A DNA stretch of 64,000 bases from Terebella lapidaria (Eukaryota > Annelida > Polychaeta > Terebellida > Terebellidae): the NCBI GenBank assembly GCA_949152475.1, contig OX424560.1:43478719-43542718 (forward strand), written 5' to 3'. Below the pieces are notes generated by a model. That model was not told where the DNA came from. It ran no database searches and was given only the letters and a program-made list of their open reading frames with translations. This document shows, in pieces, positions 1-64,000 of this stretch; position 1 is the first letter of the stretch; each line of letters starts with the position of its first letter. Both the position numbers and the translations under genes were made by a program.

Positions 1-2910
1 ACAATACGCATCAAGGGTCATGGTTAGTTTAAGGAGGAGCGGATATGGTGCAGAAATTACACAAAAATTGCATGTAATATTGGAAATTACTGGACAATTC
101 GCATCAAGGGTCATGGTTAGTTTAAGGAGGAGCGGATATGGTGCAGAAATTACACAAAAATTGCATGTAATATTGGAAATTACTGGACAATTCGCATCAA
201 GGGTCATGGTTAGTTTAAGGAGGAGCGGATATGGTGCAGAAATTACACAAAAATTGCATGTAATATTGGAAATTACTGGACAATTCGCATCAAGGGTCAT
301 GGTTAGTTTAAGGAGGAGCGGATATGGTGCAGAAATTACACAAAAATTGCATGTAATATTGGAAATTACTGGACAATTCGCATCAAGGGTCATGGTTAGT
401 TTAAGGAGGAGCGGATATGGTGCAGAAATTACACAAAAATTGCATGTAATATTGGAAATTACTGGACAATTCGCATCAAGGGTCATGGTTAGTTTAAGGA
501 GGAGCGGATATGGTGCAGAAATTACACAAAAATTGCATGTAATATTGGAAATTACTGGACAATTCGCATCAAGGGTCATGGTTAGTTTAAGGAGGAGCGG
601 ATATGGTGCAGAAATTACACAAAAATTGCATGTAATATTGGAAATTACTGGACAATTCGCATCAAGGGTCATGGTTGGTTTATGGAGGAGCGGATATGGT
701 GCAGAAATTACACAAAAATTGCATGTAATATTGGAAATTACTGGACAATTCGCATCAAGGGTCATGGTTGGTTTATGGAGGAGCGGATATGGTGCAGAAA
801 TTACACAAAAATTGCATGTAATATTGGAAATTACTGGACAATTCGCATCAAGGGTCATGGTTAGTTTAAGGAGGAGCGGATATGGTGCAGAAATTACACA
901 AAAATTGCATGTAATATTGGAAATTACTGGACAATTCGCATCAAGGGTCATGGTTAGTTTAAGGAGGAGCGGATATGGTGCAGAAATTACACAAAAATTG
1001 CATGTAATATTGGAAATTACTGGACAATTCGCATCAAGGGTCATGGTTAGTTTGAGGAGGAGCGGATATGGTGCAGAAATTACACAAAAATTGCATGTAA
1101 TATTGGAAATTACTGGACAATTCGCATCAAGGGTCATGGTTAGTTTAAGGAGGAGCGGATATGGTGCAGAAATTACACAAAAATTGCATGTAATATTGGA
1201 AATTACTGGACAATTCGCATCAAGGGTCATGGTTGGTTTATGGAGGAGCGGATATGATGCAGAAATTATACAAAAATTGCATGTAATATTGGAAATTACT
1301 GGACAATGCGCATCAAGGGTCATGGTTAGTTTAAGGAGGAGCGGATATGGTGCAGAAATTACACAAAAATTGCATGTAATATTGGAAATTACTGGACAAT
1401 TCGCATCAAGGGTCATGGTTGGTTTATGGAGGAGCGGATATGGTGCAGAAATTACACAAAAATTGCATGTAATATTGGAAATTACTGGACAATACGCATC
1501 AAGGGTCATGGTTAGTTTATGGAGGAGCGGATATGGTGCAGAAATTATACAAAAATTGCATGTAATATTGGAAATTACTGGACAATACGCATCAAGGGTC
1601 ATGGTTAGTTTATGGAGGAGCGGATATGGTGCAGAAATTACACAAAAATTGCATGTAATATTGGAAATTACTGGACAATTCGCATCAAGGGTCATGGTTA
1701 GTTTAAGGAGGAGCGGATATGGTGCAGAAATTACACAAAAATTGCATGTAATGTTAGAAATTACTGGACAATTCGCATCAAGGGTCATGGTTAGTTTATG
1801 GAGGAGCGGATATGATGCAGAAATTATACAAAAATTGCATGTAATATTGGAAATTACTGGACAATTCGCATCAAGGGTCATGGTTAGTTTATGGAGGAGC
1901 GGATATGGTGCAGAAATTATACAAAAATTGCATGTAATATTGGAAATTACTGGACAATACACACCTAGGGTCATGGTTAGTTTATGGAGGAGCGGATATG
2001 ATGCAGAAATTATACAAAAATTGCATGTAATGTTAGAAATTACTGGACAATACACATCTAGGGTCATGGTTAGTTTATGGAGGAGCGGATATGATGCAGA
2101 AATTATACAAAAATTGCATGTAATGTTAGAAATTACTGGACAATACACATCTAGGGTCATGGTTAGTTTATGGAGGAGCGGATATGATGCAGAAATTATA
2201 CAAAAATTGCATGTAATGTTAGAAATTACTGGACAATACACATCTAGGGTCATGGTTAGTTTATGGAGGAGCGGATATGATGCAGAAATTATACAAAAAT
2301 TGCATGTAATGTTAGAAATTACTGGACAATACACATCTAGGGTCATGGTTAGTTTATGGAGGAGCGGATATGATGCAGAAATTATACAAAAATTGCATGT
2401 AATGTTAGAAATTACTGGACAATACACATCTAGGGTCATGGTTAGTTTATGGAGGAGCGGATATGATGCAGAAATTATACAAAAATTGCATGTAATGTTA
2501 GAAATTACTGGACAATACACATCTAGGGTCATGGTTAGTTTATGGAGGAGCGGATATGATGCAGAAATTATACAAAAATTGCATGTAATGTTAGAAATTA
2601 CTGGACAATACACATCTAGGGTCATGGTTAGTTTATGGAGGAGCGGATATGATGCAGAAATTATACAAAAATTGCATGTAATGTTAGAAATTACTGGACA
2701 ATACACATCTAGGGTCATGGTTAGTTTATGGAGGAGCGGATATGATGCAGAAATTATACAAAAATTGCATGTAATGTTAGAAATTACTGGACAATACACA
2801 TCTAGGGTCATGGTTAGTTTATGGAGGAGCGGATATGATGCAGAAATTATACAAAAATTGCATGTAATGTTAGAAATTACTGGACAATACACATCTATGT
2901 TCATGGTTAC
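1..2910 (+). repeat. 93-bp minisatellite, about 31 copies, truncated at the window edge
   Basis: Tandem 93-bp units run from the first base to about 2910. Because 93 is a multiple of 3 and one frame of the unit lacks a stop, the array reads as an open frame of 971 codons (20-2935). I do not call it a gene: most unit-to-unit differences change the amino acid (R/W, S/G, G/D, T/I, I/M, F/Y, A/T), and no start context or intron is visible. Two variants exist. The left type has TTTAAGGAGG and TTCGCATCAAGG. The right type has TTTATGGAGG, GATATGATGC and TACACATCTAGG. Units are uniform left type to about 660, mixed from 660 to 1960, and uniform right type from 1975 to 2900, which suggests local homogenisation. 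Confidence 0.95.
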
Positions 2911-3278
2911 GTTGGTCCCCAGAATCACACCGTGACGGCACGTGACTTACAGACCTTATAAGAACCCCCGCTCTCTATATAGCCCTATGTAACAAGCACA
3001 AACAATAGAAACTTCGCCGGTGAGGGACTGGGTTGTGTTTGGTGGTGAACAGTTACATGTGTATGAGCAACAGTTGACATTCAACTGAACTTGAATTTTG
3101 CTTAAGAAAACCTAATGAGAAAATTTGTTGACTACATGGTGATGAAAAAGTTGCCCGTTCCCTACAAATAAAATATACGGAAACCCTTTTAGGTGACATG
3201 CGTGGATTTTGTTTATGTTACCATGTTCACACGTGGAAGCATTAAGGATTCCACGTTCACACTTAGAAAAACAAATAG
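2911..3278. other. Non-coding; part of a dispersed repeat near its right end
   Basis: No exon-like frame is seen. Bases 2923-2952 match 15869-15898 at about 28 of 30 positions around the core GGCACGTGACTTACAG. The stretch at about 3165-3260 (GGTGACATGCG, then CACGTTCACAC) resembles the reverse complement of 10440-10640, so it belongs to a dispersed repeat of unknown family. Confidence 0.5.
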
Positions 3279-4312
3279 GCTAAAGTCCTTTCATGATTAA
3301 AGACGCCAACGTTTGGTGTAATATCTCTAGTTCTATGCACTTCATTTTTACCAAACCAAAAGCAAAGTGAAAACAAGCCTCTAACCAAACAGGATTTAAT
3401 AATGTTTTATGCATGAAGAGCAATGGGACATAGTAATACAGAAATATTCGATTTTAAATGGAGATTTATCATGGGCTTTATCGCGACAAAATCTGAATCC
3501 CTGTTGGTGGTGTTTTTCAAATAGAACAGCCCGATTATGCAGATTGCCTATAGGGGCCGTCTAACAAATGATATACAAAAATGAGATGCCTATAGCTTAC
3601 ATTTAGCCACCATACATTCATTTTGTACATTCATTTTGTACATTCATTTTGTTCCAGTACATTCGAGCTACCAGCCGACACGGATATCTTGTAACGGTCC
3701 CCTAAACTGGTCCTCCCGGTTGAACACATATCCCAGAGCAAGCCCCTGTGACCATGCGTAACGCATGTATACTTTCCAAATTAAAAGTTTTACCAGATGC
3801 ATAAATAAAGCGAGGACGACGATAACACATTAAATATATTTGTATATGAAGATTTGTGTCCAGTATCATGTACTAGATTTAATATTAGCATGATTCTAAC
3901 AATTCTGGTCGCTCTATGGATCATCGCCTGTCTATATATTAGCATATGAGTAAAAAATACAGATCTACTATACTTTTGTGAATACATGTATTTTGGGGGT
4001 GGTAGGTGACGTCTGGTCATTGCTTAGCGGCCCCGTATTGGTCAGTCAAATTATGCATATCATATCACCGCTGTGATTCTACTGCATGTTGTATCCAACG
4101 ACATGATTTCTCGCCTTCGTCTCAACATTATAAAATCCCATTCAAATTGTTAAATCTAATTATTTGACTGCTATTTCGTTGAAAATCAGATCGATATACG
4201 ACTAAATCTGTTTGGTCAGTGTTCCGTTTTCACTTTGCACCAAGTCTGGAAAATGTAACTGGAGATATTACACCAAACGTTGGCGTCTTTTAATTATGAA
4301 AGGACTTTAGGC
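3279..4312. mobile_element. Inverted-repeat element of about 1.03 kb, MITE or foldback type
   Basis: Bases 3279-3398 and the reverse complement of 4203-4312 align as imperfect terminal inverted repeats of about 110 bp. Shared blocks are CTAAAGTCCTTTCAT, GACGCCAACGTTTGG with TGTAATATCTC, GCAAAGTGAAAAC and ACCAAACAG. The 1-kb interior has no convincing coding frame. This looks like a non-autonomous DNA transposon or foldback element. I could not identify a target-site duplication, so the outer ends are approximate. Confidence 0.6.
3613..3651. repeat. 13-bp tandem repeat, three perfect copies
   Basis: TACATTCATTTTG is repeated exactly three times inside the inverted-repeat element at 3279-4312. 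It is a simple local expansion with no evident role. Confidence 0.9.
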
Positions 4313-4754
4313 CTACCTCGTTCACACGTGTAAACATGTAGCCTACTGGTGCAAATCACTATTACGTTCGCACATGAAAAGTTTTCAGACTTCCATGTTC
4401 ACACGTCAAAGCTACCGCGTTCATGCATAGTAGCATACACCAGTTTACAGTTTGCCAAATAAGATAAAGTTCGGGTAAACAAACCACACGTGCATCAGCA
4501 CGACAGCAGCGGTTTTATCTGTCAGAGTAAACCAGTGTGAATACTGTACACGAATAAAAATCTCATATATTTACAAGCCCACCCCTTGAACACCCTGGAT
4601 TTCTTCCTGACAATTCAAGAAGGAAAATTGGTCGGGATTCTCTTCATTTCTATAAATTTATTTAACCGAATGACAAGTTGACAGCTGCAGGACCACACGA
4701 GGCTATGATGTCCGATGGCTGCCATTTCAATTCTCGCTACCTCGGGGAGAATGA
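4313..4754. other. Non-coding flank with CACGTTCACAC-like motifs
   Basis: No gene is seen. Several GTTCACACGT and GTTCGCACATG variants occur between 4320 and 4430 and echo the left flank at 3228-3260. The inverted-repeat element may therefore sit inside an older repeat whose parts also occur, inverted, at 10440-10640. Confidence 0.4.
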
Positions 4755-5505
4755 GCAATGTGTGGCGATTTTGCCCTAAGATCGCGGCAGGTGATTGTAA
4801 AACTACATGCCATTTGTGTGGCCTTTTCTGTCTTGGCCTTGTTTTCACACGCTCCGTTCGAGCGGGCGTTGCTACGGCGACGCATTGTAATTTACGTTAT
4901 TCCAGTAAACTATAACAATGGTTTGATTACACCTCGCGTGCGTCCTTCAGTTTGTAGTGTATTATATATACACTGGAAGCTACTCGATCGAGGAGATTGT
5001 CCGAGAGAGAGTGAACAGGACGCACGTAAGGCTCGCCATGAGCTTTGCGTTCCCTGGTCGTGGGTAGAGGCCCCTTGGGGCCCTCGGGACAATTTCCATA
5101 GGGGGGCCCGGGCTGGGAGAGACGAGTTGCTGACTCGGGGGCGCAAGCCCTGTGGATCGCCAGTTCTCTCCCTTCCCGGGACGGTGTGACGTAGGCTCTG
5201 GCTAGTTCGTCGGACTGTACGGGTTCCGTCCCCGAGGCAGACCACGGCTCGCCAGGCCCCTCCAGCTAACACCGTGGTGATGAACTAGTTTTTGAACGGT
5301 GTCCGTAGGCCTGGGCGTGTCGGGTGGGCTGTTACCTGGTTACCGTAAATGTTAGAGTGGTTACCGTGTCCGCAGTGACCTCCGGTGAGCGGCGCCGCCG
5401 CAAGGATCCGGAATAGCGGATGCGCGTCCGCAACGACTCGTGGTGAGAGGACTATCCTCGAGGATCCCGAAGAGCGGACGACAGTCAATAACTTTACAAA
5501 TGCAT
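4755..5505 (+). repeat. GC-rich dispersed repeat, copy 1 of a direct pair
   Basis: It begins near TGTGTGGCGATTTTGCCC and ends near ACTTTACA. A second, shorter copy lies in the same orientation at 6201-6880 and shares long colinear blocks (GATCGCGGCAGGTGATT, GGACAAT..CCATAGGGGG, AACACCGTGGTGATGA, GTGAGCGG..GAGGATCC). The 3' third contains two related units of about 55 bp with CTATC..GATAG self-complementarity. GC content is much higher than the flanks. An old LTR or a structured non-autonomous repeat are both possible, and I do not recognise the family. Short frames inside are not credible genes. Confidence 0.6.
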
Positions 5506-6200
5506 TACACCGAAATAACGATGCAGTTTAGCAACTGTGATGCTAAATAAAATATTTTGTGCCGCACTTAAACGTCGAGATTCGAGAACTTTAATACAAG
5601 TCATTGGTTTGGTGAATTGATTGGTATTATTGAGAGACTATTTGTATCATCATAATCTGTAGGCCTATCAGTCTGGTATTTAAAGTGATATTGGAGGAAA
5701 GTTATGAATTTTTTCATACATTTCTGATCGAACGAAGAAAGCATGATAGTTATATATCTGCACTTGTATGCCCAAACAGACTCCCCTTTCTAATTGATTT
5801 CTTTGCGAGTTTCTGGTGGAGATATTTTGATTTTGTTTACAGTAACACCATTCTCGGTTCTTTGTATCCCTTGATGCAATGCAATTGCATCTTACTCGTA
5901 TATGTCTGAGCTAATCGAGCGTGAAATGGGTTAAGTCAGAGCTAACGGCGCACAAAAGAAAAGAAAAGCCGCTGCTTGTATTGTCATATGCTTCAACATC
6001 ATCGTTTATCCATCTGATCAAGCGTAATTTGTTTTGTAACCCATTTTTCTGAGACCACAGGCATATATGTAATTGATTTGGAAAAATAGTTTTCCTGCCA
6101 ATACCATTGTCGACTTTTAAATGTCAAAAATATCTGAACAATTCGAGATGTGCTAGATATGCTCCAGTACTACTGGGGGCATAGGGGGACAGGCTACATA
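5506..6200. other. AT-rich spacer, nothing recognised
   Basis: Unremarkable AT-rich sequence between the two GC-rich repeat copies. No exon with plausible splice sites or a recognisable product is seen. Confidence 0.5.
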
Positions 6201-6880
6201 TTGTGTGTGGCGATTCTGCCCAAAGGTCGCGGCAGGTGATTCTTTCTAAATACGCTTGTTTCTGGCCTTGTTTTGGACGCTTCTGTTCGGAGCATGTGCG
6301 CTACTTGGCAACGCCCTCTAACTCTCTCGCCCAGTATGCTGTAAAAATGGTCTCCGTCACTTCCCTCGTTTTTCAGTGGAGTTGTCTCAGAGCTGAACAA
6401 GGCGAGAGAACGACGGAGGGCTCGGCCATGAGCCCTACGTCCTCACTCGGCTAAGGCCCGCGAGGGCCCGGGGACAATATCCATAGGGGGCCCGGGTGGG
6501 GAAGACCTTGATGACTCAGGGGTGTACGCCCTCAGGATCACCGGTCTCCCACCTAGGTTGGTGCGACACAGGCTCTGGCGGACCGTCGGGCTGTCCGGGG
6601 TTCCAATCCCCCGTGGCGGACCGTGGCGAGACGGCCTTGCAGTTAACACCACGGTGATGATCGTGTATCTGAGTGGTGTCTGCATGACTGGGCTCGCAGG
6701 GCGGGATGCTCCTGGTTAACGTTCCGTAGTAAATACTGCACATGCAGTGACCCTCGGTGAGCGGACTATCTGCGAGGATCTGTGGATAGCGGGTGCACAT
6801 CCACCGTGACCCACGGTGAGCGGCTTATCCACGAGGATCCGGGATAGTGGACGACTTCAAACTTTACATGTGTATGAACT
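6201..6880 (+). repeat. GC-rich dispersed repeat, copy 2 of a direct pair
   Basis: This is a diverged direct copy of 4755-5505. It begins TGTGTGGCGATTCTGCCC and ends ..GTGGACGACTTCAAACTTTACA. The two 55-bp sub-units near the end are clearest here: about 6749-6804 and 6805-6853, each reading GTGACCC..CGGTGAGCGG..TATC..GAGGATC..GGATAG. The copies differ at very many positions, so the pair is old. Only about 700 bp separates them, which is short for two ends of one intact retroelement. Confidence 0.6.
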
Positions 6881-8206
6881 AACAATATTTTTCAAATGAA
6901 AAACAATCCGTGCTTCGTGGCAAATAGTTCATTTTTCAAAGACGTGTCGTAACTGACAGTCTGCAATTGAATTTGTCAACATTCTCAATAGGCCTATGGT
7001 ACCTGTCACCCAGCGATGGGGTGGCTATTTTCGTCTACAGCTCTGTAGGGACATTTAGTGCATTAGACAATGGTGACACGAAAAACTGCATACAGTGATT
7101 GCATACATGATGCATACATGATCATATCCATCTTGGTGATAAAGTATATGACACGTGGCAAGCGGTCCAAACTTATACATAACGTATTGCACGAAAAATA
7201 TACCTAAATTGGACTTAGCCGCATTGTATATTATTATCCGAAGGACGAGGGCAGATGCAGCACGAGGGCAATGATACAGGGCATTATACAAAACAGATCA
7301 TGTTATAAATAGACAATATTACCTGGTTTTTCCAGTATGTGACCTGATATTTGCCCATTGGGAATTCATTGATTTCCAATATACTTCCCATATACTTTCC
7401 CATATTGTTTACACCGGTTTATGACGATATATTTGCGATGCTAAATATCGTTCTATTACTTGGCATACTTCACCTGGGAGTCAAGAGGTAATTTTCTACC
7501 AAATTTCAGACTTCTATCGCAATAATTGAAGGAATTGGCAATCTCCCCCAATGTTAAATTTCAGCCAAAAACGAGATTTCGAGAATCTGAGCATATTCGA
7601 GGATTTGATTCTGTTTACAATCATCAGGATTCGAAGTATTGTTGTAATTTCCGACCAGAACACACACTGGGTGTACTCTACACAAACATTTCGATTTCGA
7701 AAGATTGCACCACTACAAAATCGAGCAAAGGCACAAAACTGAGCGGAATTAGAAGTCAAATGACAGAGCTAAATTTAACATTGGTAAACATTGTCTGGTT
7801 AACAGAGGTATGGTTTAACCTGGGAATGATTGTCAATGGGCATTAATTTTATGTAAAGATCTACACTGAAGAGGCCACAAAACTACCTCAGAATGTAAAA
7901 GTCTATGGCTCCAGGGCCCCGGACCTACAACAACTCCTCCCCCTCCCCCGCTCCTCTCCAAATCCTGGAACCGCCCCTGATACAGGTATAGTTTATATTA
8001 CATGTATATGTAAGAATGAAACTTCAATAAAGAAAAAGCGCATCATGGTGAAACCAAAAGGCCTAGCAACGTTATTCTGTCCACATCACCACATATTTCA
8101 AATATTATTCCCCAATATCATGTGATCTATACTTGGTTTTCTGAATTCATCAACCACAATACAACATATTAAAGGGCCCATATTCAATTATGGTTATATC
8201 CCGCCA
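6881..8206. other. Non-coding, nothing recognised
   Basis: Mixed AT-rich sequence with no supported exon, RNA gene or clear repeat. Open frames around 7514-7846 overlap on both strands, have no recognisable product and are probably chance. Confidence 0.5.
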
Positions 8207-9560
8207 ATGATCGCCTCTGATATGGAGTCATCTAGATTCAGGCGGAATCTTTATCTGACACTATGGTCCATGGTGCCTGTGATGCCCCGGATCGTGGGCC
8301 GGACCCGGGTGGCCTCGCTGGACCAGCGCACTACCAGGCTGCAACTTCGGGGAAGAGCCAGTCTTCTGGAACGGCTCCAGAGACAGTGCAGCCCCCTTAC
8401 TCACAAGGCGTGTCCTCTGCTGTGGCCCGTCCTTCTCGACTGACTGTGACACTGCCTCCACTAGTGTCAGCAATGCACATGGCAACTCAGAAGTGCCAGA
8501 CTCAAGGTCCTTGCTGCTGCTCCGTTCGCTGAAGTTGCTCCTATATAACTGCCACCTCTTACCAGGTCGGCGTTTGTCTCCTCTCTGTTCTCAGAAGGTG
8601 GGTCTGTGGGGTGGCAATGCACAGCCGCGCTGGACCTGGAGCCTCTGAATCCAGTTGAGGAGATAGTCAGGCAGTATGGCTCGGACACTGCTTGGGTCTA
8701 CGAGACTTTCAGCAAGTCCGTAGGTCAGGAGGTGAACCATCGACGAGATGGCCAGGAGCGGGTACCGCTTGGTGCAGAGCTGGCCAACCTGCCGGTCCCC
8801 CGGGCCCTTCAGGACCTAAGGGTGTCAGAAACTGGAGCTCTGACGTGCGTGAGAGGGGAGTACCCCTCAGGTCACCCCCTGGCACAGCTTGAAGAGCTAC
8901 TAGACTGTTGCTGAAGCCTATGAGCAGCAGGCGTATCATGAAGGAATGGCTGCTGCTAGAGAGGCAGCAGAGTCACGGTCGACTCCCATCCCTGACGATG
9001 TGCAGGAGGAACTGCAGTGGTTTTGTGCTGGGAATGAGGATCTCAGGCATTGTCTTTGCAATGCTTAGCTGGCTCAGGCTCAAGGGCATGAGGGTGTTGA
9101 TGAGTCCGGTCATCCACCCTCAACCAGATCGCTCCGGACTGCTTTGACGCACCCCTGAAGGTTGTGCTCTACCCCATCTTGGTCCGGAAATGGCGCAAGC
9201 TTGTCAGGGAACACCGCGTGGTTGATAGAGTGAAGATGATCTCTGTGATTGCGCCGCTGAATGCTGGGAGTCTCCTCTCCATCCAGCCCCGACTAGGCCT
9301 CTGTGGCTGCCAGGGTTGCAGTTACCACCCCCGCTGCGGGAGCCAGGGCTCCTTCCCACCTCCGAGGCTATGTCTTCCTCCCTCGTTGAGAGAGCCGGAG
9401 TCCCCCGGAAGAAGGACCACTAGCCGATAAAGGAAGGCTAGTGAGGCTGACTGGTCACGCTCCGTAGGGCCGCAGTGACATTGCCGAGTCACTTCTTGCA
9501 GCTCCACCCTGCACGGATATTCTCGGATCTGCTGGCGCCAGTCGGCAAGCGCAACCAGCA
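8207..9560 (+). pseudogene. Decayed GC-rich coding-like stretch, probable old mobile-element fossil
   Basis: Base composition is clearly richer in GC than both flanks and has a coding-like texture. Peptide fragments in more than one + frame look protein-like, for example PDDVQEELQWFC near 8990-9030. The stretch is broken several times and no catalytic motif of a known polymerase, transposase or integrase could be read. I infer an ancient mobile-element coding region or retropseudogene; the family is not identified. Confidence 0.35.
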
Positions 9561-10836
9561 ACACTTTTTAGAAGTACCTCATTTTCCATTACTGGTTTGT
9601 CATTTTATAGCATTTCTAAAATTAAAAGGTTAATTGAATTCCAAGCACTCGGCACACCTCCCCTTTCAGTGGATGACCTTCACAGGTCATCATCCATTCG
9701 GGAATTCCTGGCTCAAAATTTTAGCTTGCTTATAATGGGCTCAGTCAAATTTCTGAAGCACAGTGTAGTCCATAAGTTTTGGGGTTAGTCCCTATTCTTC
9801 CAAAACAGACCCTTAAGGTCTGATCGTTTTGCATCGCCGACTTTGGATTCCGCTCACCTTGCTTCTTTCTTGTTACTATGACGATGTATTTCTGAATTGT
9901 GTATTGGTCCGGATCCCGTTTGGCGGACTATCGTACCTGGTTTTAGTTATGTAATTACGGCAGCCGCTGTGACAGTGCGGCAGTGTGGTAGTGCATAGCG
10001 CTTGTGCCCTAGGTAGCGGGATCCAAGCCTGCATGCCGTAAATCTGTGGCAAACTGTTTGATACGTTGGAGTTCTCCCTACACTATCGCAACTTTTCTAG
10101 AAATAGCCCACGCGTTAAATGGCCACTCCATTTGGTGCAATTGCAATATCTATTTCACTCAGCAGCACACACATGGACGAAAGCATAACACATTCTCTAG
10201 AGAAAATTAAAATTATAGTCGGAATAATATGATGAAATATTTTCTCAACTTTTATATATTATTTCTTTTTGAAATGAATATCTAGTTTTCCACGTACGGC
10301 TATGAGTTGATGAAACAACAAAAAGAATTCGCGTCCGTTTTGTGTTACTTCGCCTCGTTATTCGGTCCCTCGGTTTGGAAATACTAAAATGGCCTCAATC
10401 GGACACCATACTATGACAGTGCCGAGCACGTACATTGTTTACATGATACTAGCCTCATGAATATCGGAACCGTGAACTGGTGTATGTAATACTTTCCTTC
10501 CGCACGTGGAAAGATTTAGATGTGGTATCCCCAAACGTTTCCAATGTGAACGTGGTAGCGTTGAACGTTTTCCCCCAAAAGAAACCACTTTTCCGCGCAT
10601 GTCACCTATGGGCTTCCGTAATAAAATCATATATATTTTGAATTTGTTCAAAACTTTAGCATCATAGATATTGTTCGACTATATATTTGGGTGATACCAA
10701 TTTAGTTGCTGCAGGCACAATTGTTCTCGTAATGGTTATACTCAATTGTTTGTTCGATAGAAATTGTGAGAAACCATTCGAAACAACAGTAGGCATTATA
10801 TGGAGTAATAATGATGATTATACCATACTCTCGTAG
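9561..10836. other. Non-coding, with one dispersed-repeat fragment at 10440-10640
   Basis: No exon was found, although the gene beginning at 10837 must have at least one upstream coding exon, because its first visible exon starts in phase 1. Bases 10440-10640, read on the - strand, resemble 3165-3260 and 4380-4460 (GGTGACATGCG, TACCACGTTCACA, CACCAGTT). This is a diverged dispersed repeat. Confidence 0.45.
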
Positions 10837-11022
10837 TTTCGACGTGCCCTGCCTCCGACATTTTCTACGAGTCGTTCTTCAACAATCACAAGTTGGGTGG
10901 GACGTTTGCGGGCACTGGTTTGACGTTTTTCGACTGTCTGGCGCTGTGTAACTCTCAGAACACGTGTACTGGCAGTGACTGGGAGCAAACCGGGACCGGC
11001 AACTGCTACCTCTTCACTACAG
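10837..11022 (+). CDS. Exon 1 (internal): first PAN/apple-like module, N-terminal part
   Basis: The acceptor is TCTCGTAG|TTTCG and the donor ACTACAG|GTCGG. It is phase 1 to phase 1 and encodes 62 residues: STCPASDIFYESFF...FFDCLALCNSQNTCTGSDWE...GNCYLF. The cysteine spacing, with C-LALC and then a Cys before a W/F-containing strand and CYLF, is that of PAN/apple folds. The module finishes in the next exon with DQCCIHTVKSC, the counterpart of CCTRYVKVTC in the second module. Another exon must precede it. Domain naming is by pattern, so moderate certainty. Confidence 0.7.
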
Positions 11023-11235
11023 GTCGGATGATAAACCAGCAGTAGTAAGGATGTCACTTAGTGTCTCATCAGACGTGACGTCAGGATTATTGTGCAATAT
11101 GATTGGTGTAGAAAAATAATGGAAAATTTACATTTGTTATGGATGTTAATTTTTTGGCCAACACAATAAGTTATTTAATGGAGAATGGATGTGACTGGTA
11201 GATGAAAATAAGTAATTCGCTCCTCTCCCCAACAG

Positions 11236-11460
11236 TGGAGACTTTGGTTCCAGATCAGTGTTGTATTCATACCGTGAAGTCTTGCACGAGCCAGCAGCCG
11301 ACAACAACCCCGGTGGTGACCCTTCCGCCCACATCCACCACCCCGCCCACCACAACCCCCATCCCCAGCCCAACTCCACCAACCACCCTACCACCTCCCA
11401 CACCCCCTCCTACCCTGCCACCGCAAACACCTGGTACGACCACGACCCCTAGTCCTGCAG
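11236..11460 (+). CDS. Exon 2: end of PAN module 1 plus Thr/Pro-rich mucin-like linker
   Basis: The acceptor CCCCAACAG|TGGAG and donor CCTGCAG|GTACAG give phase 1 to 1 and 75 residues. The first 17 or so residues (VETLVPDQCCIHTVKSC) close the PAN-like module. The remainder is almost only Thr, Pro, Ser and Leu (TTTP, PPTSTTPPTTT and similar), typical of an O-glycosylated stalk that spaces extracellular domains. Frames in other registers over this CA/CC-rich stretch are shadows. The low complexity makes length polymorphism likely. Confidence 0.8.
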
Positions 11461-11645
11461 GTACAGAAAACATTCAATATAAATTCCGTAATTGGGCCAC
11501 GATGTCCAGAGATCGAAACTTGACTGGGTGATTAATCATTAGTTATTCGATTCGGTTTGGGTCCAGTTTCACAAAATATGGAAAAATTTCAATGAATGCC
11601 CCAGTTTATATCAGCAATATTTGACAACCTCCACCTGCCCAACAG

Positions 11646-11882
11646 CGGTGTGTGCCTCTGGCTACCAGGCATTTCCTGGTGAGATGCAGCTGAGCGGTTA
11701 CCTCGAGAGCGCAGTCACGGCGGACGCCTGTCGACAGCTCTGTGACAACCATCCCGCCTGTGTCGCCGTCGACTTCAACACCGAGGCGCCACTCGGGGCG
11801 GGCTGCTTCCGGCACCCACAGGTCATTCCTGGCGACGTCGTTACCGGGACAACCTGCTGCACACGTTACGTCAAAGTCACTT
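11646..11882 (+). CDS. Exon 3: second PAN/apple-like module, complete in one exon
   Basis: The acceptor is GCCCAACAG|CGGTG and the donor CACTT|GTAAGTAG. Phase is 1 to 1, with 79 residues: VCASGYQAFPGEMQLSG.., then ADACRQLCDNHPACVAVDFN, then GCFRH and TTCCTRYVKVTC. The core C-x(2)-LC-x(5)-C-x-AVDFN followed by GC-F is the PAN/apple pattern (protein or carbohydrate binding, disulfide stabilised). It parallels exons 1-2 but lacks the internal intron, so one module gained or lost an intron after duplication. Confidence 0.8.
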
Positions 11883-11978
11883 GTAAGTAGGCCTACCTAC
11901 TGCCTACAAAAAACATTAGATTATATGTTGATGTTACTGGAGGTGTAAGGACAAAATTCATACATAGATTTACGCATA

Positions 11979-12830
11979 TTTATCACACACTATAAATTGT
12001 AATGCTAAAGGGCTCAGAAAGATGTGATAACCTTTTCTGTATCACCCTACTTCAAATCAATCTGTATCACTCCCTGACCCACATGGGGCCGAAACTACTT
12101 TTTTACCGCGGATTACGTAAAGACCGTTATTGCGTAAAAGAACAATGTAATGTCGTATGAAAACGATTCTAGTAACCTAGAGTTACTCACCAAGCCCAGA
12201 CTTACATAAGATTTTTCGGACATCACATGCATATTCACTAATATACTAGTAATTAAATTAATTCATTTACTAATGATCATTCACAATGTTCGTATGATAA
12301 CGACAGTATTGAATATCATGTCTGAATAGTAGTGTGTGATAAAATAAGAACCACGCTCGTGTGTTTTTCGTAAAAAGATATCGGTGTCGTTTGGTCTGGC
12401 GGATGAACACAGAATACACTCGTCCTTCGGACTCGTGCATCCTGAATTAATCCGCCAGACCAAACTCGACCGATATCTTTTTGCGGAAAACACACTCGCA
12501 TGGTTTTATATATATATCATCACTTACAACAATCCAGTACTTCACATTTATTTTATTTTGTACACATTGATATATATATATAAAACCATGTGAGTGTGTT
12601 TTCCGCAAAAAAGATATCGGTCGAGCTTGGTCTGGCGGATGAATTCAGGATGCACGAATCCGAAGGACGAGTGTATTCACGAGCGTGGTTTTTATTTTAT
12701 CACACACAACTGTTCAGACATAATTCTAGATATTGTCGTAGATCATACAAAAATTTTATAATATTCATGAATTTGCTTGCTGTGATGTCCGAAAAACCTC
12801 AAGTCCTGTAGCATTATAGTGTGTGATAAA
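11979..12830. mobile_element. Nested foldback/MITE element in intron 3
   Basis: The ends are a perfect 16-bp inverted repeat, TTATCACACACTATAA at 11980-11995 and its complement at 12814-12829. Arms continue inward: TTTTTCGGACATCACA at about 12210 matches, inverted, about 12782-12797. A second nested palindrome spans about 12330-12715 and is again bounded by GTGTGTGATAAAATAA. Its core contains three alternating copies of a segment of about 100 bp with AAAGATATCGG and GGTCTGGCGGAT. No coding capacity is seen. It is a non-autonomous foldback-type element. A target-site duplication is not clear. Confidence 0.7.
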
Positions 12831-12872
12831 TTGCTAATAAGACCCCACCCCTCTGCCGCGTCGCCTTGATAG

Positions 12873-13058
12873 GCCAAGATAAACAGTGCTACGAGTACGT
12901 GGATCTGGACTTGGTCCCGCTTGAGGACCCAATAAACCCAAACTTTGACCTCCAACTCCTGTTTGATGTACTCAATATCCGCCCAGGAGGAGGCGCCACC
13001 TTCCCCACCGTGTCCTGCCCAGGCGCATGCGTAGTGGAGGAGATTGCAGACACATCAG
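12873..13058 (+). CDS. Exon 4: Ly6/uPAR-like three-finger module, first half
   Basis: The acceptor CCTTGATAG|GCCAAG and donor ACATCAG|GTAAGT give phase 1 to 1 and 62 residues. The exon encodes CQDKQCYEYVDLDLVPLEDP... and then SCPGACVVEEIADTSG. The spaced cysteines, with CPGAC near the end, fit the first two loops of a Ly6/uPAR fold completed by exon 5. The open frame runs on past the donor into the intronic minisatellite to 13540, but the strong GTAAGT donor and the in-phase next exon argue that the read-through is not the normal product. Confidence 0.75.
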
Positions 13059-13122
13059 GTAAGTCCAGACCGAAAGTCGTTTGCATAGCTATAAAAAGCA
13101 TCATAATACACGATAAGAAAAC

Positions 13123-13500
13123 ATCAACCCACAGCATCAATCAAATACATCCACTCAAAACGTCAGTCAGATACATTCAGCCACAGCATCAATCAAATAC
13201 ATCCACTCAAAACGTCAGTCAGATACATTCAGCCACAGCATCAGTCAAATACATCCACTCAAAACGTCAGTCAGATACATTCAGCCACAGCATCAGTCAA
13301 ATACATCCACTCAAAACGTCAGTCAGATACATTCAGCCACAGCATCAATCAAATACATCCACTCAAAACGTCAGTCAGATACATTCAGCCACAGCATCAG
13401 TCAAATACATCCACTCAAAACGTCAGTCAGATACATTCACCCACAGCATCAGTCACATACATCCACTCAAAACGTCAGTCAAATACATTAACTCACAACA
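13123..13500 (+). repeat. 26/52-bp minisatellite, left arm of an inverted pair
   Basis: About seven units of 52 bp, each two related 26-mers: CAGCATCAGTCAAATACATC.. and AAACGTCAGTCAGATACATT... All three + frames stay open through the array, because 52 is not a multiple of 3 and yet one frame runs through every unit. The same 26-mer occurs in opposite orientation directly downstream. Confidence 0.9.
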
Positions 13501-13503
13501 CCA

Positions 13504-13853
13504 GTTGTATTTGACTGATGTTGTGATTGGATGTATTTGACTGCTGTTGTGAGTGGATGTATTTGACTGCTGTTGTGAGTGGATGTATTTGACTGCTGTT
13601 GTGAGTGGATGTATTTGACTGCTGTTGTGAGTGGATGTATTTGACTGATGTTGTGAGTGGATGTATTTGACTGATGTTGTGAGTGGATGTATTTGACTGC
13701 TGTTGTGAATGGATGTATTTGACTGCTGTTGTGAGTGGATGTATTTGACTGATGTTGTGATTGGATGTATTTGACTGCTGTTGAGTGGATGTATTTGACT
13801 GCTGTTGTGAGTGGATGTATTTGACTGCTGTTGTGAGTGGATGTATTTGAATG
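13504..13853 (-). repeat. 26-bp minisatellite, right arm of an inverted pair
   Basis: About thirteen 26-bp units (TGTTGTGAGTGGATGTATTT + GACTGC on the + strand) are the reverse complement of the left-arm monomer. The junction at about 13500 is nearly symmetric. RNA from this intron could fold into a stem of over 300 bp. The arm ends about 18 nt before the exon 5 acceptor. Confidence 0.9.
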
Positions 13854-13870
13854 ATGACTGTGCCCCCCAG

Positions 13871-14038
13871 TGTTACCTTTCAACCCACACAATTTGACCC
13901 GGCGATGTGAGACGAACACCCCGCCCCCTGGTGACAAAGCCTGCACCAGCAGCACCGACCCCAGAACTGGCCTGACAACCACCACGTGCCGTTGCTATGG
14001 AGACATCTGTAACGCCTTCGGCCCGACCCTACAAGACA
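13871..14038 (+). CDS. Exon 5: Ly6/uPAR-like module, second half
   Basis: The acceptor GCCCCCCAG|TGTTACC and donor AAGACA|GTAAGT give phase 1 to 1 and 56 residues. It encodes RRCETNTPPPGDKACTSSTD... ending TTTCRCYGDICNAFG. The C-x-C-YGD-x-CN ending is the hallmark of Ly6/uPAR three-finger domains, whose last cysteine is followed by Asn. With exon 4 it makes one complete module of about 115 residues, somewhat longer than typical. The family normally binds proteins at the cell surface. Confidence 0.75.
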
Positions 14039-14292
14039 GTAAGTGTCAGACCAACGCCACGTGTAGACTATCATGTGTGGATCTGAATGCACCAAATAAA
14101 TACATCGGTACAAAATACTAATAGTCCGGTGACAGTCATAATGATCACGTCATAACCGAGGCTCGACAGAACAAGGAGTAGGCCTACATATGGCCTGTGA
14201 GTCGTGATGTCATGGTTCGATTTCCGGTGGCAAAATACACTTTTTGTTTAATATGAGTAGAAATCCATTCAACATTCAAATTACTCAGGTAA

Positions 14293-15838
14293 GGGGCCGG
14301 TCATTATTTACTGGGTGGGGGGATTGGGGTTTTTTTTTCCGAGAAATGAGTTTTCAAAGTTTGACCCCCCACCGATATCGAAAACCAATCTATGACCCCC
14401 CCCCCCACCAAGATCCAAAATAAAAGTATGACCCCCCCCCCCCCCCCAATCCCCATTTCTAGTGAAACAATTGTGACATTTGTCGTAAATGTATGATACT
14501 ATAAGGTCAGTGAATATTATGATTTGTGCTCTTCGTGTATCCACCATTCGTTCGCTTCAAGTGTGAATGCCATGATAACAATTATTACTTGTATGCATAC
14601 TATATATGGGCACTTAACAGCCCATCGTTTCGGAGCCCACTTGAAACACTCAAGACCTATGTCAAAGATCGTTCAGTTGATTCCTTGACTCCGAAATTTT
14701 TGATGGAATGGGAAAAATGTATGAAACCCCTTACGGATTTTACTGGATCTTTACTGGACACCATAGCGAACTCACAAAACATACAGGGCTCTTCCACATA
14801 TCATTGATGAGCAGGGAAGAATTGGTGATCAGGCCATTCAGAACTGTTTGTTTTTTTTCTAGTCTTGAATCAGGTCTGTGTTGGCTATATGATGGGCTCA
14901 TAATGTTCTGCCACCATCCAAATCATGTGAGTCAGATTCACTATCCGGGTCATCCAAGGCGACCCAGGACTATTCTGCCATTCTGTGTGGAAAGGTCCAT
15001 GTCTTTTACATGGTGGTTTGTGATAGTCCTGAGGTATTTGGGGAATATCCTCAGTGGGGTCATGTGTTGACAAAATTTTGAGTGGAAAACCGGTCTGTGG
15101 TTCTGACATGCTAGTTCGGGCTCATCGGAAGGGATGATATGTTGCTCAGGGTGGTATGGACTGGTTGATCCGTGGTTTGTTTGTGACAGGACCCTGCTGA
15201 TCTGGGTTCGTCTTTGCTGGCACCGTGTTCAACTGTAGTGCTGCTCCGTTAGGTCCGAAGTTGATTCTTGGTGACAATGTTTCAATCTGAGTGATGAGCG
15301 TTGATCAATGCACATCAGGGCTCAGAATTGCCACTTGTGGGTAGCCATAGGCTCATAACATTTCAGATTTGCTCCAAGGCAATAGAGCTCACGAGCCAAT
15401 TTGCTGATGAAAATCTGTAAAGTGATATTGAAATATGCTCCTATGAGCAAATTGGCTCCTGAAAATTGTTGAATAGGAGCGAAAAAGGAGCCTTTGGCTC
15501 CTGGATAAAATTATAAATTTTGAGCCCTGATGCACACGGATTGCAGCATCTCTTGATGTTAGTGTTTATGGATGGTCCTCTGCAGGATCCGGTTTCAGTG
15601 AGATTATGGTTTTGACTGAAAATGTTATGAAATTCCATCGCCTACTCCAATGAGTCCATGTGCTGATCTTGAGTGGATTGTTTCCACCTAATTATTTAAC
15701 TATTTTACCATTCAGATTTTCCCAAAATAACCCAATTTCAAACTCCGACCCCCCCCCCCCCCAGTCCCATCGAAAATAAAAGTATCCACCCCCACCCCCA
15801 GTTTTTACCCCCCCCCCTGATAAATAATGACCGGCCCC
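14293..15838. mobile_element. DNA transposon with perfect 18-bp TIRs and TAA target duplication, PIF/Harbinger-like
   Basis: GGGGCCGGTCATTATTTA at 14293-14310 is repeated exactly, inverted, at 15821-15838. TAA flanks both ends (14290-14292 and 15839-15841), as expected for a TWA target. G/C homopolymer-rich subterminal blocks follow at each end, with the shared phrase AAAATAAAAGTAT. The 1.2-kb interior (about 14520-15680) has short frames without recognisable transposase motifs. The superfamily is inferred from the TWA-type duplication only. A second element is inserted at 15315-15530. Confidence 0.75.
15315..15530. mobile_element. 216-bp MITE nested in the larger transposon
   Basis: Ends TCAGGGCTCAGAATT and, inverted, AATTTTGAGCCCTGA form a near-perfect TIR of about 15 bp. 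TGCACA directly repeats at 15309-15314 and 15531-15536 as the probable target-site duplication. The interior holds repeated GGCTCCT/AGGAGCC words. It has no coding capacity. It must have inserted after the host element at 14293-15838. Confidence 0.8.
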
Positions 15839-15969
15839 TAACACAAAAGGTGTATGTTTGTTTGCCAAAATCATACCGTGATGGCACGTGACTTACAGGC
15901 CCTAACAAAGACCGTCTTTGGCCCTAATAAGTTTTCTTCGACACACACAAAAGGTGACGAAATATGCAG

Positions 15970-16148
15970 TGCCAGTCCGCCAGAACATGGTCTGTGTTGC
16001 AGGCTGTGTGGCGCTGTACGCCTTTGATGGCAATGCCGAGGACATTACGGTCAACAACAGAGACGGGTCCCCATTCGCGGTGCGCTTCGATGCCACAGAC
16101 GCTCAGAAAAACTTCTCCGCTGATTTCCAAGGCGACGGCAGTATCGGT
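15970..16148 (+). CDS. Exon 6: start of LamG domain
   Basis: The acceptor AATATGCAG|TGCCAG and donor ATCGGT|GTATGT give phase 1 to 0 and 60 residues. It encodes MVCVAGCVALYAFDGNAEDITVNN.., then PFAVRFDATDAQKNFSADFQGDGSIG. ALYAFDGNAED is the typical first strand of LamG-like jelly-roll domains (L-Y-x-FDGN-x-xD), where an Asp often helps bind calcium. The exon links the Ly6 module to the C-terminal LamG domain. Confidence 0.85.
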
Positions 16149-16387
16149 GTATGTATTCGTTCGTTGATTGTCATTTCATCCAACCTTTATTTTCCTTCGT
16201 TTTATTCCAGATATGAAAACTTGTTTGCGGAGAAGAGAACATTTTATCTCTAATTAGTAAAGAAATTTATACGAATTCTGAGAAGTGATTGTAAATCTCT
16301 ATTTTAATGGTTCCAGTGCACTATTTGCTGGATAATCCACTTCGCCCAGTTTTCATATGGTGACAGTTAATGACTTTTGGTTTCTAG

Positions 16388-16490
16388 GTGCTGGGATTCC
16401 GTAACTTCAACTGGGGCACGCTGATCAGTTTCCTGGAGCGGAACCCGGCATTCACAATCTGTCTGTGGATCAAACGCACGGGTCGAATTG
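16388..16490 (+). CDS. Exon 7: LamG domain, FTICLWIK strand
   Basis: The acceptor TGGTTTCTAG|GTGCTG and donor CGAATTG|GTATGTG give phase 0 to 1 and 34 codons: VLGFRNFNWGTLISFLERNP then AFTICLWIKRTGRIG. The F-T-x-x-LWIK strand is highly characteristic of LamG/pentraxin-like folds (compare FTVSAWVK). The phase joins exons 6 and 8 cleanly. Confidence 0.9.
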
Positions 16491-16740
16491 GTATGTGTCT
16501 GTGCTCACTTCCCGTCCTGGGGAATGAAGGCAATTTTCTCTGATGTAGGGTGTCCTATATTTCATGCTCTGAAGGTAGACCGAAACTTTATAATTACAAT
16601 TTGTTTGGAAGTATCAGATATTGGAAACATACATTGTATTATGAGATACATTGATAAATGAATTTGCTCTTCGCTCAGGCAGAGTCCAAACGGACAATCT
16701 CCAGATGATGGTTCTATGTTCGTAAAGTTTCGGTCTATTT

Positions 16741-18179
16741 TTAGGTTACCGGACCTTTGGTCCGATAACCTATTGGCATGGCGTTGCGTCCGTCGTCCGT
16801 CCGTCCGTCCGTCCGTCCGTCCGTCCGTCCGTCCGTCCGTCCGTCCGTCCGTCCGTCCGGCGTTAACATTTTTATCTTTAAAGTTAACGATCGAATCTTT
16901 CTGAAATTTTGCACAAAAATGCCTAAAAATATTTTGAGAAGGAGGTATTTTTTTGTTTTTTGATTTTCGCATTTTTTTCAAAATGGCGGCCGTTTTTGTC
17001 GAAAAACGCTCAATTTTGGACTTTGACGGCCATTTTCTCAAAAACTGTCTGTTCAGTTTTGAGTTTTTGGTTTCAAAAGATTCCCCTCATATACCTCTGT
17101 GATATGTATAAGTTTGGTTGCCCTAAATCTGCCGGTTTCCGTGTGGCGGCCATTTTGAATTTTTGGCGGGTCGGCGAAAAAAAATTTTTTCGCCCCAGAT
17201 CGCATTACTATCCATTTTGGGCCATTTCTAGAGCAAAAAAAAATTTTCACCCTTTGAAAAAAATTTTAGACTTAGAAAATTTTCGGCACTTTTTCCCTTC
17301 ATAATGGGAGCTGTCCGGACTGTACTCATAGAACGCTTGAAGATAGAGCTTAGAAATTGGCACTTTCAAATGGGAAGTCATATATGGCGACTTGTGTGGT
17401 GACCTTGAATTTGACCTTGGATGACCTTGAAAGGTCAAAACAGCCATTTTTGGGTCGAAAAACGCTCAAATTTGCACCTGGTCTGTATTTTCTCAAAAAC
17501 TCTCAGATCAGTTTTGAGATTTTTGCTTAAAAAGATTCCTCTTATATACCTCTGTGACGTGTATAAGTTTTGTTGCCCTTGAATCGCCGATCTCAGTGTG
17601 GCGGCCATTTTGAATTTTTGACGAGTCGGCGAAAAAAATTTTTTTCGCCCCAAATCTCATTACTATCCATTTTGGGCCATTTCTAGGCAAAAAAAATTTT
17701 CACCCTTTGAAAAAAATTTTGAAGAAATTTTTGGACCTTGAATTTGACCTTGGATGACCTTGAAAGGTCAAAACAGCCATTTTGGGGTCAAAAAATGCCC
17801 AGATTTGCCTTTGTAGATGAAATGCTTGCAGATAGAGCTCATGTTTGCATTATGAACATATAGGAAGACATATATGGCACAACTAATGATGACCTTGAAC
17901 TTGACGTCAGATGACCTTGAGTGCCAAATGTCTGACTTGGAATGTGTAAATTGACCTGAGCGGCCTAGACGATTCCACCCAACATATAGAATATCAAATG
18001 CCGCACACATACATGTAATGGTTACATCGAAGTTCATACGGATGACCTTGATTGGTAAATCCCAAGGTCATATGTTTACACTGCGAACCTTGATTGGTAA
18101 ATCTCAAGGTCTGTTACCTGCCAATGCTGCCATGGCCAAACCAAAATTGTCCGGTAACCTATCTTAGCCTTTGGGCTAA
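16741..18179 (+). mobile_element. Hairpin-ended, (CCGT)n-bearing transposon family, copy 1
   Basis: The left end is TTAGGTTACCGGACC-TTT-GGTCCGATAACC, a hairpin. It is followed by TATTGGCATGGCGTTGCGTC and a (CCGT)n tract to 16860. The right end is CCGGTAACCTATCTTAGCC-TTT-GGGCTAA, again a hairpin. The interior has tandem segments with GGCGGCCATTTTGAA, GTATAAGTTT and repeated TGACCTTGA. There is no coding capacity. It lies wholly in intron 7. Inverted copies are at 50913-52837 and 57866-59021. The superfamily is unknown; the shared inner inverted motif GGTTACCGGAC suggests a DNA element. Confidence 0.85.
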
Positions 18180-18234
18180 TTTTTAACCATCCTGTACATA
18201 ACGTTATGTATTTCTAGAGGTTTTTTACATACAG

Positions 18235-18386
18235 GTCGCCAGTCTCTGTTGAATAACGGCCCGGTAGGTCGCGCATCTATCGATCTGTATACAGAACCTG
18301 ATCCAATCAATGCCAATCAATTCTACATCAAAGCCGACGTCACAATCGGCGGAACCGTATACAGCGTGACGTCATCACAAGGACAG
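18235..18386 (+). CDS. Exon 8: LamG domain, central strands
   Basis: The acceptor TTACATACAG|GTCGCC and donor GGACAG|GTACAA give phase 1 to 0 and 51 residues: RQSLLNNGPVGRASIDLYTEPDP.., then QFYIKADVTIGGTVYSVTSSQGQ. It continues the jelly roll between FTICLWIK (exon 7) and WHYVALVI (exon 9). Its donor opens the 23.4-kb satellite intron. The frame stays open for another 100 nt past the donor, but exon 9 joins in phase at GTACAA, which supports this end. Confidence 0.85.
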
Positions 18387-18504
18387 GTACAAAACGCTAT
18401 CTCGTGGACTGACGGCATTCATCTTCAAGACACCCGAACATTAGATATTGCGTGTTCTGCATCAAGACTGCGACATACTAGTGTTTAATTGACATACGTG
18501 TAAA

Positions 18505-21500
18505 TTGTGTTTTGACATTCTGACGGGCTGTGTTTGACACTGACAGGCTGTGTTCTAACACTGTGACGAACGTGTTCGACACTAACAGGTGATGTTTTCA
18601 CTCTGTAATAGGCTGTGTTTGACACTGACAGGCTGTGTTCTAACACTGTGATGGACGTGTTTGACACTAACATGTGATGTTTTCACTCTGTAATAGGCTG
18701 TGTTTGACACTGACAGGCTGTGTTCTAACACTGTGACGGACGTGTTCGACACTAACAGGTGATGTTTACACTCTGTAATAGGCTGTGTTCTAACACTGTG
18801 GCGGACGTATTCGACACTAACAGGTGATGTTTTCACTCTGTATTAGGCTGTGTTTGACACTGACAGGCTGTGTTCTAACACTGTGACGGACGTATTTGAC
18901 ACTAGCCGGTGATGTTTTCACTCTGTATTAGGCTGTGTTTGACACTGACAGGCTGTGTTCTAACACTGTGACGGACGTATTTGACACTAACATGTGATGT
19001 TTTCACTCTGTAATAGGCTGTGTTTGACACTGACAGGCTGTGTTCTAACACTGTGATGGACGTGTTCGACTCTAGCAGGTGATGTTTTCACTCTGTAATA
19101 GGCTATGTTTGACACTGACAGGCTGTGTTCTAACACTGTGATGGACGTGATCGACACTTACAGGTGATGTTTACACTCTGTAATAGGCTGTGTTTGACAC
19201 TGACAGGCTGTGTTCTAACACTGTGACGGGCGTGTTCGACACTAACAGGTGATGTTGTCACTCTGTAATAGGCTATGTTTGACACTGACAGGCTGTGTTC
19301 TAACACTGTGGCGGACGTGTTCGACACTAACAGGTGATGTTTTCACTCTGTATTAGGCTGTGTTTGACACTGACAGGCTGTGTTCTAACACTGTGGCGGA
19401 CGTATTCGACACTAACAGGTGATGTTTTCACTCTGTATTAGGCTGTGTTTGACACTGACAGGCTGTGTTCTAACACTGTGACGGACGTATTTGACACTAA
19501 CAGGTGATGTTTTCATTCTGTAATAGGCTGTGTTTGACACTGACAGGCTGTGTTCTAACACTGTGATGGACGTGTTCGACTCTAGCAGGTGATGTTTTCA
19601 CTCTGTAATAGGCTATGTTTGACACTGACAGGCTGTGTTCTAACACTGTGATGGACGTGATCGACACTAACAGGTGATGTTTACACTCTGTAATAGGCTG
19701 TGTTTGACACTGACAGGCTGTGTTCTAACACTGTGATGGACGTGTTCGACTCTAGCAGGTGATGTTTTCACTCTGTAATAGGCTGTGTTTGACACTGACA
19801 GCCTGTGTTCTAACACTGTGACAGGCGTGTTACTAACAGGTGATGTTTTCACTCTGTAATAGGCTGTGTTTGACACTGACAGGCTGTGTTCTAACACTGT
19901 GATGGACGTGTTTGACACTAACATGTGATGTTTTCACTCTGTAATAGGCTGTGTTTGACACTGACAGGCTGTGTTCTAACACTGTGACGGACGTGTTCGA
20001 CACTAACAGGTGATGTTTACACTCTGTAATAGGCTGTGTTCTAACACTGTGACGGACGTATTTGACACTAGCAGGTGATGTTTTCACTCTGTATTAGGCT
20101 GTGTTTGACACTGACAGGCTGTGTTCTAACACTGTGACGGACGTATTTGACACTAACATGTGATGTTTTCACTCTGTAATAGGCTGTGTTTGACACTGAC
20201 AGGCTGTGTTCTAACACTGTGATGGACGTGTTCGACTCTAGCAGGTGATGTTTTCACTCTGTAATAGGCTATGTTTGACACTGACAGGCTGTGTTCTAAC
20301 ACTGTGATGGACGTGATCGACACTTACAGGTGATGTTTACACTCTGTAATAGGCTGTGTTTGACACTGACAGGCTGTGTTCTAACACTGTGACGGGCGTG
20401 TTCGACACTAACAGGTGATGTTGTCACTCTGTAATAGGCTATGTTTGACACTGACAGGCTGTGTTCTAACACTGTGGCGGACGTGTTCGACACTAACAGG
20501 TGATGTTTTCACTCTGTATTAGGCTGTGTTTGACACTGACAGGCTGTGTTCTAACACTGTGGCGGACGTATTCGACACTAACAGGTGATGTTTTCACTCT
20601 GTATTAGGCTGTGTTTGACACTGACAGGCTGTGTTCTAACACTGTGACGGACGTATTTGACACTAACAGGTGATGTTTTCATTCTGTAATAGGCTGTGTT
20701 TGACACTGACAGGCTGTGTTCTAACACTGTGATGGACGTGTTCGACTCTAGCAGGTGATGTTTTCACTCTGTAATAGGCTATGTTTGACACTGACAGGCT
20801 GTGTTCTAACACTGTGATGGACGTGATCGACACTAACAGGTGATGTTTACACTCTGTAATAGGCTGTGTTTGACACTGACAGGCTGTGTTCTAACACTGT
20901 GATGGACGTGTTCGACTCTAGCAGGTGATGTTTTCACTCTGTAATAGGCTGTGTTTGACACTGACAGCCTGTGTTCTAACACTGTGACAGGCGTGTTACT
21001 AACAGGTGATGTTTTCACTCTGTAATAGGCTGTGTTTGACACTGACAGGCTGTGTTCTAACACTGTGATGGACGTGTTTGACACTAACATGTGATGTTTT
21101 CACTCTGTAATAGGCTGTGTTTGACACTGACAGGCTGTGTTCTAACACTGTGACGGACGTGTTCGACACTAACAGGTGATGTTTACACTCTGTAATAGGC
21201 TGTGTTCTAACACTGTGGCGGACGTATTCGACACTAACAGGTGATGTTTTCACTCTGTATTAGGCTGTGTTTGACACTGACAGGCTGTGTTCTAACACTG
21301 TGACGGACGTATTTGACACTAGCAGGTGATGTTTTCACTCTGTATTAGGCTGTTTGACACTGACAGGCTGTGTTCTAACACTGTGACGGACGTATTTGAC
21401 ACTAACATGTGATGTTTTCACTCTGTAATAGGCTGTGTTTGACACTGACAGGCTGTGTTCTAACACTGTGATGGACGTGTTCGACTCTAGCAGGTGATGT

Positions 21501-24500
21501 TTTCACTCTGTAATAGGCTATGTTTGACACTGACAGGCTGTGTTCTAACACTGTGATGGACGTGATCGACACTTACAGGTGATGTTTACACTCTGTAATA
21601 GGCTGTGTTTGACACTGACAGGCTGTGTTCTAACACTGTGACGGGCGTGTTCGACACTAACAGGTGATGTCACTCTGTAATAGGCTATGTTTGACACTGA
21701 TAGGCTGTGTTCTAACACTGTGGCGGACGTGTTCGACACTAACAGGTGATGTTTTCACTCTGTATTAGGCTGTGTTTGACACTGACAGGCTGTGTTCTAA
21801 CACTGTGGCGGACGTATTCGAAACTAACAGGTGATGTTTTCACTCTGTATTAGGCTGTGTTTGACACTGACAGGCTGTGTTCTAACACTGTGACGGACGT
21901 ATTTGACACTAACAGGTGATGTTTTCATTCTGTAATAGGCTGTGTTTGACACTGACAGGCTGTGTTCTAACACTGTGATGGACGTGTTCGACTCTAGCAG
22001 GTGATGTTTTCACTCTGTAATAGGCTATGTTTGACACTGACAGGCTGTGTTCTAACACTGTGATGGACGTGATCGACACTAACAGGTGATGTTTACACTC
22101 TGTAATAGGCTGTGTTTGACACTGACAGGCTGTGTTCTAACACTGTAATGGACGTGTTCGACTCTAGCAGGTGATGTTTTCACTCTGTAATAGGCTGTGT
22201 TTGACACTGACAGCCTGTGTTCTAACACTGTGACAGGCGTGTTTGACACTAACAGGTGATGTTTTCACTCTGTAATAGGCTGTGTTTGACACTGACAGGT
22301 TGTGTTCTAACACTGTGACGGACGTGTTCGACACTAACAGGTGATGTTTACACTCTGTAATAGGCTGTGTTTGACACTGACAGGCTGTGTTCTAACACTG
22401 TGATGGACGTGATCGACACTAACAGGTGATGTGTTCACTCTGTAATAGGCTGTGTTTGACACTGACAGGCTGTGTTCTAACACTGTGATGGACGTGATCG
22501 ACACTAACAGGTGATGTTTACACTATGTAATAGGCTATGTTTGACACTGACAGGCTGTGTTCTAACACTGTGACAGGCGTGTTCGACTCTAACAGGTGAT
22601 GTTTTCACTCTGTAATAGGCTGTGTTTGACACTGACAGGCTGTGTTCTAACACTATGACGGACGTGTTCGACTCTAACAGGTGATGCTTTCACTCTGTAA
22701 TAGCCTGTGTTGTTTGACACTGACAGGCTGTGTTCTAACACTGTGATGGACGTGTTCGACACTAACAGGTGATGTTTTCATTCTGTAATAGGCTGTGTTT
22801 GACACTGACAGGTTGTGTTCTACCACTGTGATGGACGTGTTCGACACTAACAGGTGATGTTTTCACTCTGTAATAGGCTGTGTTTGACACTGACAGGTTG
22901 TGTTCTAACACTGTGACGGACGTATTCGACACTAACAGGTGATGTTTTCACTCTGTATTAGGCGGTGTTTGACACTGACAGGCTGTGTTCTAACACTGTG
23001 ACGGACGTATTTGACACTAACAGGTGATGTTTTCACTCTGTATTAGGCTGTGTTTGACACTGACAGGCTGTGTTCTAACACTGTGGCGGACGTATTCGAC
23101 ACTAACAGGTGATGTTTTCACTCTGTATTAGGCTGTGTTTGACACTGACAGGCTGTGTTCTAACACTGTGGCGGACGTATTCGACACTAACAGGTGATGT
23201 TTTCACTCTGTAATAGGCTGTGTTCTAACACTGTGGCGGACGTATTCGACACTAACAGGTGATGTTTTCACTCTGTATTAGGCTGTGTTTGACACTGACA
23301 GGCTGTGTTCTAACACTGTGACGGACGTGTTCAACACTAACAGGTGATGTTTTCACTCTGTAATAGGCTGTGTTTCACACTGACAGGCTGTGTTCTAACA
23401 CTGTGATGGACGTGTTCGACTCTAGCAGGTGATGTTTTCACTCTGTAATAGGCTGTGTTCTAACACTGTGGCGGACGTATTCGACACTAACAGGTGATGT
23501 TTTCACTCTGTATTAGGCTGTGTTTGACACTGACAGGCTGTGTTCTAACACTGTGACGGACGTATTTGACACTAGCAGGTGATGTTTTCACTCTGTAATA
23601 GGCTGTGTTTCACACTGACAGGCTGTGTTCTAACACTGTGATGGACGTGTTCGACTCTAGCAGGTGATGTTTTCACTCTGTAATAGGCTGTGTTCTAACA
23701 CTGTGACGGACGTATTTGACACTAACAGGTGATGTTTTCATTCTGTAATAGGCTATGTTTGACACTGACAGGCTGTGTTCTAACACTGTGATTGACATTT
23801 TCGACACTAACAGGTGATGTTTACACTCTGTAATAGGCTGTGTTCTAACACTGTGACGGACGTGTTCGACACTAACAGGTGATGTTTACACTCTGTAATA
23901 GGCTGTGTTTGACACTGACAGGCTGTGTTCTAACACTGTGATGGACGTGTTCGACACTAACAGGTGATGTTTTCACTCTGTAGTAGGCTGTGTTTGACAC
24001 TGACAGGCTGTGTTCTAACACTGTGATGGACGTGATCGACACTAACAGGTGATGTTTTCACTCTGTAATAGGCTGTGTTTGACACTGACAGCCTGTGTTC
24101 TAACACTGTGATGGACGTGTTTGACACTAACAGGTGATGTTCTCACTCTGTAATAGGCTGTGTTTGACACTGACAGGCTGTGTTCTAACACTCTGATGGA
24201 CGTGTTCGACACTAACAGGTGATGTTTACACTCTGTAATAGGCTGTGTTTGACACTGCAAGGCTGTGTTCTAACACTGTGATGGACGTGTTCGACACTAA
24301 CGTGTGATGCTTTCACTCTGTAATAGGCTGTGTTTGACACTGACAGCCTGTGTTCTAACACTGTGATGGACGTGTTTGACACTAACAGGTGATGTTTTCA
24401 CTCTGTAATAGGCTGTGTTTGACACTGACAGGTTGTGTTCTAACACTGTGATGGACGTGTTCGACACTAACAGGTGATGTTTTCACTCTGTAATAGGCTG

Positions 24501-27500
24501 TGTTTGACACTGACAGGTTGTGTTCTGACACTGTGACGGACGTGTTCGACACTATCAGGTGATGTTTTCACTCTGTAATAGGCTGTGTTTGACACTGACA
24601 GCCTGTGTTCTAACACTGTGACGGACATGTTCGACACTAACAGGTGATGTTTTCACTCTGTAATAGGCTGTGTTTGACACTGACATGCTGTGTTCTAACA
24701 CTGTGATGGACGTGTTCGGCACTAACAGGTTATGTTCTAATTCTGTAATAGTCTGTATTTGACACTGACAGGCTGTGTTCTAACACTAGGCTGTGTTCTA
24801 ACACTAACAGGTGATGTTTTCACTCTGTAATAGTCTGTGTTTGACACTGACAGGCTGTGTTCTAACACTAGGCTGTGTTCTAACACTAACAGGTGATGTT
24901 TTCACTCAGTAATAGGCTGTGTTTGACACTGACAGGCTGTGTTCTAACACTGTGACGGACGTGTTTGACACTAACAGGTGATGTTTTCACTCTGTAATAG
25001 GCTGTTTGACACTGACAGGCTGTGTTCTAACACTGTGACGGACGTGTTCGACACTAACAGGTGATGTTTTCACTCTGTAATAGGCTGTGTTTGACACTGA
25101 CAGGCTGTGTTCTAACACTGTGACGGACGTGTACGACACTAACAGGTGATGTTTTCACTCTGTAATAGGCTGTGTTTGACACTGACAGGCTGTGTTCTAA
25201 CACTGTGATGGACGTGTTCGGCACTAACATGTTATGTTCTCATTCTGTAATAGTCTGTATTTGACACTGACAGGCTGTGTTCTAACACTAGGCTGTGTTC
25301 TAACACTAACAGGTGATGTTTTCACTCTGTAATAGTCTGTGTTTGACACTGACAGGCTGTGTTCTAACACTAGGCTGTGTTCTAACACTAACAGGTGATG
25401 TTTTCACTCAGTAATAGGCTGTGTTTGACACTGACAGGCTGTGTTCTAACACTGTGACGGACGTGTTTGACACTAACAGGTGATGTTTTCACTCTGTAAT
25501 AGGCTGTTTGACACTGACAGGCTGTGTTCTAACACTGTGACGGACGTGTTCGACACTAACAGGTGATGTTTTCACTCTGTAATAGGCTGTGTTTGACACT
25601 GACAGGATGTGTTCTAACACTGTGACGGACGTGTACGACACTAACAGGTGATGTTTTCACTCAGTAATAGGCTGTGTTTGACACTGACAGGCTGTGTTCT
25701 AACACTAACAGGTGATGTTTTCACTCTGTAATAGGTGTTTCACACTGGCAGGCTGTGTTCTAACACTGTGACGGGCGTGTTTGACACTAACAGGTGATGT
25801 TTTCACTCTGTAATAGGCTGTGTTTGACACTGACAAGCTGTGTTCTAACACTGTGACGGACGTGTTTGACACTAACAGGTGATGTTTTCACTCTGTAATA
25901 GGCTGTGTTTGACACTGGCAGGCTGTGTTCTAACACTGTGACGGACGTTTTCGACACTAACAGGTGATGTTTTCACTCTGTAATAGGCTGTGTTTGACAC
26001 TGACAGGCGTGTTTGACACTAACAGGTGATGTTTTCACTCTGTAATAGGCTGTTTGACACCGACAGGCTGTGTTCGACACTAACAGGTGATGTTTTCACT
26101 CTGTAATAGGCTGTGTTTGACACTGACAGGCTGTGTTCTAACACTGTGACGGGCGTGTTCGACACTAACAGGTGATGTTTCACTCTGTAATAGGCTGTGT
26201 TTGACACTGACAGCCTGTGTTCTAACACTGTGATGGGCCTGTTCGACACTAACAGGTGATGTTTTCACTCTGTAACAGGCTGTGTTTGACACTGACAGGC
26301 TGTGTTCTAACACTGTGATGGACGTGTTTGACACTAACAGGTGATGTTTGCACTCTGTAATAGGCTGTGTTTGACACTGACAGGCTGTGTTCTAACACTG
26401 TGATGGACGTGTTTGACACTAACAGGTGATGTTTGCACTCTGTAATAGGCTGTGTTTGACACTGATAGGTTGTGTTCTAACACTGTGACGGACGTGTTCG
26501 ACACTAACAGGTGATGTTTGCACTCTATAATAATCTGTGTTTGACACTGACAGGCTGTGTTCTAACACTGTGACGGACGTTTTCGACACTAACAGGTGAT
26601 GTTTTCACTCTGTAATAGGCTGTGTTTGACACTGACAGGCGTGTTTGACACTAACAGGTGATGTTTTCACTCTGTAATAGGCTGTTTGACACCGACAGGC
26701 TGTGTTCGACACTAACAGGTGATGTTTTCACTCTGTAATAGGCTGTGTTTGACACTGACAGGCTGTGTTCTAACACTGTGACGGGCGTGTTCGACACTAA
26801 CAGGTGATGTTTCACTCTGTAATAGGCTGTGTTTGACACTGACAGCCTGTGTTCTAACACTGTGATGGGCCCGTTCGACACTAACAGGTGATGTTTTCAC
26901 TCTGTAACAGGCTGTGTTTGACACTGACAGGCTGTGTTCTAACACTGTGATGGACGTGTTTGACACTAACAGGTGATGTTTGCACTCTGTAATAGGCTGT
27001 GTTTGACACTGACAGGCTGTGTTCTAACACTGTGATGGACGTGTTTGACACTAACAGGTGATGTTTGCACTCTGTAATAGGCTGTGTTTGACACTGATAG
27101 GTTGTGTTCTAACACTGTGACGGACGTGTTCGACACTAACAGGTGATGTTTTCACTCTATAATAATCTGTGTTTGACACTGACAGGCTGTGTTCTAACAC
27201 TGTGACGGGCGTGTTTGACACCAACAGGTGATGTTTTCATTCTGTAATAGGCTGTGTTTGACACTGACAGGCTGTGTTCTAACACTGTGACGGACGTGTT
27301 TGACACTAACAGGTGATGTTTTCACTCTGTAATAGGCTGTGTTTGACACTGACAGGCTGTGTTCTAACACTCTGATGGACGTGTTCGACACTAACAGGTG
27401 ATGTTTTCACTCTCTAATAGGCTGTGTTTGACACTGCAAGGCTGTGTTCTAACACTGTGACGGACGTGTTCGACACTAACGTGTGATGCTTACACTCTGT

Positions 27501-30500
27501 AATAGGCTGTGTTTGACACTGACAGGTTGTGTTCTAACACTGTGATGGACGTGTTCGACACTAACAGGTGATGTTTTCACTCTGTAATAGGCTGTGTTTG
27601 ACACTGACAGGTTGTGTTCTGACACTGTGACGGACGTGTTCGACACTAACAGGTGATGTTTTCACTCTGTAATAGGCTGTGTTTGACACTGACAGCCTGT
27701 GTTCTAACACTGTGACGGACATGTTCGACACTAACAGGTGATGTTTTCACTCTGTAATAGGCTGTGTTTGACACTGACAGGCTGTGTTCTAACACTGTGA
27801 TGGACGTGTTCGGCACTAACAGGTTAGGTTCTCACTCTGTAATAGTCTGTATTTGACACTGACAGGCTGTGTTCTAACACTAGGCTGTGTTCTAACACTA
27901 ACAGGTGATGTTTTCACTCTGTAATAGTCTGTGTTTGACACTGACAGGCTGTGTTCTAACACTAGGCTGTGTTCTAACACTAACAGGTGATGTTTTCACA
28001 CTGTGACGGACATGTTCGACACTAACAGGTGATGTTTTCACTCTGTAATAGGCTGTGTTTGACACTGACAGGCTGTGTTCTAACACTGTGATGGACGTGT
28101 TCGGCACTAACAGGTTATGTTCTCACTCTGTAATAGTCTGTATTTGACACTGACAGGCTGTGTTCTAACACTAGGCTGTGTTCTAACACTAACAGGTGAT
28201 GTTTTCACTCTGTAATAGTCTGTGTTTGACACTGACAGGCTGTGTTCTAACACTAGGCTGTGTTCTAACACTAACAGGTGATGTTTTCACTCAGTAATAG
28301 GCTGTGTTTGACACTGACAGGCTGTGTTCTAACACTGTGACGGACGTGTTTGACACTAACAGGTGATGTTTTCACTCTGTAATAGGCTGTTTGACACTGA
28401 CAGGCTGTGTTCTAACACTGTGACGGACGTCTTCGACACTAACAGGTGATGTTTTCACTCTGTAATAGGCTGTGTTTGACACTGACAGGCTGTGTTCTAA
28501 CACTGTGACGGACGTGTACGACACTAACAGGTGATGTTTTCACTCTGTAATAGGCTGTGTTTGACACTGACAGGCTGTGTTCTAACACTAACAGGTGATG
28601 TTTTCACTCTGTAATAGGTGTTTCACGCTGGCAGGCTGTGTTCTAACATTGTGACGGGCGTGTTCGACACTAACAGGTGATTTTTTCACTCTGTAATAGG
28701 CTGTATTTGACACTGACAGGCTGTGTTCTAACACTGTGACGGACGTTTTCGACACTAACAGGTGATGTTTTCACTCTGTAATAGGCTGTGTTTGACACTG
28801 ACAGGCGTGTTTGACACTAACAGGTGATGTTTTCACTCTGTAATAGGCTGTTTGACACTGACAGGCTGTGTTCTAACACTGTGATGGCCGTGTTCGACAC
28901 TAACAGGTGATGTTTTCACTCTGTAATAGGCTGTGTTTGACACTGACAGGCTGTGTTCTAACACTGTGTCGGGCGTGTTCGACACTAACAGGTGATGTTT
29001 CACTCTGTAATAGGCTGTGTTTGACACTGACAGGCTGTTCTAACACTGTGATGGGCCTGTTCGACACTAACAGGTGATGTTTTCACTCTGTAACAGGCTG
29101 TGTTTGACACTGACAGGCTGTGTTCTAACACTGTGATGGACGTGTTTGACACTAACAGGTGATGTTTGCACTCTGTAATAGGCTGTGTTTGACACTGACA
29201 GGCTGTGTTCTAACACTGTGATGGACGTGTTTGACACTAACAGGTGATGTTTGCACTCTGTAATAGGCTGTGTTTGACACTGACAGGTTGTGTTCTAACA
29301 CTGTGACGGACGTGTTCGACACTAACAGGTGATCTTTGCACTCTATAATGATCTGCGTTTGACACTGACAGGCTGTGTTCTAACACTGTGACGGGCGTGT
29401 TTGACACCAACAGGTGATGTTTTCATTCTGTAATAGGCTGTGTTTGACACTGACAGGCTGTGTTCTAACACTGTGACGGACGTGTTTGACACTAACAGGT
29501 GATGTTTTCACTCTGTAATAGGCTGTGTTTGACACTGACAGGATGTGTTCTAACACTGTGACGGACGTGTTCGACTCTAACAGGTGATGTTTTCATTCTG
29601 TAATAGGCTGTGTTTGACACTGACAGGCTGTGTTCTGACACTGTGACGGACGTGCTTGACACTAACAGGTGATGTTTACACTCTGTAATAGGCTGTGTTC
29701 TAACACTGTGACGGACGTGTCCGACTCTAACAGGTGATGTTTTCACTCTGTAATAGGCTGTGTTTGACACTTGATAGCCTGTGTTCTAACACTGTGACGG
29801 ACGTGTTTGACACTAACAGGTGATGTTTTCACTCTGTAATAGGCTGTGTTTGACACTGACAGGCTGTGTTCTAACACTGTGACGGACGTGTTCGACACTA
29901 ACAGGTGATGTTTTCACTCTGTAATAGGCTGTGTTTGACACTGACAGCCTGTGTTCTAACACTGTGATGGACGTGTTTGACACTAACAGGTGATGTTTTC
30001 ACTCTGTAATAGGCTGTGTTTGACACTGACAGGCTGTGTTCTAACACTGACGGACCTGTTCGACTCTAACAGGTGATGTTTACACTCTGTAATAGGCTGT
30101 GTTTGACACTGACAGGTTGTGTTCTAACACTGTGACGGACGTGTTTGACACTAACAGGTGATGTTTTCACTCTGTAATAGGCTGTGTTTGACACTGACAG
30201 CCTGTGTTCTAACACTGTGATGGACGTGTTCGACACTAACAGCTGTTTTCACTCTGTAATAGGCTGTGTTTGACACTGACAGGCTGTGTTCTAACACTGT
30301 GACGGACGTGTGCGACACTAACAGGTGTTGTTTTCACTCTGTAATAGGCTGTGTTTGACACTAACAGGTGATGTTTTCACTCTGTAATAGGCTGTGTTTG
30401 ACACTGACAGCCTGTGTTCTAACACTGTGACAGACATGTTCGACACTAACAGGTGTTGTTTTCACTCTGTAATAGGCTGTGTTTGACACTGACAGGCTGT

Positions 30501-33500
30501 GTTCTAACACTGTGACGGACGTGTTCGACACTAACAGGTGTTTTCACTCTGTAATAGGCTGTGTTTGACAATGACAGCCTGTGTTCTAACACTGTGATGG
30601 ACATGTTCGACACTAACAGGTGATGTTTTCACTCTGTAATAGGCTGTGTTTGACACTGACAGCCTGTGTTCTAACACTGTGACGGACATGTTCGACACTA
30701 ACAGGTGATGTTTTCACTCTGTAATAGGCTGTGTTTGACACTGACAGGCTGTGTTCTGACACTCTGATGGACGTGTTCGACACTAACAGGTGATGTTTAC
30801 ACTCTGTAATAGGATGTGTTTGACACTGACAGGCTGTGTTCTAACACTGTGACGGACGTGTTCGACACTAACAGGTGATGTTTTCACTCTGTAATAGGCT
30901 GTGTTTGACACTGACAGGCTGTGTTCTAACACTGTTACGGACGTGTCCGACACTAACAGGCAATGCTTACACTCTGTAATAGGCTGTGTTTGACACTGAC
31001 AGGCTGTGTTCTAACACTGTGATGGACATGTTCGACACTAACAGGTGATGTTTTCACTCTGTAATAGGCTGTGTTCTAACACTGTGACGGGCGTGTTCGA
31101 CACTAACAGGTGTTTTCACTCTGTAATAGGCTGTGTTTGACACTGACAGGCTGTGTTCTAACACTGTGACGGACGTGTTCGACACTAACAGGTGATGTTT
31201 TCAGTCTGTAATAGGCTGTGTTTGACACTGACAGGCTGTGTTCTAACACTGTTACGGACGTGTCCGACACTAACAGGCAATGCTTACACTCTGTAATAGG
31301 CTGTGTTTGACACTGACAGGCTGTGTTCTAACACTGTGATGGACATGTTCGACACTAACAGGTGATGTTTTCACTCTGTAATAGGCTGTGTTCTAACACT
31401 GTGACGGGCGTGTTCGACACAAACAGGTGATGTTTACACTCTGTAATAGTCTGTATTTGACACAGACAGGCTGTGTTCTAACACTGTGACGGACGTGTGC
31501 GACACTAACAGGTGATGTTTTCACTCTGTAATAGGCTGTGTTTGACACTGACAGGCTGTGTTCTAACACTGTGACAGGCGTGTTTGACACTAACAGGTGA
31601 TGTTTTCACTCTGTAATAGGCTGTGTTCTAACACTGTGACGGGCGTGTTCGACACTAACAGGTGATGTTTTCACTCTGTAATAGGCTGTGTTTGACACTG
31701 ACAGGCTGTGTTCTAACACTGTGACGGACGTGTTCGACACTAACAGGTGATGTTTTCACTCTGTAATAGGCTGTGTTTGACACTGACAGGCTGTGTTCTA
31801 ACACTGTGGCAGACGTATTCGACACTAACAGGTGATGTTTTCACTCTGTATTAGGCTGTGTTTGACACTGACAGGCTGTGTTCTAACACTGTGACGGACG
31901 TATTTGACACTAACAGGTGATGTTTTCATTCTGTAATAGGCTATGTTTGACACTGACAGGCTGTGTTCTAACACTGTGATTGACATTTTCGACACTAACA
32001 GGTGATGTTTACACTCTGTAATAGGCTGTGTTCTAACACTGTGACGGACGTGTTCGACACTAACAGGTGATGTTTACACTCTGTAATAGGCTGTGTTTGA
32101 CACTGGCAAGCTGTGTTCTAACACTGTGATGGACGTGTTCGACATTAACAGGTGATGTTTTCACTCTGTAATAGGCTGTGTTTGACACTGACAGGCTGTG
32201 TTCTAACACTGTGATGGACGTGATCGACACTAACAGGTGATGTTTTCACTCTGTAATAGGCTGTGTTTGACACTGACAGCCTGTGTTCTAACACTGTGAT
32301 GGACGTGTTTGACACTAACAGGTGATGTTTTCACTCTGTAATAGGCTGTGTTTGACACTGACAGGCTGTGTTCTAACACTGTGATGGACGTGTTCGGCAC
32401 TAACAGGTTATGTTCTCACTCTGTAATAGTCTGTATTTGACACTGACAGGCTGTGTTCTAACACTAGGCTGTGTTCTAACACTAACAGGTGATGTTTTCA
32501 CTCTGTAATAGTCTGTGTTTGACACTGACAGGCTGTGTTCTAACACTAGGCTGTGTTCTAACACTAACAGATGATGTTTTCACTCAGTAATAGGCTGTGT
32601 TTGACACTGACAGGCTGTGTTCTAACACTGTGACGGACGTGTTTGACACTAACAGGTGATGTTTTCACTCTGTAATAGGCTGTGTTTGACACTGACAGGT
32701 TGTGTTCTACCACTGTGATGGACGTGTTCGACACTAACAGGTGATGTTTTCACTCTGTAATAGGCTGTGTTTGACACTGACAGGTTGTGTTCTAACACTG
32801 TGACGGACGTATTCGACACTAACAGGTGATGTTTTCATTCTGTAATAGTCTATGTTTGACACTGACAGGCTGTGTTCTAACACTGTGATTGACATTTTCG
32901 ACACTAACAGGTGATGTTTACACTCTGTAATAGGCTGTGTTCTAACACTGTGACGGACGTGTTCGACACTAACAGGTGATGTTTACACTCTGTAATAGGC
33001 TGTGTTTGACACTGACAAGCTGTGTTCTAACACTGTGATGGACGTGTTCGACACTAACAGGTGATGTTTTCACTCTGTAATAGGCTGTGTTTGACACTGA
33101 CAGGCTGTGTTCTAACACTGTGATGGACGTGATCGACACTAACAGGTGATGTTTTCACTCTGTAATAGGCTGTGTTTGACACTGACAGGCTGTGTTCTAA
33201 CACTGTGACGGACGTCTTCGACACTAACAGGTGATGTTTTCACTCTGTAATAGGCTGTGTTTGACACTGACAGGCTGTGTTCTAACACTGTGACGGACGT
33301 GTACGACACTAACAGGTGATGTTTTCACTCTGTAATAGGCTGTGTTTGACACTGACAGGCTGTGTTCTAACACTAACAGGTGATGTTTTCACTCTGTAAT
33401 AGGTGTTTCACACTGGCAGGCTGTGTTCTAACACTGTGACGGGCGTGTTCGACACTAACAGGTGATTTTTTCACTCTGTAATAGGCTGTGTTTGACACTG

Positions 33501-36500
33501 ACAGGCTGTGTTCTAACACTGTGACGGACGTTTTCGACACTAACAGGTGATGTTTTCACTCTGTAATAGGCTGTGTTTGACACTGACAGGCGTGTTTGAC
33601 ACTAACAGGTGATGTTTTCACTCTGTAATAGGCTGTTTGACACTGACAGGCTGTGTTCTAACACTGTGATGGGCGTGTTCGACACTAACAGGTGATGTTT
33701 TCACTCTGTAATAGGCTGTGTTTGACACTGACAGGCTGTGTTCTAACACTGTGACGGGCGTGTTCGACACTAACAGGTGATGTTTCACTCTGTAATAGGC
33801 TGTGTTTGACACTGACAGGCTGTGTTCTAACACTGTGATGGGCCTGTTCGACACTAACAGGTGATGTTTTCACTCTGTAACAGGCTGTGTTTGACACTGA
33901 TAGGCTGTGTTCTAACACTGTGATGGACGTGTTTGACACTAACAGGTGATGTTTGCACTCTGTAATAGGCTGTGTTTGACACTGACAGGCTGTGTTCTAA
34001 CACTGTGATGGACGTGTTTGACACTAACAGGTGATGTTTGCACTCTGTAATAGGCTGTGTTTGACACTGACAGGTTGTGTTCTAACACTGTGACGGACGT
34101 GTTCGACACTAACAGGTGATGTTTGCACTCTATAATGATCTGTGTTTGACACTGACAGGCTGTGTTCTAACACTGTGACGGGAGTGTTTGACACCAACAG
34201 GTGATGTTTTCATTCTGTAATAGGCTGTGTTTGACACTGACAGGCTGTGTTCTAACACTGTGACGGACGTGTTTGACACTAACAGGTGATGTTTTCACTC
34301 TGTAATAGGCTGTGTTTGACACTGACAGGATGTGTTCTAACACTGTGACGGACGTGTTCGACTCTAACAGGTGATGTTTTCATTCTGCAATAGGCTGTGT
34401 TTGACACTGACAGGCTGTGTTCTAACACTGTGACGGACGTGCTTGACACTAACAGGTGATGTTTACACTCTGTAATAGGCTGTGTTTGACACTGACAGAC
34501 TGTGTTCTAACACTGTGACGGACGTGTCCGACTCTAACAGGTGATGTTTTCACTCTGTAATAGGCTGTGTTTGACACTTGATAGCCTGTGTTCTAACACT
34601 GTGACGGACGTGTTTGACACTAACAGGTGATGTTTTCACTCTGTAATAGGCTGTGTTTGACACTGACAGGCTGTGTTCTAACACTGTGACGGACGTGTTC
34701 GACACTAACAGGTGATGTTTTCACTCTGTAATAGGCTGTGTTTGACACTGACAGCCTGTGTTCTAACACTGTGACGGACGTGTTTGACACTAACAGGTGA
34801 TGTTTTCACTCTGTAATAGGCTGTGTTTGACACTGACAGGCTGTGTTCTAACACTGACGGACCTGTTCGACTCTAACAGGTGATGTTTACACTCTGTAAT
34901 AGGCTGTGTTTGACACTGACAGGTTGTGTTCTAACACTGTGACGGACGTGTTTGACACTAACAGGTGATGTTTTCACTCTGTAATAGGCTGTGTTTGACA
35001 CTGCCAGCCTGTGTTCTAACACTGTGATGGACGTGTTCGACACTAACAGCTGATGTTTTCACTCTGTAATAGGCTGTGTTTGACACTGACAGGCTGTGTT
35101 CTAACACTGTGACGGACGTGTGCGACACTAACAGGTGTTGTTTTCACTCTGTAATAGGCTGTGTTTGACACTAACAGGTGATGTTTTCACTCTGTAATAG
35201 GCTGTGTTTGACACTGACAGCCTGTGTTCTAACACTGTGACAGACATGTTCGACACTAACAGGTGTTGTTTTCACTCTGTAATAGGCTGTGTTTGACACT
35301 GACAGGCTGTGTTCTAACACTGTGACGGACGTGTTCGACACTAACAGGTGTTTTCACTCTGTAATAGGCTGTGTTTGACAATGACAGCCTGTGTTCTAAC
35401 ACTGTGATGGACATGTTCGACACTAACAGGTGATGTTTTCACTCTGTAATAGGCTGTGTTTGACACTGACAGCCTGTGTTCTAACACTGTGACCGACATG
35501 TTCGACACTAACAGGTGATGTTTTCACTCTGTAATAGGCTGTGTTTGACACTGACAGGCTGTGTTCTGACACTCTGATGGACGTGTTCGACACTAACAGG
35601 TGATGTTTTCACTCTGTAATAGGCTGTGTTTGACACTGACAGGCTGTGTTCTAACACTGTGACGGACGTGTGTGACACTAACAGGTGATGTTTTCACTAT
35701 GTAATAGGCTGTGTTTGACACGAACAGGCTGTGTTCTAACACTGTGCTGGACGTGTTCGACACTAACAGGTTATGTTTTCACTCTGTAATAGGCTGTGTT
35801 TGACACTGACAGGCTGTGTTCTAACACTGTGACGGACGTGTTTGACACTAACAGGTGATGTTTTCACTCTGTAATAGGCTGTGTTTGACACTGACAGCCT
35901 GTGTTCTAACACTGTGATGGACGTGTTCGACACTAACAGCTGATGTTTTCACTCTGTAATAGGCTGTGTTTGACACTGACAGGCTGTGTTCTAACACTGT
36001 GACGGACGTGTGCGACACTAACAGGTGTTGTTTTCACTCTGTAATAGGCTGTGTTTGACACTAACAGGTGATGTTTTCACTCTGTAATAGGCTGTGTTTG
36101 ACACTGACAGCCTGTGTTCTAACACTGTGACAGACATGTTCGACACTAACAGGTGTTGTTTTCACTCTGTAATAGGCTGTGTTTGACACTGACAGGCTGT
36201 GTTCTAACACTGTGACGGACGTGTTCGACACTAACAGGTGTTTTCACTCTGTAATAGGCTGTGTTTGACACTGACAGGCTGTGTTCTGACACTCTGATGG
36301 ACGTGTTCGACACTAACAGGTGATGTTTTCACTCTGTAATAGGCTGTGTTTGACACTGACAGGCTGTGTTCTAACACTGTGACGGACGTGTGCGACACTA
36401 ACAGGTGATGTTTTCACTATGTAATAGGCTGTGTTTGACACGAACAGGCTGTGTTCTAACACTGTGCTGGACGTGTTCGACACTAACAGGTTATGTTTTC

Positions 36501-39500
36501 ACTCTGTAATAGGCTGTGTTTGACACTGACAGGCTGTGTTCTAACACTGTGACGGACGTGTTCGACTCTAACAGGTGATGTTTTCACTCTGTAAAAGGCT
36601 GTGTTTGACACTGACAGGCTGTGTTCTAACACTGTGAAGGACGTGTTCGATACTAACAGGTGATGTTTTCACTCTGTAATAGGCTGTGTTTGACACTGAC
36701 AGGCTGTGTTCTAACACTGTGACGGACGTGTTCGACACTAACAGGTGATGTTTTCACTCTGTAGTAGGCTGTGTTTGACACTGACAGGCTGTGTTCTAAC
36801 ACTGTTACGGACGTGTTCGACACTAACAGGTGATGTTTTCACTCTGTAATAGGCTGTGTTTGACACTGACAGGCTGTGTTCTAACACTGTGACGGACGTG
36901 TTCGACACTAACAGGTGATGTTTTCACTCTGTAATAGGCTGTGTTCTAACACTGTGACGGACGTGTTCGACACTAACAGGTGATGTTTTCACTCTGTAAT
37001 AGGCTGTGTTTGACACTGACAGGCTGTGTTCTAACACTGTGATGGACGTGTTCGACTCTAACAGGTGATGTTTACACTCTGTAATAGGATGTGTTTGACA
37101 CTGACAGGCTGTGTTCTAACACTGTGACGGACGTGTTCGACACTAACAGGTGATGTTTTCACTCTGTAATAGGCTGTGTTCTAACACTGTGACGGACGTG
37201 TTCGACACTAACAGGTGATGTTTTCACTCTGTAATAGGGTGAGTTTGACACTGACAGGCTGTGTTCTAACACTGTGACGGACGTGTCCGACACTAACAGG
37301 CAATGCTTACACTCTGTAATAGGCTGTGTTTGACACTGACAGGCTGTGTTCTAACACTGTGATGGACATGTTCGACACTAACAGGTGATGTTTTCACTCT
37401 GTAATAGGCTGTGTTTGACACTGACAGGCTGTGTTCTAACACTTTGACGGACGTGTGCGACACTAACAGGTGATGTTTACACTCTGTAATAGTCTGTATT
37501 TGACACTGACAGGCTGTGTTCTAACACTGTGACAGGCGTGTTTGACACTAACAGGTGATGTTTTCACTCTGTAATAGGCTGTGTTTGACACTGACAGGCT
37601 GTGTTCTAACACTGTGACGGGCGTGTTCGACACTAACAGGTGATGTTTTCACTCTGTAATAGGCTGTGTTTGACACTGACAGGCTGTGTTCTAACACTGT
37701 GACGGACGTGTTCGACACTAACAGGTGATGCTTACACTCTGTAATAGGCTGTGTTTGACACTGACAGGCTGTGTTCTAACACTGTGACGGGCGTGTTCGA
37801 CACTAACAGGTGATGTTTTCACTCTGTAATAGGCTGTTTGACACTGACAGGCTGTGTTCGACACTAACAGGTGATGTTTTCACTCTGTAATAGGCTGTGT
37901 TTGACACTGACAGCCTGTGTTCTAACACTGTGACAGACATGTTCGACACTAACAGGTGTTGTTTTCACTCTGTAATAGGCTGTGTTTGACACTGACAGGC
38001 TGTGTTCTAACACTGTGACGGACGTGTTCGACACTAACAGGTGTTTTCACTCTGTAATAGGCTGTGTTTGACACTGACAGCCTGTGTTCTAACACTGTGA
38101 CGGACATGTTCGACACTAACAGGTGATGTTTTCACTCTGTAATAGGCTGTGTTTGACACTGACAGCCTGTGTTCTAACACTGTGATGGACATGTTCGACA
38201 CTAACAGGTGATGTTTTCACTCTGTAATAGGCTGTGTTTGACACTGACAGGCTGTGTTCTAACACTGTGACGGACGTGTGCGACACTAACAGGTGATGTT
38301 TTCACTATGTAATAGGCTGTGTTTGACACGAACAGGCTGTGTTCTAACACTGTGCTGGACGTGTTCGACACTAACAGGTGATGTTTTCACTCTGTAATAG
38401 GCTGTGTTTGACACTGACAGGCTGTGTTCTAACACTGTGAAGGACGTGTTCGATACTAACAGGTGATGTTTTCACTCTGTAATAGGCTGTGTTTGACACT
38501 GACAGGCTGTGTTCTAACACTGTGACGGACGTGTTCGACACTAACAGGTGATGTTTTCACTCTGTAATAGGCTGTGTTTGACACTGACAGGCTGTTCTAA
38601 CACTGTGACGGACGTGTTCGACACTAACAGGTGATGTTTTCACTCTGTGATAGGCTGTGTTTGACACTGACAGGCTGTGTTCTAACACTGTGACGGACGT
38701 GTTCGACACTAACAGGTGATGTTTTCACTCTGTAATAGGCTGTGTTTGACACTGACAGACTGTGTTCTAACACTGTGACGGGCGTGTTTGACACTAACAG
38801 GTGATGTTTTCACTCTGTAATAGGCTGTGTTTCACACTGGCAGACTGTGTTCTAACACTGTGACGGGCGTGTTTGACACTAACAGGTGATGTTTTCACTC
38901 TGTAATAGGCTGTGTTTGACACTGACAGGCTGTGTTCTAACACTGTGACGGACGTGTTTGACACTGACAGGCTGTGTTCTAACACTGTGATGGACGTGTT
39001 CGACTCTAACAGTTGATGTTTACACTCTGTAATAGGCTGTGTTTGACACTGACAGGCTGTGTTCTAACACTGTGACGGACGTGTTCGACACTAACAGGTG
39101 ATGTTTTCACTCTGTAATAGGCTTTGTTCCAACACTGTGACGGACGTGTTCGACACTAACAGGTGATGTTTTCACTCTGTAATAGGCTGTGTTTGACACT
39201 GACAGGCTGTGTTCTAACACTGTGACGGACGTGTCCGACACTAACAGGCAATGCTTACACTCTGTAATAGGCTGCGTTCTAACACTGTGACGGACGTGTT
39301 CGACACTAACAGGTGATATTTTCACTCTGTAATAGGCTTTGTTCCAACACTGTGACGGACGTGTTCGACACTAACAGGTGATGTTTTCACTCTGTAATAG
39401 GCCGTAATTGACACTGACAGGCTGTGTTCTAACACTGTGACGGACGTGTGCGACACTAACAGGTGATGTTTACACTCTGTAATAGGCTGTATTTGACACT

Positions 39501-41832
39501 GACAGGCTGTGTTCTAACACTGTGACAGGCGTGTTTGACACTAACAGGTGATGTTTTCACTCTGTAATAGGCTGTGTTTGACACTGACAGGCTGTGTTCT
39601 AACACTGTGACGGGCGTGTTCGACACTAACAGGTGATGTTTTCACTCTGTAATAGGCTGTGTTTGACACTGACAGGCTGTGTTCTAACACTGTGATGGAC
39701 GTGTTCGACACTAACAGGTGATGCTTACACTCTGTAATAGGCTGTGTTTGACACTGACAGGTTGTGTTCTAACACTGTGATGGACGTGTTCGACACTAAC
39801 AGGTGATGTTTTCACTCTGTAATAGGCTGTGTTTGACACTGACAGGCTGTGTTCTAACACTGTGACGGGCGTGTTCGACACTAACAGGTGATGTTTTCAC
39901 TCTGTAATAGGCTGTGCTTGATACTGACAGGCTGTGTTCTAACACTGTGACGGGCGTGTTCGACTCTAACAGGTGATGTTTTCCCTCTGTAATAGGCTGT
40001 GTTTGACAATGACAGGCTGTGTTCTAACACTGTGACGGGCGTGTTCGACACTAACAGGTGATGTTTACTCTGTAATAGGCTGTGTTTGACACTGACAGGC
40101 TGTGTTCTAACACTGTGATGGACGTGTTCGACACTAACAGGTGATGCTTACACTCTGTAATAGGCTGTGTTCTAACACTGTGACGGACGTGTTCGACACT
40201 AACAGGTGATGCTTACACTCTGTAATAGGCTGTGTTTGACACTGACAGGCTGTGTTCTAACACTGTGATGGACGTGTTCGACACTAACAGGTGATGTTTT
40301 CACTCTGTTATAGGCTGTGTTTGACACTGACAGGCTGTGTTCTAACACTGTGACGGGCGTGTTCGACACTAACAGGTGATGTTTTCACTCTGTAATAGGC
40401 TGTGCTTGATACTGACAGGCTGTGTTCTAACACTGTGATGGACGTGTTCGACACTAACAGGTGATGCTTACACTCTGTAATAGACTGTTTGACACTGACA
40501 GGCTGTGTTCTAACACTGTGACAGACGTGTTCGATACTAACAGGTGATGTTTTCACTCTGTAATAGGCTGTGTTTGACACTGACAAGCTGTGTTCTAACA
40601 CTGTGACGGGCGTGTTCGACACTAACAGGTGATGTTTTCACTCTGTAATAGGCTGTGTTTGACACTGACAGCCTGTGTTCTAACACTGTGACGGACGTGT
40701 TCGACTCTAACAGGTGATGTTTTCACTCTGTAATAGGCTGTGTTTGACACTGACAGGCTGTGTTCTAACACTGTGACGGACGTGTTCGACTCTAACAGGT
40801 GTTGTTTTCCCTCTGTAATAGGCTGTGTTTGACACTGACAGGCTGTGTTCTAACACTGTGACGGGCGTGTTCGACACTAACAGGTGATGTTTTCCCTCTG
40901 TAATAGGCTGTGTTTGACACTGACAGGCTGTGTTCTAACACTGTGACGGGCGTGTTCGACTCTAACAGGTGATGTTTTCCCTCTGTAATAGGCTGTGTTT
41001 GACACTGACAGGCTGTGTTCTAACACTGTGACGGGCGTGTTCGACACTAACAGGTGATGTTTACTCTGTAATAGGCTGTGTTTGACACTGACAGGCTGTG
41101 TTCTAACACTGTGATGGACGTGTTCGACACTAACAGGTGATGTTTTCCCTTTGTGCTAGGCTGTGTTTGACACTGACAGGCTGTGTTCTAACACTCTGAC
41201 GGGCGTGTTCGACACTAACAGGTGATGTTTTCCCTTTGTGCTAGGCTGTGTTTGACACTGACAGGCTGTGTTCTAACACTCTGACGGGCGTGTTCGGCAC
41301 TAACAGGTGATGTTTTCACTCTGCAATAGGCTGTGTTCTAACACTGTGACGGGCGTGTTTGACACTAACAGGTGATGTTTCACTCTGTGATAGGCTGTTT
41401 GACACTGACAGGCTGTGTTCTAACAATGTGGCGGACGTGTTCGACACTAACAGGTGATGTTTTCACTCTGTAATAGGCTGTTTGACACTGACAGGCTGTG
41501 TTCTAACACTGTGACAGGCGTGTTTGACACTAACAGGTGATGTTTTCACTCTGTAATAGGCTGTGTTTGACACTGACAGGCTGTGTTCTAACACTGTGAT
41601 GGACGTGTTTGACACTAACAGGTGATGTTTTCACTCTGTAATAGGCTGTTTGACACTGACAGGCTGTGTTTTGACACGCACAGGATGTGTACTGACACTC
41701 ACAGGCTGTTTTTTGACTCTGTGACAGGCTGTTTTGATTATGTGACAGGCTGTTTTGACTGTGACAGGATGTGTTTTGACACTAACAGGCTATGTTTTGA
41801 CACTGACAGGATGTGTTTTGACTCTGTGACAG
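18505..41832 (+). repeat. Giant intronic 85-bp minisatellite (about 270 copies) derived from the exon 9 splice acceptor
   Basis: The unit reads AGGCTGTGTTTGACACTGAC / AGGCTGTGTTCTAACACTG.. / GACGTGTTCGACACTAAC / AGGTGATGTTTTCACTCTG + TAAT. AG|GCTGTGTTTGACAC equals the acceptor AG plus the first 14 nt of exon 9 at 41831-41846. Each unit also has CTAAC, then TGTTTTCACTCTGTAATAG, a complete 3' splice-site layout. Higher-order copies are visible: about 1.17-1.25-kb blocks repeated three times between 18.5 and 22.2 kb, a 632-bp repeat near 26.0 and 26.65 kb, and 28.4-30.8 kb re-duplicated at 33.2-35.6 kb. The last 190 bp (41640-41832) are simpler units of about 20 bp (TTTTGACACTGACAGG-like), perhaps the ancestral form. 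Open frames inside are artefacts. Confidence 0.95.
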
Positions 41833-41995
41833 GCTGTGTTTGACACGTGGCATTACGTGGCACTGGTGATAACCAACTCGCCCCTGGTGCCATCTTCCGG
41901 CGCTTTCTACTTCGTGCAGCTGTTTGTTGATGATGTCATACAGGCCACAGATCCCTCGACCTATGCCCAAACCAACGTGGCAGCCTCCACAACTA
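41833..41995 (+). CDS. Exon 9: LamG domain, WHYVALVI and LFVDD strands
   Basis: The acceptor is TCTGTGACAG|GCTGTG and the donor CAACTA|GTGAGT, phase 0 to 1, 54 residues: AVFDTWHYVALVI..., then AFYFVQLFVDDVIQATDPS. W-HYVALVI and L-F-VDD are standard LamG strands. The first five codons (AVFDT) are the segment copied through the whole preceding intron, so the true acceptor is the last of several hundred similar AG|GCTGTG sites. The residues after codon five are absent from the repeats, which fixes this as the real exon. Confidence 0.9.
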
Positions 41996-42151
41996 GTGAG
42001 TCCGAGCATTCTAGCATTATATTTTTACAAATATTCGAGCATGTGTGTGAGGCTTTTTGATTTCAATTTATCACGTTCAGAACGATGGTACTTAGAGAGA
42101 AAGTAACTGACTTCACAAGTAATCGTAGATCGTGTGTCCCTTCATCACCAG

Positions 42152-42288
42152 GCCAGGCTATAGACCCAGGGGTTTACGGACTGAGGATCGGTAACCAAGG
42201 GACACCAGCGGCAGGGGGTGTGTTGATTGGTGGAAACACAGACTTCTTTGTCGGCAACATGGATGAGGTGACGATGATAGAGAGACGG
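42152..42288 (+). CDS. Exon 10: end of LamG domain
   Basis: The acceptor CATCACCAG|GCCAGG, entered in phase 1, encodes QAIDPGVYGLRIGNQGTPAAGGVLIGGNTDFFVGNMDEVTMIERR. LRIGN and F-x-GNMDEV-x-x-x-ER are the closing strands of a LamG domain. An in-frame TAG follows directly at 42289-42291. Alternatively a GT donor at 42288-42289 ends the exon at 42287, and an acceptor at 42386 starts a last exon. Confidence 0.85.
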
Positions 42289-42386
42289 TAGACATGATAC
42301 TCGGAGCACTGCTGGTCAAGATGCTTATGAGTAATAGTATAAGTTTAATGTTTTGATTTGATATTGTTGTAATGTTGACTTTTCAG

Positions 42387-42473
42387 TTATATCTGTTTGC
42401 CCGGGGACTGATCATGAGTGAGCTCTGGTCCGTGAAGGCCGTGTCCTCCACCATGGGGGTCTTCCTGCCCTAG
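42387..42473 (+). CDS. Possible last exon, reading frame uncertain
   Basis: A good acceptor (TTGACTTTTCAG|TTATAT) precedes 28 open codons, LYLFARGLIMSELWSVKAV.., ending in TAG at 42471-42473. GLIMSELW resembles the usual final helix after a LamG domain. However, the donor at 42288 leaves phase 2, which would read RYICLPGD and stop at 42409-42411. The natural-looking frame needs a phase-0 junction. Either the stop at 42289 is used, or the short ending is real, or one base is wrong or mutated. Confidence 0.4.
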   Translation, partial: LYLFARGLIMSELWSVKAVSSTMGVFLP

Positions 42474-42707
42474 ACGTCGCCATGACAACACTAGCTCTGT
42501 CAGCACGCTGGTATCATCAGTGGAGTATGAACAGACAATTATTGCGGTTTACGTGTCTGTCCCGAATTGTAAATGACTTATGTGTTTTAGTGCCATTCTG
42601 TGCAGGAGTTATCAGATTGTTGTTCATTTAGTGTTTGGCACTTATGGGAGTTTGGTGATTTTGTAAACACTTTCTGGTCGTTATGTTACTAATACTCATG
42701 TACATCT

Positions 42708-43007
42708 TAGGTTACCAAACCGATAAAATACAGGCATGGCGTTGCATCCGTCTGCATTCTCAGGTGGCCTTAGGTGCTTGAAGATAGTCATCTAAAAATT
42801 GTAAAATGGTGTATCTAAACTAAGTAAGGTTTGCATCATGATCATGTAGCAAGTCAAATATAGTGCATCTTTTGGTGGCCTTGATCAAGCTGAGCTCGAG
42901 TACTCAAAACTTTAGTTTGTGTCCACATGTAGATCGATTCAAGGATTTAAATTTGGAGTAATGACAAACTGAACAATTTGTAGGTAAGCTACATCACCCA
43001 TGGTGCT
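42708..43007 (+). mobile_element. Degenerate fragment of the hairpin-ended transposon family
   Basis: It begins TTAGGTTACCAAACCGAT, continues GGCATGGCGTTGCATCCGTC, and ends GGTAAGCTACATCACCCATGGTGC. The end matches that of the 62684-63260 copy. It is a short, decayed member of the same family as 16741-18179. Confidence 0.6.
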
Positions 43008-43129
43008 TTTTTTTGTGTTCGTGTACCTATATAATATCAGATTAAACTATCCGTTGATGTACTAGGTATGTGTTGTGTGTCAATTTTATTTCATGGTATG
43101 CCTACCAATCAGTTGTTCCAAAATTTTGC

Positions 43130-46100
43130 ATGAACACTTTGTTCTCAATTCGACGTCAACACAGTGTTCTAACAGTTAGCATGGGTGCTTTGTTCCAACA
43201 CTGGACATTAACACTTTCTTCTAACAGACAGAATCAACCTCTATTTCAACACTACACATCAACACTTTGTTCTAACACAGAGAATCGACTCTCTGTTTCA
43301 ACACTGGACATCAACACTTTGTTCTAACACAGAATCAACTCTTGTTTCAACACTGGACATCAACACTTTGTTCTGACACAGAATCAACTCTCTGTTTCAA
43401 CTTTTGACATCAACACTTTGTTCTAACACACAGAATCAACTCTCTGTTTCAACACTGGACATCAACACTTTGTTCTAACACAGAATCAACTCTCTCTTTT
43501 TCAACACTGGACATCAACACTTTGTTTTAACACACAGAATCAACTCTCTCTTTTTCAACACTGGACATCAACACTCTGTTCTAACACAGAATCAACTCCT
43601 TTTTCAACGCTGAACATCAACACTTTGTTCTAACACACATAATCAACTCTGTTTCAACACTGGACATCAACATGTTGTTCTAACACACAGAATCAACTCT
43701 CTGTTTCAACACTGGACATCAACACTTTGTTCTAACACACAGAATCAACTCTCTGTTTCAACACTGAACATCAACACTTTGTTCTAACACACAGAATCAA
43801 CTCTCTGTTTCAACACTGGACATCAACACTTTGTTCTAACACACAGAATCAACTATGTTTCAACACTGGACATCAACACTTTGTTCTAACACACAGAATC
43901 AACTCTCTGTTTCAACTTTTGACATCAACACTTTGTTCTAACACACAGAATCAACTCTGTTTCAACACTGGACATCAACACTTTGTTATAACACAGAATC
44001 AACTCTCTGTTTCAACACTAGACATCAACACTTTGTTCTAACATACAGAATCAACTCTCTGTTTCAACACTGGACTTCAACACTTTGTTCTAACACAGAA
44101 TCAACTCTCTCTTTTTTCAACACTGGACATCAACACTCTGTTCTAACACAAGAATCAACTCTCTCTTTTTCAACACTGGACATCAACACTCTGTTCTAAC
44201 ACAGAATCAACTCTCTCTTTTTCAACACTGGACATCAACTCTGTTCTAACACAGAATCAACTCTCTCTTTTTCAACACTGGACATCAACAATTTGTTCTA
44301 ACACACAGAATCAACTCTCTGTTCCAACACTGGACATCAACACTTTGTTCCAACACACAGAATCAACTCTCTGTTCCAACACTGGACATCAACACTCTGT
44401 TCTAACACAGAATCAACTCACTCTTTTTCAACACTGGACATCAACACTTTGTTCTAACACAGAATCAACTCTCTTTTTCAACACTGGACATCAACACTTT
44501 GTTCTAACACACAGAATCAACTCTCTGTTCCAACACTGGACATCAACACTTTGTTCTAACACAGAATCAACTCTCTGTTCCAACACTGGACATCAACACT
44601 CTGTTCTAACACAGAATCAACTCTCTGTTTCACCACTGGACATCAACACTTTGTTCTAACACACAGAATCAACGCTCTCTTTCAACACTGGACATCAACA
44701 CTTTGTCCTAACACAGAATCAACTCTCTTTTTCAACACTAGACATCAACACTTTGTTCTAACACACAGAATCAACTCTCTGTTTCAACACTGGACATCAA
44801 CACTCTGTTCTAACACAGAATCAACTCTCTCTTTTTCAACACTGGACATCAACACTTTGTTCTAACACAGAATCAACTCTCATTTTCAACACTGGACATC
44901 AACACTTTGTTCTAACACAGAACACCTTTTTCAACACTGGACATCAACACTTTGTTCTAACACACAGAATCAACTCTCTGTTTTAACACTGGACATCAAC
45001 ACTTTGTTCTAACACACAGAATCAACTCTCTTTTTCAACACTGGACATCAACACTTTGTTCTAACACAGAATCAACTCTCTCTTTTTCAACACTGGACAT
45101 CAACACTTTGTTCTAACACAGAATCAACTCTCTCTTTTTCAACACTGGACATCAACACTTTCTTCTAACAGACAGAATCAACCTCTATTTCAACACTACA
45201 CATCAACACTTTGTTCTAACACAGAGAATCGACTCTCTGTTTCAACACTGGACATCAACACTTTGTTCTAACACAGAATCAACTCTTGTTTCAACACTGG
45301 ACATCAACACTTTGTTCTGACACAGAATCAACTCTCTGTTTCAACTTTTGACATCAACACTTTGTTCTAACACACAGAATCAACTCTCTGTTTCAACACT
45401 GGACATCAACACTTTGTTCTAACACAGAATCAACTCTCTCTTTTTCAACACTGGACATCAACACTTTGTTTTAACACACAGAATCAACTCTCTCTTTTTC
45501 AACACTGGACATCAACACTCTGTTCTAACACAGAATCAACTCCTTTTTCAACGCTGAACATCAACACTTTGTTCTAACACACATAATCAACTCTGTTTCA
45601 ACACTGGACATCAACATGTTGTTCTAACACACAGAATCAACTCTCTGTTTCAACACTGGACATCAACACTTTGTTCTAACACACAGAATCAACTCTCTGT
45701 TTCAACACTGGACATCAACACTTTGTTCTAACACACAGAATCAACTCTCTGTTTCAACACTGGACATCAACACTTTGATCTAACACACAGAATCAACTAT
45801 GTTTCAACACTGGACATCAACACTTTGTTCTAACACACAGAATCAACTCTCTGTTTCAACTTTTGACATCAACACTTTGTTCTAACACACAGAATCAACT
45901 CTGTTTCAACACTGGACATCAACACTTTGTTCTAACACAGAATCAACTCTCTGTTTCAACACTAGACATCAACACTTTGTTCTAACATACAGAATCAACT
46001 CTCTGTTTCAACACTGGACTTCAACACTTTGTTCTAACACAAAATCAACTCTCTCTTTTTTCAACACTGGACATCAACACTCTGTTCTAACACAAGAATC

Positions 46101-49100
46101 AACTCTCTCTTTTTCAACACTGGACATCAACACTCTGTTCTAACACAGAATCAACTCTCTCTTTTTCAACACTGGACATCAACTCTGTTCTAACACAGAA
46201 TCAACTCTCTCTTTTTCAACACTGGACATCAACAATTTGTTCTAACACACAGAATCAACTCTCTGTTCCAACACTGGACATCAACACTTTGTTCCAACAC
46301 ACAGAATCAACTCTCTGTTCCAACACTGGACATCAACACTCTGTTCTAACACAGAATCAACTCACTCTTTTTCAACACTGGACATCAACACTTTGTTCTA
46401 ACACAGAATCAACTCTCTTTTTCAACACTGGACATCAACACTTTGTTCTAACACACAGAATCAACTCTCTGTTCCAACACTGGACATCAACACTTTGTTC
46501 TAACACAGAATCAACTCTCTGTTCCAACACTGGACATCAACACTCTGTTCTAACACAGAATCAACTCTCTGTTTCACCACTGGACATCAACACTTTGTTC
46601 TAACACACAGAATCAACGCTCTCTTTCAACACTGGACATCAACACTTTGTCCTAACACAGAATCAACTCTCTTTTTCAACACTAGACATCAACACTTTGT
46701 TCTAACACACAGAATCAACTCTCTGTTTCAACACTGGACATCAACACTCTGTTCTAACACAGAATCAACTCTCTCTTTTTCAACACTGGACATCAACACT
46801 TTGTTCTAACACAGAATCAACTCTCATTTTCAACACTGGACATCAGCACTTTGTTCTAACACAGAACACCTTTTTCAACACTGGACATCAACACTTTGTT
46901 CTAACACACAGAATCAACTCTCTGTTTTAACACTGGACATCAACACTTTGTTCTAACACACAGAATCAACTCTCTTTTTCAACACTGGACATCAACACTT
47001 TGTTCTAACACAGAATCAACTCTCTCTTTTTCAACACTGGACATCAACACTTTGTTCTAACACAGAATCAACTCCCTATTTTTCAACACTGGACATCAAC
47101 ACTCTGTTCTAATACAGAATCGACTCTCTCTTTTTCAACACTGGACATCAACACTTTGTTCTAACACAGAATCAACTCTCTCTTTTTCAACACTGGACAT
47201 CAACACTTTGTTCTAACACAGAATCAACTCTCTTTTTCAACACTGGACATCAACACTTTGTTTCAACACTGGACATCAACACTTCGTTCTAACACACAGA
47301 ATCAACTCTCTGTTTCAACACTGGACATCAACACTTTGTTCTAACACACCGAATCAACTCTCTTTTTCAACACTGGACATCCACACTCTGTTCTAACACA
47401 CAGAATCAACTCTCTGTTTTAACACTGGTCATGAACATTTTGTTCTAACACACAGCATCAACTCTCTGTTTCAACACTGGACATCAACACTCTGTTTTAA
47501 CACAGAATCAACTCCTTTTTCAACGCTGGACATCAACACTTTGTTCTAACACACATAATCAATTCTGTTTTAACACTGGACATCAACATGTTGTTCTAAC
47601 ACACAGAATCAACTCTCTGTTTCAACACTGGACATCAACACTTTGTTCTGACACACAGAATCAACTCTCTGTTTCAACACTGGACATCAACACTTTGTTC
47701 TAACACACAGAATCAACTCTCTGTTTCAACACTGGACATCAACACTTTGTTCTAACACACAGAATCAACTCTGTTTCAACACTGGACATCAACACTTTGT
47801 TCTAACACACATAATCAACTCTGTTTCAACACTGGACATCAACACTTTGTTCTAACACACAGAATCAACTGTCTGTTTCAACACTGGACATCAACACTTT
47901 GTTCTAACACACAGAATCAACTCTCTGTTTCAACTTTTGACATCAACACTTTGTTCTAACACACAGAATCAACTCTGTTTCAACACTGGACATCAACACT
48001 TTGTTCTAACACAGAATCAACTCTCTGTTTCAACACTAGACATCAACACTTTGTTCTAACATACATAATCAACTCTCTGTTTCAACACTGGACTTCAACA
48101 CTTTGTTCTAACACAGAATCAACTCTCTGTTTCAACACTGGACATCAACACTTTGTTCTAACACACAGAATCAATTCTGTTTCAAAACTAGACATCAAAA
48201 CTTTGGTCTAACACAGAATCAACTCTCTGTTTCGACACTAGGCATCAACACTTTGTTCTAACACACAGAATCAACTCTCTGTTTTAACACTGGACATCAA
48301 CACTTTGTTCTAACACACAGAATCAACTCTCTTTTTCAACACTGGACATCAACACTTTGTTCTAACACAGAATCAACTCTCTCTTTTTCAACACTGGACA
48401 TCAACACTTTGTTCTAACACAGAATCAACTCCCTATTTTTCAACACTGGACATCAACACTCTGTTCTAACACAGAATCAACTCTCTCTTTTTCAACACTG
48501 GACATCAACACTTTGTTCTAACACACAGAATCAACTCTCTTTTTCAACACTGGACATCAACACTTTGTTCTAACACAGAATCAACTCTCTCTTTTTCAAC
48601 ACTGGACATCAACACTTTGTTCTAACACAGAATCAACTCCCTATTTTTCAACACTGGACATCAACACTCTGTTCTAACACAGAATCAACTCTCTTTTTCA
48701 ACACTGTACATCAACACTTTGTTCTAACACAGAATCAACTCTCTCTTTTTCAACACTGGACATCAACACTTTGTTCTAACACACAGAATCAACTCTCTTT
48801 TTCAACACTGGACATCAACACTCTGTTCTAACACACAGAATCAACTCTCTGTTTTAACACTGGTCATGAACATTTTGTTCTAACACACAGCATCAACTCT
48901 CTGTTTCAACACTGGACATCAACACTCTGTTCTAACACAGAATCAACTCCTTTTTCAACGCTGGACATCAACACTTTGTTCTAACACACATAATCAACTC
49001 TGTTTCAACACTGGACATCAACATGTTGTTCTAACACACAGAATCAACTCTCTGTTTCATCACTGGACATCAACACTTTGTTCTAACACACAGAATCAAC

Positions 49101-49890
49101 TCTCTGTTTCAACACTGGACATCAACACTTTGTTCTAACACACAGAATCAACTCTCTGTTTCAACACTGGACATCAACACTTTGTTCTAACACACAGAAT
49201 CAACTCTGTTTCAACACTGGACATCAACACTTTGTTCTAACACACAGAATCAACTCTGTTTCAACACTGGACATCAACACTTTGTTCTAACACACATAAT
49301 CAACTCTGTTTCAACACTGGACATCAACACTTTGTTCTAACACACAGAATCAACTCTCTGTTTCAACACTGGACATCAACACTTTGTTCTAACACACAGA
49401 ATCAACTCTCTGTTTCAACACTGGACATCAACACTTTGTTCTAACACACAGAATCAACTATGTTTCAACACTGGACATCAACACTTTGTTCTAACACACA
49501 GAATCAACTCTCTGTTTCAACTTTTGACATCAACACTTTGTTCTAACACACAGAATCAACTCTGTTTCAACACTGGACATCAACACTTTGTTCTAACACA
49601 GAATCAACTCTCTGTTTCAACACTAGACATCAACACTTTGTTCTAACATACATAATCAACTCTCTGTTTCAACACTGGACTTCAACACTTTGTTCTAACA
49701 CAGAATCAACTCTCTGTTTCAACACTGGACATCAACACTTTGTTCTAACACACAGAATCAATTCTGTTTCAAAACTAGACATCAAAACTTTGGTCTAACA
49801 CAGAATCAACTCTCTGTTTCGACACTAGGCATCAACACTTTGTTCTAACACACAGAATCAACCCTCTGTTTCAACACTGGACATTCAAAC
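43130..49890 (+). repeat. 52-bp minisatellite, about 130 copies, intergenic
   Basis: The unit is ACATCAACACTTTGTTCTAA / CACACAGAATCAACTCTCTG / TTTCAACACTGG, with internal TC and AC length variants. It lies between the 3' ends of the two convergent genes. Large-scale duplication is visible: about 43190-45134 recurs 1,944 bp downstream almost unchanged (marker GAATCAACCTCTATTTCAAC at about 43220 and 45170). A block near 47.4 kb recurs near 48.85 kb (marker ACTGGTCATGAACATTTTG). It shares the word TGTTCTAACAC with the 85-bp array, but I see no convincing common origin. The longest open frames (104 codons) are repeat artefacts. Confidence 0.95.
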
Positions 49891-50912
49891 ATGCGACATC
49901 AACCCTCTGTTTCAATTATTTCAAATTCAAGGGCTATTCAAGGACATTTCAAGAAATTCAAGAACTGTGAGAGCCTCGCATCAAATGCATTTTGCCAGCA
50001 GAAACACTTTCAATCCCAAAAGCTAGATTGCGTGAAGCCGGTTATTTATTACGACAATATCGCATGTGTTTTATGTATTGTCAAAGCAACAATCAATATA
50101 GATGCGACTCATTGAATATAAAATGCTTCCATACAATGTGTCTGAATATTGCACTTTGTAATACATTTTCATTAACATCATGATACCAAAAATTAAAATA
50201 TGAATAACCTCCATCTAACCATCATTATTACTACATAAAATATCATCCTTACCATACAAAAGTACAGGCATATATAAAATTGCTCTGCTTATATAAACGC
50301 ATGTCAATTAGACCTACCAAAATTTATTTTCTGTTTCTTGTCGATTCTCAAATAATAAATAAAAAGTGTTCCCACCCCTACTTTCAGGAGAGTACAAGAT
50401 TGAGACACCGAATCACAGCATGGGCTTAGGTATATATTTAACTTATCTCCTTGTCTTCACTCTTCGCCAAATGAGACAAAGACGATACCAGTTCCATGTG
50501 GTTACATGTATGTAAAAATACATATAAATTCGTGATCACGAATTGATTTACTATATTTCCTCCTGTATACATCAAAAGATGTATTAACTGATAGAATGGC
50601 TTTCCAAAATCAATCATCATTGAAACAACATATTATCAGCTGACGATCTTTGATAATAATACAACTACTAGTATTACACACAGAATCATCCTGTCTGTGC
50701 TCACATCTATGATGATGGCACACCAGTGGTGCTAAGCTGCCCGGCCAAGGCCTTTCAAGCCCAAATAAATCAGGCCTTTAGAAATGAAAATGATTTCAAT
50801 TCCAAATGCCTGATTCATTTGGGCTCGAATTTGCTTAGATAAATCAAGCCACTTTAGTTGGGTTTGAATGCCTTCCATATGTGTGAATTGTCGTCCTGCC
50901 AAAAATAAAAAA
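49891..50912. other. Intergenic, nothing recognised
   Basis: AT-rich sequence between the 52-bp array and the next transposon copy. No supported gene, RNA or repeat structure is seen. Confidence 0.5.
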
Positions 50913-52837
50913 TTAGCCCAAAGGCTAAGATAGGGTACCGGACAATTTTGGTTTGACCATGGCAGCATTGGCAGGTAACAGACCTTGAGATTTACCAATC
51001 AAGGTTCGCAGTGTAAACATACGACCTTGAGATTTACCAATCAAGGTCATCTGTGTGAACTTCGATGTCACCATTACATGTATGTGTGCGGTATTTGATA
51101 TTCTATATGTTCATAATACAAAGATATATCTGGGTGGAATCGTTTAGGCCGCTCAGGTCAATTTACACATTCCAAGTCAAACATTTGGTACTCAAGGTCA
51201 TCTGACGTCAAGTTCAAGGTCATCATTAGTTGTGCCATATATGTCTTCCTATATGTTCATAATGCAAACATGAGCTCTATCTGCAAGCATTTCATCTATA
51301 GAGGCAAATCTGGGCATTTTTGACAACAAAATGGCCGTTTTGACCTTTCAAGATCATCAAAGGTCAAATTCAAGGTCACCACACAAGTCGCCATATATTA
51401 CTTCCCATTTGAAAGTGCCAATTTCTAAGCTCTATCTTCAAGCGTTCTATGAGTACAGTCCCGGCAGCTCCCATTATGAAGGAAAAAAGTGCCGAAAATT
51501 TTCTAAGTGCAAAATTTTTTTCAAAGGGTGAAAAACATTTTTTGCCTAGAAATGGCCTAAAATGGATAGTGATGCGATTTGGGGTGAAACAAAATTTTTT
51601 CGCCGACTCATCAAAAATCCAAATAGGCCGTCACACGGAATTCGGCGATTCAAGGGCAACAAAACATATACACGTCACAGAGGTATGTAGGAGGAATATT
51701 TTTAAACAAAAATTTCAAAACTGATCAGACAGTTTCCGAGAAAATACAGACCAGGTGCAAATTTGGGCATTTTGGGCATTTTCCGACCCAAAAATGGCTG
51801 TTTTGACCTTTCAAGGTCATCCAAGGTCAAATTCAAGGTCACCACACCAGTCGCCATATATGACTTCCCATTTGAAAGTGCCAATATCTAAGCTCTATCT
51901 TCAAGCATTCTATAAGTACAGTCCGGGCAGCTCCCATTATGAAGGAAAAAAGTGTCCAAAATTTTGTTCAAAGGGTGAAAATTTTTTTTTGCCTAGAAAT
52001 GGCCCAAAATGGATAGTAATGTGATTTGGGGCGAAAAAATTTTTTTTTGCCGACTCGTCAAAAATTCAAAAAATTCAAAAGATAAAAATGTTAACGCCGG
52101 ACGGACGGACGTGCGGACGAGACCTTCTTGTGTGCCTTTTACATGTTAAATTTCCTATCTAAAATAGGCACACAACTCCCCAAAATAGGCACACAAGAAG
52201 AAATTTCCTCACAACTTATGGTTGTGTGCCTTTTCTAGTCACACAACCATACTCTGGTCCGCCCGGACGGACGAACGGACGGCCGTGCGGACGAGACCTT
52301 CTTGTGTGCCTTTTACATGTTAAATTTCCTATCTAAAATAGGCACACAACTCCCCAAAATAGGCACACAAGAAGAAATTTCCTCACAACTTATGGTTGTG
52401 TGCCTTTTCTAGTCACACAACCATACTCTCGTCCGCCCGGACGGACGGACAGACGAACGGACGGCTAGATGGACGGACGGACGTGCGGACGAGACCTTCT
52501 TGTGTGCCTTTTACATGTTAAATTTCCTATCTAAAATAGGCACACAACTCCCCAAAATAGGCACACAAGAAGAAATTTCCTCACAACTTATGGTTGTGTG
52601 CCTTTTCTAGTCACACAACCATACTCTCGTCCGCCCGGACGGACGGACGGACGGACGGACGGACGGACGGACGTCCCAACATTTTAGGTTTAAGGGCTTC
52701 TCACGTGTTAAATTTCCTATCTCCAGCAAAGCCCCTTATCCCCAAAATAGCCCCTAAACGGACGGACGGACGGCTAGATGGACGACGGACGCAACGCCAT
52801 GCCAATAGGTTATCGGACCAAAGGTCCGGTAACCTAA
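50913..52837 (-). mobile_element. Hairpin-ended transposon family, copy 2 (inverted, longest)
   Basis: Starts TTAGCCC-AAA-GGCTAA, then ATAGGGTACCGGACAATTTT. Ends AATAGGTTATCGGACC-AAA-GGTCCGGTAACCTAA. It is the reverse of copy 1 with the same interior: CAAGGTCA clusters, AGTCGCCATATAT, ATTATGAAGGAAAAAAGTG and GGCCTAAAATGG variants. It is longer because an internal segment of about 540 bp holds hairpin units (52111-52672) among (CGGA)n tracts. No coding capacity. It lies just downstream of the SUGCT stop, so it may fall within that gene's 3' UTR. Confidence 0.85.
52111..52760. repeat. Tandem hairpin-encoding units within transposon copy 2
   Basis: Three units of about 174-198 bp start GTGCGGACGAGACC at 52111, 52285 and 52483. 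Each holds CTTCTTGTGTGCC and, about 51 nt on, its exact complement GGCACACAAGAAG, then a second hairpin GGTTGTGTG..CACACAACC. A diverged fourth unit (about 52675-52760) keeps ACGTGTTAAATTTCCTATCT but has stem words TAAGGGCTT and AAAGCCCCTTA. (CGGA)n tracts separate the units. Confidence 0.85.
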
Positions 52838-52870
52838 TTAACAATTGCCAACAATAACAGCTTTTTTGCA

Positions 52871-53025
52871 CTATGAGCACTGGATGATATTGTGCAGTTG
52901 CAGTTCCTTGATACTCTGGGGGGAGTAGCCAAGATGTTCTCTCAGGACCGCCTCAGTGTGCTGGCCCATCTCAGGAGGAGGGTTCTGCACACCTAGAGCT
53001 CCCTCACTGTAGGACACCGCAGGGC
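52871..53025 (-). CDS. SUGCT: SUGCT terminal exon (C-terminus)
   Basis: The acceptor TCTTGGACAG|GCCCTG is entered in phase 1 and the exon ends in TAG (52873-52871). It encodes PAVSYSEGALGVQNPPPEMG and then QHTEAVLREHLGYSPQSIKE followed by about ten residues. The G-Q-H-T-x-x-VL-x-E-LGY block closes nearly all class III CoA-transferases. An apparent upstream extension (EEISWTG) is intronic: only the junction at 53025 restores VPG|PAV in phase. Confidence 0.9.
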
Positions 53026-53134
53026 CTGTCCAAGAGATTTCCTCAACAATTAGTATGATACACCAGGAGAACCCAGACTGAGTCATTCTTCAAAACAGCA
53101 TCTATCGCAAAGGAATGACATGTTCAAGTCGAAC

Positions 53135-53198
53135 CTGGTACTCTCATTTCACCAAGTCTGGAATGCTTGACCTCTTGTATCACCTGGTTATGTAGAAC
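53135..53198 (-). CDS. SUGCT: SUGCT exon: VLHN...VPG
   Basis: A 64-nt exon. The acceptor GTTATCCAG|GTTCTA and donor GTACCAG|GTTCGA give phase 0 to 1: VLHNQVIQEVKHSRLGEMRVPG. It matches the VLHN..HP..G.I.VPG stretch of the family. A closer GTGAAA donor after CTTG was considered and rejected, because it breaks the frame with the terminal exon. Confidence 0.85.
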
Positions 53199-53296
53199 CT
53201 GGATAACAGAGTGAGATGTTTAAACTGGGTCGGAGTGCTAACTGATATGAGATGAGATAATGTTCACGGTGTTGTTGATATATATTTAGTATGTAC

Positions 53297-53392
53297 CTGT
53301 GGGTCACTGAAAACCTGTTGCATGTTGTTGACGGGACCATACGGTACAGCTGTGTCACTCAGCAGCTCAGACCACTCAGCATTGGTCTTGGT
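53297..53392 (-). CDS. SUGCT: SUGCT exon: VPYGPVNNMQQVFSDPQ
   Basis: The acceptor AGATTTCAG|ACCAAG and donor CCACAG|GTACAT give phase 0 to 0 and 32 codons: TKTNAEWSELLSDTAVPYGP then VNNMQQVFSDPQ. The V-PYGP-x-N motif, followed by F-DPQ, is a signature of class III CoA-transferases (the region after the helical linker). Confidence 0.9.
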
Positions 53393-53497
53393 CTGAAATC
53401 TTCAAAAATATCCTTGTTCAGAAATGTCGTGGTCTTGTGGGGGTAACAGGTAAGGAAATTCACCATAACGTTTCAATACATAAACTACACACTTCAC

Positions 53498-53590
53498 AGC
53501 TAATAGCTCTATCAAAGCCCCTCGGTTGTTGACTCGATTTTCATTGCTGGAGAAACGCTCATCTTCCAAAAGGAATTCCATTTCCATTTT
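53498..53590 (-). CDS. SUGCT: SUGCT exon: helical linker region
   Basis: The acceptor GCTGTTCAAG|AAAATG and donor TTAGCT|GTGAAG give phase 0 to 0 and 31 codons: KMEMEFLLEDERFSSNENRV then NNRGALIELLA. It corresponds to the family segment D-x-RF/KY-x-x-N-x-x-R-V-x-NR-x-x-L. The sequence is poorly conserved, so borders are set by splice sites and by frame with both neighbours. The open frame continues on both sides into the introns. Confidence 0.75.
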
Positions 53591-53677
53591 CTTGAACAGC
53601 AAAAGAGAAAACTCCATGAAGCACCGTGAATCTAAAGTGACTAAATATCACTGCAGACAGAAAGGTTAACAATTTAC

Positions 53678-53749
53678 CTGGCACATCTCCCTGAAGAGCT
53701 TTTCGTTGCCAGCTCCGATCATGAAGTACCCGTCAGTTGTCTTGAACGC
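53678..53749 (-). CDS. SUGCT: SUGCT exon: AFKTTDGYFMIGAGNEKLF
   Basis: A 72-nt exon. The acceptor TTTTCATCAG|GCGTTC and donor TGCCAG|GTAAAT give phase 0 to 0: AFKTTDGYFMIGAGNEKLFR EMCQ. F-x-T-DGY-x-x-IGAGN is a conserved family strand. It directly follows GSIVPYQ of the preceding exon, from which it is separated by the 38-bp array. Confidence 0.9.
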
Positions 53750-53814
53750 CTGATGAAAATCATTTCATTGAACAATAAGCATATTAGGTTTCTCAAAAAA
53801 CAGTGACACCTGCT

Positions 53815-56800
53815 AGAGTAATCCCAAGTCCATAAGTCATAGCTGATAAAGTACAATACTCCCAAGTCCACATGTCATAGCTGATAAGGTACAATACTCC
53901 CAAGTCCACATGTCATAGCTGATAAAGTACAATACTCCCAAGTCCACATGTCATAGCTGATAAGGTACAATACTCCCAAGTCTACGTGTCATAGCTGATA
54001 AGGTACAATACTCCCAAGTCCACATGTCATAGCTGATAAGGTACAATACTCCCAAGTCCACATGTCATAGCTGATAAGGTACAATACTCCCAAGTCCACA
54101 TGTCATAGCTGATAAGGTACAATACTCCCAAGTCTACGTGTCATAGCTGATAAGGTACAATACTCCCAAGTCTACGTGTCATAGCTGATAAGGTACAATA
54201 CTCCCAAGTCAACATGTCATAGCTGATAAGGTACAATACTCCCAAGTCCACATGTCATAGCTGATAAGGTACAATACTCCCAAGTCCACATGTCATAGCT
54301 GATAAGGTACAATACTCCCAAGTCCACATGTCATAGCTGATACGGTACAATACTCCCAAGTCCACATGTCATAGCTGATAAGGTACAATACTCCCAAGTC
54401 CACATGTCATAGCTAATAAGGTACAATACTCCCGAGTTCACGTATCATACCTGATAAGGTACAATACTCCCAAGTCCACATGTCATAGCTAATAAGGTAC
54501 AATACTCCCGAGTTCACGTATCATACCTGATAAGGTACAATACTCCCAAGTCCACATGTCATAGCTGATAAGGTACAATACTCCCAAGTCCACATGTCAT
54601 AGCTGATAAGGTACAATACTCCCAAGTCCACATGTCATAGCTGATAAGGTACAATACTCCCAAGTCCACATGTCATAGCTGATAAGGTACAATACTCCCA
54701 AGTCCACATGTCATAGCTGATAAGGTACAATACTCCCAAGTCCACATGTCATAGCTGATAAGGTACAATACTCCCAAGTCCACATGTCATAGCTGATACG
54801 GTACAATACTCCCAAGTCCACATGTCATAGCTGATAAGGTACAATACTCCCAAGTCCACATGTCATAGCTAATAAGGTACAATACTCCCGAGTTCACGTA
54901 TCATACCTGATAAGGTACAATACTCCCAAGTCCACGTGTCATACCTGATAAGGAACAATACTACCAAGTCCACGTGTCATAGCTGATAAGGTACAATACT
55001 CCCAAGTCCACATGTCATAGCTGATAAGGTACAATACTCCCAAGTCCACGTGTCATACCTGATAAGGAACAATACTACCAAGTCCATGTGTCATAGCTGA
55101 TAAGGTACAATATTCCCAAGTCCACATGTCATAGCTGATAAGGTACAATACTCCCAAGTCCACATGTCATAGCTGATAAGGTACAATACTCTCAAGTCCA
55201 CGTGTCATACCTGATAAGGTACAATACTCCCAAGTCCACGTGTCATACCTGATAAGGAACAATACTACCAAGTCCACGTGTCATAGCTGATAAGGTACAA
55301 TATTCCCAAGTCCACATGTCATAGCTGATAAGGTACAATACTCCCAAGTCCACATGTCATAGCTGATAAGGTACAATACTCTCAAGTCCACGTGTCATAC
55401 CTGATAAGGTACAATACTCCCAAGTCCACATGTCATAGCTGATAAGGAACAATACTCCCAAGTCCACATGTCAAAGCTGATAAGGTACAATACTCCCAAA
55501 ACCAAGTGTCATACCTGATAAGGTACAATACTCCCAAGTCCACATGTCATAGCTGATAAGGAACAATACTCCCAAGTCCACATGTCAAAGCTGATAAGGT
55601 ACAATACTCCCAAGTCCACATGTCATAGCTGATAAGGTACAATACTCCCAAGTCCACATGTCATACCTGATAAGGTACAATACTCCCAAGTCCACATGTC
55701 ATAGCTGATAAGGAACAATACTCCCAAGTCCACATGTCAAAGCTGATAAGGTACAAAACTCCCAAGTCCACATGTCATAGCTGATAAGGTACAATACTCC
55801 CAAGTCCACATGTCATAGCTGATAAGGTACAATACTCCCAAGTCCACATGTCATACCTGATCAGGTACAATACTCCCAAGTCCACATGTCATAGCTGATA
55901 AGGAACAATACTCCCAAGTCCACATGTCAAAGCTGATAAGGTACAATACTCCCAAGTCCACGTGCCATAGCTGATAAGGTACAATACTCCCAAGTCCACA
56001 TGTCAGCTGATAAGGTACAATACTCCCAAGTCCACATGTCAAAGCTGATAAGGTACAATACTCCCAAGTCCACGTGTCATACCTGAAAAGGTACAATACT
56101 CCCAAGTCCACATGTTAGCTGATGAGGTACAATACTCCCAAGTCCACATGTCATAGCTGATAAGGTACAATACTCCCAAGTCCACATGTTAGCTGATGAG
56201 GTACAATACTCCCAAGTCCACATGTCAAAGCTGATAAGGTACAATACTCCCAAGTCCACATGTTAGCTGATGAGGTACAATACTCCCAAGTCCACATGTT
56301 AGCTGATGAGGTACAATACTCCCAAGTCCACATGTCATACCTGATAAGGTACAATACTCCCAAGTCCACATGTTAGCTGATGAGGTACAATACTCCCAAG
56401 TCCACATGTCAAAGCTGATAAGGTACAATACTCCCAAGTCCACATGTTAGCTGATGAGGTACAATACTCCCAAGTCCACATGCTAGCTGATGAGGTACAA
56501 TACTCCCAAGTCCACATGTCATAGCTGATAAGGTACAATACTCCCAAGTCCACATGTTAGCTGATGAGGTACAATACTCCCAAGTCCACATGTCATAGCT
56601 GATAAGGTACAATACTCCCAAGTCCACATGTTAGCTGATGAGGTACAATACTCCCAAGTCCACATGTCAAAGCTGATAAGGTACAATACTCCCAAGTCCA
56701 CATGTTAGCTGATGAGGTACAATACTCCCAAGTCCACATGTTAGCTGATGAGGTACAATACTCCCAAGTCCACATGTCATACCTGATAAGGTACAATACT

Positions 56801-57723
56801 CCCAAGTCCACATGTTAGCTGATGAGGTACAATACTCCCAAGTCCACATGTCAAAGCTGATAAGGTACAATACTCCCAAGTCCACATGTTAGCTGATGAG
56901 GTACAATACTCCCAAGTCCACATGTCATAGCTGATAAGGTACAATATTCCCAAGTCCACATGTCAAAGCTGATAAGGTACAATACTCCCAAGTCCACATG
57001 TCATAGCTGATAAGGTACAATACTCCCAAGTCCACATGTCATAGCTGATAAGGTACAATACTCCCAAGTCCACATGTCATACCTGATAAGGTACAATACT
57101 CCCAAGTCCACATGTCATAGCTGATAAGGTACAATATTCCCAAGTCCACGTGTCATAGCTGATAAGGTACAATACTCCCAAGTCCACATGTCATACCTGA
57201 TAAGGTACAATACTCCCAAGTCCACATGTCATAGCTGATAAGGTACAATATTCCCAAGTCCACATGTCATACCTGATAAGGTACAATATTCCCAAGTCCA
57301 CATGTCATACCTGATAAGGTACAATACTCCCAAGTCCACATGTCATACCTGATAAGGTACAATACTCCCAAGTCCACATGTCATACCTGATAAGGTACAA
57401 TATTCCCAAGTCCACGTGTCATAGCTGATAAGGTACAATACTCCCAAGTCCACATGTCATACCTGATAAGGTACAATACTCCCAAGTCCACATGTCATAG
57501 CTGATAAGGTACAATATTCCCAAGTCCACGTGTCATAGCTGATAAGGTACAATACTCCCAAGTCCACATGTTAGCTGATGAGGTACAATACTCCCAAGTC
57601 CACATGTCATAGCTGATAAGGTACAATATTCCCAAGTCCACGTGTCATAGCTGATAAGGTACAATACTCCCAAGTCCACATGTCAGCTGATAGGTACAAT
57701 ACTCCCAAAACGAAGTATCATAC
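53815..57723 (-). repeat. 38/36-bp minisatellite made of the SUGCT exon end plus its 5' splice site
   Basis: About 100 units fill almost the whole intron. On the - strand each reads ACTTGGGAGTATTGTACC / TTATCAG / GTATGACATGTGG. From GGGAGT to TATCAG it equals the last 21 nt of the neighbouring exon (57744-57724, encoding GSIVPYQ). GTATGA equals the authentic donor. By eye, roughly twenty units keep CAG|GT; most read CAGCTATGA and have lost the GT. A 36-bp variant with CTCATCAGCTAACATG dominates about 56100-56930. Units keeping GT are densest next to the exon (57060-57520). The array stops about 65 nt before the next exon. Confidence 0.95.
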
Positions 57724-57819
57724 CTGATAAGGTACAATACTCCCATGCCCACTGCCCCACCGTTTCGCTTCGACACCACAATTCAAAAAGTTGGAGGCGA
57801 TATGGGTCAAAGTAGCAAC
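57724..57819 (-). CDS. SUGCT: SUGCT exon: [16 protein letters not shown]
   Basis: The acceptor TTCTATTGTAG|GTTGCT and donor TTATCAG|GTATGA give phase 0 to 0 and 32 codons: [20 protein letters not shown] then [12 protein letters not shown]. The RWG-x-GH-x-S-x-VPYQ motif is diagnostic for the family (active-site loop region). The last seven codons and the donor are copied about a hundred times in the following intron. Confidence 0.9.
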
Positions 57820-57865
57820 CTACAATAGAAAATACACATTACACACATACCTAATGATGTAAAAA

Positions 57866-59021
57866 TTAGCCCAAGGGCTAAGAAAGGTTACCGGACAATG
57901 TATACTTCATATATTAGCCCTCTGTCCCATGACCTTGAAAATACGGTCATTGGTCAATTCAAGGTCACGATAACATTCAGCCCATATCATTTTAGCATGT
58001 CCACAATTGATTCCTACACTGTAAAGTCAATATTAAGTGAGATATTAGCCATTTTGTGATCTGATCTTGAAAATGAGGTCAAAGGTCAAGTTAAGGTCAT
58101 GAGATTGCAGCATATATCATTTCCAATATGTTCACAATTGACACCTAAGCTGTAAAGTCGATAACAAGTGAAATATTAACTTTTCTTGTTCTCTGACCTT
58201 GAAAATAAGGTCAAGGTCAAATTCAAGGTCACCAAAATATTCAGCATATACCATCCACAACTGATTGCTAAGCTGTAAAGTCGATAATGAGCGAGATATC
58301 ACTCATTTTGTTCTCTGACCTTGAAAATGAGGTCAAAGGTCGAATTCAAGGTCATGACAATATTCAGCATGTATCATTTCCTATAGGTCCACAAATGATT
58401 CCTAAGCTGTAAAGTCAATAATAAGCGAGATATTGGCCATTTTGTACTATGACCTTGAAAATAAGGTCATAGGTCAAAATCAAGGTCACAAGAATTTTCA
58501 GCATATATCATTACCTATATGTCCACAATTGATTCCTAGTCTCTAATCTCAATATTAAGTGAGATATTAGGCAAAATGTGTCCAATTATAAAGCATAGGG
58601 TGATTTAACATGGGAAAGTCCCATTTGGGCAGAGTTTGGGCCCAAAATGGCCCACTTCGAGCGATTCAAGGAAAACGAAACTTATACACGTCACAGGAGT
58701 ATATATGAGGAGTGTTATGCATCAATAAAAAAAAAAGGTACTGAACGGATTTGGAGAAAATGACCGTCAAAGTCCAAAATTGGCCATTTTTCGACGAAAA
58801 CGGCCGCCATTTTGAAAAAAAATGCGAAAATCAAAAAACTAAAAAATACCTCCCTCTGGAAATATTTTTAGGCATTTTTGTGCAAAATTTCAGAAAGATT
58901 CAACCGTAAACTTTAAAGATAAAATTGTTTACGGACGACGGACGGACGGACGGCTAGACGGACGGACGCCGGACGCAACGCCATGGCAATAGGTTATCGG
59001 ACCATAGGTCCGGTAACCTAA
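57866..59021 (-). mobile_element. Hairpin-ended transposon family, copy 3, rich in nuclear-receptor-like sites
   Basis: Starts TTAGCCC-AAGGGCTAAGA then GGTTACCGGACAAT; ends GGTTATCGGACC-ATA-GGTCCGGTAACCTAA. The left half (57930-58570) is about five tandem units of about 125 bp. Each carries GACCTTGAAAAT..GGTCA, GGTCAA and TTCAAGGTCA, plus ATTCAGCATATATCATTTCC and GATTCCTAAGCTGTAAAGTC. The right half has the CGGCCGCCATTTTGAAA block and a (CGGA)n tract. A partial tandem copy of the right end follows at 59020-59145. Confidence 0.85.
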
Positions 59022-59260
59022 AAACTAGAGAATAACTCCCTCTGGAAATAGTTTTAGGACTTTGTCTGCAAATTTTTAGAAAGATTCAACTGTAAACTTT
59101 AAAGATAAAATTGTTTACGGAAGGACGACGTACGCACCTAAAAATATATTTTACCTGTGAGGTATGTTAACTCGTACATGAGTAAGTTCATGAATGTATT
59201 TCAGCAGAATATGTTGAAAAGTTTCTGTCATGTACAGAGGTTGAACAATGAACATTGTAC

Positions 59261-59404
59261 CTGAGTGTTGAGAAGGTTGCAGTCTATGTGCTGGCCCTGC
59301 CCAGTTTTCTGGCGATGTATGAGAGCGGCCATGATAGAGCTCAGACCATAGAGGCCGGTGGAAAGATCAGTCAGAGCGACTCCCGCGCGACAGGGCTCAC
59401 CGTC
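59261..59404 (-). CDS. SUGCT: SUGCT exon: catalytic-Asp region (TDLSTGLYG)
   Basis: The acceptor TGTTTCAG|GACGGT and donor CACTCAG|GTACAA give phase 0 to 0 and 48 codons: DGEPCRAGVALTDLSTGLYG, then LSSIMAALIHRQKTGQGQHI and DCNLLNTQ. The Asp in TDLSTG aligns, from memory, with the catalytic Asp that carries the acyl-anhydride intermediate in formyl-CoA transferase. AL-x-HR-x-KTG-x-GQ is the conserved helix-turn that follows. The first 14 nt of this exon and its acceptor are repeated in the upstream intron. Confidence 0.92.
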
Positions 59405-60430
59405 CTGAAACAGATCAACACTCAGATTTAACCAATCAACACCTGACTAACAGGGCTCACCGTACTGAAACAGATCAACACTCAGATTTAACCATTCAAC
59501 ACCTGACTAACAGGGCTCACCATCCTGAAACAGATCAACACTCAGATTTAACCATTCAACACCTGACTAACAGGGCTCACCATCCTGAAACAGATCAACA
59601 CTCAGATTTAACCATTCAACACCTGACTAACAGGGCTCACCGTCCTGAAACAGATCAACACTCAGATTTAACCATTCAACACCTGACTAACAGGGCTCAC
59701 CATCCTGAAACAGATCAACACTCAGATTTAACCATTCAACACCTGACTAACAGGGCTCACCATCCTGAAACAGATCAACACTCAGATTTAACCATTCAAC
59801 ACCTGACTAACAGGGCTCACCATCCTGAAACAGATCAACACTCAGATTTAACCATTCAACACCTGACTAACAGGGCTCACCATCCTGAAACAGATCAACA
59901 CTCAGATTTAACCATTCAACACCTGACTAACAGGGCTCACCGTCCTGAAACATATCAACACTAAGATTTAACCATTCAACACCTGACTAACAGGGCTCAC
60001 CGTCCTGAAACAGATCAACACTCAGATTTAACCATTCAACACCTGACTAACAGGGCTCACCATCCTGAAACAGATCAACACTCAGATTTAACCAATCAAC
60101 ACCTGACTAACAGGGCTCACCATCCTGAAACAGATCAACAATCAACTTTATTCAATCAACACTTGACTAACAGGGTTCACCGTCCTGAAACAGATCAACA
60201 ATCAACTTTATTCAATCAACACCTGACTAACAGGGCTCACCATCCTGAAACAGATTAACAATCAACTTTATTCAATCAACACCTGACTAACAGGGCTCAC
60301 CATCCTGAAACAGATCAACAATCAACTTTATTCAATCAACACTTGACTAACAGGGTTCACCGTCCTGAAACAGATCAACAATCAACTTTATTCAATCAAC
60401 ACTTGACTAACAGGGTTCACCGTCCTGCTA
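59405..60430 (-). repeat. 60-bp minisatellite carrying the SUGCT exon's 3' splice site, about 17 copies
   Basis: The unit on the - strand is GTTGATCTGTTTCAG / GACGGTGAGCCCTG / TTAGTCAGGTGTTGAATGG.., with length exactly 60 bp throughout. TTTCAG|GACGGTGAGCCCTG is identical to the acceptor and first 14 nt of exon 59404-59261; about half the units read GATGGTGAG. Each unit is a decoy acceptor and also contains G|GTGAGC, a donor-like word. Using an upstream copy would keep phase (60 nt) but meets TAG right after CCCTGT. The last five units (60110-60430) form a distinct variant with TTGAATAAAGTTGATTG. Confidence 0.95.
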
Positions 60431-60449
60431 GGTACAACAATCAGCCTGA

Positions 60450-60716
60450 ACAAACAATTGATTTCTAAGCTGTAAAGTCAATAATTAGCGAGATATTAAC
60501 CAGGTCAAATTCTTAGTCATGAGAATATTCAGTCCTATATGTCCACAGTTGATTTCTAAGCTGTAAAGTCAATAATAAGTGATATTAGACATTTTATCCT
60601 TTGATCTTGAAAATTAGGTCAATGGTCAAATTCAAGGTCATGACAATTTTCAGCATATATCATTTCCTATATGTTCACAATTGATCCCTAAGCTGTAAAG
60701 TCGATAATAGGTCCTG
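60450..60716 (-). mobile_element. Fragment of the transposon family (AGGTCA-rich segment)
   Basis: It contains GATTTCTAAGCTGTAAAGTC, AATTCAAGGTCATGA and CAGCATATATCATTTCC, colinear with the tandem units of copy 3 (57930-58570). Neither hairpin end is present, so this is a truncated fragment. Confidence 0.75.
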
Positions 60717-60726
60717 CAGATCTGAG

Positions 60727-60826
60727 AGATAGATAGATGGGTAGATAGATAGATAGATAGATGGGGAGATGGATAGATGGATAGATAGATAGATAGATAG
60801 ATGGGGAGATAGATAGATAGTTAGGT
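60727..60826. repeat. (GATA)n microsatellite
   Basis: GATA/GATG tetranucleotide tract with interruptions (GATAGATAGATGGGTAGATA and similar). Related short GATA tracts recur between 61145 and 61290. Confidence 0.95.
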
Positions 60827-60835
60827 ATCGCGATC

Positions 60836-61335
60836 TGTCCTTATGTCACGCATTTGTGTCCTTTTGTTGCAGGCAATTGTGACTTTCGTACATGTTGTGT
60901 CCGAATGTCACATTTGGGTGTCCTAATGTCCCATTTGTGTCCTTTTGCTGCAGTCCGATTGCCACATGTTGTCCTTTTGTCTCATTCGAGTGTCCTTTTG
61001 TTGCAAAATGTCCGATTGTCACTTTTGCCATCTACCTGTGACAAAAATACATCATGCTTAGTAGATAGATCGTAGATCACTGCAAATAGATAGATTGTAT
61101 ACCACAAAAGTACTAATGTCGCATAACATGATACTTTTGCTACAAGTGATAGATAGATAGATAGTTCTGTTGCTAGTACTAATGTCACATAGCATTGTAC
61201 TTTTGCTGCACATGATGGATAGATAGTTGTGTTTGCTAGTACTAATGTCACAAAGCATGTACTTTTGCTACACATGATAGATAGATAGTTATGTTACCAG
61301 TACTATTGTCACATACCATTGTCCTTTTGCTACGC
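60836..61335. repeat. Irregular tandem repeats with TGTCCTTTTGCTGCA and CTAGTACTAATGTCACA
   Basis: 60836-61030 has repeated TGTCC..TTTTG(C/T)TGCA and TGTCACATTTG words. 61095-61330 has about four units of about 70 bp: AGTACTAATGTCACATAGCAT, TTTTGCTACACATGATAGAT. The TGTCCTTTTG word reappears inverted at about 61874 (GTGACAAAAGGACAC), so the stretch may be one end of an inverted-repeat element. Overlapping frames on both strands are repeat artefacts. Confidence 0.7.
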
Positions 61336-62519
61336 AAGTCTGGAATGCATAATATTAACGTTCGCCAGATGGCAGCAAAGTATGTGTGACAAATGTACAC
61401 AATATATTGTACAAATGCTGCATTGACCATCTATCTATCTCATTTTCACAGAAAATACTTTGAAAATGAATGTTTATTTTTGGATAAAAAATCTGAATTT
61501 TTTTTACACAAGACATCGCTGGTGGGAGGTATACATATGTGAGAATCACGTTTGTATATTGAAAATTGACGAAAATAGGAAAAAGTCATATTTTTTTGAC
61601 AAAAACAGTGTTGGGTTTTCTTCATGTGCCGTAGAACTGAATTACACACATTATGAAGAAGAATCAAATTATTGACAACAATAATCATGGAGATATTGAA
61701 GAAAATGTGTCAATTGGACAAGAAACGGCTGCAATTTTGAACAAAAATGCGTAAAATTTGTATATGTTTTGCATTATGTCACTACCATGCAGCAATAAAA
61801 ATTTTGTGAAAATATGTGAACATTTACAGGAATTATTTCATATTTACCTATTGAAATGTGACAAAGGCCATAAAAATGTGACAAAAGGACACCTATTTCT
61901 AAAGATTTGAAAAAATATATTATATGTCAATTTTGTCTACAAAAAAACTTGAAACTCTCAGATATGCTAGACTATGTTAGTTTCTATTGTTTCAAAATGT
62001 TAGACATTTTTGGACCTGCAAAGTCAACTTGAAAATTTCGAAACCTCAATTTCAGCAACCGTGTCTCCAGGGATAACATTGCCTGTACCTTCTGACAAGA
62101 CCCAAATATCTCGAAATTTCAAACTACTTTTTAAACTGTTTTTTGTACTATTTTTTGATAGACTTTTCAAAGGGTCATTCACACAAAATTTGGTCCTGAA
62201 AAGTGTAAAATTGAAGAAGTTATATTTTGCAACATTAGGACATGTAGATAGTTTTAACACCGATACAAAACCCCACTTATGGAGTTTTATAGATAATTTT
62301 TGTTGTGTGAAATGGATGATACTTAGGCTATAAGCTATTTCGATTAGCTGTTTTTTCGATTATACTTTAATTTTAGGACTTATAGTACAATCTATCATCA
62401 TGTGACATTATGCCCAAAAAACGATCGATCCATATCGCGTTATAGATGGATAGATAGATCTGTAAGCTTTCCTGTGTTTTTGCAGAAACAGTTACCATAG
62501 TAACTAGCAGACATTTTAC
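61336..62519. other. Intron sequence, nothing clear
   Basis: AT-rich SUGCT intron. A possible right end of an inverted-repeat element lies at about 61870-61890. Frames at 61460-61675 and 62010-62333 have no recognisable product, and their AT-rich composition fits chance. Confidence 0.5.
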
Positions 62520-62611
62520 CTGAGGACCGGTGATGTGCATCAGACCCCCGATGGCAGCGGCCACGTTGTCATAACCTCCACGTCCACTGTAAGGTCCAGT
62601 CTGACCAAACC
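62520..62611 (-). CDS. SUGCT: SUGCT exon: GFGQTGPYS...GGLMHITGPQ
   Basis: The acceptor GTTTGTGCAG|GGTTTG and donor CCTCAG|GTAAAA give phase 1 to 0 and 92 nt: GFGQTGPYSGRGGYDNVAAA then IGGLMHITGPQ. G-x-GQ-GPY-x-x-x-x-GYD-x-x-x-x-A-GGLM-TG is the best-known class III CoA-transferase signature. It is the first SUGCT exon in the window in transcript order; upstream exons lie beyond 64000. Confidence 0.92.
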
Positions 62612-62683
62612 CTGCACAAACACAAAATAATTTATACAATAAACAGACATAAAAGCCTAGAGGCTTTTTGGCATCCCCATTTT

Positions 62684-63260
62684 TTAGCTAACCGGCCCTT
62701 TGGGCCGATAAACTATTGTCGTGGTATTTCGTCCGTCGTCCGTCCGTCGTCCGTCCGTCGTCCGTCCGGGTCTGTAACTTTTTTTTGACATGATGAATTT
62801 CCCCATAAATTTGTCAGAACATACCTTGGGCCAGTATCTAAAAACGTTTTTTTTTTATTGAATAGTTTTTGCCTATTTGGCGGCCATTTTTGTCGAAAAA
62901 TGGCCAATTTTGGACTTTGGAGGCCATTTTCTCAAAAACTGTCTGATCAGTTTTGAGATTTTTGTTTCAAAACACTCCCCTCATGTACCTTTATGATGTG
63001 TATAAGTTTCGTTGCCCTTGAATCGCCGGTCTGCGGTGTGGCGGCCACACTCAAAATAATGTATAAGATTCTCTTCATGTACCTTTGTGATGTGTAATTT
63101 GATTTCGTATTATAGTCCTTGCAGAAAATGTGTTTCCAGCAACATTTACGAACATGTTTTGACAATTAGAGTTCAAGATCAGTGTAGCAATTTATATCTT
63201 GGAAAATCAATACTCTGCATTTCTCATGATTGCCGGTAAGCTACAGCACCCTTGGTGCTA
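62684..63260 (+). mobile_element. Hairpin-ended transposon family, copy 4 (diverged subfamily)
   Basis: The left end TTAGCTAACCGGCCC-TTT-GGGCCGATAAAC is followed by CGTGGTATTTCGTCCGTCG and a short (CCGT)n-like tract. The right end GCCGGTAAGCTACAGCACC-CTT-GGTGCTA is again a hairpin. The stems differ in sequence from copies 1-3 but stay complementary. The interior shares GGCGGCCATTTTTGTC, GTATAAGTTTCGTTGCCC and ATGTACCTTTGTGATGTGTA. Confidence 0.75.
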
Positions 63261-63478
63261 TGATTTTCATTTCAAATGATGAAAAATAATACACAAGTCC
63301 CTTCCAAAAATACACCCAAACATTTGTTGTTGTTGGTATTGCCTGAATCAAATATGACATTGAAAGGAATCCACTGAATTTTTTTCCAAAATGGCCGCTG
63401 GCTGCCATCTTGGATTTCAAATCAAAACAACAATAGGGGGCTGCAGAAAAGTTTTTTGGATGAGCAGTGAAAAAAAAA

Positions 63479-64000
63479 TTAGCCCAAAATAATGACAATA
63501 TTCAGCATATATCATTTCTTATAGGTTCCTAAGCTGTAATTGATTCCTAAGCTGTAAAGTCGATAATAAGCGAGATATTAGCCATTCTGTGATCTTGGAA
63601 ATTTGGTCAAACTTCAAATTCAAGGTCACAAAAATATTCAGCATATATCTTTTCCTATAAGTCCACAATTGATTCCTCATCTCTAATCTCAATATTAAGT
63701 GATATATCAGAACAAATATATGTTTCTCATTATAAAGCATAGGAGAATTTAACATTGGAAAGTGCCGTTTGGGATCCGTCGAAAAAATCAAAATGGCTGC
63801 AACAGGCAGACCGTGATACAATGGCAACGAAACTTACAGATGTCCAGAGGTATATGAGGGGAATCTTTTGAAACAAAAAGCTCAAATCTGACCAGGCAGT
63901 CTGAGAAAATGATCCAAAATTGGCAGTTTCTCGTCAAAAATGACCACCAGAATTGCAGAAAAGTTTCAACTATAAACTTTAAAGATAAAATTGTTTGCGG
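63479..64000 (-). mobile_element. Hairpin-ended transposon family, copy 5, cut by the window end
   Basis: Begins TTAGCCCAAAATAATGACAA (hairpin half lost). It continues with ATTCAGCATATATCATTTC, CCTAAGCTGTAAAGTCGATA and AATTCAAGGTCACAAAAAT, then the ATGGCTGCAACAGGC and AAACTTTAAAGATAAAATTG blocks, colinear with copy 3. It extends past 64000. Confidence 0.8.

Follow-up and report, generated by a model that had tools for sequence, protein, structure and literature searches.

The 64-kb stretch of DNA analysed here (hereafter the window), which is the scope of all tests, carries two predicted genes and a dense set of tandem arrays (Table 1). Tandem Repeats Finder (TRF) returned 50 rows for the window, many of them overlapping, and ten arrays were retained as the main set. 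Exon models were built by hand from the sequence and the exon borders are predictions. The ten predicted exons of gene 1 join into a single open frame, including at the E8-E9 join. Their translation shows weak similarity to PAN and laminin-G domains, with every match falling under the Pfam gathering scores. The laminin-G match reached an E-value of 7.8e-05 and 23.3 bits compared to a gathering score of 27.6, and a PDB search with the laminin-G part of gene 1 returned a single non-significant match (E 0.11). Beyond the predicted donor of exon E5, the reading frame stays open through cysteine-containing sequence until a stop (14039-14121), hence gene 1 may end alternatively at this position or represent two genes. 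The second gene likewise yields a single open frame after joining its exons S1-S8, and encodes a CoA-transferase family III protein similar to SUGCT (Pfam CoA_transf_3, E 7.1e-39 for 135 aa). Residues 1-263 of the 269 query residues match PDB 9br7_A, annotated as 'Succinate--hydroxymethylglutarate CoA-transferase' (E 6.9e-92), which we take to be the human enzyme. The start of the protein is absent from S1-S8, so the gene lies only partly inside the window. A gap of four residues near the S5/S6 junction in the 9br7_A alignment indicates that the border there may be slightly off. Searches of the window against RNA families gave no matches at gathering scores.

Table 1. Predicted genes, exons and intronic arrays in the window (. 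marks features given without strand).
Feature	Position	Strand	Basis
Gene 1, exons E1-E10	10837..42291	+	open-frame join, ends in TAG
Intronic array pair, 52 nt plus inverted 26-nt relative, intron E4-E5	13129..13850	.	TRF
Array 1, about 23 kb, intron E8-E9 of gene 1	18505..41846	+	TRF (18506-41846)
Exon E9, laminin-G-like part; starts at 41833, 5' edge is the 3' end of array 1	41833..41995	+	
SUGCT-like CoA-transferase family III gene, exons S1-S8	52871..62611	-	Pfam, PDB
Array 2, 38-nt unit, intron S3-S4 of SUGCT	53822..57745	-	TRF (53822-57752)
SUGCT exon S3; ends at 57724, 3' edge (GSIVPYQ) repeated in array 2	57724..57819	-	
SUGCT exon S2; starts at 59404, 5' edge (DGEPC) repeated in array 3	59261..59404	-	
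Array 3, 60-nt unit, intron S1-S2 of SUGCT	59390..60427	-	TRF

The units of three intronic arrays carry the edge of the adjacent exon together with its splice position. A first-pass annotation had described the exon overlap as 14-21 nt and the sites as one donor and two acceptors. Array 2 indeed sits at a donor and arrays 1 and 3 at acceptors, and the overlaps of 14, 22 and 15 nt in arrays 1 to 3 agree with the annotation within one base. Array 2 extends over 3.9 kb with about 100 copies 3' of exon S3 of the SUGCT-like gene. Its unit consists of the 22 nt at the 3' end of the exon, followed by the donor position and intronic sequence. The complete 22 nt occur 61 times at the array, exon included, and the terminal 17 nt, present 63 times at the array, are absent from the rest of the window on both strands. 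Donor positions read GT in 21/103 cases with the true donor counted, and CT in the remaining 82. The segment shared between exon and array encodes GSIVPYQ, which is identical in 9br7_A. An array is an improbable origin for conserved coding sequence, so array 2 was derived from exon S3, and copying from the exon edge is well supported. At its far end the array terminates in TGGGA, and the exon match starts at these same 5 nt. We read the presence of TGGGA at both ends as what would be expected of a duplication between short direct repeats.

Array 3 lies upstream of exon S2 of the same gene and spans 1.0 kb, with 17 full units including the true one and an 18-nt partial unit. Each unit contains the acceptor TTTCAG and the first 15 nt of the exon. 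The 15-nt exon edge, in exact or slightly varied form, terminates all 17 full units, and the AG is present in 17/17 when the true site is counted. The shared segment encodes DGEPC and aligns with NGDPV of 9br7_A. Only 2/5 residues are identical, and the direction from exon to array is therefore less certain than for array 2; judging from the sequence comparison, the exon edge is still the likely source of the copies. The partial unit at the far end is a copy of the exon S2 edge. At 18 nt it is too long for chance microhomology, thus its origin may have required a further event, for instance a short templated insertion. Variation in array 3 is similar within and outside the exonic part of the unit (0.039 vs 0.050, 17 units). 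In array 2 the exonic part varies less (0.011 vs 0.035, in 69 units of exactly 38 nt with the rest dropped). Selection on the exonic part of the unit was considered and is not claimed.

Array 1 occupies most of the 23,446-nt intron between E8 and E9 of gene 1, and comprises about 1,100 base units according to TRF. The base unit of about 20 nt includes the AG of the acceptor followed by the 14 nt that begin exon E9, GCTGTGTTTGACAC. This 14-mer occurs 202 times at the array with the exon included and is absent elsewhere on the + strand of the window. An AG directly precedes it in 201/202 copies, true site counted, and the segment in common with the exon encodes AVFDT. For this array alone, the order of events might be reversed, with an older array whose last unit supplied the exon start after the acceptor had shifted into it. 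Such an origin is possible, if the less favoured one. It would fit the AG found before all but one copy of the 14-mer, as well as the weak laminin-G match of gene 1 (23.3 bits compared to the gathering score of 27.6). The E8-E9 frame is open though, and the simplest units cluster next to the exon. Units adjoining E9 are single with a spacing of 18-23 nt, whereas away from the exon the spacing is mostly 20-42-23, forming a higher-order unit of 85 nt. This gradient from simple to complex leans towards the exon as the first source. An array-first origin is inapplicable to array 2.

The three arrays are of a known kind. The first-pass annotation had stated that no named system of this type exists, which is wrong. 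Minisatellite-like tandem duplications spanning exon-intron boundaries are described in amphioxus as 'mirages', a name coined in cephalochordates, in Adh3 and the globin genes BflGb6 and BflGb9 (PMC3087553), as well as in PGBD5 with TnC cited as a further case (PMC3902484). According to the passages compared from both papers, mirages occur at both 5' and 3' boundaries, the AG or GT is retained in many copies though not in all, and splicing is regular and undisturbed (PMC3087553, PMC3902484). Mirages have also been proposed as a route to new introns (PMC3087553). The arrays in the window share this anatomy. All three have units spanning a predicted exon-intron boundary, both boundary types are represented with one donor and two acceptor arrays, and the authentic boundary is retained at the exon-side end with the frame open. 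Signals persist in many but not all copies (AG in 201/202, GT in 21/103 and AG in 17/17 for arrays 1 to 3). The difference lies in size. In BflGb6, two haplotypes carry 6 and 3 mirage units of 150-160 bp, and units in Adh3 range from 10 to 72 bp (PMC3087553), compared to 17, about 100 and about 1,100 (TRF) base units in the window and the 85-nt higher-order unit of array 1. What goes beyond the published passages compared is the scale and the higher-order structure.

Similar structures are described in other systems. In the human CBS gene, a 31-bp VNTR with 16-21 copies is located across a donor (c.1444_1467+7(16_21); PMC2630376), a notation that we read as a unit of 24 exonic and 7 intronic nt. 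The CBS variant c.844_845ins68 duplicates 68 bp of the intron 7/exon 8 junction (PMC2630376). The VNTR unit thus crosses a donor like array 2 and ins68 is a duplicated junction piece, but from what these passages report, both concern a single human gene, the VNTR has a shorter unit and ins68 has just one extra copy. Human segmental duplications contain internal tandem repeats at exon-intron boundaries, with 27 intron modifications (PMC2812944). These are likewise minisatellites at exon-intron borders, yet with a mean of 4 copies of 30 bp and a changed transcript structure in the passages concerned (PMC2812944). In the potato RdRp gene, a sequence holding splice signals was tandemly duplicated as well, but a new intron arises in the account given there (PMC4974935), while an existing intron was enlarged in the genes of the window.

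The arrays place large numbers of decoy splice sites next to the authentic ones. Read as acceptors, 17/17 of the non-exon copies in array 3 (16 full and the partial one) would encounter a stop after 5 codons. Beyond the true S3 donor, read-through into array 2 would encounter a stop as its second codon. The 201 other exact copies in array 1, in phase 0, lead to a stop within 35 codons, with 159 of them doing so after 21. The genes presumably work through use of the intact exon-side copy, and splicing would have to proceed correctly past the decoy copies. With many near-identical decoys located beside the real site, large mirages offer natural tests of how the spliceosome chooses its sites.

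Minisatellites can grow by slippage, and duplications can arise between direct repeats. We suggest that the three arrays are mirage-type minisatellites, which originated from local tandem duplications that happened to cross splice junctions (probability about 0.8). A local tandem duplication would by chance have crossed the junction, taking in 14-22 nt of the exon and the adjoining intron sequence. The array would then have expanded into the intron via slippage or unequal exchange, and the 85-nt higher-order unit of array 1 would have formed later. Slippage and direct repeats would be the putative means of duplication. The gene can still work because an intact copy of the exon edge remains on the exon side and the remaining ones leave with the intron. 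Ordinary local duplication across a junction, with later expansion of the array inside the intron, suffices to explain the data. Seeding of the arrays may reflect ordinary duplications that are tolerated at exon edges, rather than a splice-specific trigger. Large arrays are difficult to assemble, and the arrays could in principle be assembly artefacts. However, the copies differ in structured ways including mixed GT and CT donors, higher-order units and variants grouped by position. A simple misjoin would not produce such differences, making an artefact highly improbable, although the assembled copy number may yet be inaccurate.

The first-pass annotation considered three such coincidences unlikely and postulated a process that starts duplications at splice junctions. 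To estimate chance, the large arrays were each reduced to one unit and placed at random with the unit length kept, counting a junction as crossed if at least 2 intron nt plus 10 or 14 exon nt were taken in. In the first count, 3/7 in-gene arrays cross a junction, and the probability of three or more is 0.018-0.033. The probability decreases to 0.004-0.010 if a repeat in a mobile-element-like region is left out, and increases to 0.036-0.057 if array 1 is counted by its 85-nt unit. The count of seven left out rows that were short or had units of 1-4 nt and 11 nt (at 14365, 16787, 17237, 60727, 60897 and 62729). Restoring these rows gives all 13 in-gene TRF arrays and a probability of 0.028-0.040. 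The repeat at 58000-58569 was kept uncollapsed in both the seven- and the 13-array estimates. Over the whole window, with the repeats at 58000, 52101 and 61109 kept uncollapsed, the probability is 0.028 for ten arrays and 0.002 for the six large arrays. Without array 1, the probability of two or more among six is 0.13-0.18. The hypothesis was formed on this very window, and the uncorrected P values for three or more (0.002-0.06) are therefore at most suggestive.

Junctions were further scanned for local duplication using 24-mers at 34 junctions and same-strand copies within 3 kb. At 31/34 junctions there was no unusual local copy, and only the three array junctions exceed 16 of 24 bases. Matches of at least 20 of 24 bases were found for 3/34 junctions compared to 13.7% of 2000 random in-gene 24-mers, which were drawn outside arrays on the + strand with dispersed repeats included. 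Junctions as a class are thus not enriched relative to these random in-gene 24-mers. Dispersed repeats are likely behind the high proportion among the random 24-mers. At the same threshold, 0/1384 exon-interior positions and 0.5% of 4097 non-repeat intron positions have a local copy; junctions are enriched over these two controls, which by design exclude array and repeat positions.

A splice-junction-directed process, either R-loop or transcription-linked breakage or microhomology between AG|G sites, that preferentially seeds tandem duplications at exon-intron borders in this genome appears unlikely. Such a process would be consistent with the low probabilities of three or more crossings (0.002-0.06 across array lists), the repeated reports from amphioxus genes in the passages compared (PMC3087553, PMC3902484) and the positive sense-strand GC skew of all three arrays (0.13, 0.24 and 0.44 in arrays 1 to 3, hence three cases). 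However, an intronic array at 13506-13850 that contains no exon sequence has a sense GC skew of 0.68 and exceeds all three. The excess is also post hoc from one window, shifts with the array list and weakens to 0.13-0.18 (two or more of six) without array 1. The other 31/34 junctions lack an unusual copy, and junctions are not enriched over random 24-mers. The claim of an improbable coincidence is weakly supported, with a probability that varies with the choice of arrays and rules. Copying of the exon edge itself is well supported for array 2 and likely for array 3, while a junction-specific start has a modest post hoc excess in its favour. We regard it as rather doubtful that duplications are biased towards exon-intron borders genome-wide, generating mirages of one to tens of kb with up to about 1,100 base units and higher-order structure. 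If shown, such a genome-wide bias would tie the origin of minisatellites to transcription or splicing. If such a bias is true and the host is not a cephalochordate, mirages would have originated or survived far beyond that group.

The window contains further repeats. In the 812-nt intron between E4 and E5, the two adjacent arrays at 13129-13850 are inverted relatives of each other (0/200 shuffles reach the score) and form a mirror-image minisatellite. Neither adjoining junction is copied in the pair above background. Intronic repeats with 'reflective' monomers are described for earthworm metallothionein genes (PMC12783039). An array with a 52-nt unit begins about 0.9 kb beyond the stop codon of gene 1 (43191-49884) and has the 11-mer TGTTCTAACAC in common with array 1, which may reflect kinship or chance. 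In a shuffling test of these two arrays 1/200 shuffles reached the score, but the comparison was one of 21, and kinship is therefore not claimed. An array of 93-nt units with 98% match occupies the extreme left of the window (1-2909), and no kinship was seen between its unit and those of the six other arrays compared. The intron between E3 and E4 carries an imperfect inverted repeat of about 270 nt (12412-12678), with 87% identity to its own reverse complement. A dispersed repeat family is present in several copies and both orientations (16734-18184, 50908-52071, 57930-59134 and 62681-63911), and most of the 40 longest matches listed share about 78-96% identity. The family contains CGTC/CGGA microsatellites and AAGGTCA motifs, and perhaps represents a non-autonomous mobile element.
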